Assembly: GCA_030533405.1 (NCBI GenBank)
Contig: JAUNJF010000017.1
Coordinates: forward strand, 1 to 60,307
DNA: 60,307 bases
Origin: Eubacteriales bacterium
GTDB taxonomy: Bacteria > Bacillota > Clostridia > Lachnospirales > Lachnospiraceae
Direction of reading: 5' to 3'
A program made the position numbers and the translations under genes. Under the pieces are notes generated by a model. It was not told the origin of the DNA and did not search any database. It saw only the letters and a list, made by a program, of their open reading frames with translations. Shown piece after piece: positions 1-60,307 of the stretch; the first letter of the stretch is position 1; every line of letters starts with the position of its first letter.

Positions 1-52
1 AGAACACCAGCCTTCCAAGCTGGATACGTGGGTTCGATTCCCATCACCCGCT
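1..52 (+). tRNA. tRNA-Gly (TCC), 5' part cut by window edge
   Basis: Only the 3' two thirds of the gene is present. The anticodon loop reads CTTCCAA (anticodon TCC), followed by a T arm with loop TTCGATT and the acceptor 3' strand CACCCGC plus discriminator T. CCA is not encoded, as in the other tRNAs here. It is the first visible member of a six-gene tRNA cluster whose promoter must lie upstream of the window. Confidence 0.93.
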
Positions 53-77
53 TTTGTTACGCACAGACGTAGCGCTC

Positions 78-151
<74 letters not shown>

Positions 152-155
152 TTAT

Positions 156-230
156 GGTGGGTATAGCGCAGTTGGTTAGCGCGCCAGATTGTGGCTCTGG
201 AGGCCAAGGGTTCGAATCCCTTTATCCACC
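156..230 (+). tRNA. tRNA-His (GTG)
   Basis: The anticodon loop TTGTGGC gives GTG. The acceptor stem has eight pairs (GGTGGGTA with TATCCACC), so the extra G-1 that identifies tRNA-His is genomically encoded opposite C73. The gene starts only four bases after tRNA-Arg, so the two are surely processed from one transcript. Confidence 0.95.
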
Positions 231-258
231 TGCTTTGCATTAGCAATGCAGTGAGTAC

Positions 259-330
259 TGGGGTATCGCCAAGCGGTAAGGCACAGGACTTTGACTCCTG
301 CATTCGTTGGTTCGAATCCAACTACCCCAG
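259..330 (+). tRNA. tRNA-Gln (TTG)
   Basis: The acceptor TGGGGTA pairs with TACCCCA, with discriminator G. The anticodon loop ACTTTGAC region gives TTG. The first pair is U-A, a known hallmark of tRNA-Gln. It is part of the same cluster. Confidence 0.95.
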
Positions 331-361
331 CTTGATTCTAATCAACCATATTAATTAATAC

Positions 362-434
362 GGAGCACTAGCTCAGTCGGTAGAGCACCTGACTTTTAAT
401 CAGGTTGTCGGGGGTTCGAATCCCCCGTGCTTCA
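362..434 (+). tRNA. tRNA-Lys (TTT)
   Basis: The acceptor GGAGCAC pairs with GTGCTTC (one wobble), and the D arm is GCTC/GAGC. The anticodon loop CTTTTAA gives TTT, and the T stem GGGGG/CCCCC carries loop TTCGAAT. The discriminator is A and CCA is not encoded. Confidence 0.95.
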
Positions 435-523
435 TTTTAAGTAGGATTTAGCAATATTTCTTACTAGTGTGCAGACAGTGTGAATGGAATTCATGATATG
501 GTCTGCATATTTTAATTTTATAT

Positions 524-603
524 GCGGATGTGGCGGAACTGGCAGACGCACTAGACTTAGGATCTAGCGGGAGACCGTGCAGGTTCGATTCCTGTCATCC
601 GCA
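524..603 (+). tRNA. tRNA-Leu (TAG)
   Basis: A type II tRNA with a compact variable arm. The acceptor GCGGATG pairs with CATCCGC, discriminator A; the anticodon loop ACTTAGG gives TAG; the T loop is TTCGATT. It is the last gene of the cluster. The atypical gene array starts about 250 bases after it, so it is the natural candidate for an integration site, although no second copy of its 3' end was seen in the window. Confidence 0.95.
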
Positions 604-608
604 GCTAA

Positions 609-648
609 GAAAAAAGACCGAGACACAGAAAGTGTCTTGGTCTTTTTT
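609..648 (+). terminator. Rho-independent terminator of the tRNA cluster
   Basis: A long A-tract / stem / T-tract hairpin. GACCGAGACAC pairs with GTGTCTTGGTC (one G-T pair) around a five-base loop and is followed by six T. The flanking A6 and T6 make it work in either direction. It sits immediately downstream of tRNA-Leu. Confidence 0.93.
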
Positions 649-855
649 GTAGTGGAACGCCCCCTCGAACCGGTCGGTTCGCAATGCCATCATATTCGAA
701 GGGAGTGGTGATATTACCATCTGAAGAAGTTGAATACCTGGGTAAGTCTGTATATAATAGTAAATAGTAAAAACATGCAATGCCCAATGGAAATGTTTTG
801 AAATGAATATGATTATATAGAAGAATAATAGATTTAATTAGGAGAATTAGGATAT
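649..855. other. junction region between tRNA cluster and gene array
   Basis: No convincing gene. A short open frame on the plus strand (ATG near 693, stop at about 768, roughly 27 codons with residues GVVILPSEEVEYLG) could be the tail of a destroyed gene, but it has no ribosome binding site and no recognised family. If an integrase once lay next to tRNA-Leu, nothing recognisable of it is left here. Confidence 0.4.
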
Positions 856-1386
856 ATGATTGAATTATCTAAATTAACTTTGGTGAATTATTGTCATCCG
901 GATTGTGTTCCGTTAAAAAATATAATGCGATTACCTAAACTACAAGCTTTCCAAATGGCGAAGCAATTTGCGGATTCGCATCCAGAAACAACTGCTTTTT
1001 ATCGTTTCGCAGATTTTGAGAATTATTACAACTTAAGGGTAGAACAGGACAAGTATTTATATGATACCTTTCTAGCATTAGGTGGAAATCCGAAAGAGGA
1101 ACATCCACTATCGTTCGTGATTGAAGGAAGTGATTACCTGTCAGATTGGTTTGGAAATGGTATTGAAACAAGAATTTTATTGAGTAAAATTGCAGAGGAA
1201 CATATTAGTTTTACCCTTGGAGATAGTGGAGCAGAATTTGGTAGAAATAAATCAGTAGAATTACTAACTTTAAAGCAATTTGAAAAGTTACTTCATGAAC
1301 AAAGTGGTGATTATAATGATTTTATGAAAAAAATTGGAAAGCAGTATGTTGAAGTTCAGATATGGTCAGATGAATATTTTGAATAA
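856..1386 (+). CDS. hypothetical protein, first gene of the small-gene array
   Basis: 176 residues, cytoplasmic (no signal peptide or membrane segment), acidic and rich in aromatic residues. The start is ATG 856 with a GGAG site upstream. I do not recognise the family. A small acidic single-domain protein placed at the head of a run of SUKH, DMP19 and DUF4303 genes is what an orphan immunity protein would look like, but that is inference from context only. It is followed within 60 bases by a gene remnant. Confidence 0.75.
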   Translation: MIELSKLTLVNYCHPDCVPLKNIMRLPKLQAFQMAKQFADSHPETTAFYRFADFENYYNLRVEQDKYLYDTFLALGGNPKEEHPLSFVIEGSDYLSDWFGNGIETRILLSKIAEEHISFTLGDSGAEFGRNKSVELLTLKQFEKLLHEQSGDYNDFMKKIGKQYVEVQIWSDEYFE

Positions 1387-1390
1387 CTGA

Positions 1391-1792
1391 GTAAATTTTG
1401 AGTTTCTAACCAGTTTATTTAATTTTTTTAGTGTTCATAATCTGTTGTTTTTTATTGGGATTGCCATCATTGGTAGTGTGATAATCATATTGGAAAATAT
1501 GATATACAGAAATATGAATTGGATTCCAAAGTTTGTTTCCAATATGGATAAGCTTGATTTGATGCTAAATCAAAAGGAAATGTTGGAATCAATAGAAGAA
1601 TCTTTATCGAAAGATATTGTATTTCAATGCGCAATGTTTATTATCACAAAAGATTTTTTTATTTCCTGGGGTGAAGATGATTTGCGATTTCGTCCAATTG
1701 CGGTGCCGCGAAATATGATTACCAATATTGCAATTGTAAATGAATCAGTGGGAGCTGGATTCAGTTCGTCCAGAAATCTTGTGATTTTGTAA
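1391..1792 (+). pseudogene. fragment of a small membrane protein gene
   Basis: The frame is open from just after a stop at 1388-1390, but it offers only CTG/TTG starts (1442, 1445) and no ribosome binding site. The translated part has one hydrophobic helix (FFIGIAIIGSVIIIL) and then about 90 soluble residues that stop abruptly. The shape suggests the middle of a larger membrane protein with both ends lost. Family not recognised. It reads as a dead cassette left between two intact genes. Alternatively it is a real 115-residue protein started at TTG 1445. Confidence 0.5.
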
Positions 1793-1933
1793 ATGAAGCT
1801 GAATAATGATTGTATGGCGCGATGTTGTGTAGGCGTAGGGGATGCCCATAAAATATGGTCACAATTGGAACAACATTTTCTTTCTGATTTTGATTTGAAT
1901 TAGTAAAATAGAATTTTGGAGGTGTTTTAGGAA

Positions 1934-2404
1934 ATGGATATATGGGAAAAGTTATATTTAGCCGCAAAGGAACAGTATCATCCAGAGGAGGCTTCGCCAT
2001 TTATATATGCGCACCATGTTGTATGTGCAATTGAAAGTGAAAATGGAGATATTTTCACAGGTTTTTGTATCGAGGGATGTAGTGGTGTGATTAATTTATG
2101 CGCAGAAAGAGTTGCGGCTCTTAATATGTACGTAAATAGCGGACAGACGGTGATTAAACGAATGATTGCATTTCGAGATGAAGCACCAAGAGGTGATGTT
2201 GAAGGAAGCGGCATGCCTTGTGGTGCATGTAGAGAGTTCCTTATGCAGTTATCATATGAGAATAAAAATATGGAAATTATGGCAGATTATGAAACGCGAA
2301 AAACAGTTACCTTGGGTGAGATTTTTCCAGAGTGGTGGGGAACGTCTAGATACCTAACAGGAAAAGATTATTATGATGAAAGTGATGGACAGAAATATGA
2401 GTAA
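1934..2404 (+). CDS. cytidine deaminase-like protein
   Basis: 156 residues with the zinc-dependent deaminase signature. The catalytic HxE/CxE motif appears as CAE in LCAERVAAL (about residues 56-64), with the second zinc motif PCGAC at about residues 96-100. This places it in the cytidine/blasticidin-S deaminase superfamily. The N-terminus is longer and more acidic than housekeeping Cdd. Start ATG 1934 has GGAGGTG upstream. Its stop overlaps the start of the next gene (ATGAGTAA), so the two are translationally coupled. Substrate unknown: free cytidine, an antibiotic nucleoside or a nucleotide signal are all possible. Confidence 0.82.
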   Translation: MDIWEKLYLAAKEQYHPEEASPFIYAHHVVCAIESENGDIFTGFCIEGCSGVINLCAERVAALNMYVNSGQTVIKRMIAFRDEAPRGDVEGSGMPCGACREFLMQLSYENKNMEIMADYETRKTVTLGEIFPEWWGTSRYLTGKDYYDESDGQKYE

Positions 2405-3116
2405 GGTATTATTTATAGCAGATATTCATGGTAATATGCCTGCGGTACAGGCGCTTGAAAAAGAAATAGAAAAAATACAACCAGACAAAATATATTTTTT
2501 AGGAGATGCAGTGGGAAAAGGCCCAGAAAATGACCAAGCTGTAGACTGGGTAAGAAGTCATTGTGACTGTTGTATAAAAGGTAACTGGGATGATGGCATA
2601 GTGGGTTCATACAGAGGAACAGGATATCCAGGAAATGATTTTTATATAAAGCAACTTGGAAAAGAAAGAATAGAGTGGTTGGAAAAATTACCGTTTGAAG
2701 ATGAAGTACTTATAAGTGGTTTATGGTTTAGATTAGTTCATGGTCGTCCTACAGACAGACTTTATCAGGCATACGATGATTGGGCAGAATTAATGCAAGG
2801 TTTTGTATCAAAGGTATCTGATAAGACATTTAATGCATATATTTGCGCAGATTCTCATATGCCATATATAAGAACTTGTGGATATGGATATGCTATAAAT
2901 ACTGGTAGCGTAGGAAATAGTCTAGGTTTTCCGAGGGTACATGCAGTATTAGTAGAAGGTGAGCTTGGAAGTACAGAACTATCATCGTTGAGATGTGAAG
3001 TAGTAAGTATTCCGTATTGTAATCAAGCAGCTGCAGATGCCGCTGATAAGTATGAGGATTTTCCAGAGAAAGAATGCTGGAAGAAAGAAGTACTAACTGG
3101 TGAATATAGCAGATAA
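2397..3116 (+). CDS. calcineurin-like metallophosphoesterase (YfcE/serine-threonine phosphatase-like)
   Basis: About 239 residues from ATG 2397; upstream ATGs at 2373-2385 lie inside the deaminase gene and lack a site. The metallophosphoesterase blocks are clear: DIHGN (residues 10-14), GDAVGKGP (GDxxxxGP), GNWDD (GNxD type), LVHGRP and the late ADSH block. These are the ligands of a di-metal phosphoesterase. The eight-base ATGAGTAA overlap with the deaminase gene suggests the two enzymes act on the same nucleotide-like substrate, which is inference. A diverged copy of the array's post-stop repeat (TGATTTTGA-type) follows its stop codon. Confidence 0.85.
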   Translation: MSKVLFIADIHGNMPAVQALEKEIEKIQPDKIYFLGDAVGKGPENDQAVDWVRSHCDCCIKGNWDDGIVGSYRGTGYPGNDFYIKQLGKERIEWLEKLPFEDEVLISGLWFRLVHGRPTDRLYQAYDDWAELMQGFVSKVSDKTFNAYICADSHMPYIRTCGYGYAINTGSVGNSLGFPRVHAVLVEGELGSTELSSLRCEVVSIPYCNQAAADAADKYEDFPEKECWKKEVLTGEYSR

Positions 3117-3141
3117 GATGATTTTGAGAATACGGGCTACG

Positions 3142-3155
3142 TAGATTCCGATTTT
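3142..3155 (+). repeat. intergenic repeat E, copy 1
   Basis: The 14-mer TAGATTCCGATTTT recurs exactly at 4251-4264, in front of an unrelated gene. Both copies lie in 5' leaders within the array. Confidence 0.6.
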
Positions 3156-3176
3156 TGGAATTAAACTAATTTGAAG

Positions 3177-3231
3177 TTGTCGAGCTGGAGATAGTAAGTT
3201 GAAGTTTGATAATACGCTGCAGAGAGGTAAT
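3177..3231 (+). repeat. array junction repeat A, copy 1 (gene leader)
   Basis: Begins TTGTCGAGCTGGAGATAG and continues to the ribosome binding site of the next gene. Its first 27 bases are identical to 9699-9725. The next 28 align to the second copy with scattered differences and a two-base indel. The copies precede unrelated genes (DMP19-like here, YdbC/PC4 there). Confidence 0.8.
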
Positions 3232-3615
3232 ATGAATTATATAGATATTGCATTAAAAACAATAAATAATGGTGAGGATTTTGTTCAGGCTATGGCAGAT
3301 AAATATAGTAATCCGGAGGTTGATTTGAAGCAATATCCTGACTGGATTAAGAATATCTTGACATTGATAGATTATGATACAGAATTGCAGATGGATGGAT
3401 TGGATTTTAAATCATATAAAAATGTTATAGATGCGTTAAATGATGTTGGGTTATATGAAGAAGCACAAGCATTAAAGGAATTAGAAGAAGATTCTTCTGA
3501 GAAATCAGTAGAAGAATGTTATTCCAAGCTAGCGATTAATAATGATTATGAAATGTTTTGGGATACTGTTTTTGAATATGCAGATAAAAATTTGAATACG
3601 GATAATAATTTTTGA
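3232..3615 (+). CDS. DMP19/DUF4375-like immunity-type protein
   Basis: 127 residues from ATG 3232, which has AGAGAGG seven bases upstream, so the in-frame TTG at 3199 is not needed. The all-helical pattern (LTLIDYDTELQMDG, KNVIDALNDVGLYEEA, LEELEEDSS-type linker, then an acidic helix ending in EYADKNL) resembles DMP19/DUF4375 proteins, which are common in immunity gene arrays. Its leader, including the ribosome binding site, is repeat A, so the repeat delivers translation signals to the gene. Confidence 0.6.
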   Translation: MNYIDIALKTINNGEDFVQAMADKYSNPEVDLKQYPDWIKNILTLIDYDTELQMDGLDFKSYKNVIDALNDVGLYEEAQALKELEEDSSEKSVEECYSKLAINNDYEMFWDTVFEYADKNLNTDNNF

Positions 3616-3669
3616 TTTGAAATTTTATTTGAGGGATGAAGATGAAAGTATAAATGAGGAAATGAAAGT

Positions 3670-4113
3670 ATGTTGAATCAGAATATAACGTATAGAGAAT
3701 ATGCGCCAACAGATATTAGGAATGTCAGAGATATCTTGGAAGCTGATCTCGGATATGTTGTTCCTTTGGATGAACTAGCAGATAGAATAAGAGAAATGGA
3801 TTCTGATAATAATTACAAAATATTTGTTGCCTGTGAGAGCGAAGAAGTTATTGGATTTGTAGGAATGGTTTCCTATATTGTGTTTGAGCGAAAAGACAAA
3901 GTTGCGAAAATAATTGCACTTGCAGTTTCGAAACAGTATAGGGGAAAAGGAATTGGGACAAATCTTTTGGAAAAAGTAGAGAATTATTGTAGTAGCCAAA
4001 ATATAGGTGTCCTTTTATTAAACAGCGGATTGGTGAGAGATAATGCACATAAGTTTTATGAGTCAAAAGGATATTTGAAAAAAAGTTACGGATTTGTAAA
4101 ACAGTTGATGTGA
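3670..4113 (+). CDS. GNAT family N-acetyltransferase
   Basis: 147 residues, the usual length of a single GNAT domain. Motif A is intact: a beta strand (IALAV) followed by QYRGKGIG at about residues 95-102 (Q/R-x-x-G-x-G, the acetyl-CoA pyrophosphate loop). The C-terminal NAHKFYESKGY is the classic motif B end. The substrate cannot be told. Start ATG 3670 has GAGGAAA upstream. The stop codon merges with repeat D. Confidence 0.88.
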   Translation: MLNQNITYREYAPTDIRNVRDILEADLGYVVPLDELADRIREMDSDNNYKIFVACESEEVIGFVGMVSYIVFERKDKVAKIIALAVSKQYRGKGIGTNLLEKVENYCSSQNIGVLLLNSGLVRDNAHKFYESKGYLKKSYGFVKQLM

Positions 4114-4141
4114 TATGATTTTGATAATATCGTTCTAAGTT
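4113..4141 (+). repeat. intergenic repeat D, copy 1 (directly after a stop codon)
   Basis: ATATGATTTTGATAATATCG (4113-4132) is identical to 10119-10138, and a 14-base part recurs at 7465-7478. Here it continues into TTCTAAGTT; a diverged version (ATAATCGTTATGCAAGTT) follows the stop at 5272-5274. Other weak copies follow the stops at 3116 and 10043. Confidence 0.72.
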
Positions 4142-4181
4142 AAAAAATCTGGAACTGACTTAATTCTGAAATTGAAAAATG

Positions 4182-4220
4182 AGAAGAAAGGATTTTTATG
4201 GTAATCCTTTCTTCTTTTTT
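4182..4220 (+). terminator. Rho-independent terminator
   Basis: AGAAGAAAGGATT pairs perfectly with AATCCTTTCTTCT around an eight-base loop, followed by T5. It ends the transcript of the GNAT gene and upstream array genes. Confidence 0.9.
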
Positions 4221-4250
4221 GTATAATATTCGTGGATGGTGTGATAGCAT

Positions 4251-4264
4251 TAGATTCCGATTTT
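4251..4264 (+). repeat. intergenic repeat E, copy 2
   Basis: Exact second copy of the 14-mer TAGATTCCGATTTT found at 3142, about 20 bases before the start of the next small gene. Confidence 0.6.
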
Positions 4265-4285
4265 AATGCGTAAAAGGGATAGAAA

Positions 4286-4519
4286 GTGTATTTGAAATGT
4301 CCGTTTGTAGATGGTGAACCTATGGCAGTAGATATCGAAGAAATAGGGGAATGTGATATTGGAGACGTTTTGTCGTCTGAAACGGGTGGTTGGTCTTATA
4401 TACAATATAATGAAATCAATGATTTATCAGAAGAAGGGAAAAAAGTATTCTTTGAATTTATTGAATCAAAAGGTTTTCATTATAGTAATTTGGAAAAATA
4501 CGGATTCATAGCGGATTAG
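4286..4519 (+). CDS. hypothetical small acidic protein
   Basis: 77 residues from GTG 4286, with AAAGGGATAGAAA just upstream. Very acidic, no membrane segment. The family is not recognised; the last 30 residues (SEEGKKVFFEFIESKGF) look helical. It could be an intact mini-immunity protein or the surviving end of a larger gene. Confidence 0.6.
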   Translation: MYLKCPFVDGEPMAVDIEEIGECDIGDVLSSETGGWSYIQYNEINDLSEEGKKVFFEFIESKGFHYSNLEKYGFIAD

Positions 4520-4572
4520 GACGACTGATAATTAAGAAATTGGAAATTAAATACTATAGGGAGGCATCATAG

Positions 4573-5274
4573 ATGGCAAAAATATCAATACATGTTCCGT
4601 TGCATTATGAAAACGGAATTTACAAATTAAGAGAGTTGGTTCAGAAGAATGAGGATTGTTTGGAATTATCATTAAGCGAATATGATGTATTAGAATATGA
4701 CACTCCTACATTTAACAGTGAAGTGAGGATGTATTCCGTAAAGGAAGATGCCTTAAGTGATACTATGGAAGTCATTTATGATGAAAAAGGATTGCTCAAA
4801 AAGATTACATATGTATGTGATGGACAGAGGACATTAGTATATATCAATATGAGTGATAGTGTCGTAGTTTCAGAAGAAATAACAAACTATATTTTAACCA
4901 ATGCTGAGGTGATGGCTAAGCAACTACTAGAAAAAAATGGTAAAGTATATCGTTTGTTTTTTGATTATTTTTATGATGGAGAAGCAGTTGATTATTCTGC
5001 TATGATAGGTTTTGAAGCTGATCTACAGGCAATAGTAGATGAATATGATGGAGACCATGAGGTGTTGGATAACAGTGGCAACTATCCTCAGGAGAACTGC
5101 GTTAGGGCAGATATAGATTACCTAGGAGTAATGTTAATGTGCATGGATCCTAAAGTGGTTAACCAGGCATTTAATGATATATGTGAAAAAATGACAGATT
5201 CAATTGAAAAACTCGTAGTTGATAAGTTAGATAAGGCTGAGGGATTTGAAATCATTTCGGGAGAGTATGATTGA
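4573..5274 (+). CDS. hypothetical acidic cytoplasmic protein (two-part, immunity-like)
   Basis: 233 residues, start ATG 4573 with GGGAGG seven bases upstream. No signal peptide or transmembrane helix. The first part (about 1-110) is beta-rich; the second (about 115-233) has alternating helices and an acidic strand (VDEYDGDHEVLDNSGNYP). I do not recognise a named family. Composition and size match the other array proteins. A diverged repeat D follows its stop. Confidence 0.72.
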   Translation: MAKISIHVPLHYENGIYKLRELVQKNEDCLELSLSEYDVLEYDTPTFNSEVRMYSVKEDALSDTMEVIYDEKGLLKKITYVCDGQRTLVYINMSDSVVVSEEITNYILTNAEVMAKQLLEKNGKVYRLFFDYFYDGEAVDYSAMIGFEADLQAIVDEYDGDHEVLDNSGNYPQENCVRADIDYLGVMLMCMDPKVVNQAFNDICEKMTDSIEKLVVDKLDKAEGFEIISGEYD

Positions 5275-5312
5275 TATAATCGTTATGCAAGTTAAAAGGA
5301 GGATGTAATAAC

Positions 5313-5816
5313 ATGGGATCATTTGATATATTTGCGGAAGAATGTAATAAACACATGATGGAAGAGATAGAAAGTATCTTGGCAGAAATGCAAGGTAAGG
5401 AGTTTTGTTCAATAGGATTGATTACGACAGATGATTTATATGGCTTCTATTTGACTTGGAATGATCGAAATAATATTGGAGAATTTTATGATTGGGAAAA
5501 TGGTTCTAATCCAACCTTTTTATACCAGCCAGTAGTTGATGTTGTAGATGCTCATAAAGAGATAGATTTTTGCTCGCCCAACGAAGAAAAGTGGAATTTC
5601 GCTGTAAAAATACTAAAGGTTCTTGGAGATTCAATAAAAAATCTTCCGGAAGACCTATATAAAAAATATGGTTATGAGCGAAAGGATGTATTGTACTTTG
5701 CTACTATGGGCGATGGTGATTATATGGTAGAGATGATGCGGAATTCATTAGAGCTTTTTAATACTGAAGAGACTATAGAAAAGTACGGAATAGATGTAAA
5801 TAGCCTTTTTTGTTAG
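5313..5816 (+). CDS. DUF4303-like protein
   Basis: 167 residues. The features fit DUF4303: an N-terminal helix, the strand FCSIGLITTDDLYGFYLTWN, a helix ending in KYGYERKDVLYFATMGDGD, and a C-terminal helix with NSLELFN. DUF4303 proteins are frequent in polyimmunity loci. Start ATG 5313 follows AAAGGAGG by 10 bases. Probably cytoplasmic, no enzymatic motif visible. Confidence 0.68.
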   Translation: MGSFDIFAEECNKHMMEEIESILAEMQGKEFCSIGLITTDDLYGFYLTWNDRNNIGEFYDWENGSNPTFLYQPVVDVVDAHKEIDFCSPNEEKWNFAVKILKVLGDSIKNLPEDLYKKYGYERKDVLYFATMGDGDYMVEMMRNSLELFNTEETIEKYGIDVNSLFC

Positions 5817-5910
5817 ACTTAAAAATGCGAAACAGAGGATGTCAGTATTTTTTTAGGGTTTAAGTTTAGGATATTATTTTGATTATATGTTGTAAGAAGG
5901 GAAAGATGAA

Positions 5911-6270
5911 ATGGTGGATGAAAATATTCTTGAACAAATAAAAGGTTGCTGGCAAAGCGAAGGCTGGGGCTTTATCATTTGTGAACAGGTGGAGTTGGTA
6001 CCATATGTTTCTAAGGCACTGATTGATATAGGGGCAGAAGATATGCTGGCAGCATTTGAAAAGGTAATTGCATGTTTTCCAGAAGATACAATATTTGAGA
6101 ACACGGCTAAATATTTTGATTTGTATAATTTTGTGCAGAGCTATTCATATAAAGTACAAGATGAGAAGCTAAAGGCTGTTCCCAGTGAACAGAGAAGAGC
6201 CGCAGTTAAACAATTTAGAAGCCGAATTGAAGAACTTGATGAAATAACGGAAAAATATTGGAATATTTAA
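5911..6270 (+). CDS. DMP19/DUF4375-like protein
   Basis: 119 residues. The core VELVPYVSKALIDIGAEDMLAAFEKV with an acidic C-terminal helix (ELDEITEKYWNI) matches the DMP19/DUF4375 pattern. This is the second such protein in the array and is not closely similar to the one at 3232, so it is not a simple duplication. Start ATG 5911 has GAAGGGAAAG upstream. The next gene frame begins inside its last codons. Confidence 0.65.
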   Translation: MVDENILEQIKGCWQSEGWGFIICEQVELVPYVSKALIDIGAEDMLAAFEKVIACFPEDTIFENTAKYFDLYNFVQSYSYKVQDEKLKAVPSEQRRAAVKQFRSRIEELDEITEKYWNI

Positions 6271-6830
6271 TATCTTGTTATTATTTTGAAAATATTAATT
6301 TACAAGTTATTGAGAGCAAGTGTATTAAAGAGCTTGAAGACAATTATTCTGCTTTGGAAGGTTTTGATATCAAAGTCCTGCACAAAGAAGAGATTGAAAG
6401 AAACTGGAGCGAAATTTGGAGAGCAACTGGAAGTATTATTGAACATCTAAAAAGAGCACCTGTTTTTTATCCGGCGGATGAATTTACAGAAGAAATCTAT
6501 AACGAATATTTTATGAGCGAAGACTTAGAACTAATTGTTGCGTATAAAGATGACACAATAGCAGGAATCATAGAGTGGAACAAGGAAGAAAACGAATTCA
6601 TGCGGAAAAAAGGGGACTCCGTTAATGTTGGAGAAGCTTTTGTTTATCCAGAGTATAGAAGAACAGGCCTATCAGAAAAACTATTAAGTTTTTCTGAGAA
6701 GAGGGCTTTGGCGGAAGGGTATAAGTATATGTGGGTTGAACATGGTACTGCCAATCCGAATGCACGCGGTTTTTGGGATAAGTATTTCTATATATATAGC
6801 TATGAGTTGGTAAGAACTATTATGAGATAA
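6258..6830 (+). CDS. GNAT-like acetyltransferase, N-terminus probably truncated
   Basis: The frame opens at TTG 6258, overlaps the preceding gene by 13 bases, and has no ribosome binding site. The C-terminal half is a GNAT domain: VNVGEAFVYPEYRRTGLSEK gives motif A (R-x-T-G-x-S, slightly degenerate), followed by GTANPNARGFWDKYF as the motif B region. The part before APVFYPADEF is weakly conserved and starts abruptly, so the original N-terminus may have been lost when this cassette joined the DMP19-like gene. Possibly a pseudogene; possibly expressed through coupling. Confidence 0.6.
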   Translation: MEYLISCYYFENINLQVIESKCIKELEDNYSALEGFDIKVLHKEEIERNWSEIWRATGSIIEHLKRAPVFYPADEFTEEIYNEYFMSEDLELIVAYKDDTIAGIIEWNKEENEFMRKKGDSVNVGEAFVYPEYRRTGLSEKLLSFSEKRALAEGYKYMWVEHGTANPNARGFWDKYFYIYSYELVRTIMR

Positions 6831-6868
6831 ATTGAAACTTGCAAATGAATATTTAGGAGAAAAGAATA

Positions 6869-7402
6869 ATGGATAATAAATTTAAAGCATTTTTTAAATC
6901 ATTGGAAGATACAACACTAATAGAATCAACCGAAAAAGAAAAAGAAAGAATAATATCACTAACTAATAATAAAATGCCAGAGACCTTTTGGGACTTCTAT
7001 TCTAAAGAAATGCCAGATGATGATATAGAATTTGGCGATTTTGAGTTCTATGGATTAGAACGTATGATAGAGGAAAATGAGGACGCGGTTCCAGGATATA
7101 TTGTAATGAAGTATGGCCTTTTTGTATTTGCCTCAACATTTGATGGCGATGGAATTTGTTTTGATATGACGAAAGAAAACTTTCCGGTTTATCAATGCTC
7201 ACATTCGCTCATAGATGAAGATGAGATTTCATACTATAAAGGAAAGATGTGTGAGCTAGAAACTAATTATGAATCTATAATAAAAGTTTCTCCTCTTTTA
7301 GCAAATAGTTTTGATGAATTTATTGATATGTTGATTAAAGATACTGTTGAGACATATTCAGTTACAGAGATAATTGAGGGCCTTGATGATGAGGTGGAAT
7401 AG
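6869..7402 (+). CDS. SMI1/KNR4 (SUKH) family immunity-type protein
   Basis: 177 residues. The SUKH N-terminal hallmark is present: ITEKE-like helix, then KMPETFWDFYSKEMPDDDIEF at about residues 32-52, followed by the beta-rich core with GYIVMKYGLFVFAST. SUKH proteins are known immunity proteins for diverse nuclease and deaminase toxins. Start ATG 6869 follows AGGAGAAAAG. No adjacent toxin gene exists, so it would be an orphan immunity gene. Confidence 0.78.
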   Translation: MDNKFKAFFKSLEDTTLIESTEKEKERIISLTNNKMPETFWDFYSKEMPDDDIEFGDFEFYGLERMIEENEDAVPGYIVMKYGLFVFASTFDGDGICFDMTKENFPVYQCSHSLIDEDEISYYKGKMCELETNYESIIKVSPLLANSFDEFIDMLIKDTVETYSVTEIIEGLDDEVE

Positions 7403-7464
7403 TTGTATCGCTTTTAGGAGCTTAAGTGTTAGCGGAAATTCTTATTTGTTAAACAGATAAATTT

Positions 7465-7478
7465 ATATGATTTTGATA
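7465..7478 (+). repeat. intergenic repeat D, partial copy
   Basis: ATATGATTTTGATA, 14 bases identical to the start of the copies at 4113 and 10119. It lies between the SUKH gene and the next small gene. Confidence 0.5.
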
Positions 7479-7509
7479 CGGTACATCAGAATTAGTAAAG
7501 GAGAAAGAT

Positions 7510-7890
7510 ATGGCATCAGTTTTTAGAATCGAAAAGAAGAATATAGACAATCCACAGGAGTGGTATGAGGAAACTTGGGGATGTACTTTAGATGATAATG
7601 AGTTTTCGGAGCAAGGTGATTACTACATATTTGAGGATTTTGGCGAAGAATTATTTATGTTTGTGCCAACGGAAGAGTGGTTGGATATTGCAGGCGATAA
7701 TCATTTGATATTTGGTTATTATTCTGATGATTCACTATCAGCAGAATTTATTGAAATCAAAAATGGAAAGTGTATAAGAGAATATAGGCAATACGGTGAT
7801 GCACCAGAGGATAATATTGATGAGGGAGATGAGCCAGTATTTGAGGATTGGGTTGATGTAGCATCGTATGTTGATTCAGAATTATTATGA
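7510..7890 (+). CDS. hypothetical acidic immunity-like protein
   Basis: 126 residues, strongly acidic, single domain. It starts ASVFRIEKKNIDNPQEWYEE and ends with FEDWVDVASYVDSELL. The aromatic-acidic strands and the conserved-looking terminal W-D-V pattern resemble barnase-inhibitor-like immunity folds, but I cannot assign a Pfam family. Start ATG 7510 is preceded by AAAGGAGAAAG. Confidence 0.65.
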   Translation: MASVFRIEKKNIDNPQEWYEETWGCTLDDNEFSEQGDYYIFEDFGEELFMFVPTEEWLDIAGDNHLIFGYYSDDSLSAEFIEIKNGKCIREYRQYGDAPEDNIDEGDEPVFEDWVDVASYVDSELL

Positions 7891-7894
7891 TATT

Positions 7895-8002
7895 GATTTA
7901 TTACCTGTATCGTCTGATGTTGAAATATGTTTCCAGGAATGTAAACTTAATTGTAAATCAATTGAAGTGGCAAAAGATTATTCAAGTCATGCTACAAATT
8001 GA
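7895..8002 (+). pseudogene. orphan C-terminal gene fragment
   Basis: An open frame of 35 codons, DLLPVSSDVEICFQECKLNC and onward to a stop at 8000-8002, with no start codon or ribosome binding site. It lies wholly between two intact genes. The protein-like composition suggests the last part of a gene whose front was deleted when cassettes recombined. Too short to identify; it could be chance. Confidence 0.35.
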
Positions 8003-8016
8003 AGATTTTGGGAAAT

Positions 8017-8033
8017 AAATAGATAACTTAGAA
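8017..8033 (+). repeat. junction repeat B, copy 1
   Basis: The 17-mer AAATAGATAACTTAGAA is identical to 10968-10984. Both copies lie a short distance upstream of a ribosome binding site, before a Nudix gene here and before a methyltransferase there. Confidence 0.68.
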
Positions 8034-8048
8034 GTTGTGGAGGAGTAT

Positions 8049-8537
8049 ATGGAGTACGATTGTGGATTTGCAAAAGGGAATAATTGGTTTAGATATCGCA
8101 CAGGTGGAATCATAATTCATAATAATAAAATGCTTTTTGTTAAAAGTGCAGTTGGTGATTATTATTATATGATAGGTGGTGGTGTACATTTAGGTGAAAA
8201 GTCAAATACATGTATTGAACGAGAGATTTTTGAGGAATCGGGTATTAATGCTCGTGTAGAACATCTTGCAGTAGTGTGTGAAAATTTTTTCAAAGGTATT
8301 GGTGGAAAAATCGATGGATTAGACTGTCATACGATAGAATTTTATTACTATATGCAGATTATAGATGATGATTTGAGTTTATGTAAGGATTTAACTGATG
8401 ATGGCGAAACTTTGGTATGGTTACCAATTGAAAAGATTGAACAGAGCAAGATTAAGCCGACATTTATAAAAGAACACATCAATGAAATAATCAATGGAAA
8501 AACCACGATTCATATTATTGAGGAAAGAGATAGATAA
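8049..8537 (+). CDS. Nudix hydrolase
   Basis: 162 residues from ATG 8049 (GGAGGA five to ten bases upstream; GTG 8037 is less likely). The Nudix box is complete: G-x5-E-x7-R-E-x2-E-E-x-G-I, running GGVHLGEKSNTCIEREIFEE plus SGI at about residues 43-65. It therefore hydrolyses a nucleoside diphosphate linked to another moiety. The substrate is unknown. Nudix genes are also frequent in integron cassette arrays. Its stop codon overlaps repeat C. Confidence 0.9.
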   Translation: MEYDCGFAKGNNWFRYRTGGIIIHNNKMLFVKSAVGDYYYMIGGGVHLGEKSNTCIEREIFEESGINARVEHLAVVCENFFKGIGGKIDGLDCHTIEFYYYMQIIDDDLSLCKDLTDDGETLVWLPIEKIEQSKIKPTFIKEHINEIINGKTTIHIIEERDR

Positions 8538-8547
8538 ATCCCAGTTT
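8536..8547 (+). repeat. junction repeat C, copy 1
   Basis: AAATCCCAGTTT, identical to 11818-11829; the variant AAATCCCAACTT at 9689 leads straight into repeat A. It sits at the 3' end of the Nudix gene. Confidence 0.55.
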
Positions 8548-8571
8548 TTCGTGCAACCAAGGTGAGTGAAG

Positions 8572-8970
8572 ATGAATAATAGATGTTATACATATTTTAG
8601 AATAGTAGGAAAATTTAATACGGATGATATTAGCCATATTTTAAAACTTACACCTGAGAAGAAATGGGATATTGGTGATGTAAGACCAAAAGGTAGTAAA
8701 TATAACTTTGCAAATTGGGCAATTGGTTATTGCAAAGATTATAATATTGATACATCAGTTCAAATGGAAAAGACAATAAGTATATTGATGGATAAGAAAG
8801 AGGAACTTAAGCAGATTCGAGAGAAAAATGATGTTGAATTCTTTTTGCAAGTTGTTCCGACATTATGTATTGATGAATCTACGCCTGCATTGGCTCCATC
8901 AATGGCTGTCATGGATTTTTGTTATGAAACAAGGACAGAGATAGATATAGATTTGTATTTGGAAGATTAA
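8572..8970 (+). CDS. DUF4279-like protein
   Basis: 132 residues from ATG 8572 (AAGGTGAG upstream). The DUF4279 pattern is recognisable: an N-terminal strand CYTYFRIVGKFNTDDIS, KLTPEKKWDIGD, an NFANWAIGY region where family members carry a W-x2-G motif, and the final short strand DIDLYLE. Function unknown. The family is often found next to immunity proteins. Confidence 0.72.
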   Translation: MNNRCYTYFRIVGKFNTDDISHILKLTPEKKWDIGDVRPKGSKYNFANWAIGYCKDYNIDTSVQMEKTISILMDKKEELKQIREKNDVEFFLQVVPTLCIDESTPALAPSMAVMDFCYETRTEIDIDLYLED

Positions 8971-8989
8971 AAATGGTATAAATTTTTAA

Positions 8990-9024
8990 TTTACATTGCG
9001 TCATAATTATGCTACAATTATGAC
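8990..9024 (+). promoter_or_regulatory. promoter with operator palindrome for the RelBE-like pair
   Basis: The -35 box TTTACA (8990-8995) and the -10 box TACAAT (9013-9018) are separated by 17 bases. An inverted repeat, GTCATAATT (9000-9008) and AATTATGAC (9016-9024), covers the spacer and -10. This fits autorepression by the antitoxin-toxin complex encoded just downstream. Confidence 0.75.
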
Positions 9025-9046
9025 ACGAGAAAGAGAGGTGTTTGTT

Positions 9047-9310
9047 ATGCCAACAATTATGCCAATTAGAGATTTAAGGAATACAAGTGAAATATCTGAA
9101 CTAGCACATAAAAAACAGGAGCCTATTTTTATAACAAAAAATGGTTATAGTGACTTGGTTGTGATGAGTGCTGAATTATATGAGAGGTTTGCACAGATTA
9201 ATAAGATTGACCAAGCAATTTATGAGGCAGAGAAAGAAGTAGAAGAAGGTGCGGAACCAATTTCAATGAATAGTGCAATGGAAAGATTAAATCAGAAATA
9301 CTATGGATAA
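9047..9310 (+). CDS. Phd/YefM (RelB-like) antitoxin
   Basis: 87 residues from ATG 9047, preceded by AGAGAGGTG; the longer frame from TTG 8996 would run through the promoter. The N-terminal Phd/YefM fold is seen in MPIRDLRNTSEISELAHKK and PIFITKNGYSDLVVMS, giving the DNA-binding dimer. The C-terminal acidic helix would wrap the toxin. It should repress its own promoter through the palindrome at 9000-9024. Its end overlaps the toxin gene by eight bases. Confidence 0.9.
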   Translation: MPTIMPIRDLRNTSEISELAHKKQEPIFITKNGYSDLVVMSAELYERFAQINKIDQAIYEAEKEVEEGAEPISMNSAMERLNQKYYG

Positions 9311-9605
9311 ATATGAAGTTATGTTATATCCTAAAGCCTTTCGTGATATAGATGACATCTATGCATATATTGCATTTGAAAAACTATCACCAGAAAATGC
9401 AAAAGGGCAGACGGATAGGATATGGGATGCAATAAGAACGCTGGAACAGATGCCAGAGGCACATCAGGATCGATTGGTTGGAAGATATGCTGGTAAAGGA
9501 TATAAACAATTAATAATTGATAATTATCTTGTAATCTATAAAATGGATAATACTTCAAAAAAAGTATTTGTTGTAACAGTACAATATCAAGGAAGAAATA
9601 TTTGA
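9303..9605 (+). CDS. RelE/ParE-family toxin
   Basis: 100 residues, typical for the family. The fold is seen as KAFRDIDDIYAYIAFEK (two helices), then MPEAHQDRLVGRYAGKGYKQL and the beta sheet IIDNYLVIYKMDNTSKKV, ending with the VQYQGRNI strand. A basic, RNA-cleaving (RelE) or gyrase-directed (ParE) role cannot be separated by eye. Starts ATG 9303 inside the antitoxin gene, so the pair is translationally coupled. Confidence 0.9.
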   Translation: MDKYEVMLYPKAFRDIDDIYAYIAFEKLSPENAKGQTDRIWDAIRTLEQMPEAHQDRLVGRYAGKGYKQLIIDNYLVIYKMDNTSKKVFVVTVQYQGRNI

Positions 9606-9609
9606 TGTT

Positions 9610-9641
9610 AAAGCAGCTGATGTAGAATTGGCTGCTTTTTT
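9610..9641 (+). terminator. terminator after the RelBE-like pair
   Basis: AAAGCAGC pairs with GCTGCTTT across a 13-base loop and runs into T6. Modest stem but correct position directly after the toxin stop. Confidence 0.7.
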
Positions 9642-9688
9642 GAACAACAGTAAGCTTTGAAAATTTTATCGATTTACGGCACACAGAC

Positions 9689-9755
9689 AAATCCCAACTT
9701 GTCGAGCTGGAGATAGTAAGTTGAATTTTGACCATACGGTGTAGATAGTGGTAAT
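9689..9755 (+). repeat. composite junction element: repeat C followed by repeat A, copy 2
   Basis: AAATCCCAACTT (9689-9700) runs into TTGTCGAGCTGGAGATAG, the repeat A sequence also found at 3177. The same C-then-A order, in degenerate form, occurs at 11818-11850. This is the clearest complete junction element in the array. Confidence 0.78.
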
Positions 9756-9785
9756 AGAAGCTATTTGATAGTAGAGGTGGATAAT

Positions 9786-10043
9786 ATGAAAAAGTATGAA
9801 ATAGCGATTCATATAGCTGATTTATGTGATGAGAATAACGGATGGAAAAAAGAACTAAATGTTGTTCAAATAAATGAACGTGAACCTGTTTATGAGATAC
9901 GATCTTGGAATAAAGATCACACTCGAATGGGTGATGGAGTGACATTAACGCCTAAGGAGATGCGTTTGTTAAAGAGAATATGTGAATCAATGGAATTTGA
10001 CAGAATAGATGGTAATATGGAGATTCCGATAATTGATGGTTGA
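9786..10043 (+). CDS. YdbC/PC4-family single-strand DNA-binding protein
   Basis: 85 residues from ATG 9786 (AGAGGTGG upstream; the GTG/ATG at 9765 is too early). KYEIAIHIADLCDENNGWKK, ELNVVQINEREPVYEIRSW and TLTPKEMRLLKRI match the YdbC family, whose fold is that of the transcription coactivator PC4 and which binds single-stranded nucleic acid. Its presence among cassettes is curious and might relate to ssDNA intermediates, which is speculation. Confidence 0.8.
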   Translation: MKKYEIAIHIADLCDENNGWKKELNVVQINEREPVYEIRSWNKDHTRMGDGVTLTPKEMRLLKRICESMEFDRIDGNMEIPIIDG

Positions 10044-10118
10044 ATTATTTTGATATGGTTTAAAAATTTCTGATTCGCGCGTGAAGGGATGTATGAAAAA
10101 TGTGGAGTGATTTTGATT

Positions 10119-10138
10119 ATATGATTTTGATAATATCG
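10119..10138 (+). repeat. intergenic repeat D, copy 2
   Basis: ATATGATTTTGATAATATCG, 20 bases identical to 4113-4132. The region 10048-10118 holds two more degenerate TGATTTTGAT/TATATG-like units, so this spacer seems built from stacked repeat remnants. Confidence 0.72.
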
Positions 10139-10160
10139 GCTAATGTAAATTTTAATTCTA

Positions 10161-10190
10161 TTGACTAAAATATATATCTTGGTATATACT
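10161..10190 (+). promoter_or_regulatory. promoter of the vapBC pair
   Basis: TTGACT (10161-10166), 18-base spacer, TATACT (10185-10190). The ribosome binding site GGAAGGAG follows within 20 bases. No clear palindrome was found in it, although the AT-rich stretch ATATATATCTTGGTATAT is partly symmetrical. Confidence 0.75.
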
Positions 10191-10217
10191 GATAATATAA
10201 GGAAGGAGTTGATAATT

Positions 10218-10448
10218 ATGATGACTGCAAAAGTTTTTGAAAATGGTAGAAGTCAAGCGGTAAGACTTCCAAAAGAATGTAGATTTAATACAGATGAAGT
10301 AGCAGTGAATCGAATCGGAGATATTGTTTTGTTGATGCCAAAAACAAATAAATGGAATTCATTTATGCAGGCAATAGATATGTTTTCAGATGATTTTATG
10401 CAAGATGGTCGAGATGGTAGTCTTGAGCAGGAGCGTGAAGCATTATGA
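10218..10448 (+). CDS. vapB: VapB-type antitoxin (AbrB/MazE-like swapped hairpin)
   Basis: 76 residues from ATG 10218 (or 10221). The N-terminus MTAKVFENGRSQAVRLPKEC is the textbook SpoVT/AbrB-type VapB DNA-binding hairpin (NGxSQAVRLP). The C-terminal acidic helix (DDFMQDGRDGSLEQER) is the toxin-neutralising tail. Stop overlaps the toxin start by four bases (ATGA). Confidence 0.93.
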   Translation: MMTAKVFENGRSQAVRLPKECRFNTDEVAVNRIGDIVLLMPKTNKWNSFMQAIDMFSDDFMQDGRDGSLEQEREAL

Positions 10449-10846
10449 GATATATGCTAGATACCAATATATGTATTTATGCAATTAAGCATAAGCCTGA
10501 GCAAGTATTTATACGTTTGCAAGAACATGATCCAATAGATATATGTATTTCTTCTGTAACTTATGCAGAATTGGTGCATGGAGTGGAGAAGAGCAAAGCA
10601 ATAGAGAAGAATAGAGTTGCATTAGCTTTATTATTGGCAAATATTGAGATTATGAATTTTGATTCATTGGCAGCTGAGAGTTATGGTAAGATTCGAGCAG
10701 ATTTGGAAAAAGCAAGTACACCAATTGGTCCGTTAGATATGATGATTGCAGGTCACGCTAAAGCATTGGGCTATACGGTGGTTACAAATAATACGAAAGA
10801 GTTTGAAAGAGTAAAAGGATTAAAACTTGAAAATTGGGCTGAATAA
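10445..10846 (+). CDS. vapC: VapC-type PIN-domain ribonuclease toxin
   Basis: 133 residues. The PIN catalytic acids are visible: D at MLDTNICIYAIK (residue 5), E at SVTYAELVHGVEKS (about residue 41), D at IGPLDMMIAGHAKA (about residue 98), and the closing TNNTKEFERVKGL motif. VapC toxins cleave tRNA or rRNA when free of VapB. Translationally coupled to vapB. Hairpin terminator immediately downstream. Confidence 0.94.
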   Translation: MRYMLDTNICIYAIKHKPEQVFIRLQEHDPIDICISSVTYAELVHGVEKSKAIEKNRVALALLLANIEIMNFDSLAAESYGKIRADLEKASTPIGPLDMMIAGHAKALGYTVVTNNTKEFERVKGLKLENWAE

Positions 10847-10859
10847 ATTAGATGTTAGT

Positions 10860-10887
10860 AGAAAAGTGCGACTCGTCGCACTTTTCT
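10860..10887 (+). terminator. hairpin after vapBC
   Basis: AGAAAAGTGCGA pairs perfectly with TCGCACTTTTCT around a four-base loop. The A- and T-rich stem base allows termination, but no separate T-tract follows. Confidence 0.75.
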
Positions 10888-10937
10888 AGGTTTCGATTAA
10901 AGTATGAATTGACCGAGCTCTTTTTGAGCGAGGGATG

Positions 10938-10961
10938 ACAATTGAACGTAGGTTCAATTGT
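10938..10961. repeat. perfect 10-bp inverted repeat
   Basis: ACAATTGAAC and GTTCAATTGT separated by GTAG. It lies seven bases before repeat B, in the spacer between vapBC and the methyltransferase gene. It could be an RNA hairpin or a protein-binding site; nothing in the sequence decides. Confidence 0.6.
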
Positions 10962-10967
10962 ATGGGC

Positions 10968-11001
10968 AAATAGATAACTTAGAATATGTCGAGATAGTTA
11001 G
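10968..11001 (+). repeat. junction repeat B, copy 2, with degenerate repeat A
   Basis: The 17-mer AAATAGATAACTTAGAA is exactly that of 8017. It is followed at 10986 by TGTCGAGATAGTTAGACGTT, which looks like repeat A (TGTCGAGCTGGAGATAG) with an internal five-base deletion. The ribosome binding site GACGGAGG follows directly. Confidence 0.65.
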
Positions 11002-11020
11002 ACGTTGACGGAGGTTTGGT

Positions 11021-11800
11021 ATGAGCAAGATAAATGATACATTAGTAGTGAAACAACAGTATGCTACCGCAAATAATTTAAGTACGAGAATATCCATTCA
11101 TGATAAATATTCAACGAATAAGATGGGATTTGGAAATTGGATAGTATCAAATTATAAAATTGATAAAGGTGCAAGAGTGTTAGAGTTAGGTTGTGGAACA
11201 GGAGATATGTGGAAAGGGAGAGAATCGTTGATTTGTGATTGTTCCCAAATAATACTTTCAGATTTTTCGGATGGAATGGTAGCTACTGCAAAAGAAGTGA
11301 TAGGGAACTATGATAATATTGAATATAGAGTTTTGGATATTCAAGATATACCTTATGAAGATGACAGCTTTGATATTATTATCGCAAATATGATGTTATA
11401 TCATGTTCCTAATATAGATAAAGGATTATCTGAGGTGCGTCGTGTATTAAAAAAAGGTGGTGTTTTTTATTGTGCGACATATGGAGAACATGGGATTATA
11501 GATTATCTTTCCCAAATTCTATCTGAATATGGGGTTGAAGATAATATTAATAAGAATTTTACACTTCAAAACGGGTTTGAGATTTTGAATAAAACCTTTT
11601 CAAATGTCGAAAAAAAAGAATATATTGATTCTTTGGAAGTTACCTATGTTGATGATATGGTGGAATATATTTATTCGCTTTCCGGTATGACATCATTGAG
11701 TAGTGTACCGAAACAAGCGATAAAGGATGTTTTGATTCAAAATACATCAGATGGTATTTTGAATGTTCCGAAGGAATATGGGATGTTTATATCGTATTAG
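11021..11800 (+). CDS. class I SAM-dependent methyltransferase
   Basis: 259 residues. Motif I ARVLELGCGTGDMW at about residues 51-64 binds S-adenosylmethionine. IEYRVLDIQDIPYEDDSFDI at about 105-124 is the acidic post-motif region, followed by ANMMLYHVPNIDKGLSEVRR and LKKGGVFYCATYGEHG (motifs II and III). It is of the small-molecule (UbiE/SmtA-like) type and the substrate is unknown. Start ATG 11021 follows GGAGG by six bases. Confidence 0.88.
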   Translation: MSKINDTLVVKQQYATANNLSTRISIHDKYSTNKMGFGNWIVSNYKIDKGARVLELGCGTGDMWKGRESLICDCSQIILSDFSDGMVATAKEVIGNYDNIEYRVLDIQDIPYEDDSFDIIIANMMLYHVPNIDKGLSEVRRVLKKGGVFYCATYGEHGIIDYLSQILSEYGVEDNINKNFTLQNGFEILNKTFSNVEKKEYIDSLEVTYVDDMVEYIYSLSGMTSLSSVPKQAIKDVLIQNTSDGILNVPKEYGMFISY

Positions 11801-11817
11801 AAAGCAATGTAGCGATC

Positions 11818-11850
11818 AAAATCCCAGTTTAGCTGTCGAAAAGGATATAG
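11818..11850 (+). repeat. junction repeat C, copy 2, followed by degenerate repeat A
   Basis: AAATCCCAGTTT (identical to 8536) continues as AGCTGTCGAAAAGGATATAG, which aligns with TTGTCGAGCTGGAGATAG of repeat A. The AAAGGA within it would serve as ribosome binding site for the mini-ORF at 11854. Confidence 0.6.
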
Positions 11851-11853
11851 AAT

Positions 11854-11916
11854 ATGGAAAAAGTCAGAATCACTAAATATACAGGAAATGATAGGGATTG
11901 GATAGTTGAAACTTAG
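11854..11916 (+). pseudogene. remnant gene start (about 20 codons)
   Basis: ATG 11854 with AAAGGA upstream encodes EKVRITKYTGNDRDWIVET and then stops. It looks like the intact front of a gene whose body was lost, again sitting directly behind a junction repeat. It could also be a genuine short peptide. No family assigned. Confidence 0.4.
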
Positions 11917-11962
11917 AGATGAATCACCAGATTCAAATTGAACTGTGAAAGGATAGATTGTG

Positions 11963-12589
11963 ATGATAGCAACAGGTGCGAGTGATTTGGTAAAAAAATA
12001 TGTGGATGGATTGAAACAAGCTTTTTACGCTAACGGCGGAAAAGAAGAGTGGGATGAGTTTGAGGGTGTAAAAGAAGGTGCTTCTCAAGAAAACATTTTG
12101 AAATTGAAAGAGCTGTATCCTGAAATACCAGATTCATTAGTGGAGATGTTAAAGTATGCAGATGGTACCTATTTTAGAGAGTATAGGGGTGTAAATATTG
12201 CATTATACTTTTTGGGTTCTGATTTGGAAGAGTATCCCTATTATCTGTTATCTTCCGGAGAGATGATAAAGAATCAGGCATTGGCCCAGGAGTGGTATGG
12301 TGATTACATAAACAGAGAGTTTGATCCGGAAGACATTCCAATTGATGATAAGATTATTGATGATGCTGACAAAATGAAATGGTTGCATTTTTCAGATTGC
12401 ATGAATAATGGTGGATCGTCTCAGCTGTTCATTGATTTTTCTCCATCAGAAAAAGGAAAGAACGGACAAGTTGTAATGTTTGTTCATGATTCAGACTATA
12501 TAGAAGTCATTGCAGACAGCTTTGATGAGTACCTTGAAAAAATGATGAATCAACAATTTGACTTTATTATAGATGAGTATTTTGGTTAA
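11963..12589 (+). CDS. SMI1/KNR4 (SUKH) family protein
   Basis: 208 residues from ATG 11963 (GTG 11960 equally possible), AAAGG upstream. SUKH features: ASQENILKLKELYPEIPDSL (EE-x-LP-like helix), LVEMLKYADGTYFREY, then the conserved W in MKWLHFSDCMNNGGSSQLFI (residues 138-157) and a final ADSFDEYLEKM helix. This is the second SUKH protein in the array and is not closely similar to that at 6869. Last recognisable gene of the array. Confidence 0.82.
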   Translation: MIATGASDLVKKYVDGLKQAFYANGGKEEWDEFEGVKEGASQENILKLKELYPEIPDSLVEMLKYADGTYFREYRGVNIALYFLGSDLEEYPYYLLSSGEMIKNQALAQEWYGDYINREFDPEDIPIDDKIIDDADKMKWLHFSDCMNNGGSSQLFIDFSPSEKGKNGQVVMFVHDSDYIEVIADSFDEYLEKMMNQQFDFIIDEYFG

Positions 12590-12598
12590 TTCTGTTAT

Positions 12599-12699
12599 GG
12601 TAGATGTGCTGAAGGGATAACAGGGTTGCGGATTCATGGTTATTCTATATAACGGGATTTCTTCGGCGATTTCGTAGGTTCGATTCTCACTATCTACCA
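12599..12699 (+). other. degenerate tRNA-like element
   Basis: A 101-base stretch with tRNA-like ends: GGTAGAT pairs with ATCTACC (9 pairs if flanking AT is added), there is a 3' A at the discriminator position, a T-arm loop TTCGATT at 12679-12685, and a D-arm-like CTG AAGGGATAA CAG. The T stem has an A-C mismatch, and I could not draw a proper anticodon arm; a hairpin GTTATTCTATATAAC lies where a variable or anticodon arm might be. It is best described as a decayed or highly unusual type II tRNA, ten bases after the last array gene. Confidence 0.5.
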
Positions 12700-12774
12700 T
12701 TTTTATAAGTTCATGAAATTTGGTAAGTAAAAAGAAAGGATAATGATGATACACAAATGAAAATAAATGATAGG

Positions 12775-12807
12775 GATGTTGAATTTGTTTAATTCGACAT
12801 CTTTTTT
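12775..12807 (+). terminator. Rho-independent terminator
   Basis: GATGTTGAATT pairs with AATTCGACATC (one G-T) around TTGTT, followed by T6. It closes the array and insulates the sigma factor operon. Confidence 0.88.
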
Positions 12808-13030
12808 GATGTTTTGTATTCATAAGTTAAGTATTTTGAAATAGGTGGAAAAGAAAATGATAAATTTGCATACAATATTTTACATTTTTCAAATTCTCCA
12901 AGGGATTAACTATATAATTTAGAATTATTATTCCATTCAAACAGCTTTTTTATGATAAAATAAAAAAATTTAAGTGTTTTTCATTTTTTCTTCGAACTAT
13001 AGATATCAAGAAAATGCAAGGGGCAAAACA
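12808..13030. other. AT-rich leader of the sigma factor operon
   Basis: No gene. Very AT-rich with several possible -10 boxes (TATAAT at about 12914, TATGATAAAAT at about 12952). If the ECF sigma factor regulates itself, its promoter should lie here, but its recognition sequence is unknown. Confidence 0.4.
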
Positions 13031-13585
13031 ATGACAGACGAGAAGATAATAAAGGCGATCCATGATCGCGATGAAAAAATGATGGCAACTGTAATTGATA
13101 AGTATTCAAGATTATTATGGAAGGTGGCTAGCAACATTTTAGCTAACATTTCCGAACAGGAAATCGAAGAATGTATAGCAGATGTATATGTGGATTTATG
13201 GAATAACCCGGGGAAATTCGATCCAGATAAAGGCAAGCTAACCAGCTATCTATCCATGGTAACCAGAAACAAGTCAATTGATCGCTATCGAAAAATTTCA
13301 AGAGAAAACTGCATATCAATAGAAAGCTTGACCCATGATGAGGCAAGCCCTGAAAAAAGCGTGTTGGATATTATGATTGATGAAGAGAACAAGGAGCTAC
13401 TTATAAAATGTATCAATGAATTATCTGACAGCGACAAAGAAATCATCCTTCGGCGATATTATCATGATCAAAAGCCAAAGGAAATATCAGTGGCGCTTGA
13501 TATGCCGAAGAAGCAAATTGAAAATCGTCTGTACCTTGCAAAGCAAACCCTAAAACAGAATTTGAAGGAGAATGGATATGTCTAA
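13031..13585 (+). CDS. ECF-type RNA polymerase sigma factor
   Basis: 184 residues from ATG 13031 (AAGGGG upstream). Region 2 is seen as DEKMMATVIDKYSRLLWKVA and VYVDLWNNPGKFDPDKGKL, with the -10 recognition helix SYLSMVTRNKSIDRYRK. Region 4 is seen as LSDSDKEIILRRYYHDQKPK, with the HTH EISVALDMPKKQIENRLYLA. It lacks regions 1 and 3, as ECF sigmas do. The downstream gene overlaps it by eight bases and is the presumed membrane anti-sigma factor. Codon use has more C-ending codons than the array, so origin differs. Confidence 0.92.
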   Translation: MTDEKIIKAIHDRDEKMMATVIDKYSRLLWKVASNILANISEQEIEECIADVYVDLWNNPGKFDPDKGKLTSYLSMVTRNKSIDRYRKISRENCISIESLTHDEASPEKSVLDIMIDEENKELLIKCINELSDSDKEIILRRYYHDQKPKEISVALDMPKKQIENRLYLAKQTLKQNLKENGYV

Positions 13586-14408
13586 ATTAAAGAAAAGCAA
13601 TCTTAATAATATTAAAGCAAAATTTGATGAAAAGGTAGGAACACATGTAAGTAGCCTAGAAAATGTAAATGCTTCTATGAATGAAGCATCGAATAATCAC
13701 GAAAGATCATTTCGTAAAAACTTCCACTTAGACTGGGCCGTTGGCATCGCTTCAGCAGCATTAATTGCCTGCATTATCGTTCCAAATGCAACCAAAACAG
13801 AAACCACTAAAGATCTTGCCGACAAGCAATCCGCTGCTGCAACAGAGACAGAAGTATCTACCAATGAAGAAATCATTGCAGATAATGATGATACTACCGA
13901 AATTGTAGCTAGCGAAGCAACTACAACAGAAGAAGACACTGCAAGTGATGTTGCAACAACCGAAGCTGTTGCTGATGATCCAACTGATATTAATGGAGAA
14001 ATCACGGAAGATGATGTAGCAAATTATGATGACATACGTGACTCTCAGGAAAACGGCGTGGATGGAACCATCAACGATTGGCCTAGTGGCTATGCTTATC
14101 CAACAAATGACGGACTCATTACACAAATCAAAATCATCGATAGCGATATCAAATTCTGCTTCGCAGCCCCTAAAGGAACACCAATCTATGCTGCAGGAGA
14201 AGGCAAAGTAATTCAAGTTGGAAGTAGCGATGTGGAAGGAAATTATGTTCAAATTGAGCTGTCAGATTCAACTGCAATACTCTATTGTCACTGCGATACC
14301 ATTTGTGTTGGAAAAGGTGATGCTGTAACCAAGGAAACACAAATCGGAACCATTGGTGCAACTGGACGAGTTACTGGTCCTGCAGTTAGTGTGTATATTT
14401 CGAAATAA
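13578..14408 (+). CDS. membrane anti-sigma-like protein with degenerate LytM/M23 domain
   Basis: 276 residues from ATG 13578 (GAAGGAG eight bases before; ATG 13572 is too close). Layout: about 50 cytoplasmic residues, one membrane helix (WAVGIASAALIACIIVP, about 50-68), a 90-residue acidic Thr/Glu-rich stalk, and a C-terminal LytM-like beta domain (DIKFCFAAPKGTPIYAAGEG, then GNYVQIELSDSTAILYCHCD). In active M23 peptidases the end reads HLHFE; here the equivalent is GPAVSVYISK, so catalytic histidines are missing. I infer an anti-sigma factor sensing the cell wall through a non-enzymatic LytM fold. Confidence 0.78.
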   Translation: MSKLKKSNLNNIKAKFDEKVGTHVSSLENVNASMNEASNNHERSFRKNFHLDWAVGIASAALIACIIVPNATKTETTKDLADKQSAAATETEVSTNEEIIADNDDTTEIVASEATTTEEDTASDVATTEAVADDPTDINGEITEDDVANYDDIRDSQENGVDGTINDWPSGYAYPTNDGLITQIKIIDSDIKFCFAAPKGTPIYAAGEGKVIQVGSSDVEGNYVQIELSDSTAILYCHCDTICVGKGDAVTKETQIGTIGATGRVTGPAVSVYISK

Positions 14409-14460
14409 ATATTTTGTCATTATAAAAAATAACGCTATAATTTTAGTTACCATCTCATAA

Positions 14461-14507
14461 AAAAAGCATTTTGTATGTAGTATGACTACTTCTACAAAAT
14501 GCTTTTT
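14461..14507. terminator. bidirectional terminator
   Basis: AAAAAGCATTTTGTA pairs perfectly with TACAAAATGCTTTTT, with a smaller inner stem GTAGT/ACTAC. It separates the convergent anti-sigma gene (plus) and macro-domain fragment (minus). Confidence 0.93.
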
Positions 14508-14518
14508 CTTACTATTCT

Positions 14519-14929
14519 TTATTGCATCAGGGAATCCTTACATTTCTTGGTTTCAACCATTTCATTAGCACTAAATGCGCATAACTTTACATCTATATCA
14601 TAATCCGGATAATCCTGAACAAATCGTTTATAAGCTCTCACACACTGCTTTGTGGACTCTGCGACAGGATTCGCTAAGGAGCCGCCAAATATTCCTGCAC
14701 TAATTAATGGAAATGAAATACTGTGATAACCATTATCCATCATTACCTTTAAAGAATTATAATATGCTTCATATAGTTCCTTAAATGCAGTTGGAGTCAC
14801 TGCAAAGTTCGGTCCTACTGCATGAATAAATGCCTTCGCGTTTTTAAGATTAAATGCTGGTGTTATAACAGCAGCTCCATCCTTAAGAGGAGTTTTATGC
14901 TTACTGCAAGCAGCTGTCAATTCCTGCAT
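14519..14929 (-). pseudogene. macro-domain (ADP-ribose binding) protein, N-terminus lost
   Basis: 136 residues beginning MQELTAACSKHKTPLKDGAA. The middle and end of a macro domain are clear: AFIHAVGPNF, SISFPLISAGIFGGSLANPV (the phosphate-binding SxGIFG loop) and CAFSANEM. The usual first 40-50 residues with the first strand and the AIVNAAN loop that holds the adenosine are absent, and the bases upstream hold only a hairpin. So the gene is truncated by a rearrangement, or was recruited as a fragment. Confidence 0.7.
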
Positions 14930-14953
14930 CTATGAAATTTACATAGGGAAAGA

Positions 14954-14989
14954 TAAGGCGTTGATCATAATTGATTGACGCCTTATTTT
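14954..14989 (+). terminator. hairpin with T-run
   Basis: TAAGGCGT and ACGCCTTA across a 16-base loop, followed by TTTTA. It lies where the missing front of the macro-domain gene should be. It may be the terminator of a lost neighbour. Confidence 0.55.
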
Positions 14990-15272
14990 ATGTAGTGCTA
15001 TCTAGTTTGCGGTATGGTATAATGGTTGAAAACTTGTGTAGGTTGTACAATTTGGAGAAAATGCGTAGATATATACGTCTTTAAGGGAAATCCGAATTTC
15101 CATAAAGAGTGGGGATGTAATATGATTATTAAAAGAAGTTAGCAACTCCTAGTTTAGCTAATTATTATGATGATGGAGAAAAGGAATAAATAGTTAGACA
15201 CTTTCTTTGAATGTGTAATATTGTGAATTAGAAAAATAAAAATACAAGTTGTAGTAAATGGAGGATAAGAGT
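14990..15272 (+). promoter_or_regulatory. long leader with extended -10 promoter
   Basis: TGGTATAAT (15015-15023) is an extended -10 box. Downstream lie two mini-ORFs with ribosome binding sites (ATG 15061, seven codons; ATG 15122, six codons) and a small GGAAATCCGAATTTCC hairpin near 15087. This may be a decayed gene or a regulated leader for the flavodoxin-like gene. Evidence is weak. Confidence 0.4.
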
Positions 15273-15800
15273 ATGAAAATTGTGATAGTAAATGGTAGTG
15301 CAAGAAAGGGAAATACGCTTGCAGCGATTGATGCCTTTTCAGAGGGGGCAAAAGAATCTAATGAGATTGAAGTTTTGCAGGCGGATAAACTAAAGATTGA
15401 TTTTTGTAAGGGATGTGGTGTTTGTGAATGTTATAAGGGGTGTGTAGACAAGGATGATACGAATTCGACAATTGATAAGCTTGTAGAGGCAGATATGATT
15501 GTTTTTGCTACGCCGGTTTATTGGTGGGGAATGACAGCACAACTTAAGCTTATTATTGACAAGTGCTACTGTAGAGGTGCACAGTTGAAGGGTAAGAAGA
15601 TTGGCGTACTTGTTCCAGGCGGCTCACCTGTTGAGGCAACGCAGTACGAATTGATTAAAAAACAATTTGAATGTATGGCACAGTATTTGTCTTGGGATAT
15701 CCTTTTCTATAAGTCATTTTATGCTACGGGAAAAGATGAAATCAGGAATGATGACGCCCTTGTTAAGGAATTAGCTGAATTAGGTAGAAGCATATCATGA
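15273..15800 (+). CDS. flavodoxin-like NAD(P)H-dependent FMN reductase / iron-sulfur flavoprotein type
   Basis: 175 residues from ATG 15273 (GGAGG 10 bases upstream). The N-terminal VIVNGSARKGNTLAAI is the FMN phosphate-binding loop. DFCKGCGVCECYKGCVDKDD supplies a close-set cysteine cluster typical of the multimeric flavodoxin WrbA / iron-sulfur flavoprotein family. FATPVYWWGMTAQLKLIIDK is the second FMN contact. It probably reduces quinones or other electron acceptors. Its physiological substrate is unknown. Confidence 0.85.
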   Translation: MKIVIVNGSARKGNTLAAIDAFSEGAKESNEIEVLQADKLKIDFCKGCGVCECYKGCVDKDDTNSTIDKLVEADMIVFATPVYWWGMTAQLKLIIDKCYCRGAQLKGKKIGVLVPGGSPVEATQYELIKKQFECMAQYLSWDILFYKSFYATGKDEIRNDDALVKELAELGRSIS

Positions 15801-15857
15801 GCCAAGAACTCCAAATGTTGGGATTGTTACATTACATTCAAAGGTGAAGGGGATTTT

Positions 15858-17378
15858 ATGGAAAATAACAATATGGATAAGAAAAAACTGAAAACGGTAG
15901 CGAATGGCTATGCATTGATTGTAATCATTGTAAACTTTGTCGGGTATTTAATGGCAAATTCAGGAGGAATGCCGGTTGCTGAGACGGGAGATTATATAAT
16001 TTGGCTCGATTTTTTGAATGAGAATCCATGGGTGATGATTATCCTTAGTATAGTAGCATTTGGAGTACCTACTGCTTGGATTATTCGATACCGTACTATT
16101 ATGATAAAAAGGGAAAATAATCGTATCGTCAATATTCCGTTCGTATATTCGGCATTGGCTTGTTTAGGTTGGATTATTTCTTTTTTCATGGAGGTTGCAT
16201 GTCTGTTATGGGTTAAGAGTCAATATCATATCAGTATTACAGAGATTGCAGTTGTATCATTTTTAAATATTTTGCAGGAGGCAATATGTATTTTTACGCT
16301 TAGCTTTCTGATTTTGAATTTTATACATAGAAAATGGGTGTTACCGAGATTTTATCCCGATGGTAATCTTAGTAAAATTGCAATTGGTATGAAACCTTCC
16401 GTACGTTTTATCGTGAATGTTTTTTATCTTTCTATCTGTATATTTCCTGTTTTTTTTATGACTTCAACTATGATTTCGGTTATTCGAAATCATAGTATTG
16501 TTATGGATCCTACGGTTTTTATTGTATTAGGTCTAATATTGTTTTTTAGCGCTATTATCCTATGGATGTTTTGTGATAATCTTACTGCTCCACTAAATAA
16601 GCTAAAGCTGGGAGTTCAAAAAATAGAGGCAGGAGACTACAATCATCATGTCGATATTGTAAGCAATGATGAGTTTGGTGAATTGGCAGATGCATTTAAT
16701 GAAATGTCTAGTTCGCTTGACGAGAAAAATAAGAAAATACATGCAATACAAAATTCTATTATAAAAGGAATGGCGGTTATGGTTGAAAGTCGTGATAACA
16801 GTACGGGCGGGCATATTAGTAGGACAAGTGACTGTGTCAAAGTGTTTATGGACAAGTTGGTACAGACGGAGACTGGAGCACAGATATCCCCTGCGTTTTG
16901 TAAAGCTGTAATTAAAGCGGCTCCTATGCATGATTTGGGTAAGATTGCAGTAGATGATGCGATTCTTCGAAAACCTGGCAAATTTACTGATGCAGAATAC
17001 GAAATTATGAAGACACATTCCGCAGAAGGTGCGCGAATTGTAAAAAGTGTTCTTGCACAGGTGGATGATGAGGAATTTAAAAAAATAGCAATTAATGTTG
17101 CACATTATCATCATGAAAAATGGAATGGAACAGGATATCCCGAGAAGATAAGTGGTGAAGACATACCTTTTGAAGCAAGAATTATGGCGCTTGCAGATGT
17201 GTTTGATGCACTGGTTAGTAAGAGATGCTACAAGGACAGCTTTGACTATGATAAGGCTTTTCAAATTATTGAGGAGTCACTTGGATCACATTTTGATCCA
17301 GAACTTGGACGTATATTTATTGAATGTCGTTCGGAACTTGAAAAACTCTATGATGGATATAATGCTGAAACCATGTAG
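15858..17378 (+). CDS. membrane HAMP - HD-GYP signalling protein (probable c-di-GMP phosphodiesterase)
   Basis: 506 residues. Six or so membrane helices fill residues 12-260. A HAMP linker follows (LTAPLNKLKLGVQKIEAGDY), then the HD-GYP domain: HDLGKI at about 358-363, a HYHHEKWNGTGYP block holding the GYP triad (about 418-430), and LADVFDALVSKRCYK. All metal ligands visible by eye are present, so it should be active on cyclic di-GMP or a related dinucleotide. Start ATG 15858 has GAAGGGGA upstream. An EAL phosphodiesterase follows at 18132. Confidence 0.9.
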   Translation: MENNNMDKKKLKTVANGYALIVIIVNFVGYLMANSGGMPVAETGDYIIWLDFLNENPWVMIILSIVAFGVPTAWIIRYRTIMIKRENNRIVNIPFVYSALACLGWIISFFMEVACLLWVKSQYHISITEIAVVSFLNILQEAICIFTLSFLILNFIHRKWVLPRFYPDGNLSKIAIGMKPSVRFIVNVFYLSICIFPVFFMTSTMISVIRNHSIVMDPTVFIVLGLILFFSAIILWMFCDNLTAPLNKLKLGVQKIEAGDYNHHVDIVSNDEFGELADAFNEMSSSLDEKNKKIHAIQNSIIKGMAVMVESRDNSTGGHISRTSDCVKVFMDKLVQTETGAQISPAFCKAVIKAAPMHDLGKIAVDDAILRKPGKFTDAEYEIMKTHSAEGARIVKSVLAQVDDEEFKKIAINVAHYHHEKWNGTGYPEKISGEDIPFEARIMALADVFDALVSKRCYKDSFDYDKAFQIIEESLGSHFDPELGRIFIECRSELEKLYDGYNAETM

Positions 17379-17484
17379 ATGATAAAGAATGAATATTTGC
17401 CATGTGATTGATTCCAATAGGATTAGTATAAGGATATATTATATGATATAATTACAAAAATATTTTGGAAATGGGAGAAAAACA

Positions 17485-17960
17485 ATGAGAACAGGATTTA
17501 TGAAAAAAGTTGCAAGTGGAGTATTAGCCATGGCTATGGCATTTACAATGTGTTCGCCAGTAAAGGCGGAGGCGAAAGCAAAGGTATCGTATGTGATGAC
17601 ATCTATGAGAGTATATACATGTGATTCTACCGATGGCAAGCTGAAACTTGAAGAGTGTTTTAAGTATAGTGTGAACAAAAAAGGTGATGTTACAAAAAAG
17701 GACATTATACATATTTAACAACGGGTGAAAATTACAGTAAAGTATATGCCAAAAAGCCAGTCACTTCGGTTGTTGAAAATTATACATACAAAAATGGATT
17801 GTTGACAAACGTAAAATGTTCAGATGGTGGAAAAAGAGTGTATACATATGAGTATGAGGCTGACAAAACAAAGAAAAATGTTGCTTCTTGTACACAGAAA
17901 AATAAATATGGCAAGATTGTGGAGAAGAAAAAGTACACATATAAAAAGATTACAAAATAA
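17485..17960 (+). CDS. small secreted protein split by a -1 frameshift
   Basis: ATG 17485 opens a 77-codon frame with a clear signal peptide (KKVASGVLAMAMAFTMCSPVKA, cleavage after about residue 29) that stops at 17718. A second frame, one base back, continues from 17700 to the stop at 17958-17960 and encodes GHYTYLTTGENYSKVYAKKP and 66 more residues of the same basic, Tyr/Lys-rich style (YTYKNGLL, YEYEADKTKKN, KKYTYKKITK). Joined, the product is 158 residues. Either the gene lost one A in an A-tract, or it uses programmed frameshifting; see the heptamer. Family not recognised. Confidence 0.65.
17694..17700 (+). other. A_AAA_AAG slippery heptamer in frame
   Basis: Codons 70-72 read ACA AAA AAG, so bases 17694-17700 form A_AAA_AAG in the correct phase, the same heptamer used by E. 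coli dnaX. A -1 slip here moves exactly into the downstream open frame. An AAGGTG Shine-Dalgarno-like stretch ends eight bases before it, as dnaX has. No strong downstream stem was found by eye. Confidence 0.55.
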
Positions 17961-17978
17961 AAGGGATGTACCCTTGAC

Positions 17979-18018
17979 AATAGGCGGTTTCTATTTCATA
18001 TAGAGGCTGCCTATTTTT
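17979..18018 (+). terminator. Rho-independent terminator
   Basis: AATAGGC and GCCTATT around a long loop, running into T6. It ends the secreted-protein transcript. Confidence 0.75.
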
Positions 18019-18131
18019 TGTTGGGAAATTTAACGGTATATGCAGAATATTCCGTTGAAAGGAAATGTCACATTATGGTAAAATAAAAATAATGTAAAAT
18101 GGTTAATGCATTGGGGATGGGAGATGATAGG

Positions 18132-20393
18132 ATGAAGACAGCATATACAGTTAGCTTGTTGTTTATCTTGATTATAATGTTAGGCGTGGGTTATCGTGCA
18201 AAACTGAAAAATACTGAACTTGCAAAAGCGTTACTTCGATTAACATGCGCAGTTGCGATAACGGTTGTAAGTAGTGTTTTGGCTATTTTTTTGCCGGCGG
18301 AACCGATTGCACTTGTTATGCAAACAGTGCATTTTGTTGCAACAGAGTGGATGTTTATATTTTTGTTGGCTTTTTTTGAAAGATATGTAGATGGATATCA
18401 TGGTAAAATGGTTGTACGTATTGTGGTGTATTTATATTCTGCAGTGTGTTCGGTTATGTTGTTGTTAAATGGTGTTTTTCATCATGTGGTTTATTGTGAA
18501 TACAGAATGGCACGGGGGATTCGTTATCGAATGTTTCGAACGATTTCGCCTTGGTATAAATTTCATTCATATTTTTCTTATGTGATTGCACTTCTCGCGT
18601 TGCTAATATTAATAGGGGCAACATTTAAAACGACATCTTTTTACCGAAAAAAATATTTTCCGGCAGCAGTTGCACTACTCATTACGATGGGATTAGAGGG
18701 ACTATGTGCGGCTAGAGATTCTTTGATGGATTATGCGTTGTTCGGATATTTGGGACTTGCTATATTTCTGATTTACTATTCCGTATATCATGTGAATAGT
18801 AGATTAATTACGAAAACCTTATCATTGGTTACAACGGAGACTGCAGGAGGTGTGGTCTGCTTTGATATAACCGGGAAATGTATTTATGCCAATGATGTGG
18901 CATTTTCTTTATACAAAGATGTAGATGAACTGTCAGATTTTGAAACTATTTTTTCTAAATATGAGTATGGAGAAAGTCAGCAGGATAAAAAATGGACTGA
19001 GAATTTTGAAACAAACCAAAAGAAACAATATTTTGAAATCAATTATGGAAGATTAGAGGATAAGAAGAAGGAATATATTGGTTGTTATTTTTATTTGTAT
19101 GATAAGACGGCGGATGTGTTAAGCTTGGAAGAAGCAAGATATCAGGCTACACATGATGGTTTGACGGGCATATATAATGATGATGGTTTCAAACAAAGTG
19201 TTGAACAGTTGCTGAATGAATATCCTAATGAAGAGTGGTATATTGTGACAGCGGATATTAAAGATTTCAAGTTAATTAATGATTTGTTTGGATATGAAAC
19301 AGGTGATAAAGTATTAATTGCAACTGCAAATGGTTTGAAATCAAATTTGCCAGAATATGCACCATGTTGTAGGAAAACAAGCGACCATTTCTATTTTTGT
19401 ATGCGCAAATCAGATTTTTCTGAAAAAGAAGTGACGGCATGGACAAAATCGGTTGCGAATATTTTGACAAAGTATGATTTCCAATTTGTGATGCATTATG
19501 GCGTGTACCAAATCCAAAAAGAAGATGGTGACGTGGGAATTATGTGTGATTATGCAAGAATGGCAGAGTATGCTGTAAAGGAAAACTATGACCACTACTT
19601 CGAGTATTTTGATAAGAAGATGATGCAGGAAATTCTGCGAATCAAGAATGTGTTAAGAAGTTTTGATGATGCGTTGCTTTATGACCAGTTTAAAATGTTC
19701 TTACAACCACAGGTGAATACCGTAGGAGAAGTAATTGGTGCTGAGGCTTTGGTACGATGGGAACATCCGACATACGGGTTGCTCAGTCCAGGGGAATTTG
19801 TCCCTGTTTTTGAAAATGTAGGTTTGATTTATAAACTGGATCAATATATATGGGAGCAGGCTGCAAAGAAACTGAATCAATGGCGTGGTACAGAGAAAGA
19901 ACATTTTCATATTTCTGTCAACATATCTCCGAAAGATTTTCAGTATATTGATATTTATGAGACTTTTGTTGGGTTAGTAAAAAAATATGAAATAAACCCA
20001 AAACAATTGAAGTTAGAGATTACAGAATCTGCGTTTATGAATGAACCAGAAAAGCAATTGGCGTTGATTGCAAAATTGCAAGCGTATGGCTTTTATGTGG
20101 AGATTGATGACTTTGGAAGTGGATATTCTTCTTTAAATATTTTAAAAGACATGAAAGTTAATGTAATAAAAATTGATATGGGATTTTTGAAAAAGACCAA
20201 AGAAGTCGAACGTTCTCAAATTATTATTGATACCATTATCAAATTGGCAAAGCTTCTGAATATGGAAGTTGTGTCGGAGGGTGTTGAGGAAAAAGAGCAG
20301 ATAGAGTTCTTGAGCGAGGCTGGTTGCGACTTGTTTCAAGGCTATTATTTCGATAAGCCGATTTCTGTTTCAGAATTTGAAAGGAAATATTAA
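18132..20393 (+). CDS. membrane PAS-like / degenerate GGDEF / EAL c-di-GMP phosphodiesterase
   Basis: 753 residues from ATG 18132 (GGGAG upstream; ATG 18099 and 18117 possible). About eight membrane helices cover residues 3-225, then a PAS-like segment, a GGDEF domain whose signature has become TSDHF (about 416-420), so no cyclase activity is expected, and a full EAL domain. EAL residues are intact: EALVRWEHP (538), SVNISPKDF, KLEITES, EIDDFGSGYSS, NVIKIDMGFL, SEGVE and QGYYF. It should degrade c-di-GMP, with the dead GGDEF possibly acting as a GTP sensor. Confidence 0.92.
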   Translation: MKTAYTVSLLFILIIMLGVGYRAKLKNTELAKALLRLTCAVAITVVSSVLAIFLPAEPIALVMQTVHFVATEWMFIFLLAFFERYVDGYHGKMVVRIVVYLYSAVCSVMLLLNGVFHHVVYCEYRMARGIRYRMFRTISPWYKFHSYFSYVIALLALLILIGATFKTTSFYRKKYFPAAVALLITMGLEGLCAARDSLMDYALFGYLGLAIFLIYYSVYHVNSRLITKTLSLVTTETAGGVVCFDITGKCIYANDVAFSLYKDVDELSDFETIFSKYEYGESQQDKKWTENFETNQKKQYFEINYGRLEDKKKEYIGCYFYLYDKTADVLSLEEARYQATHDGLTGIYNDDGFKQSVEQLLNEYPNEEWYIVTADIKDFKLINDLFGYETGDKVLIATANGLKSNLPEYAPCCRKTSDHFYFCMRKSDFSEKEVTAWTKSVANILTKYDFQFVMHYGVYQIQKEDGDVGIMCDYARMAEYAVKENYDHYFEYFDKKMMQEILRIKNVLRSFDDALLYDQFKMFLQPQVNTVGEVIGAEALVRWEHPTYGLLSPGEFVPVFENVGLIYKLDQYIWEQAAKKLNQWRGTEKEHFHISVNISPKDFQYIDIYETFVGLVKKYEINPKQLKLEITESAFMNEPEKQLALIAKLQAYGFYVEIDDFGSGYSSLNILKDMKVNVIKIDMGFLKKTKEVERSQIIIDTIIKLAKLLNMEVVSEGVEEKEQIEFLSEAGCDLFQGYYFDKPISVSEFERKY

Positions 20394-20491
20394 ATAAAAA
20401 AAGGGTTTTTGAAAAGGTGTGTCGTATATTAAAGAATGGACGGCAAAAATCCTCATTTGTGATAGAAAAAGGACGATAGAAGGGATAAGGA

Positions 20492-21496
20492 ATGAATATT
20501 AGGGAAAAGCTAGAAACATGGGAACATGAATATTTATGTGAATATGCAGCATTTTCTGATCAGTCGAAGGGGAGAGATCAGGAAGAACCTATGTGTGATG
20601 TGCGAACAATCTATCAAAGAGATAGAGATCGAATATTGCACAGTAAGTCTTTTCGTCGTTTGAAACAGAAAACACAAGTATTTCTTTCGCCTGAAGGAGA
20701 TCATTATCGAACAAGATTGACACATACGTTAGAAGTGTCACAGACTGCTCGAACAATTGCAAGAGCACTTCGTTTGAATGAAGAGCTGACAGAAGCGATT
20801 GCACTTGGTCATGATTTGGGGCATACACCTTTTGGACATGCAGGAGAACGTGCTTTGAATGAGGTTTGTTCGAAAGGGTTCAAGCACAACGAACAGAGCA
20901 TTCGTGTGGTAGAGCGATTGGAGAAAAAAGGAAGAGGATTGAATCTGACTGTAGAAGTTCGTGATGGCATTTTGCATCACAAAACAACAGGAAGTCCTTC
21001 CACATTAGAGGGAAAGATTGTACAAATCGCAGATAAGATTGCTTATATCAATCATGATATTGATGATGCAATTCGTGGTGGTATTTTATTAGAAGAACAT
21101 TTACCAAAAGATTGTACTATGTATTTAGGTAATCGAACAAGAGACCGATTGAATACGATTATTCATGATGTGATTGCTAACAGTGAAGGGAAAAATGATA
21201 TTGTTTGTTCCCCGGAGATTCGACAGGCAATGACTGGACTTAGAAGCTTCTTGTTTGAACATGTCTATACGAATCCTGTTGCAAAAGGTGAAGAAGGAAA
21301 AGCAAAACGAATGCTACAGGAACTTTTTGGTTATTATAATAGTCATCCAGAGAATATGCCAGAAGAGTTTGTTTCTATGATTGAAAACGGCGAGGAACGA
21401 GAAGTAGTAGTGTGTGATTATATTGCAGGAATGACAGATAATTATGCAGTACTGAAGTTCCAGGAGGCATTTGAACCATCTGGTTGGAAACGGTAG
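20492..21496 (+). CDS. dgt: deoxyguanosinetriphosphate triphosphohydrolase-like protein
   Basis: 334 residues, the short dGTPase form. HSKSFRRLKQKTQVF and RTRLTHTLEVSQTARTIARA carry the first HD histidine. LGHDLGHTPFGHAGE is the second HD motif, and KIAYINHDIDDAIR closes the metal site. It hydrolyses dNTP to deoxynucleoside plus triphosphate. Its stop codon touches the dnaG start codon, and in Clostridia dgt-dnaG-rpoD commonly forms the macromolecular synthesis operon. Confidence 0.94.
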   Translation: MNIREKLETWEHEYLCEYAAFSDQSKGRDQEEPMCDVRTIYQRDRDRILHSKSFRRLKQKTQVFLSPEGDHYRTRLTHTLEVSQTARTIARALRLNEELTEAIALGHDLGHTPFGHAGERALNEVCSKGFKHNEQSIRVVERLEKKGRGLNLTVEVRDGILHHKTTGSPSTLEGKIVQIADKIAYINHDIDDAIRGGILLEEHLPKDCTMYLGNRTRDRLNTIIHDVIANSEGKNDIVCSPEIRQAMTGLRSFLFEHVYTNPVAKGEEGKAKRMLQELFGYYNSHPENMPEEFVSMIENGEEREVVVCDYIAGMTDNYAVLKFQEAFEPSGWKR

Positions 21497-23281
21497 GTGA
21501 TTGGCAGCGTGTATTATGCAGATGAAGTGATTGAAGAAGTGATGTCTCGAAATGATATTGTGGACATTATCAGTAATTATGTGAATCTGAAGAAAAAAGG
21601 AAATACGTATTCCGCATGTTGTCCGTTTCATCATGAAAAAACACCTTCGTTTCATGTAAGTCGAGAAAAACAAATGTATCACTGTTTTGGCTGTGGTGTA
21701 GGTGGTAATGTATATACCTTTATGATGGAACATGAAAATTTCAGCTTTCCAGAGGCGGTAGAAGCATTAGCACAAAGAGCCGGAATATCTTTACCGGAGC
21801 AAAGTATGACGCCAGAAGCAAAAAAGCAGGCAGATATTCGAAATACCATTAAGGATATGAACAAATTAGCTGCTGGCTATTTTCATTTCTTGTTAAAGGG
21901 AGAACATGGCAATTTGGCGATGGAGTACTTAAAGCAACGAGGGTTGTCGGATGAGACAATTAATGCGTTTGGTTTGGGTTACTCTGATAAATACAGCGAT
22001 GATTTGTATAAATACTTAAAAAGTAAAGGGTATCAGGATGATCAATTAAAGGAATCTGGATTGGTCAAGTTCGATGAGAAATATGGTGGCAGTGATCGGT
22101 TTTGGAATCGAGTGATGTTCCCGATTGTGGATGTCAATAATCGAGTGATTGGATTTGGTGGGCGTGTTATGGGTGATGCGAAGCCGAAATACATTAATAC
22201 GCAAGATACACCAGTGTTTGATAAAAGCCGCAACTTATATGGATTGAATTTAGCTAAGAAAAGCAAACGGCAGGGTATTATTTTCTGTGAAGGGTACATG
22301 GATGTTATATCGATGCATCAGGCAGGCTTTGATAATGCAGTTGCATCGTTGGGAACCGCACTGACAACAGGGCAGGTAAATTTGATTAAGCGATTTACGA
22401 ATCAGGTATATCTAGCTTATGATAGTGATGAAGCGGGAACCAAGGCAGCATTAAGAGCGCTTGAAATTATGAGAGAATTTGAAATGCCAGCACGCGTAAT
22501 ATCCTTAAAACCATATAAGGATCCAGATGAATTGATTCAGGCAGAGGGAACAGAAGCGTTCGAAAAAAGAATAGAACAGGCGCAAAGCGGTATTATGTTT
22601 GAAATTCATATTTTGGAGCAACAATATCATTTAGAAGATCCGCAAGAGCGAACGTTGTTTCAAAAAGAAGCTGCAAAGAGACTAGCCCTGATTATGGAGC
22701 CGTTAGAAAGGGCAAACTATGTGGAAAGTGTTGCACAGGTCTATAAAATAGATGCTAATAATTTGAAAGAAATGGTGACACAATACGGCGTATCTGCTAT
22801 GAATCGAGTAGATAATCGGGTGTTCCGAGATCAGCAGCCATATGTTTCGAAAGAAGAAAAAAAAGCAAATAACCTGCTAAAGGCAGAACGATTGCTGATT
22901 ACATGGTTAATTAATGAAAATCGTTTGTTTGACATATTAAAAAATGTTGTCGAACCGAAGGATTTTTATGAACCGGTGTATCATGATATTGTGGAAGCTT
23001 TGTTTGCACAATATGAAGCGGAGAAAAAAGTGAATCCAGCCGTAATTTTGAATCGATATCAAAGCAAAGAGGAGCATGATAAGGTATCCGCAATTATGCA
23101 ACAGGATTTTGATATGGCGATTAGTCAGGAGGAAAAGTCGAAGGCGATTACGGATTTGGTGAAAAGCATTAAAAGACGAAGTATGGAACATCGTTTAGAA
23201 GAAGCAAAAGGGGATTTGTTAAAAACATCCCAATTGATGATAGAAAAAAGTAAAATTGATAAGTTGATTATTCGTATATAA
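21497..23281 (+). CDS. dnaG: DNA primase
   Basis: 594 residues from GTG 21497, directly after the dgt TAG. The N-terminal IEEVMSRNDIVDIISNYVNL agrees with the family start. Zinc-binding CHC2 domain: CCPFHHEKTPSFHVSREKQ and HCFGCGVGGNVYTF. The TOPRIM domain has FCEGYMDVISMHQ and YLAYDSDEAGTKAA, with the catalytic acids, and the C-terminal helicase-interaction region runs from about residue 450. It makes replication primers. Coupled to dgt and followed by rpoD after 60 bases. Confidence 0.97.
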   Translation: MIGSVYYADEVIEEVMSRNDIVDIISNYVNLKKKGNTYSACCPFHHEKTPSFHVSREKQMYHCFGCGVGGNVYTFMMEHENFSFPEAVEALAQRAGISLPEQSMTPEAKKQADIRNTIKDMNKLAAGYFHFLLKGEHGNLAMEYLKQRGLSDETINAFGLGYSDKYSDDLYKYLKSKGYQDDQLKESGLVKFDEKYGGSDRFWNRVMFPIVDVNNRVIGFGGRVMGDAKPKYINTQDTPVFDKSRNLYGLNLAKKSKRQGIIFCEGYMDVISMHQAGFDNAVASLGTALTTGQVNLIKRFTNQVYLAYDSDEAGTKAALRALEIMREFEMPARVISLKPYKDPDELIQAEGTEAFEKRIEQAQSGIMFEIHILEQQYHLEDPQERTLFQKEAAKRLALIMEPLERANYVESVAQVYKIDANNLKEMVTQYGVSAMNRVDNRVFRDQQPYVSKEEKKANNLLKAERLLITWLINENRLFDILKNVVEPKDFYEPVYHDIVEALFAQYEAEKKVNPAVILNRYQSKEEHDKVSAIMQQDFDMAISQEEKSKAITDLVKSIKRRSMEHRLEEAKGDLLKTSQLMIEKSKIDKLIIRI

Positions 23282-23341
23282 ATCAAATTTATAATACAGA
23301 AAAGATAAGACATAAATGAAGTTTCTAGGAAGGATGGAAAA

Positions 23342-24586
23342 ATGGAAGACAAGAAAGAAAAAACAGCAGAAAACGTAAACGCAGCAGAGGATGAAAGATT
23401 TCAGGAAAAATTGCAGGAGCTCTTAGCAATTGCAAAAAAGAAGAAAAATGTAATTGAAGATAATGAAATTATTGCATGTTTTTCAACAAGTAAAGATGTG
23501 GAATTGACAACAGAGCGCATGGTTGAGATCTTTGATTTCTTAGAGCAAAACAAGGTAGATGTTTTGACCATCACAGATGTAGAAGATGAACCAGATGAAG
23601 ATGCATTAATGGAAGTGGAAAATGATGAAGATATTTCGATTGAAAAGATTGATTTATCTGTTCCGGAAGGAACAAACATTGAAGATCCAGTCAGAATGTA
23701 TTTAAAAGAGATTGGTAAAGTTCCTTTGTTAAGTGCAGAAGAAGAAATAAATCTTGCACAAAAGATGGAAGAAGGAGAAATGGCAAAATCACAGTTAGAA
23801 GAGGATGCGGATAATCTTTCTGACGAGCAGAAAAAGGAATTAAAGAATATTATTAATCAGGGTGATTATGCAAAGAAAAAACTTGCAGAGGCTAACTTAC
23901 GTTTGGTTGTTAGTATTGCAAAACGTTATGTGGGTAGAGGTATGTTATTCCTTGATTTGATTCAGGAAGGTAACCTTGGTTTGATTAAAGCAGTAGAAAA
24001 GTTTGATTATCGTAAAGGATATAAGTTTTCTACATATGCAACATGGTGGATTCGTCAGGCGATTACCAGAGCAATTGCAGATCAGGCAAGAACAATTCGT
24101 ATCCCTGTGCATATGGTAGAAACAATTAATAAGTTGATTCGTGTTTCAAGACAGCTTTTACAGGAGCTTGGACGTGAACCATCTCCAGAAGAAATTGCTG
24201 AGCAAATGGATATTCCAGTAGATCGTGTAAGAGAGATTTTGAAGATTTCTCAAGAGCCTGTTTCCTTGGAGACACCAATTGGTGAAGAGGAAGATAGTCA
24301 TCTTGGCGATTTCATTCAGGATGAGAATGTTCCAGTACCAGCGGATGCGGCAGCATTTACTTTATTAAAGGAACAGTTGGTAGAAGTGTTATCTACTTTG
24401 ACAGAGCGTGAGCAAAAGGTATTGCGTCTTCGTTTTGGTTTAGATGATGGACGTGCCAGAACATTGGAAGAAGTTGGTAAAGAGTTCAATGTTACACGTG
24501 AGCGTATTCGTCAGATTGAAGCAAAAGCTTTACGTAAATTACGTCATCCAAGCCGTAGTAGAAAATTAAGAGATTATTTGGAGTAA
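23342..24586 (+). CDS. rpoD: primary RNA polymerase sigma factor SigA/RpoD
   Basis: 414 residues. Region 1.2 is [17 protein letters not shown]. Region 2 has [36 protein letters not shown] and [20 protein letters not shown] (-10 recognition). Region 3 is [17 protein letters not shown]. Region 4.2 HTH is [20 protein letters not shown]. An acidic region 1.1 ([17 protein letters not shown] to [12 protein letters not shown]) is present. Start ATG 23342 follows AGGAAGGATGG. It is the housekeeping sigma. Confidence 0.98.
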
Positions 24587-24589
24587 AAA

Positions 24590-25393
24590 ATGGATATTGT
24601 CTTGTCAAAGAGAATGGAGACTGTGGTAAATATGGTTTTACCACAGTCCGTTATTATAGGGGAAAATACACAGATTACAGTCGCAGATATCGGTTGTGAT
24701 CATGCATATGTTTCGATTGCATTGATTAAACGTGGAATCGCAAAAAATGTAATTGCAATGGATGTTAGAAAAGGTCCGCTTGCAATTGCGAAGAAAAATG
24801 TACAATTGCATGAACTTGAGGATGTGATTGATATACGATTGAGTGATGGACTTGAAAAATTGGCTTGCGATGAAGCGGATGTTGTTGTAATAGCAGGTAT
24901 GGGTGGGTTGTTGGTAAAAGGGATATTGGAGAGAGGAAATCATATAACTCCACGTCCTATTTTAATTTTGCAACCACAGTCTGACTTGAAAGAAGTTCGC
25001 AAGTATTTGCTTAAACAAAAATACATCATTGAAAAGGAAGAAATGCTCATTGATGAAGGGAAATATTACACAGTTATGCGGGTGATCCCAGAAGAACATG
25101 ATATCTGGAAACAGAATATGGAATGTGATGGGACTTCAAATGATGCTACATACAGTGAAGTGGAACTTTTATATGGACGTTACGGTTTACAGCATAAAGA
25201 TATGATTTTAAGTGCTTATTTAAAAAAAGAAGCGGAACAATTGCAACAAATACGACAAAAATTGCAGGAACATGTCGATGATATGACAAAAAAAGGGATG
25301 GATATTCCGGATAAGACAAAAGAAAGAATATGTACAATACAACAGGAAATAGAGTATAATAATAGAGCAAGGGAATATTTTATACAGGAATAA
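24590..25393 (+). CDS. trmK: tRNA (adenine(22)-N(1))-methyltransferase
   Basis: 267 residues, four bases after rpoD. The N-terminal half is a Rossmann SAM methyltransferase: ADIGCDHAYVSIALIKRG is motif I, IDIRLSDGLEKL and VVIAGMGGLLVKGILE follow, then LQPQSDLKEVRKYL. The C-terminal coiled coil (KKEAEQLQQIRQKLQEHVDD) is characteristic of TrmK. It modifies A22 in tRNAs. The rpoD-trmK-Nif3 order is common in Firmicutes, supporting the call. Confidence 0.92.
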   Translation: MDIVLSKRMETVVNMVLPQSVIIGENTQITVADIGCDHAYVSIALIKRGIAKNVIAMDVRKGPLAIAKKNVQLHELEDVIDIRLSDGLEKLACDEADVVVIAGMGGLLVKGILERGNHITPRPILILQPQSDLKEVRKYLLKQKYIIEKEEMLIDEGKYYTVMRVIPEEHDIWKQNMECDGTSNDATYSEVELLYGRYGLQHKDMILSAYLKKEAEQLQQIRQKLQEHVDDMTKKGMDIPDKTKERICTIQQEIEYNNRAREYFIQE

Positions 25394-25489
25394 TTGAATC
25401 AATACAATACGAAGTATCATTGGTTCCTGAACATGTAGCGAAGCGGAATGTGAAGGATCCGTTTTACTTGGGTGAAACGAGGTGAGAAA

Positions 25490-26299
25490 ATGGTTTGCGA
25501 ACAGGTGATGCAGATTTTAGATGCATTGTCACCAAAGAAATATGCATGTGAGTGGGATAATGTAGGTTTGTTAGTGGGAAGACCACAAAAGGAAGTTAAA
25601 AGAATTATGGTTGCTTTAGATGCAACAAAAGAGGTGGTAGAAGAAGCGGTAGCAAACGGTATTGACATGCTGATTACCCATCATCCGATGATTTTTTCTG
25701 CTATGAAACAGGTAAGCGAGGGTCAATTTACGCAGGAAAAAGTTTTAACATTAGCAGAACATGGAATTTGCTATTATGCGATGCATACCAATTTTGATGC
25801 CGTTGGTGGAATGGCAGATTTGGCAGCAGGAGAACAGTATCTTAATTTAACAGATGTTTCGCCAATTGAACCTTGTAATGAGATTTGTGAGCAGGAAGGC
25901 GTTGGAATGGGGCGATATGGAAAGCTTCCGAAACCTATGAAAGCGTCTGAAGTGGCGGAATATGTAAAGCAGAAGTTTCATTTGCCATTTGTTATGTTAT
26001 ACCAGGATAAGAAACAGGCAGAAAAGGTATATGAGCGTATTGCGGTGATGCCGGGTTCGGGAAAAAGCGTAATGAAGCAGGTTTTGGGAAATGGATACGA
26101 CTTGCTTTTGACAGGTGATTATGGTCATCATGAGGGTATTGATGCAATGGATATGGGGTTGACAGTAATCGATGCAACGCACTATGGATTGGAGTACATT
26201 TTTATAGATTTTGTGTGCGCCTATTTGCAAGAGCAATGCAAAGAGGAAGATGTGGTTGTAAGTAAATCACAGACAGGGGCACCCGTTACAGTATTATAA
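25490..26299 (+). CDS. Nif3-like dinuclear metal centre protein
   Basis: 269 residues from ATG 25490 (GAGGTGAG upstream; GTG 25472 rejected). Metal-binding histidines: MLITHHPMIF (about 61-70), YYAMHTNFDAVGG (about 96-108) and the late YGHHEGIDAMDMG, ending IDATHYGLE. Also called the YqfO family; some members are GTP cyclohydrolase I type 2-like. Function in cells is unresolved. Sits after trmK as in many Firmicutes. Confidence 0.92.
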   Translation: MVCEQVMQILDALSPKKYACEWDNVGLLVGRPQKEVKRIMVALDATKEVVEEAVANGIDMLITHHPMIFSAMKQVSEGQFTQEKVLTLAEHGICYYAMHTNFDAVGGMADLAAGEQYLNLTDVSPIEPCNEICEQEGVGMGRYGKLPKPMKASEVAEYVKQKFHLPFVMLYQDKKQAEKVYERIAVMPGSGKSVMKQVLGNGYDLLLTGDYGHHEGIDAMDMGLTVIDATHYGLEYIFIDFVCAYLQEQCKEEDVVVSKSQTGAPVTVL

Positions 26300-26327
26300 G
26301 AGAATTAGACTTGAAAGGAGAAGGCTT

Positions 26328-27986
26328 ATGATGAAGATTGTAGTGGAAGGTAAGACTTATGAAGTAGAAGAGGGCATCACGCTCGAAGAAATTGCAAAGC
26401 AGTATGGAACCTGTGAAAAGGGGCAGATTGTATTGGCATATCGCGATGGACATTTATGTGAACTTTATAAAAGCGTAGATGATCAGGCAGAAATTCAATT
26501 TGTGACGACTGCAGAAAAGATTGGCTTGGATACATATAAAAGAAGTATGATTTTGATGATGATGAAGGCCTTTCGTGAGGTGCTAAAAGAAAAGGGAACT
26601 ACTGGAAGAATTCGTGTTTTGTTTTCATTAAGTAAAGGTTTTTATTGCGAACTAGATTCGGAAAAAGAGAAAATAAGCAATGCGCTTTTGAAAGAAGTGA
26701 AGGAAAAGATGGAAGCGCTTGTTGCACAGAATTTAACAATCGAGAAATATACATATAATTCAAAGGAATTAAGAGAACGCTTTGAACAGCAAGGAAGAAT
26801 GGATAAGGTGAAATTGTTTAAATATCGCCGTGCTTCCAATGCGAATGCATACCGTTTGGATGATTTTGAAGATTATTACTATGGATTTATGGTGCCATCT
26901 ACGAGTTATTTGAAGTATTTTGAATTATATCCATATGAATCAGGTTTTGTGTTACAAATGCCGACGAAGAAAGAGCCAGATGTTGTTCCAACATTTTGTC
27001 CGCAGCATAAGTTGTATCAGGTAATGAAGCAGTCAGATGAATGGGCTGTTATGTTAGGTGTGGATACAGTAGGTGGTTTGAATGATACCATCTCAAATGG
27101 AGAAATTAATGATTTGATGTTGGTACAGGAAGCACTTCAGGAAAAGAAAATTGCAGAAATTGCTGAGCAGATAAAAGCACAGGGGAAAAAGGTAGTTTTA
27201 ATTGCAGGTCCTAGTTCGTCAGGAAAAACTTCATTTTCACACCGTTTAAGTATTCAGTTAAGAGCGATGGGATTGAAACCGCATCCAATTGCGCTTGATA
27301 ACTATTTTGTGAATCGGGATGACACACCAAAGGATGAAGATGGCAATTATGACTTTGAGTGCATTGAGGCAGTGGATACTGCACAATTTAATGAGGATAT
27401 GGTTCGCTTATTAAATGGTGAAGAAATTCAGATGCCAACATTTAACTTCATAAAAGGAGAAAGAGAATACAAGGGCAATACTATGAAACTTCGTGAAAGC
27501 GATGTATTGGTCATTGAGGGTATTCATGGTTTAAATCCTAAGATGTCGGAAAAGTTGCCGAATGAAAGTAAATTCAAAGTATATATCAGCGCGCTTACAC
27601 AGTTAAATGTAGATGAGCATAATCGTATTGCTACAACAGATGGACGTCTGATTCGTAGAATTGTAAGAGATGCGAGAACAAGAGGTAATTCTGCAAAGGA
27701 TACAATTGCAATGTGGGATTCCGTTCGAAGAGGAGAAGAGCAGAATATTTTCCCATATCAAGAGGAGGCAGATGCAATGTTTAATTCTGCATTGATTCAT
27801 GAGCTTTGTGTGATTAAACCATATGTGGAGCCATTGTTATTTGCGATTTCTCCAGATGAGAAAGAATATCAGGAAGCAAAAAGATTATTGAAGTTTTTAG
27901 ATTATTTCTTGGGGATTAGCTCAGAGCATATTCCCAATAACAGTATTTTGCGAGAATTTGTAGGCGGAAGTTGTTTCCCAGTATAA
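26328..27986 (+). CDS. nucleoside (uridine-type) kinase with TGS-like N-terminus
   Basis: 552 residues (start ATG 26328 or 26331). It begins with a ubiquitin-like TGS segment (KIVVEGKTYEVEEGITLEEI), then a threonyl-tRNA-synthetase-like region, then the kinase part with P-loop LIAGPSSSGKTSFSHRLSI at about 292-310, DNYFVNRDDTP and EGIHGLNPKM. This architecture is typical of Firmicute nucleoside kinases annotated near uridine kinase. Substrate (uridine/cytidine) is inferred. Ends at the rnpB terminator. Confidence 0.9.
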   Translation: MMKIVVEGKTYEVEEGITLEEIAKQYGTCEKGQIVLAYRDGHLCELYKSVDDQAEIQFVTTAEKIGLDTYKRSMILMMMKAFREVLKEKGTTGRIRVLFSLSKGFYCELDSEKEKISNALLKEVKEKMEALVAQNLTIEKYTYNSKELRERFEQQGRMDKVKLFKYRRASNANAYRLDDFEDYYYGFMVPSTSYLKYFELYPYESGFVLQMPTKKEPDVVPTFCPQHKLYQVMKQSDEWAVMLGVDTVGGLNDTISNGEINDLMLVQEALQEKKIAEIAEQIKAQGKKVVLIAGPSSSGKTSFSHRLSIQLRAMGLKPHPIALDNYFVNRDDTPKDEDGNYDFECIEAVDTAQFNEDMVRLLNGEEIQMPTFNFIKGEREYKGNTMKLRESDVLVIEGIHGLNPKMSEKLPNESKFKVYISALTQLNVDEHNRIATTDGRLIRRIVRDARTRGNSAKDTIAMWDSVRRGEEQNIFPYQEEADAMFNSALIHELCVIKPYVEPLLFAISPDEKEYQEAKRLLKFLDYFLGISSEHIPNNSILREFVGGSCFPV

Positions 27987-28023
27987 TGTGCAATGTATTT
28001 GTATTGGATTAAATAATTTTAGG

Positions 28024-28071
28024 TAACAAAATAGGCGATTGCTATTCATATAGCAATCGCCTATTTTGTTA
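28024..28071. terminator. bidirectional terminator between kinase gene and rnpB
   Basis: A perfect 21-pair hairpin: TAACAAAATAGGCGATTGCT and its complement around a four-base loop. A-rich and T-rich ends allow termination on both strands; it terminates rnpB on the minus strand. Confidence 0.95.
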
Positions 28072-28416
28072 TGACTCAGACGATAAGCCGGGTTATGTCG
28101 TTGAATGATCATCTATCTAGACCTACTGTTACCAATAGGTTCAAGCGACCTACCCGAGAACGTGACGGGCAGCCACATGGTTCTCTGTTCGGTCTTGCTT
28201 CGAGTGGGGTTTACAGAGCCTGCTTTGTTACCAAAACAGCGGTGAGCTCTTACCTCGCCTTTCCACCCTTACCAAATAAATTTGGCGGTATATTTCTGTT
28301 GCACTAGCCTGGGAGTCGCCTCCACCGGACGTTATCCGGCACCCTGCCCTATGAAGCCCGGACTTTCCTCACCTGCAACCTTTCGTACTTGCAGCCGCGA
28401 TCATTTGTCTGAGTCG
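28072..28416 (-). ncRNA. rnpB: RNase P RNA (M1 RNA)
   Basis: Read on the minus strand it contains the universal core GAGGAAAGTCCGGGCTTCAT, then GGGCAGGGTGCCGGATAAC, GTCCGGTGGAGGCGACTCCC, GGGTGGAAAGGCGAGGTAAG and the final ACCCGGCTTATCGTCTGAG. The ends pair as P1 (GACTCAGAC with GTCTGAGTC), fixing the limits to a few bases. About 345 nt. It is the catalytic RNA of tRNA 5' processing. Plus-strand reading frames here are meaningless. Confidence 0.97.
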
Positions 28417-28421
28417 TTGAT

Positions 28422-28449
28422 ATTCTATCATGTTTGGCATAGTTGTCAA
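28422..28449 (-). promoter_or_regulatory. rnpB promoter
   Basis: On the minus strand TTGACA, 16 bases, TAGAAT, placing the transcription start at about 28415, which is the first base of the P1 stem. Confidence 0.85.
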
Positions 28450-28486
28450 GTGATATTACAATTTTAAATCAAATAAAAGCATAGAA

Positions 28487-29287
28487 TTACTTTCTGTCAG
28501 GTTCGTATTTTTCCAGTTTGCTGGAAATGAGAATGTCCTGATAACGCTCCATATATTGTTCTGCACTGAGTGAAGAAATATAATTTTTAATATATTGTTT
28601 ACGAACACCACGATTATGAAGTGTGTCAATTGCTTTATTATATGCTATGGCAGCAGAAATTTTGTCTGGATAACGTCCAACCAAAGTATTTCCTTTTATA
28701 TGGATTTTGCATTCATACTCTGTTTTGGTGTCAGTTGTTATTTCTGTGACTCCCATATATTCGTTAATGACTCTCAAATTTTCATATCGGAAGTCATAAT
28801 CGTTTTGATTCATGAAAATATAATCAATTCCTTTTTTGGCGTAGCTTTTAATTCCATAACGGGATAATATACTATATTGACTGCCATAGTTACAGATGAA
28901 AAAATAACCGCCACGTGTTTGGATTTTATGATTCGCATAGAAAAATAAATCTTCACGGTCAAAAATTAAATATTTTTTTGGAGAAAAGAAATAATAAAAA
29001 AATCGTGTTTGTAAATAGATTGGTGTTTTGAAGTAAATTCCGGTATTACGATAATTCATTAATATCACGAATTTAGAAAAATCCAACGCAAAATGGGAAG
29101 AATAATCTTCAAGTGTATACTTGTTTTCTCGTAGGATTGCACATGCTTCATTGTAGGCCTGTGCAGCGGTTTTTGCATCAGAAAAACTGCCAAGACTAAC
29201 ATGCTTTGATTGAATTGTGATAGAACTGCGGTAGTAGATACTACCATCTTTTTTTTGTGACTGCGTCACGCCTTTATAATTTTCCAT
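28487..29287 (-). CDS. AP2 - degenerate HNH - AP2 DNA-binding protein
   Basis: 266 residues from ATG 29287; AGGAG is 16 bases upstream, which is far, and the in-frame TTG at 29341 has no site. It starts with an AP2 domain (NYKGVTQSQKKDGSIYYRSS, VSLGSFSDAKTAAQAYNEA) and ends with a second (YECKIHIKGNTLVGRYPDKI plus AAIAYNKAID). Between them is a relic HNH homing endonuclease core: GIDYIFMNQNDYDFRYENLR, where an active enzyme has VDHIDGN. The metal histidine is gone, so it probably binds DNA without cutting. It lies beside rnpB, transcribed in the same direction. Confidence 0.78.
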   Translation of the reverse strand: MENYKGVTQSQKKDGSIYYRSSITIQSKHVSLGSFSDAKTAAQAYNEACAILRENKYTLEDYSSHFALDFSKFVILMNYRNTGIYFKTPIYLQTRFFYYFFSPKKYLIFDREDLFFYANHKIQTRGGYFFICNYGSQYSILSRYGIKSYAKKGIDYIFMNQNDYDFRYENLRVINEYMGVTEITTDTKTEYECKIHIKGNTLVGRYPDKISAAIAYNKAIDTLHNRGVRKQYIKNYISSLSAEQYMERYQDILISSKLEKYEPDRK

Positions 29288-29449
29288 GTTATCGTTGTTG
29301 TTACTCCTTTTATTTATCGTTTTAATGTTGGTTTTGAACAACTACAAAAATTTTAACATATAGAAGGAAGTAACAAAATACTTGACCTTTGTTCTAGTTA
29401 CTCATATAATTTAAATACATATGTCTAATAGGAGAATATTACATTTTAT

Positions 29450-30331
29450 ATGAAAAAAATGAAGAAAAAGACAATGGTTGAAGCGTCAATCATTATATTG
29501 TTATTAGCAATTTTAATATTATTTGGATATCGTGTAGTGATTACTTCTTTAGAGGTGCCAGGTCGATTAAGCAGTGTTTCGATTGCAGCAACGAATCTTA
29601 ATTACGCTGGATGTGAAATAAAAAAGGTTCAAAAGATAGAGTATAACGAGATGAAATACGGATATATGGATGGTATGCTTCTTGCACAGATGGATGTTTT
29701 AGATACTCGTTATGATGACGAGCGAATGGAAGAAATTCGTGCTGTGAATAATTTGACTGCAATGAGTAAAATGACTGCAAATCGTGTTGCATACGAAAAG
29801 GCTAAAGCAAAGCAAGAAGAAGAGATTGAAAAGGCATTTGAAGCAAAAAAATTAGCTGATGCTGCAAAAGAAGCGAAGATTCAACAGATCATGGCGGAGA
29901 GAAAGCGCCAAGAGGATATTGAAAACAATAGGGTTCCGATTCAGATTGATCCGGGAAGTGCAACAGATACAGGAAGTGGAGATACACAAAGTAAAGGTGG
30001 TCAAAAGGGTGAACCGGTGTTTGCAACAACACATGGTGAAAGCTTGGGAAAATATGTAATCACAGCGTATTGTACTTGTAAAATCTGTTGTGGTGTCTAT
30101 TCAGGTGGTAATCGTACAGCAAGTGGAACAGTGCCTACAACAAACCGAACGCTTGCGGTAGATACGAATGTCATACCATTTGGAACCAGACTTGTTATTA
30201 ATGGACAAGTATATGTCGCAGAAGATCGTGGTGGTGCGATTAAAGGTAAGAGAATAGATATGTTTTTCTACACACATAAAGAAGCTTTACAGTGGGGAAG
30301 AAGAACAATGGAAGTTTTTCTTGCTGAATAG
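29450..30331 (+). CDS. membrane-anchored 3D-domain protein (lytic transglycosylase-like)
   Basis: 293 residues. One N-terminal membrane helix (EASIIILLLAILILFGY, residues 11-27), a Lys/Glu/Ala-rich coiled coil (about 105-155), then a C-terminal 3D domain (TAYCTCKICCGVYSGGN, TASGTVPTTNRTLAVDTNVI, EDRGGAIKGKRIDMFF) with the three conserved aspartates. 3D domains are related to MltA-type peptidoglycan lytic enzymes. Extracellular wall remodelling is inferred. Confidence 0.88.
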   Translation: MKKMKKKTMVEASIIILLLAILILFGYRVVITSLEVPGRLSSVSIAATNLNYAGCEIKKVQKIEYNEMKYGYMDGMLLAQMDVLDTRYDDERMEEIRAVNNLTAMSKMTANRVAYEKAKAKQEEEIEKAFEAKKLADAAKEAKIQQIMAERKRQEDIENNRVPIQIDPGSATDTGSGDTQSKGGQKGEPVFATTHGESLGKYVITAYCTCKICCGVYSGGNRTASGTVPTTNRTLAVDTNVIPFGTRLVINGQVYVAEDRGGAIKGKRIDMFFYTHKEALQWGRRTMEVFLAE

Positions 30332-30436
30332 CTTGAAGTTTTGCGTTATATGTGATAATAATATAGACGCAACGAATGATATAGGGAATGAGCAACAAAG
30401 TTGCTTTCACACTTTATAGGAAAAGAGGAAAAGAAT

Positions 30437-31924
30437 ATGGCAGTAACTTACAAAAGTACACGTAACAGCAACGAAACAGCAACAGCGTCTCAGGCTATTT
30501 TAAAGGGATTAGCTGAGAATGGAGGACTATTTGTACCAGATAGTATTCCAGCATTAGATGTAGATTTAAATGAGTTAGCAAAGATGAGCTATCAGGAAGT
30601 AGCATATGAAGTAATGAGCAGAATGCTTACTGATTTTACAGAGGAAGAATTAAAGCATTGTATCAATAGTGCATACGATAAGAAGTTCGATACAGAGTTG
30701 ATTGCACCACTTGTAAAGAAGGCTGGTGCTAACTATTTAGAGTTATTCCATGGTTCTACAATCGCATTTAAGGATATGGCACTTTCTATTTTGCCATATT
30801 TATTAGTAACTTCAGCTAAGAAAAATCAGATTAAAAATGATATTGTAATTTTAACTGCTACATCAGGTGATACAGGAAAAGCTGCACTTGCTGGTTTTGC
30901 AGATGTTCCAGGTACTAAGATTATTGTATTTTATCCTAAGAATGGTGTAAGTCCAATTCAGGAAAAGCAGATGGTAACACAAAAGGGTGATAATACATCT
31001 GTTGTTGGTATTATAGGAAATTTCGATGATGCACAGACAGGTGTTAAGAATATGTTCAATGATAAAGAACTTGCAAAGGCAATGGATGATAAGGGATTCC
31101 AGTTCTCATCTGCAAATTCTATCAATATTGGACGTTTAGTACCACAGATGGTTTACTATGTATATGCGTATACACGTCTTGTGGCAGATGGCAGTATTCA
31201 GGCAGGTGACAAGATTAATGTTGTTGTACCAACTGGTAACTTTGGTAATATTTTAGCCGCATATTATGCAAAAGAAATGGGATTACCAATTGCGAAATTT
31301 ATTTGTGCATCAAATGACAATAAAGTATTATATGATTTCTTTGAGACAGGTGTGTATGATAAGAATAGAGAATTTATTTTAACAACATCACCTTCTATGG
31401 ATATCTTGATTTCAAGCAATTTAGAGCGTTTGATTTACCGTATTGCTGGTGATGATTCTGAAAAGAATGCACAGCTTATGAAAGCGCTCACATCAGATGG
31501 TAAATACGAGATTACAGAGGAAATGAAAAAGAATCTTGCGGAGTTTTATGGTAATTATGCGAATGAAGCAGAAACAGCAGCAACCATTAAGAAGGTTTAT
31601 GAGTCTGATCAGTATATTATGGATACACATACAGCAGTTGCAGCAACAGTATATGACAAATATGTAGCAGCAACTGGTGATAAGACACCTACTGTAATTG
31701 CTTCTACAGCAAGCCCTTACAAATTTACAAGAAGTGTAATGGAGGCAATTGATGCACAGTATGCATCACAGTCTGATTTTGAATTGGTGGATGAATTAAA
31801 CAAGATTTCAGGTGTAAAGGTTCCACAAGCAATTGAGGATATTCGTAGTGCAGCAGTATTACATGATACAGTATGTGATAAGAGTGAGATGGAAGATACG
31901 GTTCGTCGTATTTTAGGATTATAA
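30437..31924 (+). CDS. thrC: threonine synthase
   Basis: 495 residues from ATG 30437 (AGAGGAAAAG upstream). YKSTRNSNETATASQAILKG is the N-terminal family signature. The PLP lysine is in LFHGSTIAFKDMALSILPYL (about 98-117), with SGDTGKAALAGFAD as the phosphate-binding loop. It converts O-phosphohomoserine to threonine. No T-box or other leader is visible in the 105 bases upstream. Confidence 0.96.
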   Translation: MAVTYKSTRNSNETATASQAILKGLAENGGLFVPDSIPALDVDLNELAKMSYQEVAYEVMSRMLTDFTEEELKHCINSAYDKKFDTELIAPLVKKAGANYLELFHGSTIAFKDMALSILPYLLVTSAKKNQIKNDIVILTATSGDTGKAALAGFADVPGTKIIVFYPKNGVSPIQEKQMVTQKGDNTSVVGIIGNFDDAQTGVKNMFNDKELAKAMDDKGFQFSSANSINIGRLVPQMVYYVYAYTRLVADGSIQAGDKINVVVPTGNFGNILAAYYAKEMGLPIAKFICASNDNKVLYDFFETGVYDKNREFILTTSPSMDILISSNLERLIYRIAGDDSEKNAQLMKALTSDGKYEITEEMKKNLAEFYGNYANEAETAATIKKVYESDQYIMDTHTAVAATVYDKYVAATGDKTPTVIASTASPYKFTRSVMEAIDAQYASQSDFELVDELNKISGVKVPQAIEDIRSAAVLHDTVCDKSEMEDTVRRILGL

Positions 31925-31939
31925 GATAAGAATGTTTAT

Positions 31940-31967
31940 ATTATGTCAACCTAATGGTTGACATAAT
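31940..31967. promoter_or_regulatory. perfect 12-bp palindromic hairpin between thrC and folE
   Basis: ATTATGTCAACC pairs with GGTTGACATAAT around TAAT. There is no T-tract after it, so it is a poor terminator. It looks like a protein operator or an mRNA processing hairpin close to the folE ribosome binding site. Confidence 0.65.
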
Positions 31968-31987
31968 GTATGAAAGAAGGAAATAAA

Positions 31988-32560
31988 ATGGCAATTGATC
32001 AGAATGCAATTAAAGAGCATGTAAGAGGAATTTTAGTGGCTTTGGGTGATGATCCAGAACGTGAAGGGTTGAAAGAAACTCCAGAACGTGTCGCAAGGAT
32101 GTATGCAGAGGTTTTTGAAGGCATGAATTACTCGAATGATGAGATTGCAGAGATGTTTTCTAAGAGCTTTGATTTACCAACAGGTAATGATATGGTGATG
32201 GTTCGAGATATTGATGTATTTTCTTATTGTGAACATCATTTAGCACTTATGTATGATATGAAGGTTACTGTGGCATATATTCCCAAGAATCGTGTTATTG
32301 GGCTTTCGAAAATTGCAAGAATCGCAGATATGGTTGCAAAACGTTTGCAATTACAGGAACGTATTGGGACAGATATTGCGGAGATTATTCAGAAGGTGAC
32401 TGAATCAGAAGATGTTGCAGTGTATATCGAGGGAAGTCATAGTTGTATGACGGCTAGGGGAATCAAAAAAAGTGATGCTACAACCGTTACAACAACATTT
32501 TGTGGAAGATTCGAGGAAGATATAGATTTACAGAATCGATTTTTGTTAATGAAAAGGTAA
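31988..32560 (+). CDS. folE: GTP cyclohydrolase I
   Basis: 190 residues from ATG 31988 (AAGGAAAT upstream). [20 protein letters not shown] is the family N-terminus. The zinc ligands are in [14 protein letters not shown] (C, H, H) and [14 protein letters not shown] (C). It makes dihydroneopterin triphosphate, the first step of folate synthesis. It is alone here; other folate genes are outside the window. Confidence 0.96.
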
Positions 32561-32567
32561 GGAAGAT

Positions 32568-32607
32568 AGAGTTGTTTGGCTTGAAAAAGTGGACAACTCT
32601 TTTTTTT
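32568..32607 (+). terminator. folE terminator
   Basis: AGAGTTGT pairs with ACAACTCT around a 17-base loop, followed by T7. Confidence 0.8.
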
Positions 32608-32673
32608 CTTGCCATATAGTGGGGTGTTGGAGTATAATTAACTCTATATGTACGTTTGTCAGGAGGCAAAAAC

Positions 32674-33561
32674 ATGTTAAAGAATCTTTTATTTATTGTG
32701 AATCCATCAGCTGGAAAAAAACATATTAAGAATAATTTATTTGAGATTGTTGATTTGTTTGTAAAAGCTGGTTATAACGTTAGGGTTTATCCAACACAGG
32801 CGAAGGAGGATGCAACCCGTATCGTAAAAGAAGAAAGCTGGCTTTATGATATGATTGTTTGTGCCGGTGGAGATGGTACAATGGATGAAGTGGTAACCGG
32901 CTGTATGCAATGTGGAAGTGAGACATTGATTGGCTATATTCCATGTGGAACAACGAATGATTTTGCAAGAAGCTTAGGAATACCAAAGGATCCGATTAGA
33001 GCGGCAAAGAGAATTGTAAAATATACACCACGTCCGATTGATGTCGGTTCGTTTAACGGAGATTTTTTTGTATATGTGGCTGCATTTGGTGCATTTACAG
33101 AAGTAACATATACAACGCCGCAGCAGTATAAAAATCATTTGGGACATATGGCTTACATTTTAGAAGGCATTAAAAGCGTACCTAGCTTGACGTCTTATCA
33201 TATGAAGATTACATATGACAATCAGGTGATTGAAGATGATTTTTTGCTGGGAATGGTAACCAATTCTTTAACAGTTGGTGGCTTTCCGAATCCGAATAGC
33301 AGAATAGCAGAATTTGATGATGGTCTTTATGAGGTGTTATTGGTGAAGTATCCAAAGAATCCGTTAGATATTCAGGCAACTCTGACTTCCTATTTATTAG
33401 GAGATTATAATCCGGATTACATGTATCAGTTCAAGGCAAAGAAAATTGTTGTTGAGAGCAAAGAAGCTGTTCAGTGGACGTTAGATGGTGAGTTCGGCGG
33501 TAGTGTTACATATGCTGAGATTATTAATTTACAGTGTGCGCTCAATATTATCAGAAAATAG
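32674..33561 (+). CDS. diacylglycerol kinase family lipid kinase (YegS/DagK-like)
   Basis: 295 residues from ATG 32674 (AGGAGG eight bases before). The family blocks are LFIVNPSAGKKH, VCAGGDGTMDEVVTGC (GGDGT, ATP binding) and GYIPCGTTNDFARSLGIP. A late DGLYEVLLVKYP / VQWTLDGEFGG region completes the fold. It probably phosphorylates diacylglycerol produced when phosphatidylglycerol donates glycerol phosphate, which fits the neighbouring teichoic acid genes. Confidence 0.9.
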   Translation: MLKNLLFIVNPSAGKKHIKNNLFEIVDLFVKAGYNVRVYPTQAKEDATRIVKEESWLYDMIVCAGGDGTMDEVVTGCMQCGSETLIGYIPCGTTNDFARSLGIPKDPIRAAKRIVKYTPRPIDVGSFNGDFFVYVAAFGAFTEVTYTTPQQYKNHLGHMAYILEGIKSVPSLTSYHMKITYDNQVIEDDFLLGMVTNSLTVGGFPNPNSRIAEFDDGLYEVLLVKYPKNPLDIQATLTSYLLGDYNPDYMYQFKAKKIVVESKEAVQWTLDGEFGGSVTYAEIINLQCALNIIRK

Positions 33562-33597
33562 AAGTTAGTATTACAAAAAAGTGAGGATAGAGGGAAT

Positions 33598-34950
33598 ATG
33601 GGAAAATATTTTGGAACAGATGGATTTCGCGGTGAAGCAAATGTAAATTTAACAGTAGAACATGCGTATAAAGTCGGAAGATATTTAGGATATTATTATG
33701 GAAAGAATCATGAAGATGGTAAGGCAAGTATTGTAATCGGAAAAGATACAAGAAGATCTTCCTACATGTTTGAGTATGCTTTGGTTGCTGGATTAACTGC
33801 AAGTGGAGCAGATGCGTATTTAATGCATGTAACACCAACACCAAGTGTTTCTTATATTGTTAGATTGGACGAGTTTGATTGTGGAATTATGATTTCTGCA
33901 AGTCACAATCCATATTATGATAATGGTATTAAGGTAATTAATGGTCAGGGATATAAGCTAGAGGCAAGCGTTGAGGCTGAGATAGAGGCTTATATTGATG
34001 GTGAAATTCCAGAAATTCCATATGCCACAAAAGAAATGATTGGTAAAACAGTAGATTATGCGATTGGACGTAATCGTTATATTGGATATTTGATTACTTT
34101 GGTGACAAAATCCTATAAAAACATGAGAGTTGGTTTGGATTGTGCAAATGGTGCATCTTCAACGGTTGCAAAGGCTGTATTTGAAGCAGTTGGAGCGAAG
34201 ACATATGTGATTAATAATGAACCAAATGGAACAAATATTAATACAAATTGTGGTTCTACGCATATCGAGCAGTTGCAGGCATTGGTAAAGGAGAAACAAT
34301 TAGATATTGGCTTTGCTTATGATGGTGACGCAGATCGTTGTTTGGCGGTAGATGAGAATGGTGAGATTATTGATGGTGATAAGATTCTTTATGCATGTGG
34401 TTGTCATATGTCGGATAAAGGTATTTTAAATAATAACACAATTGTGACAACCGTTATGTCCAATCTTGGTCTTTATAAGGCGTTACATAAAAAGGGTATT
34501 TGCTATGAAAAAACTGCAGTTGGTGATAAGTATGTGTTTGAGAATATGATGGAGAATAATCACTCTCTTGGTGGAGAACAGTCAGGTCATATCATATTTA
34601 GCAAGTATGCAACCACAGGTGATGGTGTATTGACATCGATTAAATTGATGGAAGTTATGCTTGAAAAGAAAGTCAAAGCATCGGAATTATTCAGAGATTT
34701 AAAGATTTATCCACAGCTTTTGAAAAATGTACGTGTTAAGAGCAAACCAGAAGCAAAGGCTGATGCAGATGTTATGGCGGCAGTACATCATGTAGAAAAA
34801 GAATTAGGTGAGGATGGAAGAATTTTGCTTCGTGAAAGTGGAACAGAACCAGTGATTCGTGTTATGGTAGAAGCAACTACAGACGAATTATGTGAAAAAT
34901 ATGTAAATGAAGTAGTAGAAGTGATTAAGAAAAAAGGACATGAGGCATAA
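33598..34950 (+). CDS. glmM: phosphoglucosamine mutase
   Basis: 450 residues. YFGTDGFRGEANV is the family start. The phosphoserine loop is MISASHNPYYDNGIKV (Ser at about residue 102), metal binding is YDGDADR, the sugar loop is GGEQSGHIIF, and RESGTEPVIRVM is the phosphate-binding end. It converts glucosamine-6-P to glucosamine-1-P, feeding UDP-GlcNAc. glmS lies 11 kb downstream. It is slightly shorter than E. coli GlmM, within family range. Confidence 0.94.
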   Translation: MGKYFGTDGFRGEANVNLTVEHAYKVGRYLGYYYGKNHEDGKASIVIGKDTRRSSYMFEYALVAGLTASGADAYLMHVTPTPSVSYIVRLDEFDCGIMISASHNPYYDNGIKVINGQGYKLEASVEAEIEAYIDGEIPEIPYATKEMIGKTVDYAIGRNRYIGYLITLVTKSYKNMRVGLDCANGASSTVAKAVFEAVGAKTYVINNEPNGTNINTNCGSTHIEQLQALVKEKQLDIGFAYDGDADRCLAVDENGEIIDGDKILYACGCHMSDKGILNNNTIVTTVMSNLGLYKALHKKGICYEKTAVGDKYVFENMMENNHSLGGEQSGHIIFSKYATTGDGVLTSIKLMEVMLEKKVKASELFRDLKIYPQLLKNVRVKSKPEAKADADVMAAVHHVEKELGEDGRILLRESGTEPVIRVMVEATTDELCEKYVNEVVEVIKKKGHEA

Positions 34951-34951
34951 T

Positions 34952-36511
34952 ATGAGCAAAAAACAAATACGTATTTTTCTGACATTGGTTTGCTGGATGT
35001 TTTGTGTTGTTTGTTTTGGTAATACTGCAAAAGCAGAAACTGATGGATGGAAAGACGGTTATTATTATATTAATGGAGAAAAACAGACATCGAAATGGAT
35101 TGTGGATAAAGGCAATCGCTATTATTTAAATAAAAGCGGAAGAAAACTCATAGGATGGCATCGTATTGGAAAGTATTATTATTTCTTTAATGCAAAGGGA
35201 AATAATTATAAATACGGAAAAGATTTGGGTGTAAAAATAATCAGATTAAGCAGTAATGTGGTGACAATGGGTGTAGATGCTTCGCAGTATCAGGGAAATG
35301 TAGATTGGAACAAGGTGAAAAAAAGTGGTGTGAACTTTGTAATGCTACGTTTAGGCTATGGAGCAGGTCGTTTTGGAACCAGACAGTGTCAGGTAGATCC
35401 AAGATTTAAGGAATACGTAAAAGAACTTAAAAAATTGAATATTCCAATTGGTATTTATTTTTATTCATATGCGATTACACCAAAACAGGCGTTGGAAGAA
35501 GCAGAGTTTGTTATCAAACAATTAGATGGTATACCAGTTGCGTTTCCTGTTGCATATGATGTAGAGGATAATTATATTATCAGTCATACGAATACGGCAC
35601 AAAGAACAGCAAATATTAAAACGTTTTTGGATACGGTAGCGGCGGCTGGATATCATCCAATGTATTATAGCAATTGGAATTGGTATACAAATTATTTAAA
35701 TCCAAGTGAGTTGGAGAATTATGATTTTTGGTATGCAAGATATACACATGAAGAACCAGATCAAAAATCTATGCCACATACAATGTGGCAGGCTACGTCA
35801 ACACAAGTACAGCCTGGCATTACACAAAATACGGTAGATATTGATTTTCTGTATAAAGACTATCGTGAAACGTTAAAGGTGAGAAGTTCAGCATTAAAAT
35901 ATGGTTGGTATACAGATGGTTTGCATCGATATTATTACTATCGCGGAAAAAGAAAGACAAACGGTTGGATGACATTAGCAGGACATACCTATTATTTAAC
36001 AAAACAGGGAACTGCAATGGGATGGCGTGAGATTGATGATGAAACATATTATTTCAATGCAAAGGGTGAAATGAAAACCGGAATTGTGAAAATAAAGGGC
36101 AAACGTTATTTGTTTTCCGAGGATGGTGCACAGCAGTTTGAAACAAAGGAAAAGGGAATTACCATTGATGAAGATGGTGTGTGTCACATCAAAAAAGGAT
36201 GGTATAAAGATGACAATGGTAAGTTCTTATATCGTAATTCTGATGGAAGTCTTGCAAAGAGTAAATGGATTACAACAGATGGTGTGACCTATTATGTTGG
36301 TAAGGAAAAGCGCAGAGTATACGGATTGAAAACGATAGGTGGAAATCGTTATTATTTTGATAAGAACAAAAAAGGTGCAATGAAAACAGGTTGGTTAACC
36401 TATAAAGGAAGTAAATACTATTTCAAAAAGAATGGACAAATGGTAGTAGGTAAAACCATTAAAATCAAAGGAAAGAAATATACGTTCTTGCCAGATGGAA
36501 AGTTGAAGTAG
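34952..36511 (+). CDS. secreted GH25 lysozyme with wall-binding repeats
   Basis: 519 residues from ATG 34952, two bases after the glmM stop. Signal peptide (IRIFLTLVCWMFCVVCFGNTA), two short wall-binding repeats (DGYYYINGEKQTSKW), then the GH25 domain: TMGVDASQYQGNVDWNKVKK, GIYFYSYA, PVAYDVEDN (catalytic D/E pair), and WQATSTQVQPGI. The C-terminal 200 residues hold at least six more Tyr/Trp/Gly-rich repeats (RYYFDKNKKGAMKTGW). It cleaves peptidoglycan glycan chains outside the cell. Confidence 0.92.
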   Translation: MSKKQIRIFLTLVCWMFCVVCFGNTAKAETDGWKDGYYYINGEKQTSKWIVDKGNRYYLNKSGRKLIGWHRIGKYYYFFNAKGNNYKYGKDLGVKIIRLSSNVVTMGVDASQYQGNVDWNKVKKSGVNFVMLRLGYGAGRFGTRQCQVDPRFKEYVKELKKLNIPIGIYFYSYAITPKQALEEAEFVIKQLDGIPVAFPVAYDVEDNYIISHTNTAQRTANIKTFLDTVAAAGYHPMYYSNWNWYTNYLNPSELENYDFWYARYTHEEPDQKSMPHTMWQATSTQVQPGITQNTVDIDFLYKDYRETLKVRSSALKYGWYTDGLHRYYYYRGKRKTNGWMTLAGHTYYLTKQGTAMGWREIDDETYYFNAKGEMKTGIVKIKGKRYLFSEDGAQQFETKEKGITIDEDGVCHIKKGWYKDDNGKFLYRNSDGSLAKSKWITTDGVTYYVGKEKRRVYGLKTIGGNRYYFDKNKKGAMKTGWLTYKGSKYYFKKNGQMVVGKTIKIKGKKYTFLPDGKLK

Positions 36512-36532
36512 TATTTTTAATGGAGATTAGGA

Positions 36533-37900
36533 ATGAAGAAAAGAGAACGGTTTAAGAGAGTAATCAATTTTTTTGAGGGATTTGTCATTTTGGCAATTCA
36601 CGTGTTGATTTTTGCGTATGTATGGTATGGCTGTTATGTGAAACAGTTGGAAAACCCATTCTCTCGGCGAGGTGATTGGGCCGTTATCGGGTTATATGGA
36701 CTGACGCTCTTTTTGTTCACCAATTTATATGGTGGTTTTAAAATTGGTTATTTGCGATTGATGGATGTATTGTATTCACAAATTTTAGCACTTGTAGGCG
36801 CTAATGTTTTTGCGTATCTTCAGATCGTAATTGTCAGTAGACATTATTTGAGTGCAACCCCGTTATTAATGATGTCACTTGGACAGGTTGCAGCGATGTT
36901 GTTATGGGTGTTTATTTGTAAGCTGATTTATGCTGCGTTATATCCACCAAGACAAATGTTGTTGGTATGTCATGATAGAGTACCAGACGATATGATTGCA
37001 AAAATGAGTTCCAGACAGGATAAATATGAGATTTGTGATATTGCAGATTTAAATGAGGAACCATTAGACAGTGTATGTGATATGGTTGAAAATTATGAGG
37101 CAGTTTTGATCTATGATATTCCTGCATATGAGCGAAATATTATTTTAAAACGTTGTTTTGCTGAATCTGTGAGAACCTATGTAACACCAAAGATCTCTGA
37201 TATTTTGTTAAGAGGGTCTGATAATATTCATTTATTTGACACACCACTTTATTTATCGAGAAATAAGGGGTTGTCAGGAGATCAGATTATATTTAAAAGA
37301 TTGTTGGATTTGGCAATTTGTATTCCAGTTGCAATTATTTTGATGCCAATGTTTTTGATTATTGCGCTCATGATTAAATTGTATGATGGAGGTCCGGTGC
37401 TATATCATCAGCCAAGACTTACAATCGACAATAAGGTTTTTAATATTTATAAATTTAGAAGTATGTGTATTGATTCGGAAAAAAATGGTGCACAGCTTGC
37501 TAAAAAAAATGATGACCGTGTAACACCAATTGGACGCGTTTTGAGAGCACTTCATTTTGATGAATTCCCACAGCTAATCAATATCATCAAAGGTGATATG
37601 TCTCTAGTGGGACCAAGACCTGAACGTCCAATTATTGCACAGCAGTACAAAGAAGTGATTCCAGAGTTTGATTTTCGTTTGAAAGTTAAGGCAGGACTTA
37701 CTGGATATGCACAGGTGTATGGCAAGTATAATACAACTCCTTACGATAAGTTAAAATTGGATTTGACCTATATTGAAAATTATTCATTTTGGTTAGATGT
37801 GAAATTGTTGTTATTGACAATCAAAATATTGTTCCAGAAGGATAACACAGAAGGAATTGATGCAAACCAGATTACAGCAATGAAACGTAGAGATGAGTAA
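36533..37900 (+). CDS. polyprenyl glycosylphosphotransferase (WcaJ/WbaP-like)
   Basis: 455 residues. Four N-terminal membrane helices, a cytoplasmic nucleotide-binding-like middle, a fifth membrane helix (LLDLAICIPVAIILMPMFLI, about 262-281) and the catalytic C-terminal domain (YKFRSM, LRALHFDEFPQLINIIKGDM, SLVGPRPERP, VKAGLTGYAQVYGKYN). It attaches the first sugar phosphate to undecaprenyl phosphate. As no tagO/tarO gene is seen nearby, it may initiate the polymer made by the following genes. Confidence 0.93.
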   Translation: MKKRERFKRVINFFEGFVILAIHVLIFAYVWYGCYVKQLENPFSRRGDWAVIGLYGLTLFLFTNLYGGFKIGYLRLMDVLYSQILALVGANVFAYLQIVIVSRHYLSATPLLMMSLGQVAAMLLWVFICKLIYAALYPPRQMLLVCHDRVPDDMIAKMSSRQDKYEICDIADLNEEPLDSVCDMVENYEAVLIYDIPAYERNIILKRCFAESVRTYVTPKISDILLRGSDNIHLFDTPLYLSRNKGLSGDQIIFKRLLDLAICIPVAIILMPMFLIIALMIKLYDGGPVLYHQPRLTIDNKVFNIYKFRSMCIDSEKNGAQLAKKNDDRVTPIGRVLRALHFDEFPQLINIIKGDMSLVGPRPERPIIAQQYKEVIPEFDFRLKVKAGLTGYAQVYGKYNTTPYDKLKLDLTYIENYSFWLDVKLLLLTIKILFQKDNTEGIDANQITAMKRRDE

Positions 37901-37950
37901 GTGTAAAAAGATATATGCCAATAGGTGTCAGAAGGAGAGGAACAACATCT

Positions 37951-39147
37951 ATGAGTAGTTCTTTAGTTAAGGTATTGGTTTCGGAAGCTGTAAAAGTAGC
38001 TACAATTCCGTTTCGGCTTATACCAATTAAAAAAAATAGAATATTATTTACAGGGCTTACAGGTGGGAATAGTTATGATTATTCCTGTAACCCTAAATAT
38101 TTATACGAGTATTTGAAGGAACGGTTTCCAAATCAGTATGAATATGTGTGGGCTGTAGCAGATCCGCAAAAATATGATTTTTTGGAAGAAGAAGGAGTGA
38201 AGTTGGTAAAGCATTTTACTGTTTCTTCTTTTCCTATGTTACTAACTTCTAAAATTATTGTGACAAATGGTTCTTATGCACCATGGTTTCCGTTTCGTAA
38301 AAATCAATATGTAATCAACACCTGGCATGGCGGTGGGGCATATAAGAAGGTTGAAAATGAAAGACCAGATGCAAGTTGGGCAACAAAGAAGCGAGCGGAA
38401 TTTTGTGCAAAAAATATTGATTTGTTTGTTGCAAGTTGTAAGGTGCAGGAAGATAATATGATTCGAACTACATTTTTGTATAAAGGCGATGTGTTGAGAG
38501 CTGGAACGCCAAGAAATGATAAATTCATACAGGGTGATACAGCTAATATGGTTCGAAAGGTGAAACAGTATTATCAGATTCCGGAGGATGGAAAAATTGT
38601 TTTGTTTGCACCGACATATCGTAAACCTTCCAAACCAGTGGTGCTGGATAGTGATTATTTGTTAGATGCATTAGAAAAGTTGAATCCAGTAGAGGGTATT
38701 ACAGATGGTGGAGAAAAATGGTATTTTCTCAGTCGATACCATCGGTATCAGGAGGAAGGCGCCAATTTATCGGTTCAGGGCAAATCGGTAATCAATGTAG
38801 CGGATTATCCAGATATGCAAGAGTTACTTTGTGCAGCGGATATCATGATTACGGATTATTCATCTTGTGTTTGGGATTATTCATTTATGAAAAAACCTTG
38901 TTTTTTATATGTTCCGGATAAGGAGGAATATATTGAAAATACGGGATTTTATGTGAGCGTAAATGATTGGCCTTTTGATCAGGCAACAACCATGGAAGAA
39001 TTAGTGGATTCTATAAAAGCGTATCGTGCCAAAGTGGCAAAAGAAAAAATGCAACAGCATTTAGACCAATTGGGCAGCTATGAAAATGGAAAATGCTGTC
39101 AGGAATTGGGTAAGTTAATTGCAAAGCAATGTAACATAAAATATTGA
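37951..39147 (+). CDS. CDP-glycerol/ribitol glycerophosphotransferase family protein (TagF/TagB-like)
   Basis: 398 residues from ATG 37951 (AGAAGGAGAGG upstream; ATG 37915 overlaps that site). Motifs of the family: NTWHGGGAYKKV (about 123-134), FAPTYRKPSKP, and ADIMITDYSSCVWDYSFMKK with PCFLYVPD (nucleotide-binding C-terminal half). It polymerises or primes polyol-phosphate chains from CDP-polyol. Forms a run with the next transferase, tarI and tarJ. Confidence 0.9.
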   Translation: MSSSLVKVLVSEAVKVATIPFRLIPIKKNRILFTGLTGGNSYDYSCNPKYLYEYLKERFPNQYEYVWAVADPQKYDFLEEEGVKLVKHFTVSSFPMLLTSKIIVTNGSYAPWFPFRKNQYVINTWHGGGAYKKVENERPDASWATKKRAEFCAKNIDLFVASCKVQEDNMIRTTFLYKGDVLRAGTPRNDKFIQGDTANMVRKVKQYYQIPEDGKIVLFAPTYRKPSKPVVLDSDYLLDALEKLNPVEGITDGGEKWYFLSRYHRYQEEGANLSVQGKSVINVADYPDMQELLCAADIMITDYSSCVWDYSFMKKPCFLYVPDKEEYIENTGFYVSVNDWPFDQATTMEELVDSIKAYRAKVAKEKMQQHLDQLGSYENGKCCQELGKLIAKQCNIKY

Positions 39148-39164
39148 TTTGCAATAGGTAAATC

Positions 39165-39213
39165 AGGTAATTGCGAAACTTTCAACCACCTAAATTGAGT
39201 TTCGTAATTATCT
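39165..39213 (+). other. intercistronic hairpin
   Basis: AGGTAATTGCGAAACT and AGTTTCGTAATTATCT pair (two G-T wobbles) around a 17-base loop. No T-tract, so probably not a terminator; it may stabilise or divide the mRNA between the two transferase genes. Confidence 0.55.
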
Positions 39214-39248
39214 AAATAGGTAAAGAGGTAGCGGGAGAACGTGAGAGT

Positions 39249-40409
39249 ATGGTAAAGCAGATTATAAAAGGAATTGTTTTTAAAATATGTTATCCGTTCT
39301 GTTATTGGATTGCAGCAAGGAAATCAGTTAGGGATGATAAGGTTATTTTTGTAGAAAACCATCAGGAAACATTATCGGATAATTTTAGACTTTTATATGA
39401 TGAATTACAAAAAAGACAATATCAAATAAAAGTGCATTATTTAAAGGTGGCAGATTCTAACTGGAAGGATATTATTATTAGAACGGTGCGTTTGTTATGG
39501 GATATGGCAGATGCAAAATGTATTTTTCTAAATGAATCGAATAGTGCATTTGGCGTGATTCCGTTACGAAAAGAAACAAAGCTCGTTCAGTTGTGGCATG
39601 CGTGTGGTGCCTTTAAAAAATGGGGATTCAGTGTTGCACAACAACAATTTGGTGAAGATCAAAAAACATTGGAAAAATACTCAGGTCATCGTAATTATTG
39701 GTTGGTGCCTGTTAGTGGGCAGGCCGTGTGCTGGGCATATGCAGAAGCATTTGGGTTAAAAGATGATGGTAAAGTGATCCGTCCATTAGGTGTAAGTCGT
39801 ACAGATGTATTCTTTGATGCACAAAAAAAGGTGGAGGCAAGGAATCATTTATATGAAATTAATAAAAAGTGTTGCGAGCGGAAGATTGTATTGTATGCAC
39901 CAACGTTTCGAGGTGATATTAAGCAGGCTAAGTCACCAGATGTTTTAGATATAGAGAAGTTTACCAAGACCTTTGGAACAGAATATATGTTGGTTATAAA
40001 ACAGCATCCATTTGTAAAACAGCGGATAAATATTCCAGGTGATAGCGCGGATTCATGTATGGAAATCACAAACGAAATGACGATAGAAGAGCTTTTGATG
40101 GTTGCAGATGTATGTATTACTGATTATTCTTCTGTTGTTTTCGAGTATTCGCTGATGCACAAACCAATGATTTTTCTTGCGCCTGACTTGGATCAGTATT
40201 ATGATGAACGTGGTTTTTATTATGCGTATAGAGAGTTTGTTCCAGGACCGATTGTAACGGATATGTCAGAATTGATGGAACAGATGCAATCGTTAAAACA
40301 TTTTGATTATCAGAAATTAGAGACGTTTCGAAGTGCGTATATGAGTGGATGTGATGGTAATTCTACGAAACGTATTTTAGAAACAATTTATGGAAAAAAC
40401 TTTATATAA
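39249..40409 (+). CDS. CDP-glycerol/ribitol glycerophosphotransferase family protein, second copy
   Basis: 386 residues. LVQLWHACGAFKKWGFSV, YAPTFRGDIKQA, and VADVCITDYSSVVFEYSLMH with KPMIFLAPDLDQYYDERGFY give the TagF/TarL family. Only distantly similar to the previous protein, so the two likely do different steps (primer and polymerase, or polyglycerol and polyribitol). It is followed after 16 bases by tarI, which supplies CDP-ribitol. Confidence 0.91.
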   Translation: MVKQIIKGIVFKICYPFCYWIAARKSVRDDKVIFVENHQETLSDNFRLLYDELQKRQYQIKVHYLKVADSNWKDIIIRTVRLLWDMADAKCIFLNESNSAFGVIPLRKETKLVQLWHACGAFKKWGFSVAQQQFGEDQKTLEKYSGHRNYWLVPVSGQAVCWAYAEAFGLKDDGKVIRPLGVSRTDVFFDAQKKVEARNHLYEINKKCCERKIVLYAPTFRGDIKQAKSPDVLDIEKFTKTFGTEYMLVIKQHPFVKQRINIPGDSADSCMEITNEMTIEELLMVADVCITDYSSVVFEYSLMHKPMIFLAPDLDQYYDERGFYYAYREFVPGPIVTDMSELMEQMQSLKHFDYQKLETFRSAYMSGCDGNSTKRILETIYGKNFI

Positions 40410-40425
40410 GTGATAGGAGGCAGTG

Positions 40426-41142
40426 ATGAGTACAGGAAATGTATATGGAGTCGTGTTGGCTGGTGGCACTGGAACACGTATGGGAAATGTTGAAAAGCCA
40501 AAGCAGTTTATGGAAATTGGTAACAAACCGATTATTATTCATACAATTGAAAAGTTTGTGATGAATACATCATTTGAAAATGTACTTGTGTTATGTCCAA
40601 AACAATGGGTAAAACATACACAGGATCTGATAAAAAAATATTTAATCAATGCAGAGCGAGTTGTAGTATTAGAGGGTGGTAGCACTCGTAATGAGACGAT
40701 TATGAATAGTATCGCTTATATTGAGAAAATGGGAAAGCTGGATGAGGAGACCATTATTGTAACACATGATTCTGTTAGACCATTTGTTTCTCATAGAATG
40801 ATAGAAGAAAATATAAAATATGCAAGAATGGTTGGTGCGTGTGATACCGTTGTGCCTGCAACAGATACGATTGTTGAAAGTCAGAATCATAAGATGATTT
40901 CGAATATTCCGGATCGTTCTATTATGTATCAGGGACAGACACCACAGTCGTTTAAGGCAAAGAAACTACGCGATTTGTATAATGGATTGACAAGTGAGGA
41001 AAAAGAGATTTTAACAGACGCATGTAAAATCATGGTGATTAAGGGCGAAGAGGTTCATCTGGTGGAGGGAGAAGTATCCAATATTAAGATTACGTATCCT
41101 TATGACATGCGAGTTGCAGAAGCGTTACTAGGAGATCAGTAG
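40426..41142 (+). CDS. tarI: D-ribitol-5-phosphate cytidylyltransferase
   Basis: 238 residues from ATG 40426 (GGAGG upstream). IspD/TarI nucleotidyltransferase: VVLAGGTGTRMGNVEKPKQF (CTP loop), VVLEGGSTRNETIMNSIAYI, THDSVRPFVS and PATDTIVES, MYQGQTPQSF. The pairing with a TarJ-type reductase directly downstream decides for TarI over IspD. It makes CDP-ribitol. Confidence 0.92.
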   Translation: MSTGNVYGVVLAGGTGTRMGNVEKPKQFMEIGNKPIIIHTIEKFVMNTSFENVLVLCPKQWVKHTQDLIKKYLINAERVVVLEGGSTRNETIMNSIAYIEKMGKLDEETIIVTHDSVRPFVSHRMIEENIKYARMVGACDTVVPATDTIVESQNHKMISNIPDRSIMYQGQTPQSFKAKKLRDLYNGLTSEEKEILTDACKIMVIKGEEVHLVEGEVSNIKITYPYDMRVAEALLGDQ

Positions 41143-41180
41143 GTTGAGTTGCAAGATAAAACTTGCAGAATGGAGTATAA

Positions 41181-42206
41181 ATGCTAAATGCAGTATATCA
41201 GTTAAAAAAGACAAGACAATTTGAAATGGTATTTAAGGATTTGGAGATTGATAAGGAACATGTTATTGTTCGTCCAACGCATATGTCTATTTGTAATGCT
41301 GATCAGCGTTATTATCAGGGTCTAAGACCGAAAGAAGTGATGAAAGAAAAACTACCGATGGCGTTGATTCATGAGGCAGTAGGCACTGTTGTATATGATC
41401 CGACAGGAACCTTTGAAATGGGTGATTTTGTGGTAATGATTCCGAATATTCCACAGGAAGAGGATGAAATTATTTCAGAAAACTATAGAAAAACTTCCAA
41501 ATTTAGAGCAAGTGGAACAGATGGATTTTTGCAGGAGTATATCGCAGCAAAACCAGATCGTGTTGTATTGTTGCCACAGGGAATAAATCCACTCGTTGCA
41601 GCATTTACAGAAATTGTATCAGTCAGCTATCATGCAATTGATCGATTTTGTCAAACAGCACATAGTAGAAGGAATCGAATTGGTGTCTGGGGAGACGGAA
41701 ATGTTGGCTATATTACGTCACTTCTTTTAAAAATGATGTTTCCAGAAATTGAGGTCTATGTTATGGGTGTAAATGAGTCAAAGTTACACGATTTTACATT
41801 TGTGGATGGTACGTATCTGGTCAATGAAATACCAGATGATTTTGAAATTGATCATGGATTTGAATGTGTTGGTGGTCATGCAGCACATAGAGTCATTAAT
41901 CAGATTATTGATTATATTAATCCAGAAGGTACGATTGCGATATTGGGTGTGACGGAGGATCCAGTTCCGATTCATACAAGAATGATTTTGGAAAAGGGAT
42001 TACGTATGATTGGAAGTAGTCGTAGTGGAAGAGTAGATTTTGTAAATCTAATTGCATTGTATGAGAAACATCCAGAAATGATTGATTATTTGGAAAACAT
42101 TGTGGGTGAGCAGATTGTAGTCAGAGAGATGAAAGATATTGTTCGCGCTTTTGAAAAGGATATTCACAAATTAATTGGAAAAACAATTATGGTTTGGGAA
42201 AAATAA
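41181..42206 (+). CDS. tarJ: ribulose-5-phosphate reductase (ribitol-5-phosphate dehydrogenase)
   Basis: 341 residues, zinc alcohol dehydrogenase superfamily. HMSICNADQRYYQG carries the first zinc cysteine. MALIHEAVGTVVYD, GTDGFLQEYIAAKPDRVV and RIGVWGDGNVGYITSLLLKM (Rossmann loop, degenerate GxGxxG) follow. The long ENYRKTSKFRASGTDGF segment is typical of TarJ. It reduces ribulose-5-P to ribitol-5-P for TarI. Confidence 0.92.
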   Translation: MLNAVYQLKKTRQFEMVFKDLEIDKEHVIVRPTHMSICNADQRYYQGLRPKEVMKEKLPMALIHEAVGTVVYDPTGTFEMGDFVVMIPNIPQEEDEIISENYRKTSKFRASGTDGFLQEYIAAKPDRVVLLPQGINPLVAAFTEIVSVSYHAIDRFCQTAHSRRNRIGVWGDGNVGYITSLLLKMMFPEIEVYVMGVNESKLHDFTFVDGTYLVNEIPDDFEIDHGFECVGGHAAHRVINQIIDYINPEGTIAILGVTEDPVPIHTRMILEKGLRMIGSSRSGRVDFVNLIALYEKHPEMIDYLENIVGEQIVVREMKDIVRAFEKDIHKLIGKTIMVWEK

Positions 42207-42254
42207 AGAAATGATGCAAGGAATGCATACTATAGTTAGGAGAGATTTGAAAAG

Positions 42255-42740
42255 ATGTTAAAGAAAATTTACAAAGGAAATAGGGAGATTCTCTCGTATT
42301 TGTTTTGGGGTGGTATGACAACAGTTGTCAGCTGGGTTTCGTATGGTTTGTTTGAAAAATTATTAAAGGCAGAAAGTGAAAAGGTTGTCTTTTTTGGGAC
42401 GAACATGTCAATTGCTATTTTTTTGGCAAATGTGCTCTCTTGGATATGTGCTATCTTATTTGCATTTGTTTCTAATAAGGTGTTTGTGTTTCAAAGCAAA
42501 TTATGGAAAAAAGATGTTGTTGTTTCTGAGTTTGGGAAGTTTGTATCAGCAAGGGTGGTGACTGGATTTTTGGAAATTATTGGTGTGCCAATCCTTGTTA
42601 GTAGTGGCATGGATCAGTCTATGTTTGGTGTGGAAGGATTTTCTGCAAAGATAATTGTAAGTGTTGCTGTCGTGGTGCTGAATTATTTATTTAGTAAATT
42701 ATTTATTTTTAAAAAAACGAAAGTAAAAGAAGCGGAATAG
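42255..42740 (+). CDS. GtrA-like membrane protein
   Basis: 161 residues with four membrane helices. EILSYLFWGGMTTVVSWVSY starts the GtrA domain and FVSNKVFVFQ is its conserved loop. GtrA proteins act as flippases or helpers for polyprenyl-linked sugars used to glycosylate surface polymers. The partner glycosyltransferase could be the GT2 gene at 44873. Start ATG 42255 has AGGAGAG upstream. Confidence 0.9.
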   Translation: MLKKIYKGNREILSYLFWGGMTTVVSWVSYGLFEKLLKAESEKVVFFGTNMSIAIFLANVLSWICAILFAFVSNKVFVFQSKLWKKDVVVSEFGKFVSARVVTGFLEIIGVPILVSSGMDQSMFGVEGFSAKIIVSVAVVVLNYLFSKLFIFKKTKVKEAE

Positions 42741-42748
42741 AAAGTAAA

Positions 42749-42786
42749 AAGTGGAGATTTCAATTGTATGAAATCTCCACTTTGTT
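42749..42786. terminator. bidirectional terminator
   Basis: AAAGTGGAGATTTCA pairs perfectly with TGAAATCTCCACTTT around a six-base loop. Lies between convergent gtrA (plus) and the beta-helix protein (minus). Confidence 0.93.
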
Positions 42787-42807
42787 GTTTGTTGTAAAAT
42801 GGTTGTC

Positions 42808-44724
42808 TTATGAAGCTGTATAATAGTTGCGGTAATATGAATTTCCGTATTTATCTTTTCCGTAGAATATCACTTTTTGATTATGCTTGATCTTCTTTTT
42901 TAATTTGAATTTGTGAGTTGGTGCTTCTTTTTTAAATCGGTAAATACGTTTTCTTGTCTTAATATAGCCATTTTTAATTGTTGGACAGGTAAATGCAAAT
43001 GTTTTTGTTTTATATTTATCCTGTGTAACAGTAAAGCGAATGAATGCATTGCGAATGCCTTTGTTGTCTGAATAAACAATATTTGCTTTGTTATTATATT
43101 TGAGTTTGTTTTTCTTGACTGCAATTTTAGATGATTCCTTTACCCATATACCGTAACTGTATCGATTAATGTTATTCTTATAAATTTTGATATTTTTTGC
43201 GCCCATGATAAAAATACCAGTAGAACATAAATATTGAGTAGAAGCGGAACTTCTGCGGAAAGAATTGTTCTTAATGGTAATATTTTGATATGGACCACTA
43301 TGCTTTCCGTTAGCATGTTTTCCGGCTGAGTACACATGATGGCTACCGACACCTCTTGGATAGTCAATAAATGTATTATTGGAAATCTCTATGTTTTTAC
43401 AGGTTGTTCCGTCAACCATATATCCAGGAGCCCACTCTACGCCATCTGATTTGTTTCGGTCACATATGTCAAGCTGAACCGCTTCATCTGTGAATTTATC
43501 AGTGGTGTAGCGGAAACCAGTAAATTTGCAATGATTTACATTACCGTTATATACACCAGCAAATTCCAGTGCATGTGCCCCGTAGCAATTTTGAATAGTT
43601 GTGTTGCTGACTGTTACATTTTTACTGTGACCAATATAAATGAGATTTTTGGTTTCTGTTGCTTTGGAGATTGCTCCACCATCCCACGTTCCTCCGATGA
43701 TTGTAATGTCATGACACAAAGTGTATCCACCATAATTAAGTGATTGATGTTTGAAATCACTGACACGTACCATGTTGAAATCGTTGATTGCAGATTGACA
43801 ACGTTTGATGGTTGCATCATCATCCAATTTGATGGTCGTGTTAGATTGGAGATATAAAGCGGCAGTAATACGATATTGACCAGATGGAACCCAAACAACA
43901 ATTGCGTGATCCTCACCTGCTTTGTCAAGCGCAGCCTGGATTGCTGCATAGTCGTCTTTTTTATCTGTGCCATCCGCACCAAAATCCGTTATATTGTAAT
44001 AATATGTATTTTCGATGATTTTATATGGCGCAACATCAGGTGTAAGATGATAGATTGCATCTAATAATTTCTGTGTATATTGTTCGACTTTATCCTGTGT
44101 AACATCCTCGTTATCATATACCGCTTTTGCTTTGGATACGATGGCTTTGAATGCTTTGTAGGAGTCTTTTGAATATAAAAATTCTTTTACTGTTGCTGCT
44201 TCATCGATTGCAATTTTTAATTTTGTTTTTTCTGTTGCCTTATATTGTAGGGTATCCAGAACTTTTTTTAGGTTTGTTGCTGCTTTATCGATAGAGGTTT
44301 GACTGCTGTTTTCTTTTTCCATAACAGTAATCGCTTTGTCTAAATATTTATCAAGTTTCTTAAAACTTTTGCTAATAAGTACTTCATATGGAATAGCCTG
44401 CGCTTCTTCAATCAAACTTTGCAGATAGGTTTTGTCGGTTGATAATACCTCTTCAGTTGTTATTTCTTCGGTTGTCACATTTTCAGTTGTTGGTTCCTCT
44501 GTCGTAAGTTGCTCTGTCGTAAGGAATTCTTCTGTTAATGTGGATGAATCAGATGCTGATAATTGATTTGCAGAAATTGCTGATTCTGTTGAAGTGGCAG
44601 GTAATGCTTTTTTTTCATCTAGTGTTGCATTGGCAGCCTGAAGCATAGTTGCCTTTGGACATAAGAGTAAAGAAATCATCAAAATTGATGCAATTCCTTG
44701 ATGTAATAAATGATGTTTTTTCAT
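42808..44724 (-). CDS. secreted right-handed beta-helix protein (pectate-lyase-3 type)
   Basis: 638 residues. Signal peptide (IASILMISLLLCPKATMLQA), a Thr/Glu-rich repetitive linker (TTEQLTTEEPTTENVTTEEI), two helical FIVAR-like modules (about 100-240), then YNITDFGADGTDKKDDYAAI, the start of the pectate_lyase_3 beta-helix, with NNTFID / NNSFRR / KNNINR turn repeats to about residue 560, and a short basic C-terminal domain. It probably binds or cleaves a polysaccharide outside the cell. The substrate cannot be inferred. The only minus-strand gene in the envelope block. Confidence 0.87.
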   Translation of the reverse strand: MKKHHLLHQGIASILMISLLLCPKATMLQAANATLDEKKALPATSTESAISANQLSASDSSTLTEEFLTTEQLTTEEPTTENVTTEEITTEEVLSTDKTYLQSLIEEAQAIPYEVLISKSFKKLDKYLDKAITVMEKENSSQTSIDKAATNLKKVLDTLQYKATEKTKLKIAIDEAATVKEFLYSKDSYKAFKAIVSKAKAVYDNEDVTQDKVEQYTQKLLDAIYHLTPDVAPYKIIENTYYYNITDFGADGTDKKDDYAAIQAALDKAGEDHAIVVWVPSGQYRITAALYLQSNTTIKLDDDATIKRCQSAINDFNMVRVSDFKHQSLNYGGYTLCHDITIIGGTWDGGAISKATETKNLIYIGHSKNVTVSNTTIQNCYGAHALEFAGVYNGNVNHCKFTGFRYTTDKFTDEAVQLDICDRNKSDGVEWAPGYMVDGTTCKNIEISNNTFIDYPRGVGSHHVYSAGKHANGKHSGPYQNITIKNNSFRRSSASTQYLCSTGIFIMGAKNIKIYKNNINRYSYGIWVKESSKIAVKKNKLKYNNKANIVYSDNKGIRNAFIRFTVTQDKYKTKTFAFTCPTIKNGYIKTRKRIYRFKKEAPTHKFKLKKKIKHNQKVIFYGKDKYGNSYYRNYYTAS

Positions 44725-44872
44725 AGTTTTCTTTTCCTCGTAATTAGTATAATTCTATTTTAATGAATGTATGTAAGAATGTAAAGGAAAATATGTTATT
44801 TCTATACTTATGTTGATAAATAGATAAAAATAGTATATGATAAGACGCTAGAAGAAAAACTTGGAGGTTGCT

Positions 44873-45622
44873 ATGGAGTCAATCATGGTATCGGTTGTAA
44901 TGCCAGCATATAATAGTGAAAAATATATAGGAGATGCGATAGCATCTGTAGTACAGCAGTCGTTTACCGATTGGGAATTGATTGTTGTGTTGGATTCGTG
45001 CACGGATCATACATTAAATGTTGTGAAACAATATACAGATGATGAAAGAATTCAATATATAGAGAATGAAAAAAATGCAGGTGTGGCGATAAGCCGAAAT
45101 CGTGGTGTTGCAATAGCAAAGGGCAAATATGTTGCTTTTTTAGATGCAGATGATTGTTGGACAAAAGACAAATTAGCCATTCAAGTGAAGAAAATGGAAG
45201 AGGAACAGGTTGTTATTTCTTCTGTAGCAAGAGAGCTTATGAATGAAAATGGAGATTTGACAGGGAAAGTGTTCCCAATTCAGGAAAAAATAACCTATAA
45301 AGAATTGTTAAAGGGAAACACCATTAATACATCAGGCGTAATGCTGTTAACAGATGTTGCAAAGGAATTCCCGATGGGAAGAGATCATTTGCATGAGGAT
45401 TATATTACTTGGTTGCAGATATTGCAAAAATATGGAATGGGAGTTGGTATTAAAGAACCGCTGTTAAAATATCGTTTTATGCAGGGGACAAAGTCTGGTA
45501 ACAAATGGAAGTCAGCAAAAATGACATATGGGGTATATCGTGCAATTGGATTAAATACCGTGCAGAGCATATGGTGTTTTGTACAGTATGCAATTCATGG
45601 AATTTTAAAGTATTTTTTTTAG
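44873..45622 (+). CDS. family 2 glycosyltransferase
   Basis: 249 residues from ATG 44873 (GGAGG upstream; TTG 44861 is not needed). SVVMPAYNSEKYIGDAIASV is the GT2 N-terminus and VAFLDADDCWTKDKL carries the DxD metal motif (about 91-94). A C-terminal stretch ends in hydrophobic residues, suggesting membrane association. Likely decorates an envelope polymer. Donor unknown. Confidence 0.9.
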   Translation: MESIMVSVVMPAYNSEKYIGDAIASVVQQSFTDWELIVVLDSCTDHTLNVVKQYTDDERIQYIENEKNAGVAISRNRGVAIAKGKYVAFLDADDCWTKDKLAIQVKKMEEEQVVISSVARELMNENGDLTGKVFPIQEKITYKELLKGNTINTSGVMLLTDVAKEFPMGRDHLHEDYITWLQILQKYGMGVGIKEPLLKYRFMQGTKSGNKWKSAKMTYGVYRAIGLNTVQSIWCFVQYAIHGILKYFF

Positions 45623-45682
45623 TATAAAGTGGAAAATGTTTTATTTCATTTTTATGTAAAAAAAGCTTAAGATATTATTCAG

Positions 45683-45711
45683 TTGTCAAGTGGAATGGAA
45701 AGTGGTATAAT
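45683..45711 (+). promoter_or_regulatory. glmS promoter
   Basis: TTGTCA, 17-base spacer, TATAAT. The 5' leader of about 60 bases to the glmS start is too short and lacks the conserved core for a glmS ribozyme. Confidence 0.85.
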
Positions 45712-45778
45712 TCTGCTAGTTTTGTGATGAAATAGATAGGATATTCATATAGTAAGAAGAGAGCAAGGAGGACACTAT

Positions 45779-47605
45779 ATGTGTGGAATTGTAGGATATA
45801 TTGGTAAAGCGCAGGCTGCGCCTATTTTGTTAGATGGGTTGTCAAAGCTTGAATATCGTGGATATGATTCTGCTGGTGTAGCAGTTTATGACGGTACTGA
45901 ATTAGAGGTGGTTAAAGCGAAGGGGCGTCTTCAGGCACTTCGTGATTTGACCGGTGATGGGAATAATTTAAAAGGAACCGTTGGAATTGGACATACCAGA
46001 TGGGCAACACATGGGGAACCATCTGTTTCAAATGCACATCCACATTATAATAAGGATAAATCTATTGTTGTAGTACATAATGGTATTATAGAGAATTATC
46101 AACCACTAAAGGAAAAGTTGATTTCGAAGGGGTATTCCTTTATGTCAGAAACAGACACAGAGGTTGTGGCACATTTATTGGATTATTATTATGATGGGAA
46201 TCCGTTGCAGGCGGTTGCAAAGGTTATGCATCGTGTACAGGGCTCTTATGCATTTGGTATTTTATTTAAAGAATATCCAGATAAGATTTTCTCTGTACGT
46301 AAGGATTCTCCTTTGATTGTCGGCGCATCAGCAGATGGTAATTTTATTGCATCAGATGTACCAGCAATTTTAAAGTACACAAGAGATGTTTATTTTATTG
46401 AGAATCGTGAGATTTGTGAACTCTCTGAAAGTGGTATTGCGTTTTATAATGAAGATTTAGAGCCAATTGAAAAAGAGACAAAGAAGATTGAGTGGGATAT
46501 TGAAGCTGCCGAAAAAGGTGGATATGAACACTTTATGTTGAAAGAAATATATGAACAGCCAAAGGCAGTTTTGGATACGATTAGCCCTAGAATGAAAGAG
46601 GATCAGATTGTAATTGAAGAGTTGAACATGTCTGATGAAGAGATTCAGCAAATCAAGCGTATTTATATTGTAGGATGTGGTTCTGCATATCATGTGGGCG
46701 TGACTGGAAAATATGTAATTGAAAAATTGACAAGGATTCCAGTGGAAGTAGATTTGGCTTCGGAATTCCGATATAGAGATCCTGTTTTGGTAGAGGATTC
46801 TATGGTGATTATCATTAGTCAGTCAGGCGAGACTGCAGATTCTTTGGCAGCGCTTCGAATGGCACAGGAAAAGGGCGTAAAAGTATTAGGAATTGTCAAT
46901 GTTGTTGGTTCGACAATTGCCAGAGAGGCAGATAATGTATTATATACATGGGCTGGTCCTGAAATATCTGTTGCTACAACGAAAGCATATAGTACACAGC
47001 TTTCAGCGTTATATTTATTGGCAATGTTGTTTGGTCAGGTAAGAGGTGTTATTTCGGCAGATGAGTATGCGGAAATGATTAAGGAGTTAAAGCTTTTGCC
47101 TGAAAAAATACAGGAGATTTTAGGAGATAAAGAGCGCATCCAATGGTTTGCAAGCAAGTATGCAAATGCAAAAGATGTATTCTTTTTAGGACGTGGTGCA
47201 GATTATGCGACTGCGTTAGAGGGGTCGTTAAAGCTTAAGGAGATTTCTTACATTCATTCTGAGGCTTACGCGGCAGGAGAATTAAAGCATGGAACCATCT
47301 CGTTAATTGAAGATGGCGTTCTTACCGTTGCAGTTGTTACGCAACCAGATTTATATGAGAAGATGATTAGTAATATTGTGGAAGTGCGAACAAGAGGTGG
47401 TTATATCTTTACACTTACCACAAAGGGCAATTGTGTGATGGAGGATTCTGCAGACTTTACTGTGTATGTACCAAAAACGCATCCTTGCTTTGCACCTTCT
47501 TTAGCAGTAGTACCTTTACAATTGTTTGGTTACTATGTATCGGTTGCAAAAGGATTAGACGTGGATAAGCCACGTAATTTAGCAAAATCCGTTACAGTAG
47601 AGTAA
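45779..47605 (+). CDS. glmS: glutamine-fructose-6-phosphate aminotransferase
   Basis: 608 residues. MCGIVGYIGKAQAAPILL gives the N-terminal nucleophile Cys2 of the glutaminase domain, with GIGHTRWATHGEPS following. Two SIS domains bind fructose-6-P (YIVGCGSAYHVG, IISQSGETADSL, LGRGADYATALEGSLKLKE). The C-terminus ends PRNLAKSVTVE as usual. It makes glucosamine-6-P for GlmM. Start has AAGGAGG upstream. Confidence 0.97.
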   Translation: MCGIVGYIGKAQAAPILLDGLSKLEYRGYDSAGVAVYDGTELEVVKAKGRLQALRDLTGDGNNLKGTVGIGHTRWATHGEPSVSNAHPHYNKDKSIVVVHNGIIENYQPLKEKLISKGYSFMSETDTEVVAHLLDYYYDGNPLQAVAKVMHRVQGSYAFGILFKEYPDKIFSVRKDSPLIVGASADGNFIASDVPAILKYTRDVYFIENREICELSESGIAFYNEDLEPIEKETKKIEWDIEAAEKGGYEHFMLKEIYEQPKAVLDTISPRMKEDQIVIEELNMSDEEIQQIKRIYIVGCGSAYHVGVTGKYVIEKLTRIPVEVDLASEFRYRDPVLVEDSMVIIISQSGETADSLAALRMAQEKGVKVLGIVNVVGSTIAREADNVLYTWAGPEISVATTKAYSTQLSALYLLAMLFGQVRGVISADEYAEMIKELKLLPEKIQEILGDKERIQWFASKYANAKDVFFLGRGADYATALEGSLKLKEISYIHSEAYAAGELKHGTISLIEDGVLTVAVVTQPDLYEKMISNIVEVRTRGGYIFTLTTKGNCVMEDSADFTVYVPKTHPCFAPSLAVVPLQLFGYYVSVAKGLDVDKPRNLAKSVTVE

Positions 47606-47660
47606 GATAATAAATTACTGTAGGGAAACGTTTGGCAAAGGTAATAGGAGGAATGCGAAA

Positions 47661-48791
47661 ATGGCAAAATCGCAAAAGAGCAAAAAAGGAAAAAAGAAAA
47701 CAAAGAAGTTAGCGATTATTTTCTTAATTGAAATAATCATATTAATTGCATTAGTAGGTGGTTATTTTGCATGGTATGTAAATAGCAAGTTGGATCGATT
47801 AGAGCGTCCACAGGAAGCATCTACGGAGAAGATTGAAACAAGTGATGCTGTTACAGAGGTTATGCAAAATGAATATCAGACGATAGCTTTGTTTGGTGTA
47901 GATACCAGAAATACTGTGGATATGATGCAGAGCGGAACCTGTAGAAGTGATGCGATTATTATTGCATGTATTAACAATAAGACAAAGCAGGTGAAGTTAG
48001 TATCTGTTTATCGTGACTGTTTCTTGGAAACAGCATCTCCTGATTTGACAACGAGAAAGGTAACAGAGGCATATTACTATGGTGGTCCTGCTGGTGCATT
48101 GGAAACATTGAATAAGAATTTGGATTTGAACATTACAGATTATGTGACAGTGGATTTCAAGGCATTGGCCAATGCGATTGATGCATTAGGTGGTGTTACA
48201 ATCAATGTAAAAGGAAAAGAACTTAACAATTTGAATCGTAATCTTCAGGAACAGGTTCAGGTAACTGGTATTTATTCGGATGGTGTATGGTCAGAGGGTG
48301 AACAGGTGTTGAATGGTACACAGGCGGTTGCATATGCCCGAATTCGTAAAGTTGGTAACAATGATTTTGAGAGAACACAGAGACAACGTGCGGTGATTAG
48401 TGCAATGATTAAAAAAGCTAAGAGTTCGGATTTAGCGACAATCAATCGTGTAATTGATGAGGTTTGTCCACAGATTGCAACCAACATGACAAATAAACAG
48501 TTGCTCTCTTTAGCAGCAGATATATTTGATTATGAATTGTCAGAAAATACAGGATTTCCTTTGTCTCATACAACACCAACATTGGGCCGTAAGGGTAGTG
48601 TTGTTGTTCCTGCGAATTTGCTTTCAAATGTAAAGCATTTACATGGATTTTTATATCCAGAAGATACAGATTATATGCCTTCAGCAGAAGTGCAAAGAAT
48701 CAGTGATATGATTACAAATGAGACAGGTGTATATGATCAGTTTACAGATGAGAATACAACAGAGGAGCCAACAGCTACAAATACGAATTAG
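47661..48791 (+). CDS. LytR-CpsA-Psr (LCP) family wall polymer ligase
   Basis: 376 residues. Basic N-terminus, one membrane helix (LAIIFLIEIIILIALVGGYF), then the extracellular LCP domain: IALFGVDTRNTV, SDAIIIACINNKTKQVKLVS, VYRDCFLE (Arg contact), YVTVDFKALANAIDALGGV and YARIRKVGNNDFERTQRQR. It transfers undecaprenyl-linked polymers to peptidoglycan, which would attach the ribitol-type polymer made by the upstream cluster. Confidence 0.94.
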   Translation: MAKSQKSKKGKKKTKKLAIIFLIEIIILIALVGGYFAWYVNSKLDRLERPQEASTEKIETSDAVTEVMQNEYQTIALFGVDTRNTVDMMQSGTCRSDAIIIACINNKTKQVKLVSVYRDCFLETASPDLTTRKVTEAYYYGGPAGALETLNKNLDLNITDYVTVDFKALANAIDALGGVTINVKGKELNNLNRNLQEQVQVTGIYSDGVWSEGEQVLNGTQAVAYARIRKVGNNDFERTQRQRAVISAMIKKAKSSDLATINRVIDEVCPQIATNMTNKQLLSLAADIFDYELSENTGFPLSHTTPTLGRKGSVVVPANLLSNVKHLHGFLYPEDTDYMPSAEVQRISDMITNETGVYDQFTDENTTEEPTATNTN

Positions 48792-48910
48792 ATAAATATG
48801 CGTCTTATACGCATGAACATGTAAGACAAATAAGGAACGATGCCGATTGTTTATACAATTAGTTACGTTTCTTTTTGTCGTCTAAAGATGAAGTAAGGGA
48901 GGTTGGATAT

Positions 48911-50230
48911 ATGAAAAAAATTGTGCGAGGGATTGTGATGATGCTTGCGTGCTTGTTATTTTTTGGACAGGCTGCGGAAGCGAAGACGGAGCTGGAAAAA
49001 AATGGTGCATTAAAGGTATCTGGAACGCAATTGGTTAGTCAAAAAACTGGTAAGAAAGTACAACTTCGTGGTGTTAGCACACATGGAATTAACTGGGATG
49101 TTGGATATCCATACATTTCAAAGGATGCATTTAAAACGTTAAGAGATGATTATGGTGTAAATGCAATTCGGTTAGCGATGTATACAACTGAGTATTATGG
49201 ATACTGTGATAAAGCAGGTGCATGGGAGTCGCAAAGCGAGGTACAGAAGGTATTAAAAACAAGAATTCATACAGGTGTACAGGCGGCAACAGATTTAGGA
49301 ATGTATGTTATTATTGATTGGCATGTTTTAAATGATCAAAATCCTAACAAATACAAAAAAGAGGCGAAAGCCTTTTTTAAGGAAATGTCAAAGAAATATG
49401 CATCTTATGATAATGTGCTCTACGAAATATGTAATGAACCAAATGGTGGAACCCAGTGGAGCGATATCAAAAATTATGCAAAAGAAGTGATACCAGTAAT
49501 TCGTGAAAATGATAAAGATGCAGTGGTAATCGTCGGTACACCGACATGGTCACAGGATGTAGATATTGTGTCACAGTCACCACTTGATTCGTCTTATGGA
49601 AATGTAATGTACACACTTCATTTTTATTCCGCAACACATAAGGATTGGTATCGTCAGAAATTGGAAACGGCGTATAAAAATGGATTACCAGTGATGGTTA
49701 CAGAATTCGGCGTTTCTGAGGCTAGCGGAAGTGGTCAAATGGATACAAATGAGGCACAGACGTGGTTGAATACGTTGGATAAAAAAGGAATCAGTTATTT
49801 TGCATGGAGTTTGAGTAACAAGCCAGAAACAGCATCACTTCTTGCTTCAGGTACATCGAAGAAAAGTGGATGGAAAACTTCTGATTTGTCACCTGCTGGA
49901 AAATGGATTTTAGGAAAGTACAAGCAAAAGGCAGGAATAAAGTTCAGTGCAGTAACCAATCTGTCCATTAAAAATAAAAAAGGAAAAGTGATTTACGTTA
50001 CTTTCAGTAAGAAAAAAGATGCTGCTGGTTATGAAATTGCGGTAAGTACTTCAAGTAAGTTTGCAAAAGGGAAAACGAAAACGATAAAAACTACTAAGAA
50101 TACGTATACCGTTAAAAAATGCAAAAAAAATCAAATGTATTATGTACGTGTGCGTGCCTATAAAAAGGTAAATGGTAAAAAGGTTTATAGTAATTATTCT
50201 GCAAAGAAAAAGATAAAGATTGCAAAGTAG
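48911..50230 (+). CDS. secreted GH5 endoglucanase-like enzyme with Fn3-like tail
   Basis: 439 residues from ATG 48911 (GGGAGG upstream). Signal peptide MKKIVRGIVMMLACLLFFGQ. GH5 domain: GVSTHGINW, YVIIDWHV, VLYEICNEPNGG (acid/base Glu at about residue 178), LHFYS and VMVTEFGVSEASGS (nucleophile Glu, about 263). The last 100 residues form a lysine-rich Fn3-like module (VTNLSIKNKKGKVIYVTFSK). It resembles cellulases of subfamily 2. The role may be host or diet glucan, or own wall polymer. Confidence 0.92.
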   Translation: MKKIVRGIVMMLACLLFFGQAAEAKTELEKNGALKVSGTQLVSQKTGKKVQLRGVSTHGINWDVGYPYISKDAFKTLRDDYGVNAIRLAMYTTEYYGYCDKAGAWESQSEVQKVLKTRIHTGVQAATDLGMYVIIDWHVLNDQNPNKYKKEAKAFFKEMSKKYASYDNVLYEICNEPNGGTQWSDIKNYAKEVIPVIRENDKDAVVIVGTPTWSQDVDIVSQSPLDSSYGNVMYTLHFYSATHKDWYRQKLETAYKNGLPVMVTEFGVSEASGSGQMDTNEAQTWLNTLDKKGISYFAWSLSNKPETASLLASGTSKKSGWKTSDLSPAGKWILGKYKQKAGIKFSAVTNLSIKNKKGKVIYVTFSKKKDAAGYEIAVSTSSKFAKGKTKTIKTTKNTYTVKKCKKNQMYYVRVRAYKKVNGKKVYSNYSAKKKIKIAK

Positions 50231-50263
50231 CAAAATGTTTAATAGGATTTGGAGAGAAAAGAA

Positions 50264-51406
50264 ATGAGAAAAAAAAGTAAAGAAGCAGTTATTCGTTTGT
50301 TTTATGTTTGGGTGTTATTCATTGTACTTGGTATTGGAAATGTTGCAAAGGCCGATACTGTAATCCATGCAAAGCCGATTACAACAGAAGCTGCAGAGGA
50401 TGAGGACGATGATGAGGATGAAGATGACGAATCCATGATTCAGGGCTGGAATGACAATAAGACTAGTTATTATGTAAAAGGGAAAGCCGTTGTTGGTGTT
50501 AAGAAAATCAATGGTTCACTTTATTATTTTAATAAAAAGGGAAAATTGTTTACAAAAAAAGGATTATATACAATAGAAGGTAATACATATTTCTTTAAAG
50601 GCAATCACACAATGAAAACAGGAGTGGTAAAAGTAGATGGGAAATATTATTATTTCCGAAAGAAAACAGGTGCACGATATGAGAATGCAGGTATTCATAA
50701 GTTAGGAACTGAGTATTACAATTTTTCGGATGATTATGAATTGCAATCTGGATGGGCACGTAACAGTAAGAATAAGAGATATTACTTCAATAAGAAAAAA
50801 TTTGCGGCTACAAAAGGTTGGAAGTATATTGGCAAATATAAGTACTATTTCAATAAGAATGGACAGTTGTGTCAGGACCTTCGTAAAAAAATGGAAAAGC
50901 AGATTAAAAATCAGGCAAGTAAGAAAACCGCTTACGAGATTCGCGTAAATCGAGCTGCTAGTTGTGTGACAGTATATGCTAAGGATGGAATTAGAGGATA
51001 TACAATTCCAGTTGTAGCATTTGTTTGTTCTGCTGGAAATGCGACACCAATTGGTACAGTTTCTATTAAGGACAAGCTGCGTTGGCATGAGTTGATGGGT
51101 CCTTGCTGGGGACAGTGGTGTGCACATTTAACATCAGACATTTTATTCCATTCTGTATATTATAATCGTTATCATGATAATAGATCATTAAGTGTGAGTG
51201 CATATAACAAATTGGGAACTGTTGCATCTCATGGTTGTGTTCGATTGACAGCTGGTGATAGTAAATGGATATATGATTATTGTGCAGTAGGAACAAAGGT
51301 TATCATATATGATGATAAGAATTATCCAGGACCTTTTGATAAACCAAAAGCACAGAAATTGTCTCCAAGTCATACATGGGATCCAACCGATCCAAATATC
51401 AAATAA
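50264..51406 (+). CDS. L,D-transpeptidase (YkuD) with wall-binding repeats
   Basis: 380 residues from ATG 50264 (GGAGAG upstream). Signal peptide, then an acidic stretch with almost only D and E (about 40-56), then five Tyr/Gly/Lys-rich repeats (SLYYFNKKGKLFTKKGLY, KYYYFRKKTGARYENAG) like those in the GH25 protein, and a C-terminal YkuD domain with catalytic SHGCVRLTAGDSKWIYD (Cys at about residue 326). It makes 3-3 cross-links or anchors proteins to peptidoglycan. Confidence 0.92.
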   Translation: MRKKSKEAVIRLFYVWVLFIVLGIGNVAKADTVIHAKPITTEAAEDEDDDEDEDDESMIQGWNDNKTSYYVKGKAVVGVKKINGSLYYFNKKGKLFTKKGLYTIEGNTYFFKGNHTMKTGVVKVDGKYYYFRKKTGARYENAGIHKLGTEYYNFSDDYELQSGWARNSKNKRYYFNKKKFAATKGWKYIGKYKYYFNKNGQLCQDLRKKMEKQIKNQASKKTAYEIRVNRAASCVTVYAKDGIRGYTIPVVAFVCSAGNATPIGTVSIKDKLRWHELMGPCWGQWCAHLTSDILFHSVYYNRYHDNRSLSVSAYNKLGTVASHGCVRLTAGDSKWIYDYCAVGTKVIIYDDKNYPGPFDKPKAQKLSPSHTWDPTDPNIK

Positions 51407-51420
51407 TAGAATGAAAAGTC

Positions 51421-51469
51421 AAAAAGAAGTGATGATATATGCTGAAATGATATCATTGCTTCTTTTTTG
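51421..51469 (+). terminator. Rho-independent terminator
   Basis: AAGAAGTGATGATAT pairs with ATATCATTGCTTCTT (one mismatch) and is followed by T6. Confidence 0.9.
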
Positions 51470-51683
51470 TTTTGTATGAAGTACATCATAAATAGATGCT
51501 GTATATCAGAGATGAATTGTACAAAAAAAGGCTGTTTTGTATAAAAGTTGATTTAATTATCAGAAAAATAAGGGAAAGAAAATTAAAATGACTAATTATT
51601 AGACACTATGTCGCATATATCATATTTACAAAGCATAACATGAGATGTATCATTCAAGCAAGATTATTATATACAACAAAGGG

Positions 51684-51719
51684 TATAATATTGGTATTAT
51701 GTATAGATAAAACCAATAT
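51684..51719 (+). promoter_or_regulatory. gltB upstream region with inverted repeat
   Basis: TATAAT at 51684-51689 with an AT-rich region in front. ATATTGGT (51688-51695) and ACCAATAT (51712-51719) form an eight-base inverted repeat just downstream, a possible operator for nitrogen control. The 51470-51683 stretch has no gene. Confidence 0.5.
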
Positions 51720-51747
51720 ATCCTAAAGTAAAGAAAGGAAAATCATT

Positions 51748-54700
51748 ATGACAAAGCGTGTGGATGAAGCGACAAAGCGTGAGGTTGGATTGTATCATTC
51801 AGAGTTCGAACATGATAACTGTGGTATTGGTGCAGTCGTTAATATCAAAGGAAAAAAGAGTCATGCAACTGTAGATAATGCGTTGCAGATTGTTGAAAAG
51901 TTAGAGCACAGAGCTGGAAAAGATGCGGAAGGTAAAACCGGTGATGGTGTGGGTATTCTTTTACAGATTTGTCATAACTTTTTTAAGAAGGCAACTGCGC
52001 AATTAGGCGTTGATATTGGAGAAGAACGAGACTATGGTATTGGTATGTTCTTTTTCACACAAGATGAATTAAAGCGCAATCAGGCAAAGAAAATGTTTGA
52101 GGTTATTGTTGAAAAAGAAGGAATGGAGTTTCTTTGCTGGAGACAGGTTCCAATTAAGCCTGAAATATTAGGAAAGAAAGCGGTAGATGTAATGCCATGT
52201 ATTATGCAGGCATTTGTAAAGCGCCCAGCAGATGTAGAAAAGGGTTTGGATTTTGATCGTAAGTTATATATTGTGAGAAGGGTGTTTGAGCAATCAGGCG
52301 ATGATAATTATGTAGTATCTCTTTCATCAAGAACCATTGTTTACAAGGGTATGTTTTTAGTAGATGAATTGAGAAACTTTTTTGTGGACTTACATGATAA
52401 GGAATATGAATCAGCAATTGCACTTGTACATTCAAGATTTTCTACAAATACAACACCAAGTTGGTTAAGAGCACATCCATATCGTTATTTGGTACACAAC
52501 GGTGAGATTAACACCATTCGTGGAAATGCTGATAAGATGCATGCGAGAGAAGAGTCAATGGAGTCAGAACATTTTAAGGGTGAGATGCATAAGTTGACAC
52601 CAGTTGTTGATCCAAACGGATCAGATTCCGCTCGTCTTGATAACACATTAGAGTTTTTGATGATGAGTGGTATGCCGCTTCCTTTGGCTGTTATGATTAC
52701 AATTCCAGAGCCATGGGAAAATAATAGATATATGAGTCAGCAGAAGAAAGATTTCTATCAGTATTATGCGACTATGATGGAGCCATGGGATGGACCTGCA
52801 TCTATTTTATTTACAGACGGTGATATTATGGGTGCGGTATTGGATCGTAATGGATTACGTCCTTCTCGTTATATGATTACAGATGATGATAATTTGATTT
52901 TGTCTTCAGAAGTTGGTGTGTTAGATATTGATCCGTCGAAGATTGTTATGAAAGAGCGTTTGCATCCTGGAAAGATGTTATTGGTAGATACTGTACAGGG
53001 TAAATTGGTATCTGACGAAGAAGTAAAGGAAATGTACGCAAGCGATAAGCCATATGGTGAGTGGTTGGATTCGAATCTTGTTTATTTAAAAGATTTAAAA
53101 ATCCCAAATAAAAAGGTTCCAGAGCACAGCAAGGAAGAAAGAGCAAAGTTACAGAGAGCATTTGGATATACTTATGAAGATATTAATACGATTTTACCAA
53201 TGGCAGAAACTGGTAGTGAAGCCATTCAGGCAATGGGTACAGATTCGCCTCTTGCTGTTCTTTCTGATAATAAGCAGCCATTGTTTAACTACTTTAAGCA
53301 GATGTTTGCGCAGGTTACCAATCCTCCAATTGATGCAATTCGAGAGGAAGTTGTGACTTCGACATCCGTATATTTGGGAACAGACGGTAACATTTTAGAG
53401 GAAAAACCTGAAAATTGTCGTGTTTTGAAAATTTTTGATCCTATTCTTACAAATATTGATTTGATTAAGATTAGAAATATGAACGTAGATGGAATTAAGG
53501 TTGGTGAGGTGCCAATTACTTATTATAAAAATACATCTCTTGAAAAGGCACTTGATCGTTTATTTGTCGAAGCAGATCGTCTTTATAGAGACGGCGTGAA
53601 TATTTTGATTTTGACAGACCGTGGTGTGGACGAAAATCACGTTGCGATTCCATCGTTACTTGCAGTATCTGCGATGTCACAGCATTTGGTACGTACGAAG
53701 AAAAAGACTTCTGTTGCACTTATTTTGGAAAGTGCTGAGCCGAGAGCAGTACATCATTTTGCAACTCTTTTGGGATATGGTGCATCAGCAATTAATCCAT
53801 ATCTTGCACAGGAAACAATCAAAGAGTTAATTGATACAAATCGTTTGGATAAAGATTACTATGCAGCTGTAAATGATTATAATGCAGCAGTGATTCATGG
53901 TATTGTTAAGATTGCATCTAAAATGGGTATTAGTACAATTCAGTCATATCAGGGTTCACAGATCTTTGAAGCGATTGGTATTAATAAAGCCGTTGTAGAT
54001 CGTTATTTCACAAATACTGTAAGTCGTGTTGAGGGAATTGATCTTGAGGATATCGAAAAGCAGGTAGATGCACTTCATACAGCAGCATTTGATCCACTTG
54101 GACTTGATATGAATCTTAGTCTGGAAAGTAGCGGTAATCACAAATTTAGAAGTGGAAAAGAGGAACATTTGTATAATCCGCAAACAATTCATATGTTACA
54201 GCAATCTACATGGACTGGTAACTATGAAATGTTCAAGCAATATACAAAGTTGATTACAGAAGAAATGAATCCAGTTAGTTTGAGAGGATTAATGGAATTC
54301 AATTATCCAGAAAAAGCAATTTCTATTGATGAGGTTGAACCAGCAGAGTCGATTGTAAAACGATTCAAAACAGGTGCGATGTCTTATGGTTCCATTTCGA
54401 AGGAAGCACATGAAACACTTGCAATTGCAATGAACATGTTAGGTGGAAAGTCAAATTCTGGTGAAGGTGGAGAAGATTTAGACAGATTGACAATCGATGC
54501 AGATGGAAAGAATCGTTGTTCTGCAATTAAGCAGGTTGCATCAGGACGATTTGGTGTTACTTCAAAATACCTTACAAGTGCAAAAGAAATTCAGATTAAA
54601 ATGGCACAGGGTGCAAAACCAGGTGAAGGTGGACATTTGCCAGGTGGAAAGGTATATCCATGGATTGCCAAAACCCGTCATTCAACACCTGGAGTAGGCT

Positions 54701-56292
54701 TAATTTCACCACCACCTCACCATGATATTTATTCGATTGAGGATTTGGCACAGTTGATTTACGATTGTAAAAATGCAAATACAGATGCCAGAATTTCTGT
54801 TAAGTTGGTATCAGAGGCTGGAATTGGAACGGTAGCGGCTGGTGTTGCAAAGGCAGGAGCACAGGTTATTCTTGTTTCTGGATATGATGGTGGTACAGGT
54901 GCTGCACCTGGTAATTCAATTTATAATGCAGGTCTTCCTTGGGAGCTTGGTCTTGCTGAGACCCATCAGACATTGATTATGAATGATCTTCGTAATAAAG
55001 TTATTTTGGAAACAGACGGTAAGCTTATGACTGGACGAGATGTAGCTATTGCTGCAATCTTGGGTGCAGAAGAATTTGGATTTGCAACAGCTCCACTTGT
55101 AACAATGGGATGTGTGATGATGCGTGTATGTAATCTGGATACATGTCCAGTTGGTGTGGCAACACAAAATCCAGAACTTAGAAAGCGTTTTAAAGGTAAG
55201 CCAGAATATGTTGTGAATTTCATGATGTTCATTGCACAGGAACTTCGTGAATATATGGCAAAGCTTGGTGTAAGAACCTTAGATGAGTTGGTTGGTAGAA
55301 CAGACTTATTGAAGGTTGGAGCAGAAGCAGGCAAACGTAAAGTGGATTTGTCAGCAATTTTGAATAATCCATTTGTGAATAGTCCTCAAAACAAGATTCA
55401 ATATAATAAGAAGAATGTATATGATTTCGAGTTGGATAAGACTGTTGATGAGAAGATTTTATTAAAGACATTTAAATCTGCAATAGAGAAAAATGTAAAG
55501 AAGAGCGCAGAAGTAGATGTTAAAAATACTGATCGTTCTGTTGGTACCATTTTAGGATCAGAAATTACAAAGAAATATTATAATTCATTAGAGGATGATA
55601 CTTATACAGTAAAATGTAACGGTTCAGGTGGACAGAGTTTTGGTGCATTTATTCCAAAAGGGCTTACATTGGAACTTGTTGGTGATAGTAACGATTACTT
55701 TGGAAAAGGTCTTTCGGGCGGTAAGTTGATAGTATATCCACCAAGAACAGTGAAATTCAAACATGAAGAAAATATTTTGATTGGTAATGTTGCATTATAT
55801 GGTGCAACATCAGGCGCAGCTTATATCAATGGTGTTGCTGGAGAACGTTTTGCAGTACGTAACTCTGGTGCAACAGCAGTTTGTGAAGGCGTTGGTGATC
55901 ATGGATGTGAATATATGACCGGTGGACGAGTTGTTATTCTTGGAGAAACTGGAAAGAACTTTGCAGCTGGTATGAGCGGTGGTGTCGCTTATGTATTAGA
56001 CATGAATAGCGATCTTTATATGAAGTTAAATAAAGAATTAGTATCGATCGAGCCAGTCGTTGATAAATATGATGTACTTGAGTTAAAGAACATTATTAGT
56101 AACCATGTTAACTATACAAATTCTGAAATTGGAAAGAAGATACTGGATGATTTCTTAGATTATCTTCCAAAATTTAAAAAGATTATTCCTCATGATTATA
56201 AGAAAATGATGAATATGATTGTACAGATGGAAGAAAAAGGTCTTAGTTCTGAACAGGCGCAAATTGAAGCTTTTTATGCGATGAAACATTAA
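51748..56292 (+). CDS. gltB: glutamate synthase large subunit (NADPH-GOGAT alpha)
   Basis: 1514 residues, full family length. A 24-residue propeptide precedes Cys25 in EHDNCGIGAVV, the glutaminase nucleophile. Central FMN-binding barrel motifs are GAMSYGSISKEAHETLAIAM and GAKPGEGGHLPGGKVYPW. The 3Fe-4S cluster is GCVMMRVCNLDTCPVGVATQ (C-x5-C-x4-C). The C-terminal GXGXG beta-helix has GDHGCEYMTGGRVVILG. It forms glutamate from glutamine and 2-oxoglutarate with GltD. Confidence 0.98.
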   Translation: MTKRVDEATKREVGLYHSEFEHDNCGIGAVVNIKGKKSHATVDNALQIVEKLEHRAGKDAEGKTGDGVGILLQICHNFFKKATAQLGVDIGEERDYGIGMFFFTQDELKRNQAKKMFEVIVEKEGMEFLCWRQVPIKPEILGKKAVDVMPCIMQAFVKRPADVEKGLDFDRKLYIVRRVFEQSGDDNYVVSLSSRTIVYKGMFLVDELRNFFVDLHDKEYESAIALVHSRFSTNTTPSWLRAHPYRYLVHNGEINTIRGNADKMHAREESMESEHFKGEMHKLTPVVDPNGSDSARLDNTLEFLMMSGMPLPLAVMITIPEPWENNRYMSQQKKDFYQYYATMMEPWDGPASILFTDGDIMGAVLDRNGLRPSRYMITDDDNLILSSEVGVLDIDPSKIVMKERLHPGKMLLVDTVQGKLVSDEEVKEMYASDKPYGEWLDSNLVYLKDLKIPNKKVPEHSKEERAKLQRAFGYTYEDINTILPMAETGSEAIQAMGTDSPLAVLSDNKQPLFNYFKQMFAQVTNPPIDAIREEVVTSTSVYLGTDGNILEEKPENCRVLKIFDPILTNIDLIKIRNMNVDGIKVGEVPITYYKNTSLEKALDRLFVEADRLYRDGVNILILTDRGVDENHVAIPSLLAVSAMSQHLVRTKKKTSVALILESAEPRAVHHFATLLGYGASAINPYLAQETIKELIDTNRLDKDYYAAVNDYNAAVIHGIVKIASKMGISTIQSYQGSQIFEAIGINKAVVDRYFTNTVSRVEGIDLEDIEKQVDALHTAAFDPLGLDMNLSLESSGNHKFRSGKEEHLYNPQTIHMLQQSTWTGNYEMFKQYTKLITEEMNPVSLRGLMEFNYPEKAISIDEVEPAESIVKRFKTGAMSYGSISKEAHETLAIAMNMLGGKSNSGEGGEDLDRLTIDADGKNRCSAIKQVASGRFGVTSKYLTSAKEIQIKMAQGAKPGEGGHLPGGKVYPWIAKTRHSTPGVGLISPPPHHDIYSIEDLAQLIYDCKNANTDARISVKLVSEAGIGTVAAGVAKAGAQVILVSGYDGGTGAAPGNSIYNAGLPWELGLAETHQTLIMNDLRNKVILETDGKLMTGRDVAIAAILGAEEFGFATAPLVTMGCVMMRVCNLDTCPVGVATQNPELRKRFKGKPEYVVNFMMFIAQELREYMAKLGVRTLDELVGRTDLLKVGAEAGKRKVDLSAILNNPFVNSPQNKIQYNKKNVYDFELDKTVDEKILLKTFKSAIEKNVKKSAEVDVKNTDRSVGTILGSEITKKYYNSLEDDTYTVKCNGSGGQSFGAFIPKGLTLELVGDSNDYFGKGLSGGKLIVYPPRTVKFKHEENILIGNVALYGATSGAAYINGVAGERFAVRNSGATAVCEGVGDHGCEYMTGGRVVILGETGKNFAAGMSGGVAYVLDMNSDLYMKLNKELVSIEPVVDKYDVLELKNIISNHVNYTNSEIGKKILDDFLDYLPKFKKIIPHDYKKMMNMIVQMEEKGLSSEQAQIEAFYAMKH

Positions 56293-56359
56293 CAGAAGAG
56301 AAAAGAAGTTGATTTGAATTTGTGGTTTGTAAAATTGTATAGAAAGGATGAGATGAATC

Positions 56360-57919
56360 GTGGGTAAGAAAACAGGATTTTTGGAATATGAAAGAGAGAA
56401 TAGTTTGGAAATAGAGCCAAAGGAACGAATTAAGAATTTTGATGAGTTTCATGTACCACTTTCAAAAGAAAAACAACGTGTACAAGCTGCACGTTGTATG
56501 GAATGTGGTGTTCCATTTTGTCAATCAGGAATGATGATTGGTGGCATGGCAAGTGGATGTCCGTTGAATAACTTAATTCCAGAATGGAATGATTGTGTAT
56601 ATAACGGTAATTGGGAAGCTGCTTATGAGAGATTGAAGAAAACAAATAATTTTCCAGAGTTTACTTCCAGAGTTTGTCCGTCTCCTTGTGAGGCAGCATG
56701 TACTTGTAATTTAAACGGTTTACCAGTTTCGAATAAAGAAAACGAAAGAAGTATTATTGAAAATGCATATGAAACTGGATTGGCTGCACCAAAAGCTCCA
56801 ACTGTGAGAACAGGGAAAAAGGTGGCAATTGTAGGTTCTGGTCCATCTGGATTAGCAGCAGCAGATCAATTAAATAAAAGAGGTCATGAGGTTACTGTAT
56901 ACGAAAGAAATGATAATGTTGGTGGTCTTTTGATGTACGGTATTCCAAATATGAAGTTGGATAAAGAAGTTATCAAACGTAAAATAGATGTTATGAAGGC
57001 AGAAGGCGTTCATTTTGTAACCAATGCAAATGTTGGAGCAACCAAGGCTAGCATGAGTCCAATGGTTGCGAAAGATGATGTTATGGGTACCTACTTAACC
57101 AATAAGGACGAGTCAATCGTTAAGGCAGAACAGCTATTAAAAGAATATGATAGCGTTGTTCTTGCATGTGGTGCTTCTAATCCAAGAGATATTAAGGCGA
57201 AAGGAAGAGAGGCAAAAGGAATCTATTTCGCAGTTGATTTCTTAAAGACAACAACAAAGAGTTTGGTGAATTCGAAATTTGCAGATAAAAACTTTGTAAA
57301 TGCAAAAGGTAAGAATGTCCTTGTTATTGGTGGTGGTGACACAGGTAACGATTGTGTTGGTACTTCGATTCGTCAAGGATGTAAGAGCGTTGTCCAGTTG
57401 GAGATGATGCCAAAACCACCAGCTTGCCGAGCAGCAAATAATCCATGGCCTGAGTGGCCGAAAATCCTCAAGACAGATTACGGTCAGGAGGAAGCGATTG
57501 CAGTATTTGGTAATGATCCAAGAATTTATGAGACTACAGTTAAGGAATTCGTAAAGGATAAAGATGGAAATGTAGTAAAAGCGAAATGTGTAAAGCTTGA
57601 ATGGAAGAAGGATGCCAAAACTGGAAGAATGAATATGTCTGAAGTGGAAGGTAGCGAATACGAAGTTGCTTGTGATATTGTTCTGATTGCAGCTGGATTT
57701 TTAGGAGCGCAGGAATATGTTGCAAAAGCATTTGGCGTGGAGTTAAATGAAAGAACCAATGTAAAAACAGAAGCAGGAAAATATGCAACCAATGTTGCAA
57801 AAGTATTTGCCGCTGGAGATATGCATAGAGGTCAGTCTTTGGTAGTTTGGGCGATTCGAGAGGGTCGTGAAGTGGCTAGAGAAGTGGATATTTCATTAAT
57901 GGGATATTCGAATTTATAA
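56360..57919 (+). CDS. gltD: glutamate synthase small subunit (NADPH-GOGAT beta)
   Basis: 519 residues from GTG 56360 (AAAGGATGAG upstream), 67 bases after gltB. The N-terminal 4Fe-4S cysteines are AARCMECGVPFCQSG and RVCPSPCEAACTCN. FAD binding is KVAIVGSGPSGLAAA and NADPH binding is VLVIGGGDTGNDCVG. A 30-residue insertion (NVGATKASMSPMVAKDDV) lies between the two. It passes electrons from NADPH to GltB. Followed by a terminator, so gltBD is a two-gene unit. Confidence 0.97.
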   Translation: MGKKTGFLEYERENSLEIEPKERIKNFDEFHVPLSKEKQRVQAARCMECGVPFCQSGMMIGGMASGCPLNNLIPEWNDCVYNGNWEAAYERLKKTNNFPEFTSRVCPSPCEAACTCNLNGLPVSNKENERSIIENAYETGLAAPKAPTVRTGKKVAIVGSGPSGLAAADQLNKRGHEVTVYERNDNVGGLLMYGIPNMKLDKEVIKRKIDVMKAEGVHFVTNANVGATKASMSPMVAKDDVMGTYLTNKDESIVKAEQLLKEYDSVVLACGASNPRDIKAKGREAKGIYFAVDFLKTTTKSLVNSKFADKNFVNAKGKNVLVIGGGDTGNDCVGTSIRQGCKSVVQLEMMPKPPACRAANNPWPEWPKILKTDYGQEEAIAVFGNDPRIYETTVKEFVKDKDGNVVKAKCVKLEWKKDAKTGRMNMSEVEGSEYEVACDIVLIAAGFLGAQEYVAKAFGVELNERTNVKTEAGKYATNVAKVFAAGDMHRGQSLVVWAIREGREVAREVDISLMGYSNL

Positions 57920-57925
57920 AATCAG

Positions 57926-57969
57926 GCTCATTAATCTAGAAAATTTGTCTAGATTAATGGGCTTTTTTT
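57926..57969 (+). terminator. gltBD terminator
   Basis: GCTCATTAATCTAGA pairs with TCTAGATTAATGGGC (one G-T) around AAATTTG, followed by T7. Confidence 0.95.
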
Positions 57970-58141
57970 AGTTGCTTTTGCAACACAATTAACAAAAATG
58001 CATAAAAAGCAATAATTGATAGTAAAGAGGACAAAAATTAGTTGTGTATTTGAATAAAAAGTGATAAACTTTTTATCAATTATATAAATTAGTATATTAG
58101 GGATTTTATGGAAAAGTTTTTTACTTCAAGGAGGAAATAGG

Positions 58142-60307
58142 GTGAGAAAGGTACAGAATCTGTTTCGAAAAGGAACAATGAAAAAGGCTTGTAAGAAGGT
58201 TGTTGCAACTGCTATGGCAGCTGCAATGGTGGTAGGAATGGTTACGCCGCCTACTGTTCAGGCTGCAAATGATATTACATACGAGGTATCAACTGAGTCA
58301 AGTAATATAACGAATCTGATGAGTCAGTTTGGTTTTATTGGATTTAACTCTGTTACGACACAGGGACATCAGCATATGAATATGGCGACAAAGAGTTTGA
58401 ATGGTGGTGGTGGTGAGTATTGTATTCGTCAAACTTATACAAATGGAACATCGACAAACTATATTCAAAATCTTCCAGCAGGGGATATCAAAATAGGATA
58501 TTCCAGAGATACCTTAGTGGTTGGTGAGGAACACGCTGTTACTTCTAATGGTAGTGAGAATTTTATTGATGGAAGAAAAGTTGAATCTGCTGGAACGGTT
58601 AAGGCAGATACAGCAACTCATAAGTATATGAATTTGGAAAATCTGCAGCAGAATTTTCAGGCATATGTTAACCAGCTTGCGTCACTTCCTTCTTCTGTAA
58701 CCATGGAGAACAAAAGAGGAAATTCGACAGATGTAACGGTTGATTTTTCGGATCAGAACGCACAAAAGATATATGTAAATGCATCTTCTGGTACGAATGT
58801 AGTCAACTTGACACCGCAGGATTTTGCTAATCCAGGTACAGGATTTAATGTTGAGTTTGCAAAAACAAATACATCTGCAATCCTTGTAATTAATATTGAT
58901 ATGCAGGGTGCAACGGTGTTTGATTGTAAACAGGTGAGAACTAAGGTTGCTGGTATTGATTACGATACAGGTGAGGCTGTTTGGGACAAAAATACAAACC
59001 GTGTGTATTTGAATTTCTATGATTCTACAAAACCAAATGGAATTTATAGTGGTGAAGTGAAGTTTACGGATGAAAGTACAGGTACAATTATTGCACCGTA
59101 TGCCAACGTAACAGTTGGTTCTAACTGGTGTGGTATGCTTGTTGGTAACAATGTAAGAGCGGATGGTGAGTCACATCGTACGAATCCTTACAATCCAGTT
59201 CCTGCAATTGGTAAAACGCCTGACGACGAAAAACCAAAGAATAAAACAGGAGAGATTACATTTAAAGGAACAAAAACTGTAGAAGGTACTGGTGCACCTT
59301 CTGAGGTATATACATTTATTGTAAATGAACTTGGAGTGGGAGATGTTGCGACTGGTACGGTAACAGGTGCAGGTAACATTCAGTTCCAGACAATTAAATA
59401 CGGAAAAAATGATTTGGGCGACCATGTCTATAAAATTACAGAATATAAAGGTGATACACCTGGAATGAAATATGATACTTCTAGTAAGAGAGTAACAGTA
59501 TCTGTAAAGGATCCAGGAGCAGGCACAGAAGGATTGCTGATTCAGATAACGGGTGATTCCGATGTGATTACATTTAATAATGTTTATACACCTGTAAAGA
59601 AAACAGTTAAGATATCAAAGCAGGCTGTAGGTGGTGGCGCAGAACTTGCAGGAGCAAAATTAACTGTAAAGAATAGTGCTGGAGCAGTTGTTGAAAGTTG
59701 GACATCAGGGGCAAGTAAAAAAGAAATTTCTTTGGCAGATGGGATTTATACGTTAACAGAGACAACAGCACCGGACGGATATGAGATTGCAGAGTCGATT
59801 ACATTTAAGGTTGAAAAAGGTGTCGTTTCAGTAAAGAGTGGATCTACCTATACAAAGGTAACGGATGATACCGTTGTCATGTTAGATGCGAAAAAAGGAA
59901 AGACGAAAGTAAAGATATCAAAACAGGCTGTAGGTGGCGGATCAGAGCTTGTAGGAGCAAAATTAGTTGTAAAGAACAGCAGTGGAACACAAGTTGCAAG
60001 CTGGACATCAGGAACAAGTAAGAAAGAAATTGAATTAGCAGAAGGAACTTACACCTTAACAGAGACAACAGCACCAGATGGATATGAGGTAGCAGAAACA
60101 ATGACCTTTAAGATTGAGAAGGGTGTTGTTTATGTAAAAGACGGAAGTTCATTTAAGCAGGTGACAGATTCTACTGTTGTCATGTATGATAATTTTGGTA
60201 AGAAGAAAGTAAAGATATCAAAACAGGCTGTAGGTGGCGGATCAGAGCTTGCAGGAGCAAAATTAGTTGTAAAGAACAGCAGTGGAACACAAGTTGCAAG
60301 CTGGACA
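58142..60307 (+). CDS. choice-of-anchor A / Cna-B (SpaA-like) repeat surface protein, C-terminus outside window
   Basis: Open from GTG 58142 (AAGGAGG seven bases upstream) to the window end, at least 722 residues. Basic leader and signal peptide (KVVATAMAAAMVVGMVTPPTVQA). N-terminal domain of choice-of-anchor A type: FGFIGFNSVTTQGHQHMNMA, ILVINIDMQGATVF, GTIIAPYANVTVGSNWCG. Then a Cna-B-like domain (GEITFKGTKTVEGTGAPSEV) and SpaA-like repeats. A sortase motif would be expected beyond the window. It is a secreted wall-attached adhesin or pilus-like protein. Confidence 0.85.
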   Translation, partial: MRKVQNLFRKGTMKKACKKVVATAMAAAMVVGMVTPPTVQAANDITYEVSTESSNITNLMSQFGFIGFNSVTTQGHQHMNMATKSLNGGGGEYCIRQTYTNGTSTNYIQNLPAGDIKIGYSRDTLVVGEEHAVTSNGSENFIDGRKVESAGTVKADTATHKYMNLENLQQNFQAYVNQLASLPSSVTMENKRGNSTDVTVDFSDQNAQKIYVNASSGTNVVNLTPQDFANPGTGFNVEFAKTNTSAILVINIDMQGATVFDCKQVRTKVAGIDYDTGEAVWDKNTNRVYLNFYDSTKPNGIYSGEVKFTDESTGTIIAPYANVTVGSNWCGMLVGNNVRADGESHRTNPYNPVPAIGKTPDDEKPKNKTGEITFKGTKTVEGTGAPSEVYTFIVNELGVGDVATGTVTGAGNIQFQTIKYGKNDLGDHVYKITEYKGDTPGMKYDTSSKRVTVSVKDPGAGTEGLLIQITGDSDVITFNNVYTPVKKTVKISKQAVGGGAELAGAKLTVKNSAGAVVESWTSGASKKEISLADGIYTLTETTAPDGYEIAESITFKVEKGVVSVKSGSTYTKVTDDTVVMLDAKKGKTKVKISKQAVGGGSELVGAKLVVKNSSGTQVASWTSGTSKKEIELAEGTYTLTETTAPDGYEVAETMTFKIEKGVVYVKDGSSFKQVTDSTVVMYDNFGKKKVKISKQAVGGGSELAGAKLVVKNSSGTQVASWT
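59609..60307 (+). repeat. tandem 300-base repeats inside the surface protein gene
   Basis: Units begin at 59609, 59912 and 60212 with AAGATATCAAARCAGGCTGT (303 and 300 base spacing). Units two and three differ at one base in the 96 visible bases. Each encodes KISKQAVGGGSELAGAKLVV, a SpaA-like fold ending in TLTETTAPDGYE. The high identity points to recent duplication and probable length variation. Confidence 0.92.

Follow-up and report, generated by a model that had tools for sequence, protein, structure and literature searches.

A probable mosaic of singly acquired gene cassettes, joined at a short intergenic motif, in a Lachnospiraceae-type genome

Integrons are extremely rare in Firmicutes, where a single complete one and only a few CALIN have been reported (PMC9024848), which raises the question of how gut Clostridia gain single accessory genes. 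The locus analysed here poses it in a concrete form. In a stretch of 60,307 nucleotides (the window), 21 small co-oriented coding units lie on the + strand at 856–12589, between a tRNA-Leu gene and dgt–dnaG–rpoD. How were these genes gathered, and are they mainly a locus of interbacterial defence, as the original prediction proposed? That prediction saw in them the equivalent of the Bacteroidales AID/rAID clusters, on which Ross et al. 2019 is reportedly the study.

The 21 units were taken from the open reading frame list of the window and agree with the roughly 20 small same-strand genes expected; an ORF at 1445–1792 is a doubtful extra. Shine–Dalgarno-like 4-mers precede 17 of the 21 chosen starts as against 26% of random positions, an approximate count as two of the 21 positions used (2388 and 10219) are non-start codons. 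The genes dgt, dnaG and rpoD, as well as those called GGDEF, dprA and C20 hydrolase below, were named by reading and not by profile; the gene at 20492 reads as a dGTPase (dgt). Several repeats occur between the genes. J is a dispersed 36-nt core (ATTTTGATAATACGGGCTA-CGT), frequently found directly after a stop codon and continuing into M, which is a 12-nt motif (AAATTCYNATTT); R is a leader-type copy of the junction repeat. The features are as follows; bit scores of J cores refer to the J model R1.

523–605, +, tRNA-Leu(TAG) (ARAGORN), closing a conserved tRNA cluster and forming the constant left edge of the variable site
606–20491, no strand, variable segment from tRNA-Leu to dgt; other DNA, 0.3–17 kb, in eight same-genus genomes
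856–12589, +, array of 21 small co-oriented units (ORF list)
1934–2404, +, cytidine-deaminase-like gene (Pfam PF00383)
2373–3116, +, metallophosphoesterase (Pfam)
3119–3154, +, J core running into M (AGATTCCGATTT at 3143), 38.6 bits
3165–3226, +, copy of R upstream of the next gene, 82% over 62 nt to 9687–9748
3232–3615, +, DMP19-like acidic protein (Pfam, below cut-off)
3670–4113, +, GNAT acetyltransferase (Pfam)
4252–4263, +, M (motif count)
4573–5274, +, 233-aa protein with no family over cut-off (Pfam); model unusable, pLDDT 37
5313–5816, +, DUF4303-like protein (Pfam, below cut-off); model pLDDT 47
5911–6270, +, DMP19-like protein (Pfam, below cut-off)
6258–6830, +, GNAT acetyltransferase (Pfam)
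6869–7402, +, SUKH-1 protein (PF09346, 26.3 bits, cut-off 25.4)
7436–7447, +, M (motif count)
8037–8537, +, Nudix gene (Pfam); 76% DNA match in G348, the right end of homology lying at M
8536–8547, +, M (AAATCCCAGTTT), overlapping the Nudix stop codon (motif count)
8566–8970, +, DUF4279 protein (Pfam)
8980–9665, +, Phd/YefM-ParE toxin–antitoxin unit (Pfam); 91% in G349 and 87% (8991–9613) in G238, with different neighbours
9687–9748, +, R (repeat comparison)
9786–10043, +, PC4-like ssDNA-binding protein (Pfam, just under cut-off); the C20 array has a paralogue (77% at the DNA level)
10124–10157, +, J core, 29.3 bits
10161–10846, +, PIN toxin paired with a MazE-like antitoxin that scores just below cut-off (Pfam)
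10905–10985, +, second dispersed intergenic repeat, 91–95% in G349 and G238
11021–11800, +, SAM methyltransferase (Pfam)
11819–11830, +, M (motif count)
11960–12589, +, SUKH-1 protein (PF09346, 54.5 bits)

Pfam matches over the curated cut-offs comprise enzymes (metallophosphoesterase, two GNAT, Nudix, methyltransferase and, at 25.3 against 25, the deaminase), DUF4279, Phd/YefM-ParE, PIN and the two SUKH-1 proteins. PC4 (24.9 against 25) and MazE (22.5 against 24.7) stayed marginally below. Clearly below were DMP19 (gene 5911, 21.5 against 25; gene 3232, 15.7 against 25, E 0.023) and DUF4303 (gene 5313, 15.3 against 23, E 0.017). Most of the family names given earlier thus hold, those of DMP19 and DUF4303 clearly falling short and those of PC4 and MazE only just. 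For genes 856, 1445, 4286 and 7510, Pfam returned nothing even at an E-value of 10, and the sole match of gene 4573, to GFRP, was below cut-off (E 0.098). Single-sequence structure models of proteins 4573 and 5313 were too poor for a structure search. PADLOC, applied to nine window proteins, returned only a PDC-M40A match for SUKH 11960 and a weak CARF match for DUF4279.

At most six of the 21 units are of immunity type, namely the two clear SUKH genes, DUF4279, two DMP19-like genes and one DUF4303-like gene; DMP19, DUF4279 and DUF4303 are taken here, as in the original prediction, to be immunity families. These genes are scattered among GNAT, Nudix, toxin–antitoxin pairs and others, the densest stretch (5313–7402) reading DUF4303-like, DMP19-like, GNAT, SUKH. 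In agreement with the original prediction, reading the ORFs of at least 110 aa showed no toxin gene in the window; profile scanning covered the ORFs up to 15.8 kb. J and M both recur in five more arrays of the same genome, which makes six arrays in total. C71 has one clear SUKH gene and one just under the cut-off, and matches to SUKH and to Imm30 that stay below their cut-offs lie on C20; genes at junctions elsewhere in the genome include HTH, Fic, CAAX-protease, TrmO, CAT-like and AAC(3)-like ones (20 of 38 scanned). With immunity genes in the minority and mixed cargo in the other arrays, the view of a mainly interbacterial-defence locus is not supported.

Firmicutes were already known to carry orphan multi-immunity loci: heterogeneous polyimmunity loci, including those of Firmicutes, were described in 2012 (PMC3482391). 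The array is like them in its short co-oriented genes, small gaps, lack of a toxin gene in between and content that varies between genomes. Polyimmunity loci are extended runs of at least four tandem, structurally unrelated immunity genes. Immunity families are a minority here; polyimmunity loci usually occur once per genome, as against six arrays; and several adjoin XerC/D, whereas no intact recombinase gene was found adjacent here (PMC3482391). With the rAID loci of Bacteroidales (PMC12247911), the array shares co-oriented genes of about 100–300 codons (median 156 aa in C84), conserved intergenic motifs, SUKH and low GC (33.1% at 606–12960 as against 36.4% at 20492–60307). It differs from them in its mixed cargo, in the Lachnospiraceae-type genome with several arrays and in that no tyrosine recombinase, a defining element of rAID, was found with the window array. 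A Gram-positive counterpart of AID/rAID would be a locus devoted to orphan immunity genes that act on the toxins of neighbours. The immunity-type genes of the window, SUKH on C71 and C20 and the Imm30 match on C20 speak for it, as does the shared layout. We nevertheless consider it improbable, as the cargo is mostly of non-immunity type, no intact recombinase was found with the arrays, and the presumed immunity families DMP19, DUF4279 and DUF4303 are not named in the text searched of the polyimmunity paper (PMC3482391). Because immunity-type genes are a minority, the proposed equivalence is only partly supported.

The site of the array varies within the genus, and in the eight same-genus genomes in which it measures 0.3–17 kb it holds none of these genes by BLASTP. 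Of the 26 genomes of the genus, counting that of the window itself, 20 have a match to positions 1–620 of the window, in some cases a partial one. The genes of 856–12589 gave no BLASTP match at E 1e-6 in 15 same-genus loci (15 of the 18 stretches; L040, L042 and L043 are too short), and the antitoxin gene has a weak DNA match (70–74% over about 90–125 nt) at other places in G005 and G009, two of five same-genus genomes. Content at the site differs between species. This bears out the predicted acquisition; the same genes in the same order in relatives, named beforehand as evidence against it, were not seen in the same-genus loci. Phage or plasmid origin was rejected, since none of 50,697 phage and 72,556 plasmid records came close to 600–12970. 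Segment 8980–10216 has no plasmid match and one phage match (71% over 15% of the segment), the HTH cassette of C18 has one plasmid match (72% over 9% of the cassette), and no viral contig matched SUKH 11960.

In 9.5 kb of intergenic DNA, M occurs 27 times on the gene strand and six times on the opposite strand, compared with four and four in 29.9 kb of coding sequence and one and two in 39.7 kb of other window DNA; M was defined by eye, and the arrays that served for this were also those of its first count. The J model, a profile built from the J loci themselves, matched at least 14 places in this genome, at least 1–4 in each of seven other genomes and none in four same-genus control genomes; with 150 candidates scored per genome, the counts are lower bounds. 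Five of the seven other J-bearing genomes are titled as horse-gut MAGs. Copies of J vary by one base in their length, and in some the right half is missing. Isolated copies outside arrays occur on C74 and C86. The single viral match of the J pattern, with no small-gene array in the surrounding stretch, and an Anaerolineae match, inside a gene reading as dprA, are probably due to chance. The repeated intergenic DNA expected from the Bacteroidales clusters is thus present as J, M and R. Between the genes of 4286–7402 there is neither M nor a J-model match, and one loose J-core match at 5877; this part of the array may therefore be of greater age or have been put together in another way.

Seven genes or gene pairs from the arrays recur in other J-bearing genomes at 76–98% DNA identity, six of them at 91–98%. 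The 14 cross-genome segments include GGDEF (96%), hydrolase (96%), BAAT-like (97.5%), Fic (91%) and HTH (98.5%) genes, the toxin–antitoxin pair (91% and 87%) and Nudix (76%), as compared with 65–87% for housekeeping DNA (45 of 48 pieces at or below 79%). A single 7.9-kb contig from another genus brings together four pieces that are spread over three contigs in the array's own genome (G000). Contigs binned into the wrong genome might produce such sharing, and the genomes are drafts in which many arrays lie at or near contig ends. We give this very little credence, as the segments are alike but not identical and the BAAT-like cassette sits on a 102-kb contig in G000 and on a 385-kb contig in G238, with different neighbours.

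Many shared segments end at or near M. Across all 14 comparisons, M is no more than 20 nt away from 12 of the 28 ends, against 3.6 for random intergenic positions (1 in 5000 as high); the other 16 lie away from it. Several of the compared loci had been picked for carrying J. For nine of the 14 the count is 11 of 18 against 2.5 (0 in 5000), a set chosen after the first count, which leaves out a GGDEF paralogue, a third toxin–antitoxin comparison and three pieces shorter than 200 bp and still counts the toxin–antitoxin pair twice. Where the end of homology could be placed, it was at M and not in the central hexamer of J. The suggestion of cassette-wise capture is strengthened by these single-gene segments.

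Would an ordinary island suffice? DNA arriving next to the tRNA by transformation or conjugation could be joined by homology or microhomology, J and M being passive terminator- or REP-like repeats and no dedicated system being involved. The tRNA-flanked hotspot with other cargo in relatives fits this, as do the share of ends at M (only 12 of 28), the microhomology-like GGDEF–hydrolase join in L052, the terminator-like sites of the array (nine against a shuffle mean of 3.3) and a search for tyrosine recombinases that found none with the arrays apart from one truncated gene. Such an origin accounts less well for the excess of ends at M over the remaining intergenic positions in these loci and for the strand bias of M, and repeats of 36 nt are short for efficient homologous recombination. 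We regard it as rather unlikely.

Site-specific joining at M would call for a recombinase. Pfam detected no tyrosine recombinase among 26 window proteins up to 15.8 kb, and phmmer with eight tyrosine recombinases over 31 stretches found only the 5'-truncated integrase beside the C18 array (L049). An orphan Xer-like gene on C5 was rejected as cassette recombinase, as it adjoins an apparent invertible switch; relaxed M matches number three per strand in 14 kb there, and eight and six in the whole 66 kb. Neither excised circles nor presence/absence differences between strains were observed.

Chromosomal integrons and CALIN resemble the array in their single-gene cassettes of one orientation, short junction element, cross-species exchange and accessory cargo (PMC9024848). 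An integron remnant with attC sites would also fit the 3' position of the junction element and the toxin–antitoxin and acetyltransferase genes; it is nonetheless most improbable, the junction having neither a simple attC consensus nor a clear foldback. Pairs of the form RYYYAAC...GTTRRRY number one and one by strand in 8.4 kb of intergenic DNA, against a one-strand mononucleotide-shuffle mean of 0.57, and single-strand folding of eight J/M stretches was unremarkable (seven z-scores from −1.5 to 0.1, one of −2.1). No integron integrase (IntI) was identified among the eight tyrosine recombinases, of which one, the Xer-like L055, was put to the integron-integrase model and scored 104 against 265.

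Host XerC/D might instead move cassettes at J as a dif-like site, in the manner of the pdif modules of Acinetobacter, which likewise have one or two genes, short bounding sites and no recombinase of their own. The J core can be read as 11+6+11 nt, and its arms presumably resemble the dif consensus. An exact dif pattern gave six matches in three of eight genomes, none in common; the host dif was not found, so its arms could not be compared with J. The right arm of J varies in length, and homology ends at M and not at the central hexamer. The Acinetobacter modules, moreover, lie mainly on plasmids, and they alternate in site orientation. We think this very unlikely.

On balance, then, the array is probably a mosaic of individually acquired cassettes, joined head to tail at J-M at the tRNA-Leu/dgt–dnaG–rpoD hotspot. 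Each cassette would mostly be one gene or one toxin–antitoxin pair in a single orientation, and cassettes would meet at J, frequently right behind a stop codon, and then M. A site-specific recombinase acting in trans, comparable to the integron integrase at attC, is the mechanism we favour for joining them at M, although none was found and attC-like sites are not enriched; each gain would then place the new gene behind the old stop codon. Among the matches listed for orphan immunity and Firmicutes integrons, titles and opening lines of abstracts hold no description of a J-M type junction. The cargo would be drawn from a general accessory pool, with orphan immunity proteins (SUKH, Imm30-like, perhaps also DUF4279, DMP19-like and DUF4303-like) as one class which, judging by family names, would protect against the toxins of neighbours.

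More tentatively, gut Lachnospiraceae may share a non-integron cassette system, in which the J-M site and a recombinase supplied in trans or from another strain would reshuffle single accessory genes (orphan immunity, toxin–antitoxin, antibiotic acetyltransferases, regulators) between genera of the same host gut. A short site that marks single-gene joins offers a direct handle for searches of strain collections. Orphan immunity genes thereby become part of a wider cassette economy, and resistance-type genes could travel among commensals by the same kind of path.

Twenty-one small coding units were found on the forward strand at 856–12589 in the ORF listing. Together with their Pfam families, this confirms the original prediction of a small same-strand gene array. 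Deaminase, phosphoesterase, GNAT (two), SUKH-1 (two), Nudix, DUF4279, Phd/YefM-ParE, PIN and methyltransferase families scored above the Pfam cut-off, PC4 and MazE just below it, and DMP19 (two) and DUF4303 clearly below it. A Shine-Dalgarno-like 4-mer is present at 17 of the 21 chosen starts versus 26% of random positions, an approximate count, as two of the 21 positions used have no start codon. The GC content is 33.1% versus 36.4% in 20492–60307. Only the two SUKH genes can firmly be assigned to an immunity family in this array; DMP19, DUF4279 and DUF4303 are further families which we take to be immunity families. A 99-nt stretch directly behind the final array gene (12600–12698) resembles a tRNA, at 19 bits versus a gathering score of 29, and may represent a decayed tRNA or what is left of an attachment site.

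The array starts behind a conserved tRNA cluster, which was matched in 20 of the 26 genomes of the genus (own genome counted). Among 15 of 18 stretches fetched from same-genus genomes with a cluster match, eight contain tRNA-Leu and a gene with 87–93% protein identity to the dgt-like gene at 20492; the remaining seven have no dgt match, have no called tRNA-Leu or end too early. The spacing between tRNA-Leu and the dgt-like gene is 278, 866, 897, 1637, 2058, 2580, 4368 and 17,064 bases in the eight genomes and 19.9 kb in the window. At an E-value cut-off of 1e-6, BLASTP found no counterpart of any 856–12589 gene in the 15 stretches. At the DNA level, the antitoxin gene matched weakly (70–74% over about 90–125 nt) in two of five same-genus genomes (G005 and G009), at other places. 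The site is thus a hotspot, and the genus did not inherit the array from its ancestor. Also inside the variable site, 12961–20491 carries ECF sigma, M23, macro-domain, flavodoxin-like, HD-GYP and GGDEF-EAL genes, of which HD-GYP and GGDEF-EAL are named by reading. The first part of this block, 12974–14408, has no DNA match among the 59 other genomes searched.

A junction repeat was first found between array genes at 3165 and 9687 (82% over 62 nt). Copies occur elsewhere in the window genome on contigs C56, C20, C71, C14 and C86, with more intergenic pieces on contigs C18, C88 and C74, in most cases with other small genes alongside. C74 and C86 carry single copies outside arrays, that on C86 near a SUKH fragment. 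None of the 25 other genomes of the genus matched the 85-bp repeat. Its 36-nt core J, ATTTTGATAATACGGGCTA(C)CGT, runs into a 12-nt motif M, AAATTCYNATTT. A profile of J, trained on the very loci scored, hit 14 places in 207 kb with scores of 18–55 bits, versus at most 11.6 bits in five shuffles. In the intergenic DNA of six arrays (9.5 kb), the gene strand carries 27 copies of strict M and the other strand six, the motif having been defined by visual inspection of these arrays; the counts by strand are four and four in coding DNA (29.9 kb) and one and two elsewhere in the window (39.7 kb). Within the variable site, M is located as follows.

3143, 4252, 7436, 8536 and 11819: M in the window array
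8949: M inside a gene of the window array
15088 and 20447: M elsewhere in the variable site

The eight same-genus hotspot segments (29.7 kb) contain slightly relaxed M three times on the plus and five times on the minus strand, and no J core. In the stretch with the C18 array (L049 5824–5882), a weak tRNA-like fragment (16 bits) has a T-arm-like end (GGTTCGATTCCAGTTTTCG) merging into an M-like motif. Another dispersed repeat of the intergenic DNA (window 10905–10985), which contains a palindrome, has 91–95% identity in G349:C34 and G238:C67; a palindromic intergenic repeat of about 105–158 bp has 77–85% identity across three genomes (L051 6076–6179, L063 6055–6212, L110 145–300). Assemblies seem to break within J-bearing arrays, because J sites or arrays are often at or near contig ends (C18, C20, C56, C71 and C88 of the window genome; C10, C20, C30 and C45 of G349; C42 of G350).

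Different genomes of the J-bearing set have 14 segments in common (at least 150 bp, at least 75% identity). Eight of these are whole-gene matches involving the window genome, representing seven genes or pairs. All 14 are listed here.

HTH gene, C18 of the window genome versus G352: 98.5%
BAAT-like gene, C56 of the window genome versus a 385-kb contig of G238: 97.5%
GGDEF and hydrolase genes, C20 of the window genome versus G238: 96%
Fic gene, C88 of the window genome versus G238: 91%
Toxin-antitoxin pair of the window: 91% in G349, 87% in G238
Nudix gene of the window: 76% in G348
Another HTH gene, G348 versus G352: 86%
Remaining segments: a GGDEF paralogue, an additional toxin-antitoxin pair comparison and three pieces below 200 bp

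Housekeeping DNA (20492–34950) compared with the same genomes gave 65–87%, with 45 of 48 pieces at or below 79%. Four pieces lying together on a 7.9-kb contig of G238 are scattered in the window genome over C84, which carries the window array, C20 (twice) and C88. A partial copy of the window PIN toxin gene is found in G349 (L133 964–1126; 90% over 163 bp).

On its left side, the HTH segment ends at GTAGATTCTAATTTT in the window genome and at GTAAATTCTAATTTT in G352. The BAAT-like segment stops on the right where J ends, and M-like sequence is found where the Nudix segment ends on the right and where the toxin-antitoxin segment shared with G349 ends on the left. In total, 12 of 28 segment ends lie within 20 nt of a slightly relaxed M in at least one genome, several compared loci having been selected for carrying J. 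Expectation is 3.3% for random position pairs and 3.6 of 28 for positions drawn at random from the intergenic DNA of these loci, and one of 5000 such intergenic draws reached 12. In nine of the 14 comparisons, a subset chosen after the first count to cut redundancy, 11 of 18 ends are near M versus 2.5 expected (0 of 5000). What is seen is a dispersed junction repeat with a strand bias, single genes shared across genomes and a surplus of ends near M; a recombinase supplied in trans that acts site-specifically at M is the mechanism that we favour. Against the link of ends to M, 16 of the 28 ends are away from it, the GGDEF-hydrolase join in L052 resembles microhomology, and the Fic segment shows no M on its upstream side. 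Passive recombination at the repeats is the main rival explanation, and a dif-like junction a less likely one. The window genome has eight tyrosine recombinases, and the J profile did not exceed 4.2 bits in the 3.4–3.7 kb around them; one, 5'-truncated, adjoins an array. A Xer-like recombinase on C5 (L142 4103–10118) is below the XerC and XerD cut-offs. It lies beside two convergent ORFs on opposite strands, both with IDNYELSVGF near the start, and the locus looks like an invertible switch.

A J pattern scan of 84,980 species genomes gave seven loci: four Horse_feces-titled MAGs, Candidatus Colinaster equi, Lachnospiraceae MAG SUG1698 and one Anaerolineae, the latter inside a gene and taken for chance. 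The pattern of the leader-type repeat copy was found, with up to three mismatches, in two of 299 family genomes (the window genome and G238). With 150 of about 1,860–3,440 candidates scored per genome, the J model R1 matched at least 14 times in the window genome, at least twice in G238 and at least one to four times in each of G347–G352; four same-genus controls, scored likewise, gave no match. We place Colinaster in horses by its name and by an equine paper in which that name is used; for the window genome, we infer a horse origin.

The cargo scan of the other five arrays took in 20 of their 38 genes.

C71: SUKH, one clear and one just below the cut-off
C20: a SUKH match and an Imm30 match, both below the cut-off
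C20: a 77% paralogue of the window PC4-like gene

Their other cargo comprises DUF6678, GNAT, TrmO, transglutaminase-like, HTH, Fic and CAAX-protease genes, with GGDEF and hydrolase genes named by reading. These arrays, with the same junctions, also carry a CAT-like gene (L017 62–667) and an aminoglycoside-acetyltransferase-like gene (L019 10911–11747), whose bearer looks like a gut commensal.

The window locus functions like a cassette array, and its features overlap with those of polyimmunity loci, rAID and integrons. Polyimmunity loci, as described in PMC3482391, include Firmicutes and XerC/D neighbours; the names DMP19, DUF4279 and DUF4303 are absent from the part of its text that was searched. 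According to PMC12247911, rAID are defined by a recombinase, short genes in one orientation and motifs between the genes; the window locus differs in that no recombinase was found with it. From integrons, of which PMC9024848 gives one complete example and a few CALIN in Firmicutes, it differs in attC, judged by a simple consensus; attC consensus and folding tests were negative. The proposed acquired interbacterial-defence array is partly supported, by its cassette-like sharing across genomes but not by its cargo, which consists of accessory genes at large, with immunity as one part. The unexpected part is the J–M junction and the cross-genus sharing of single genes, not the immunity genes as such.
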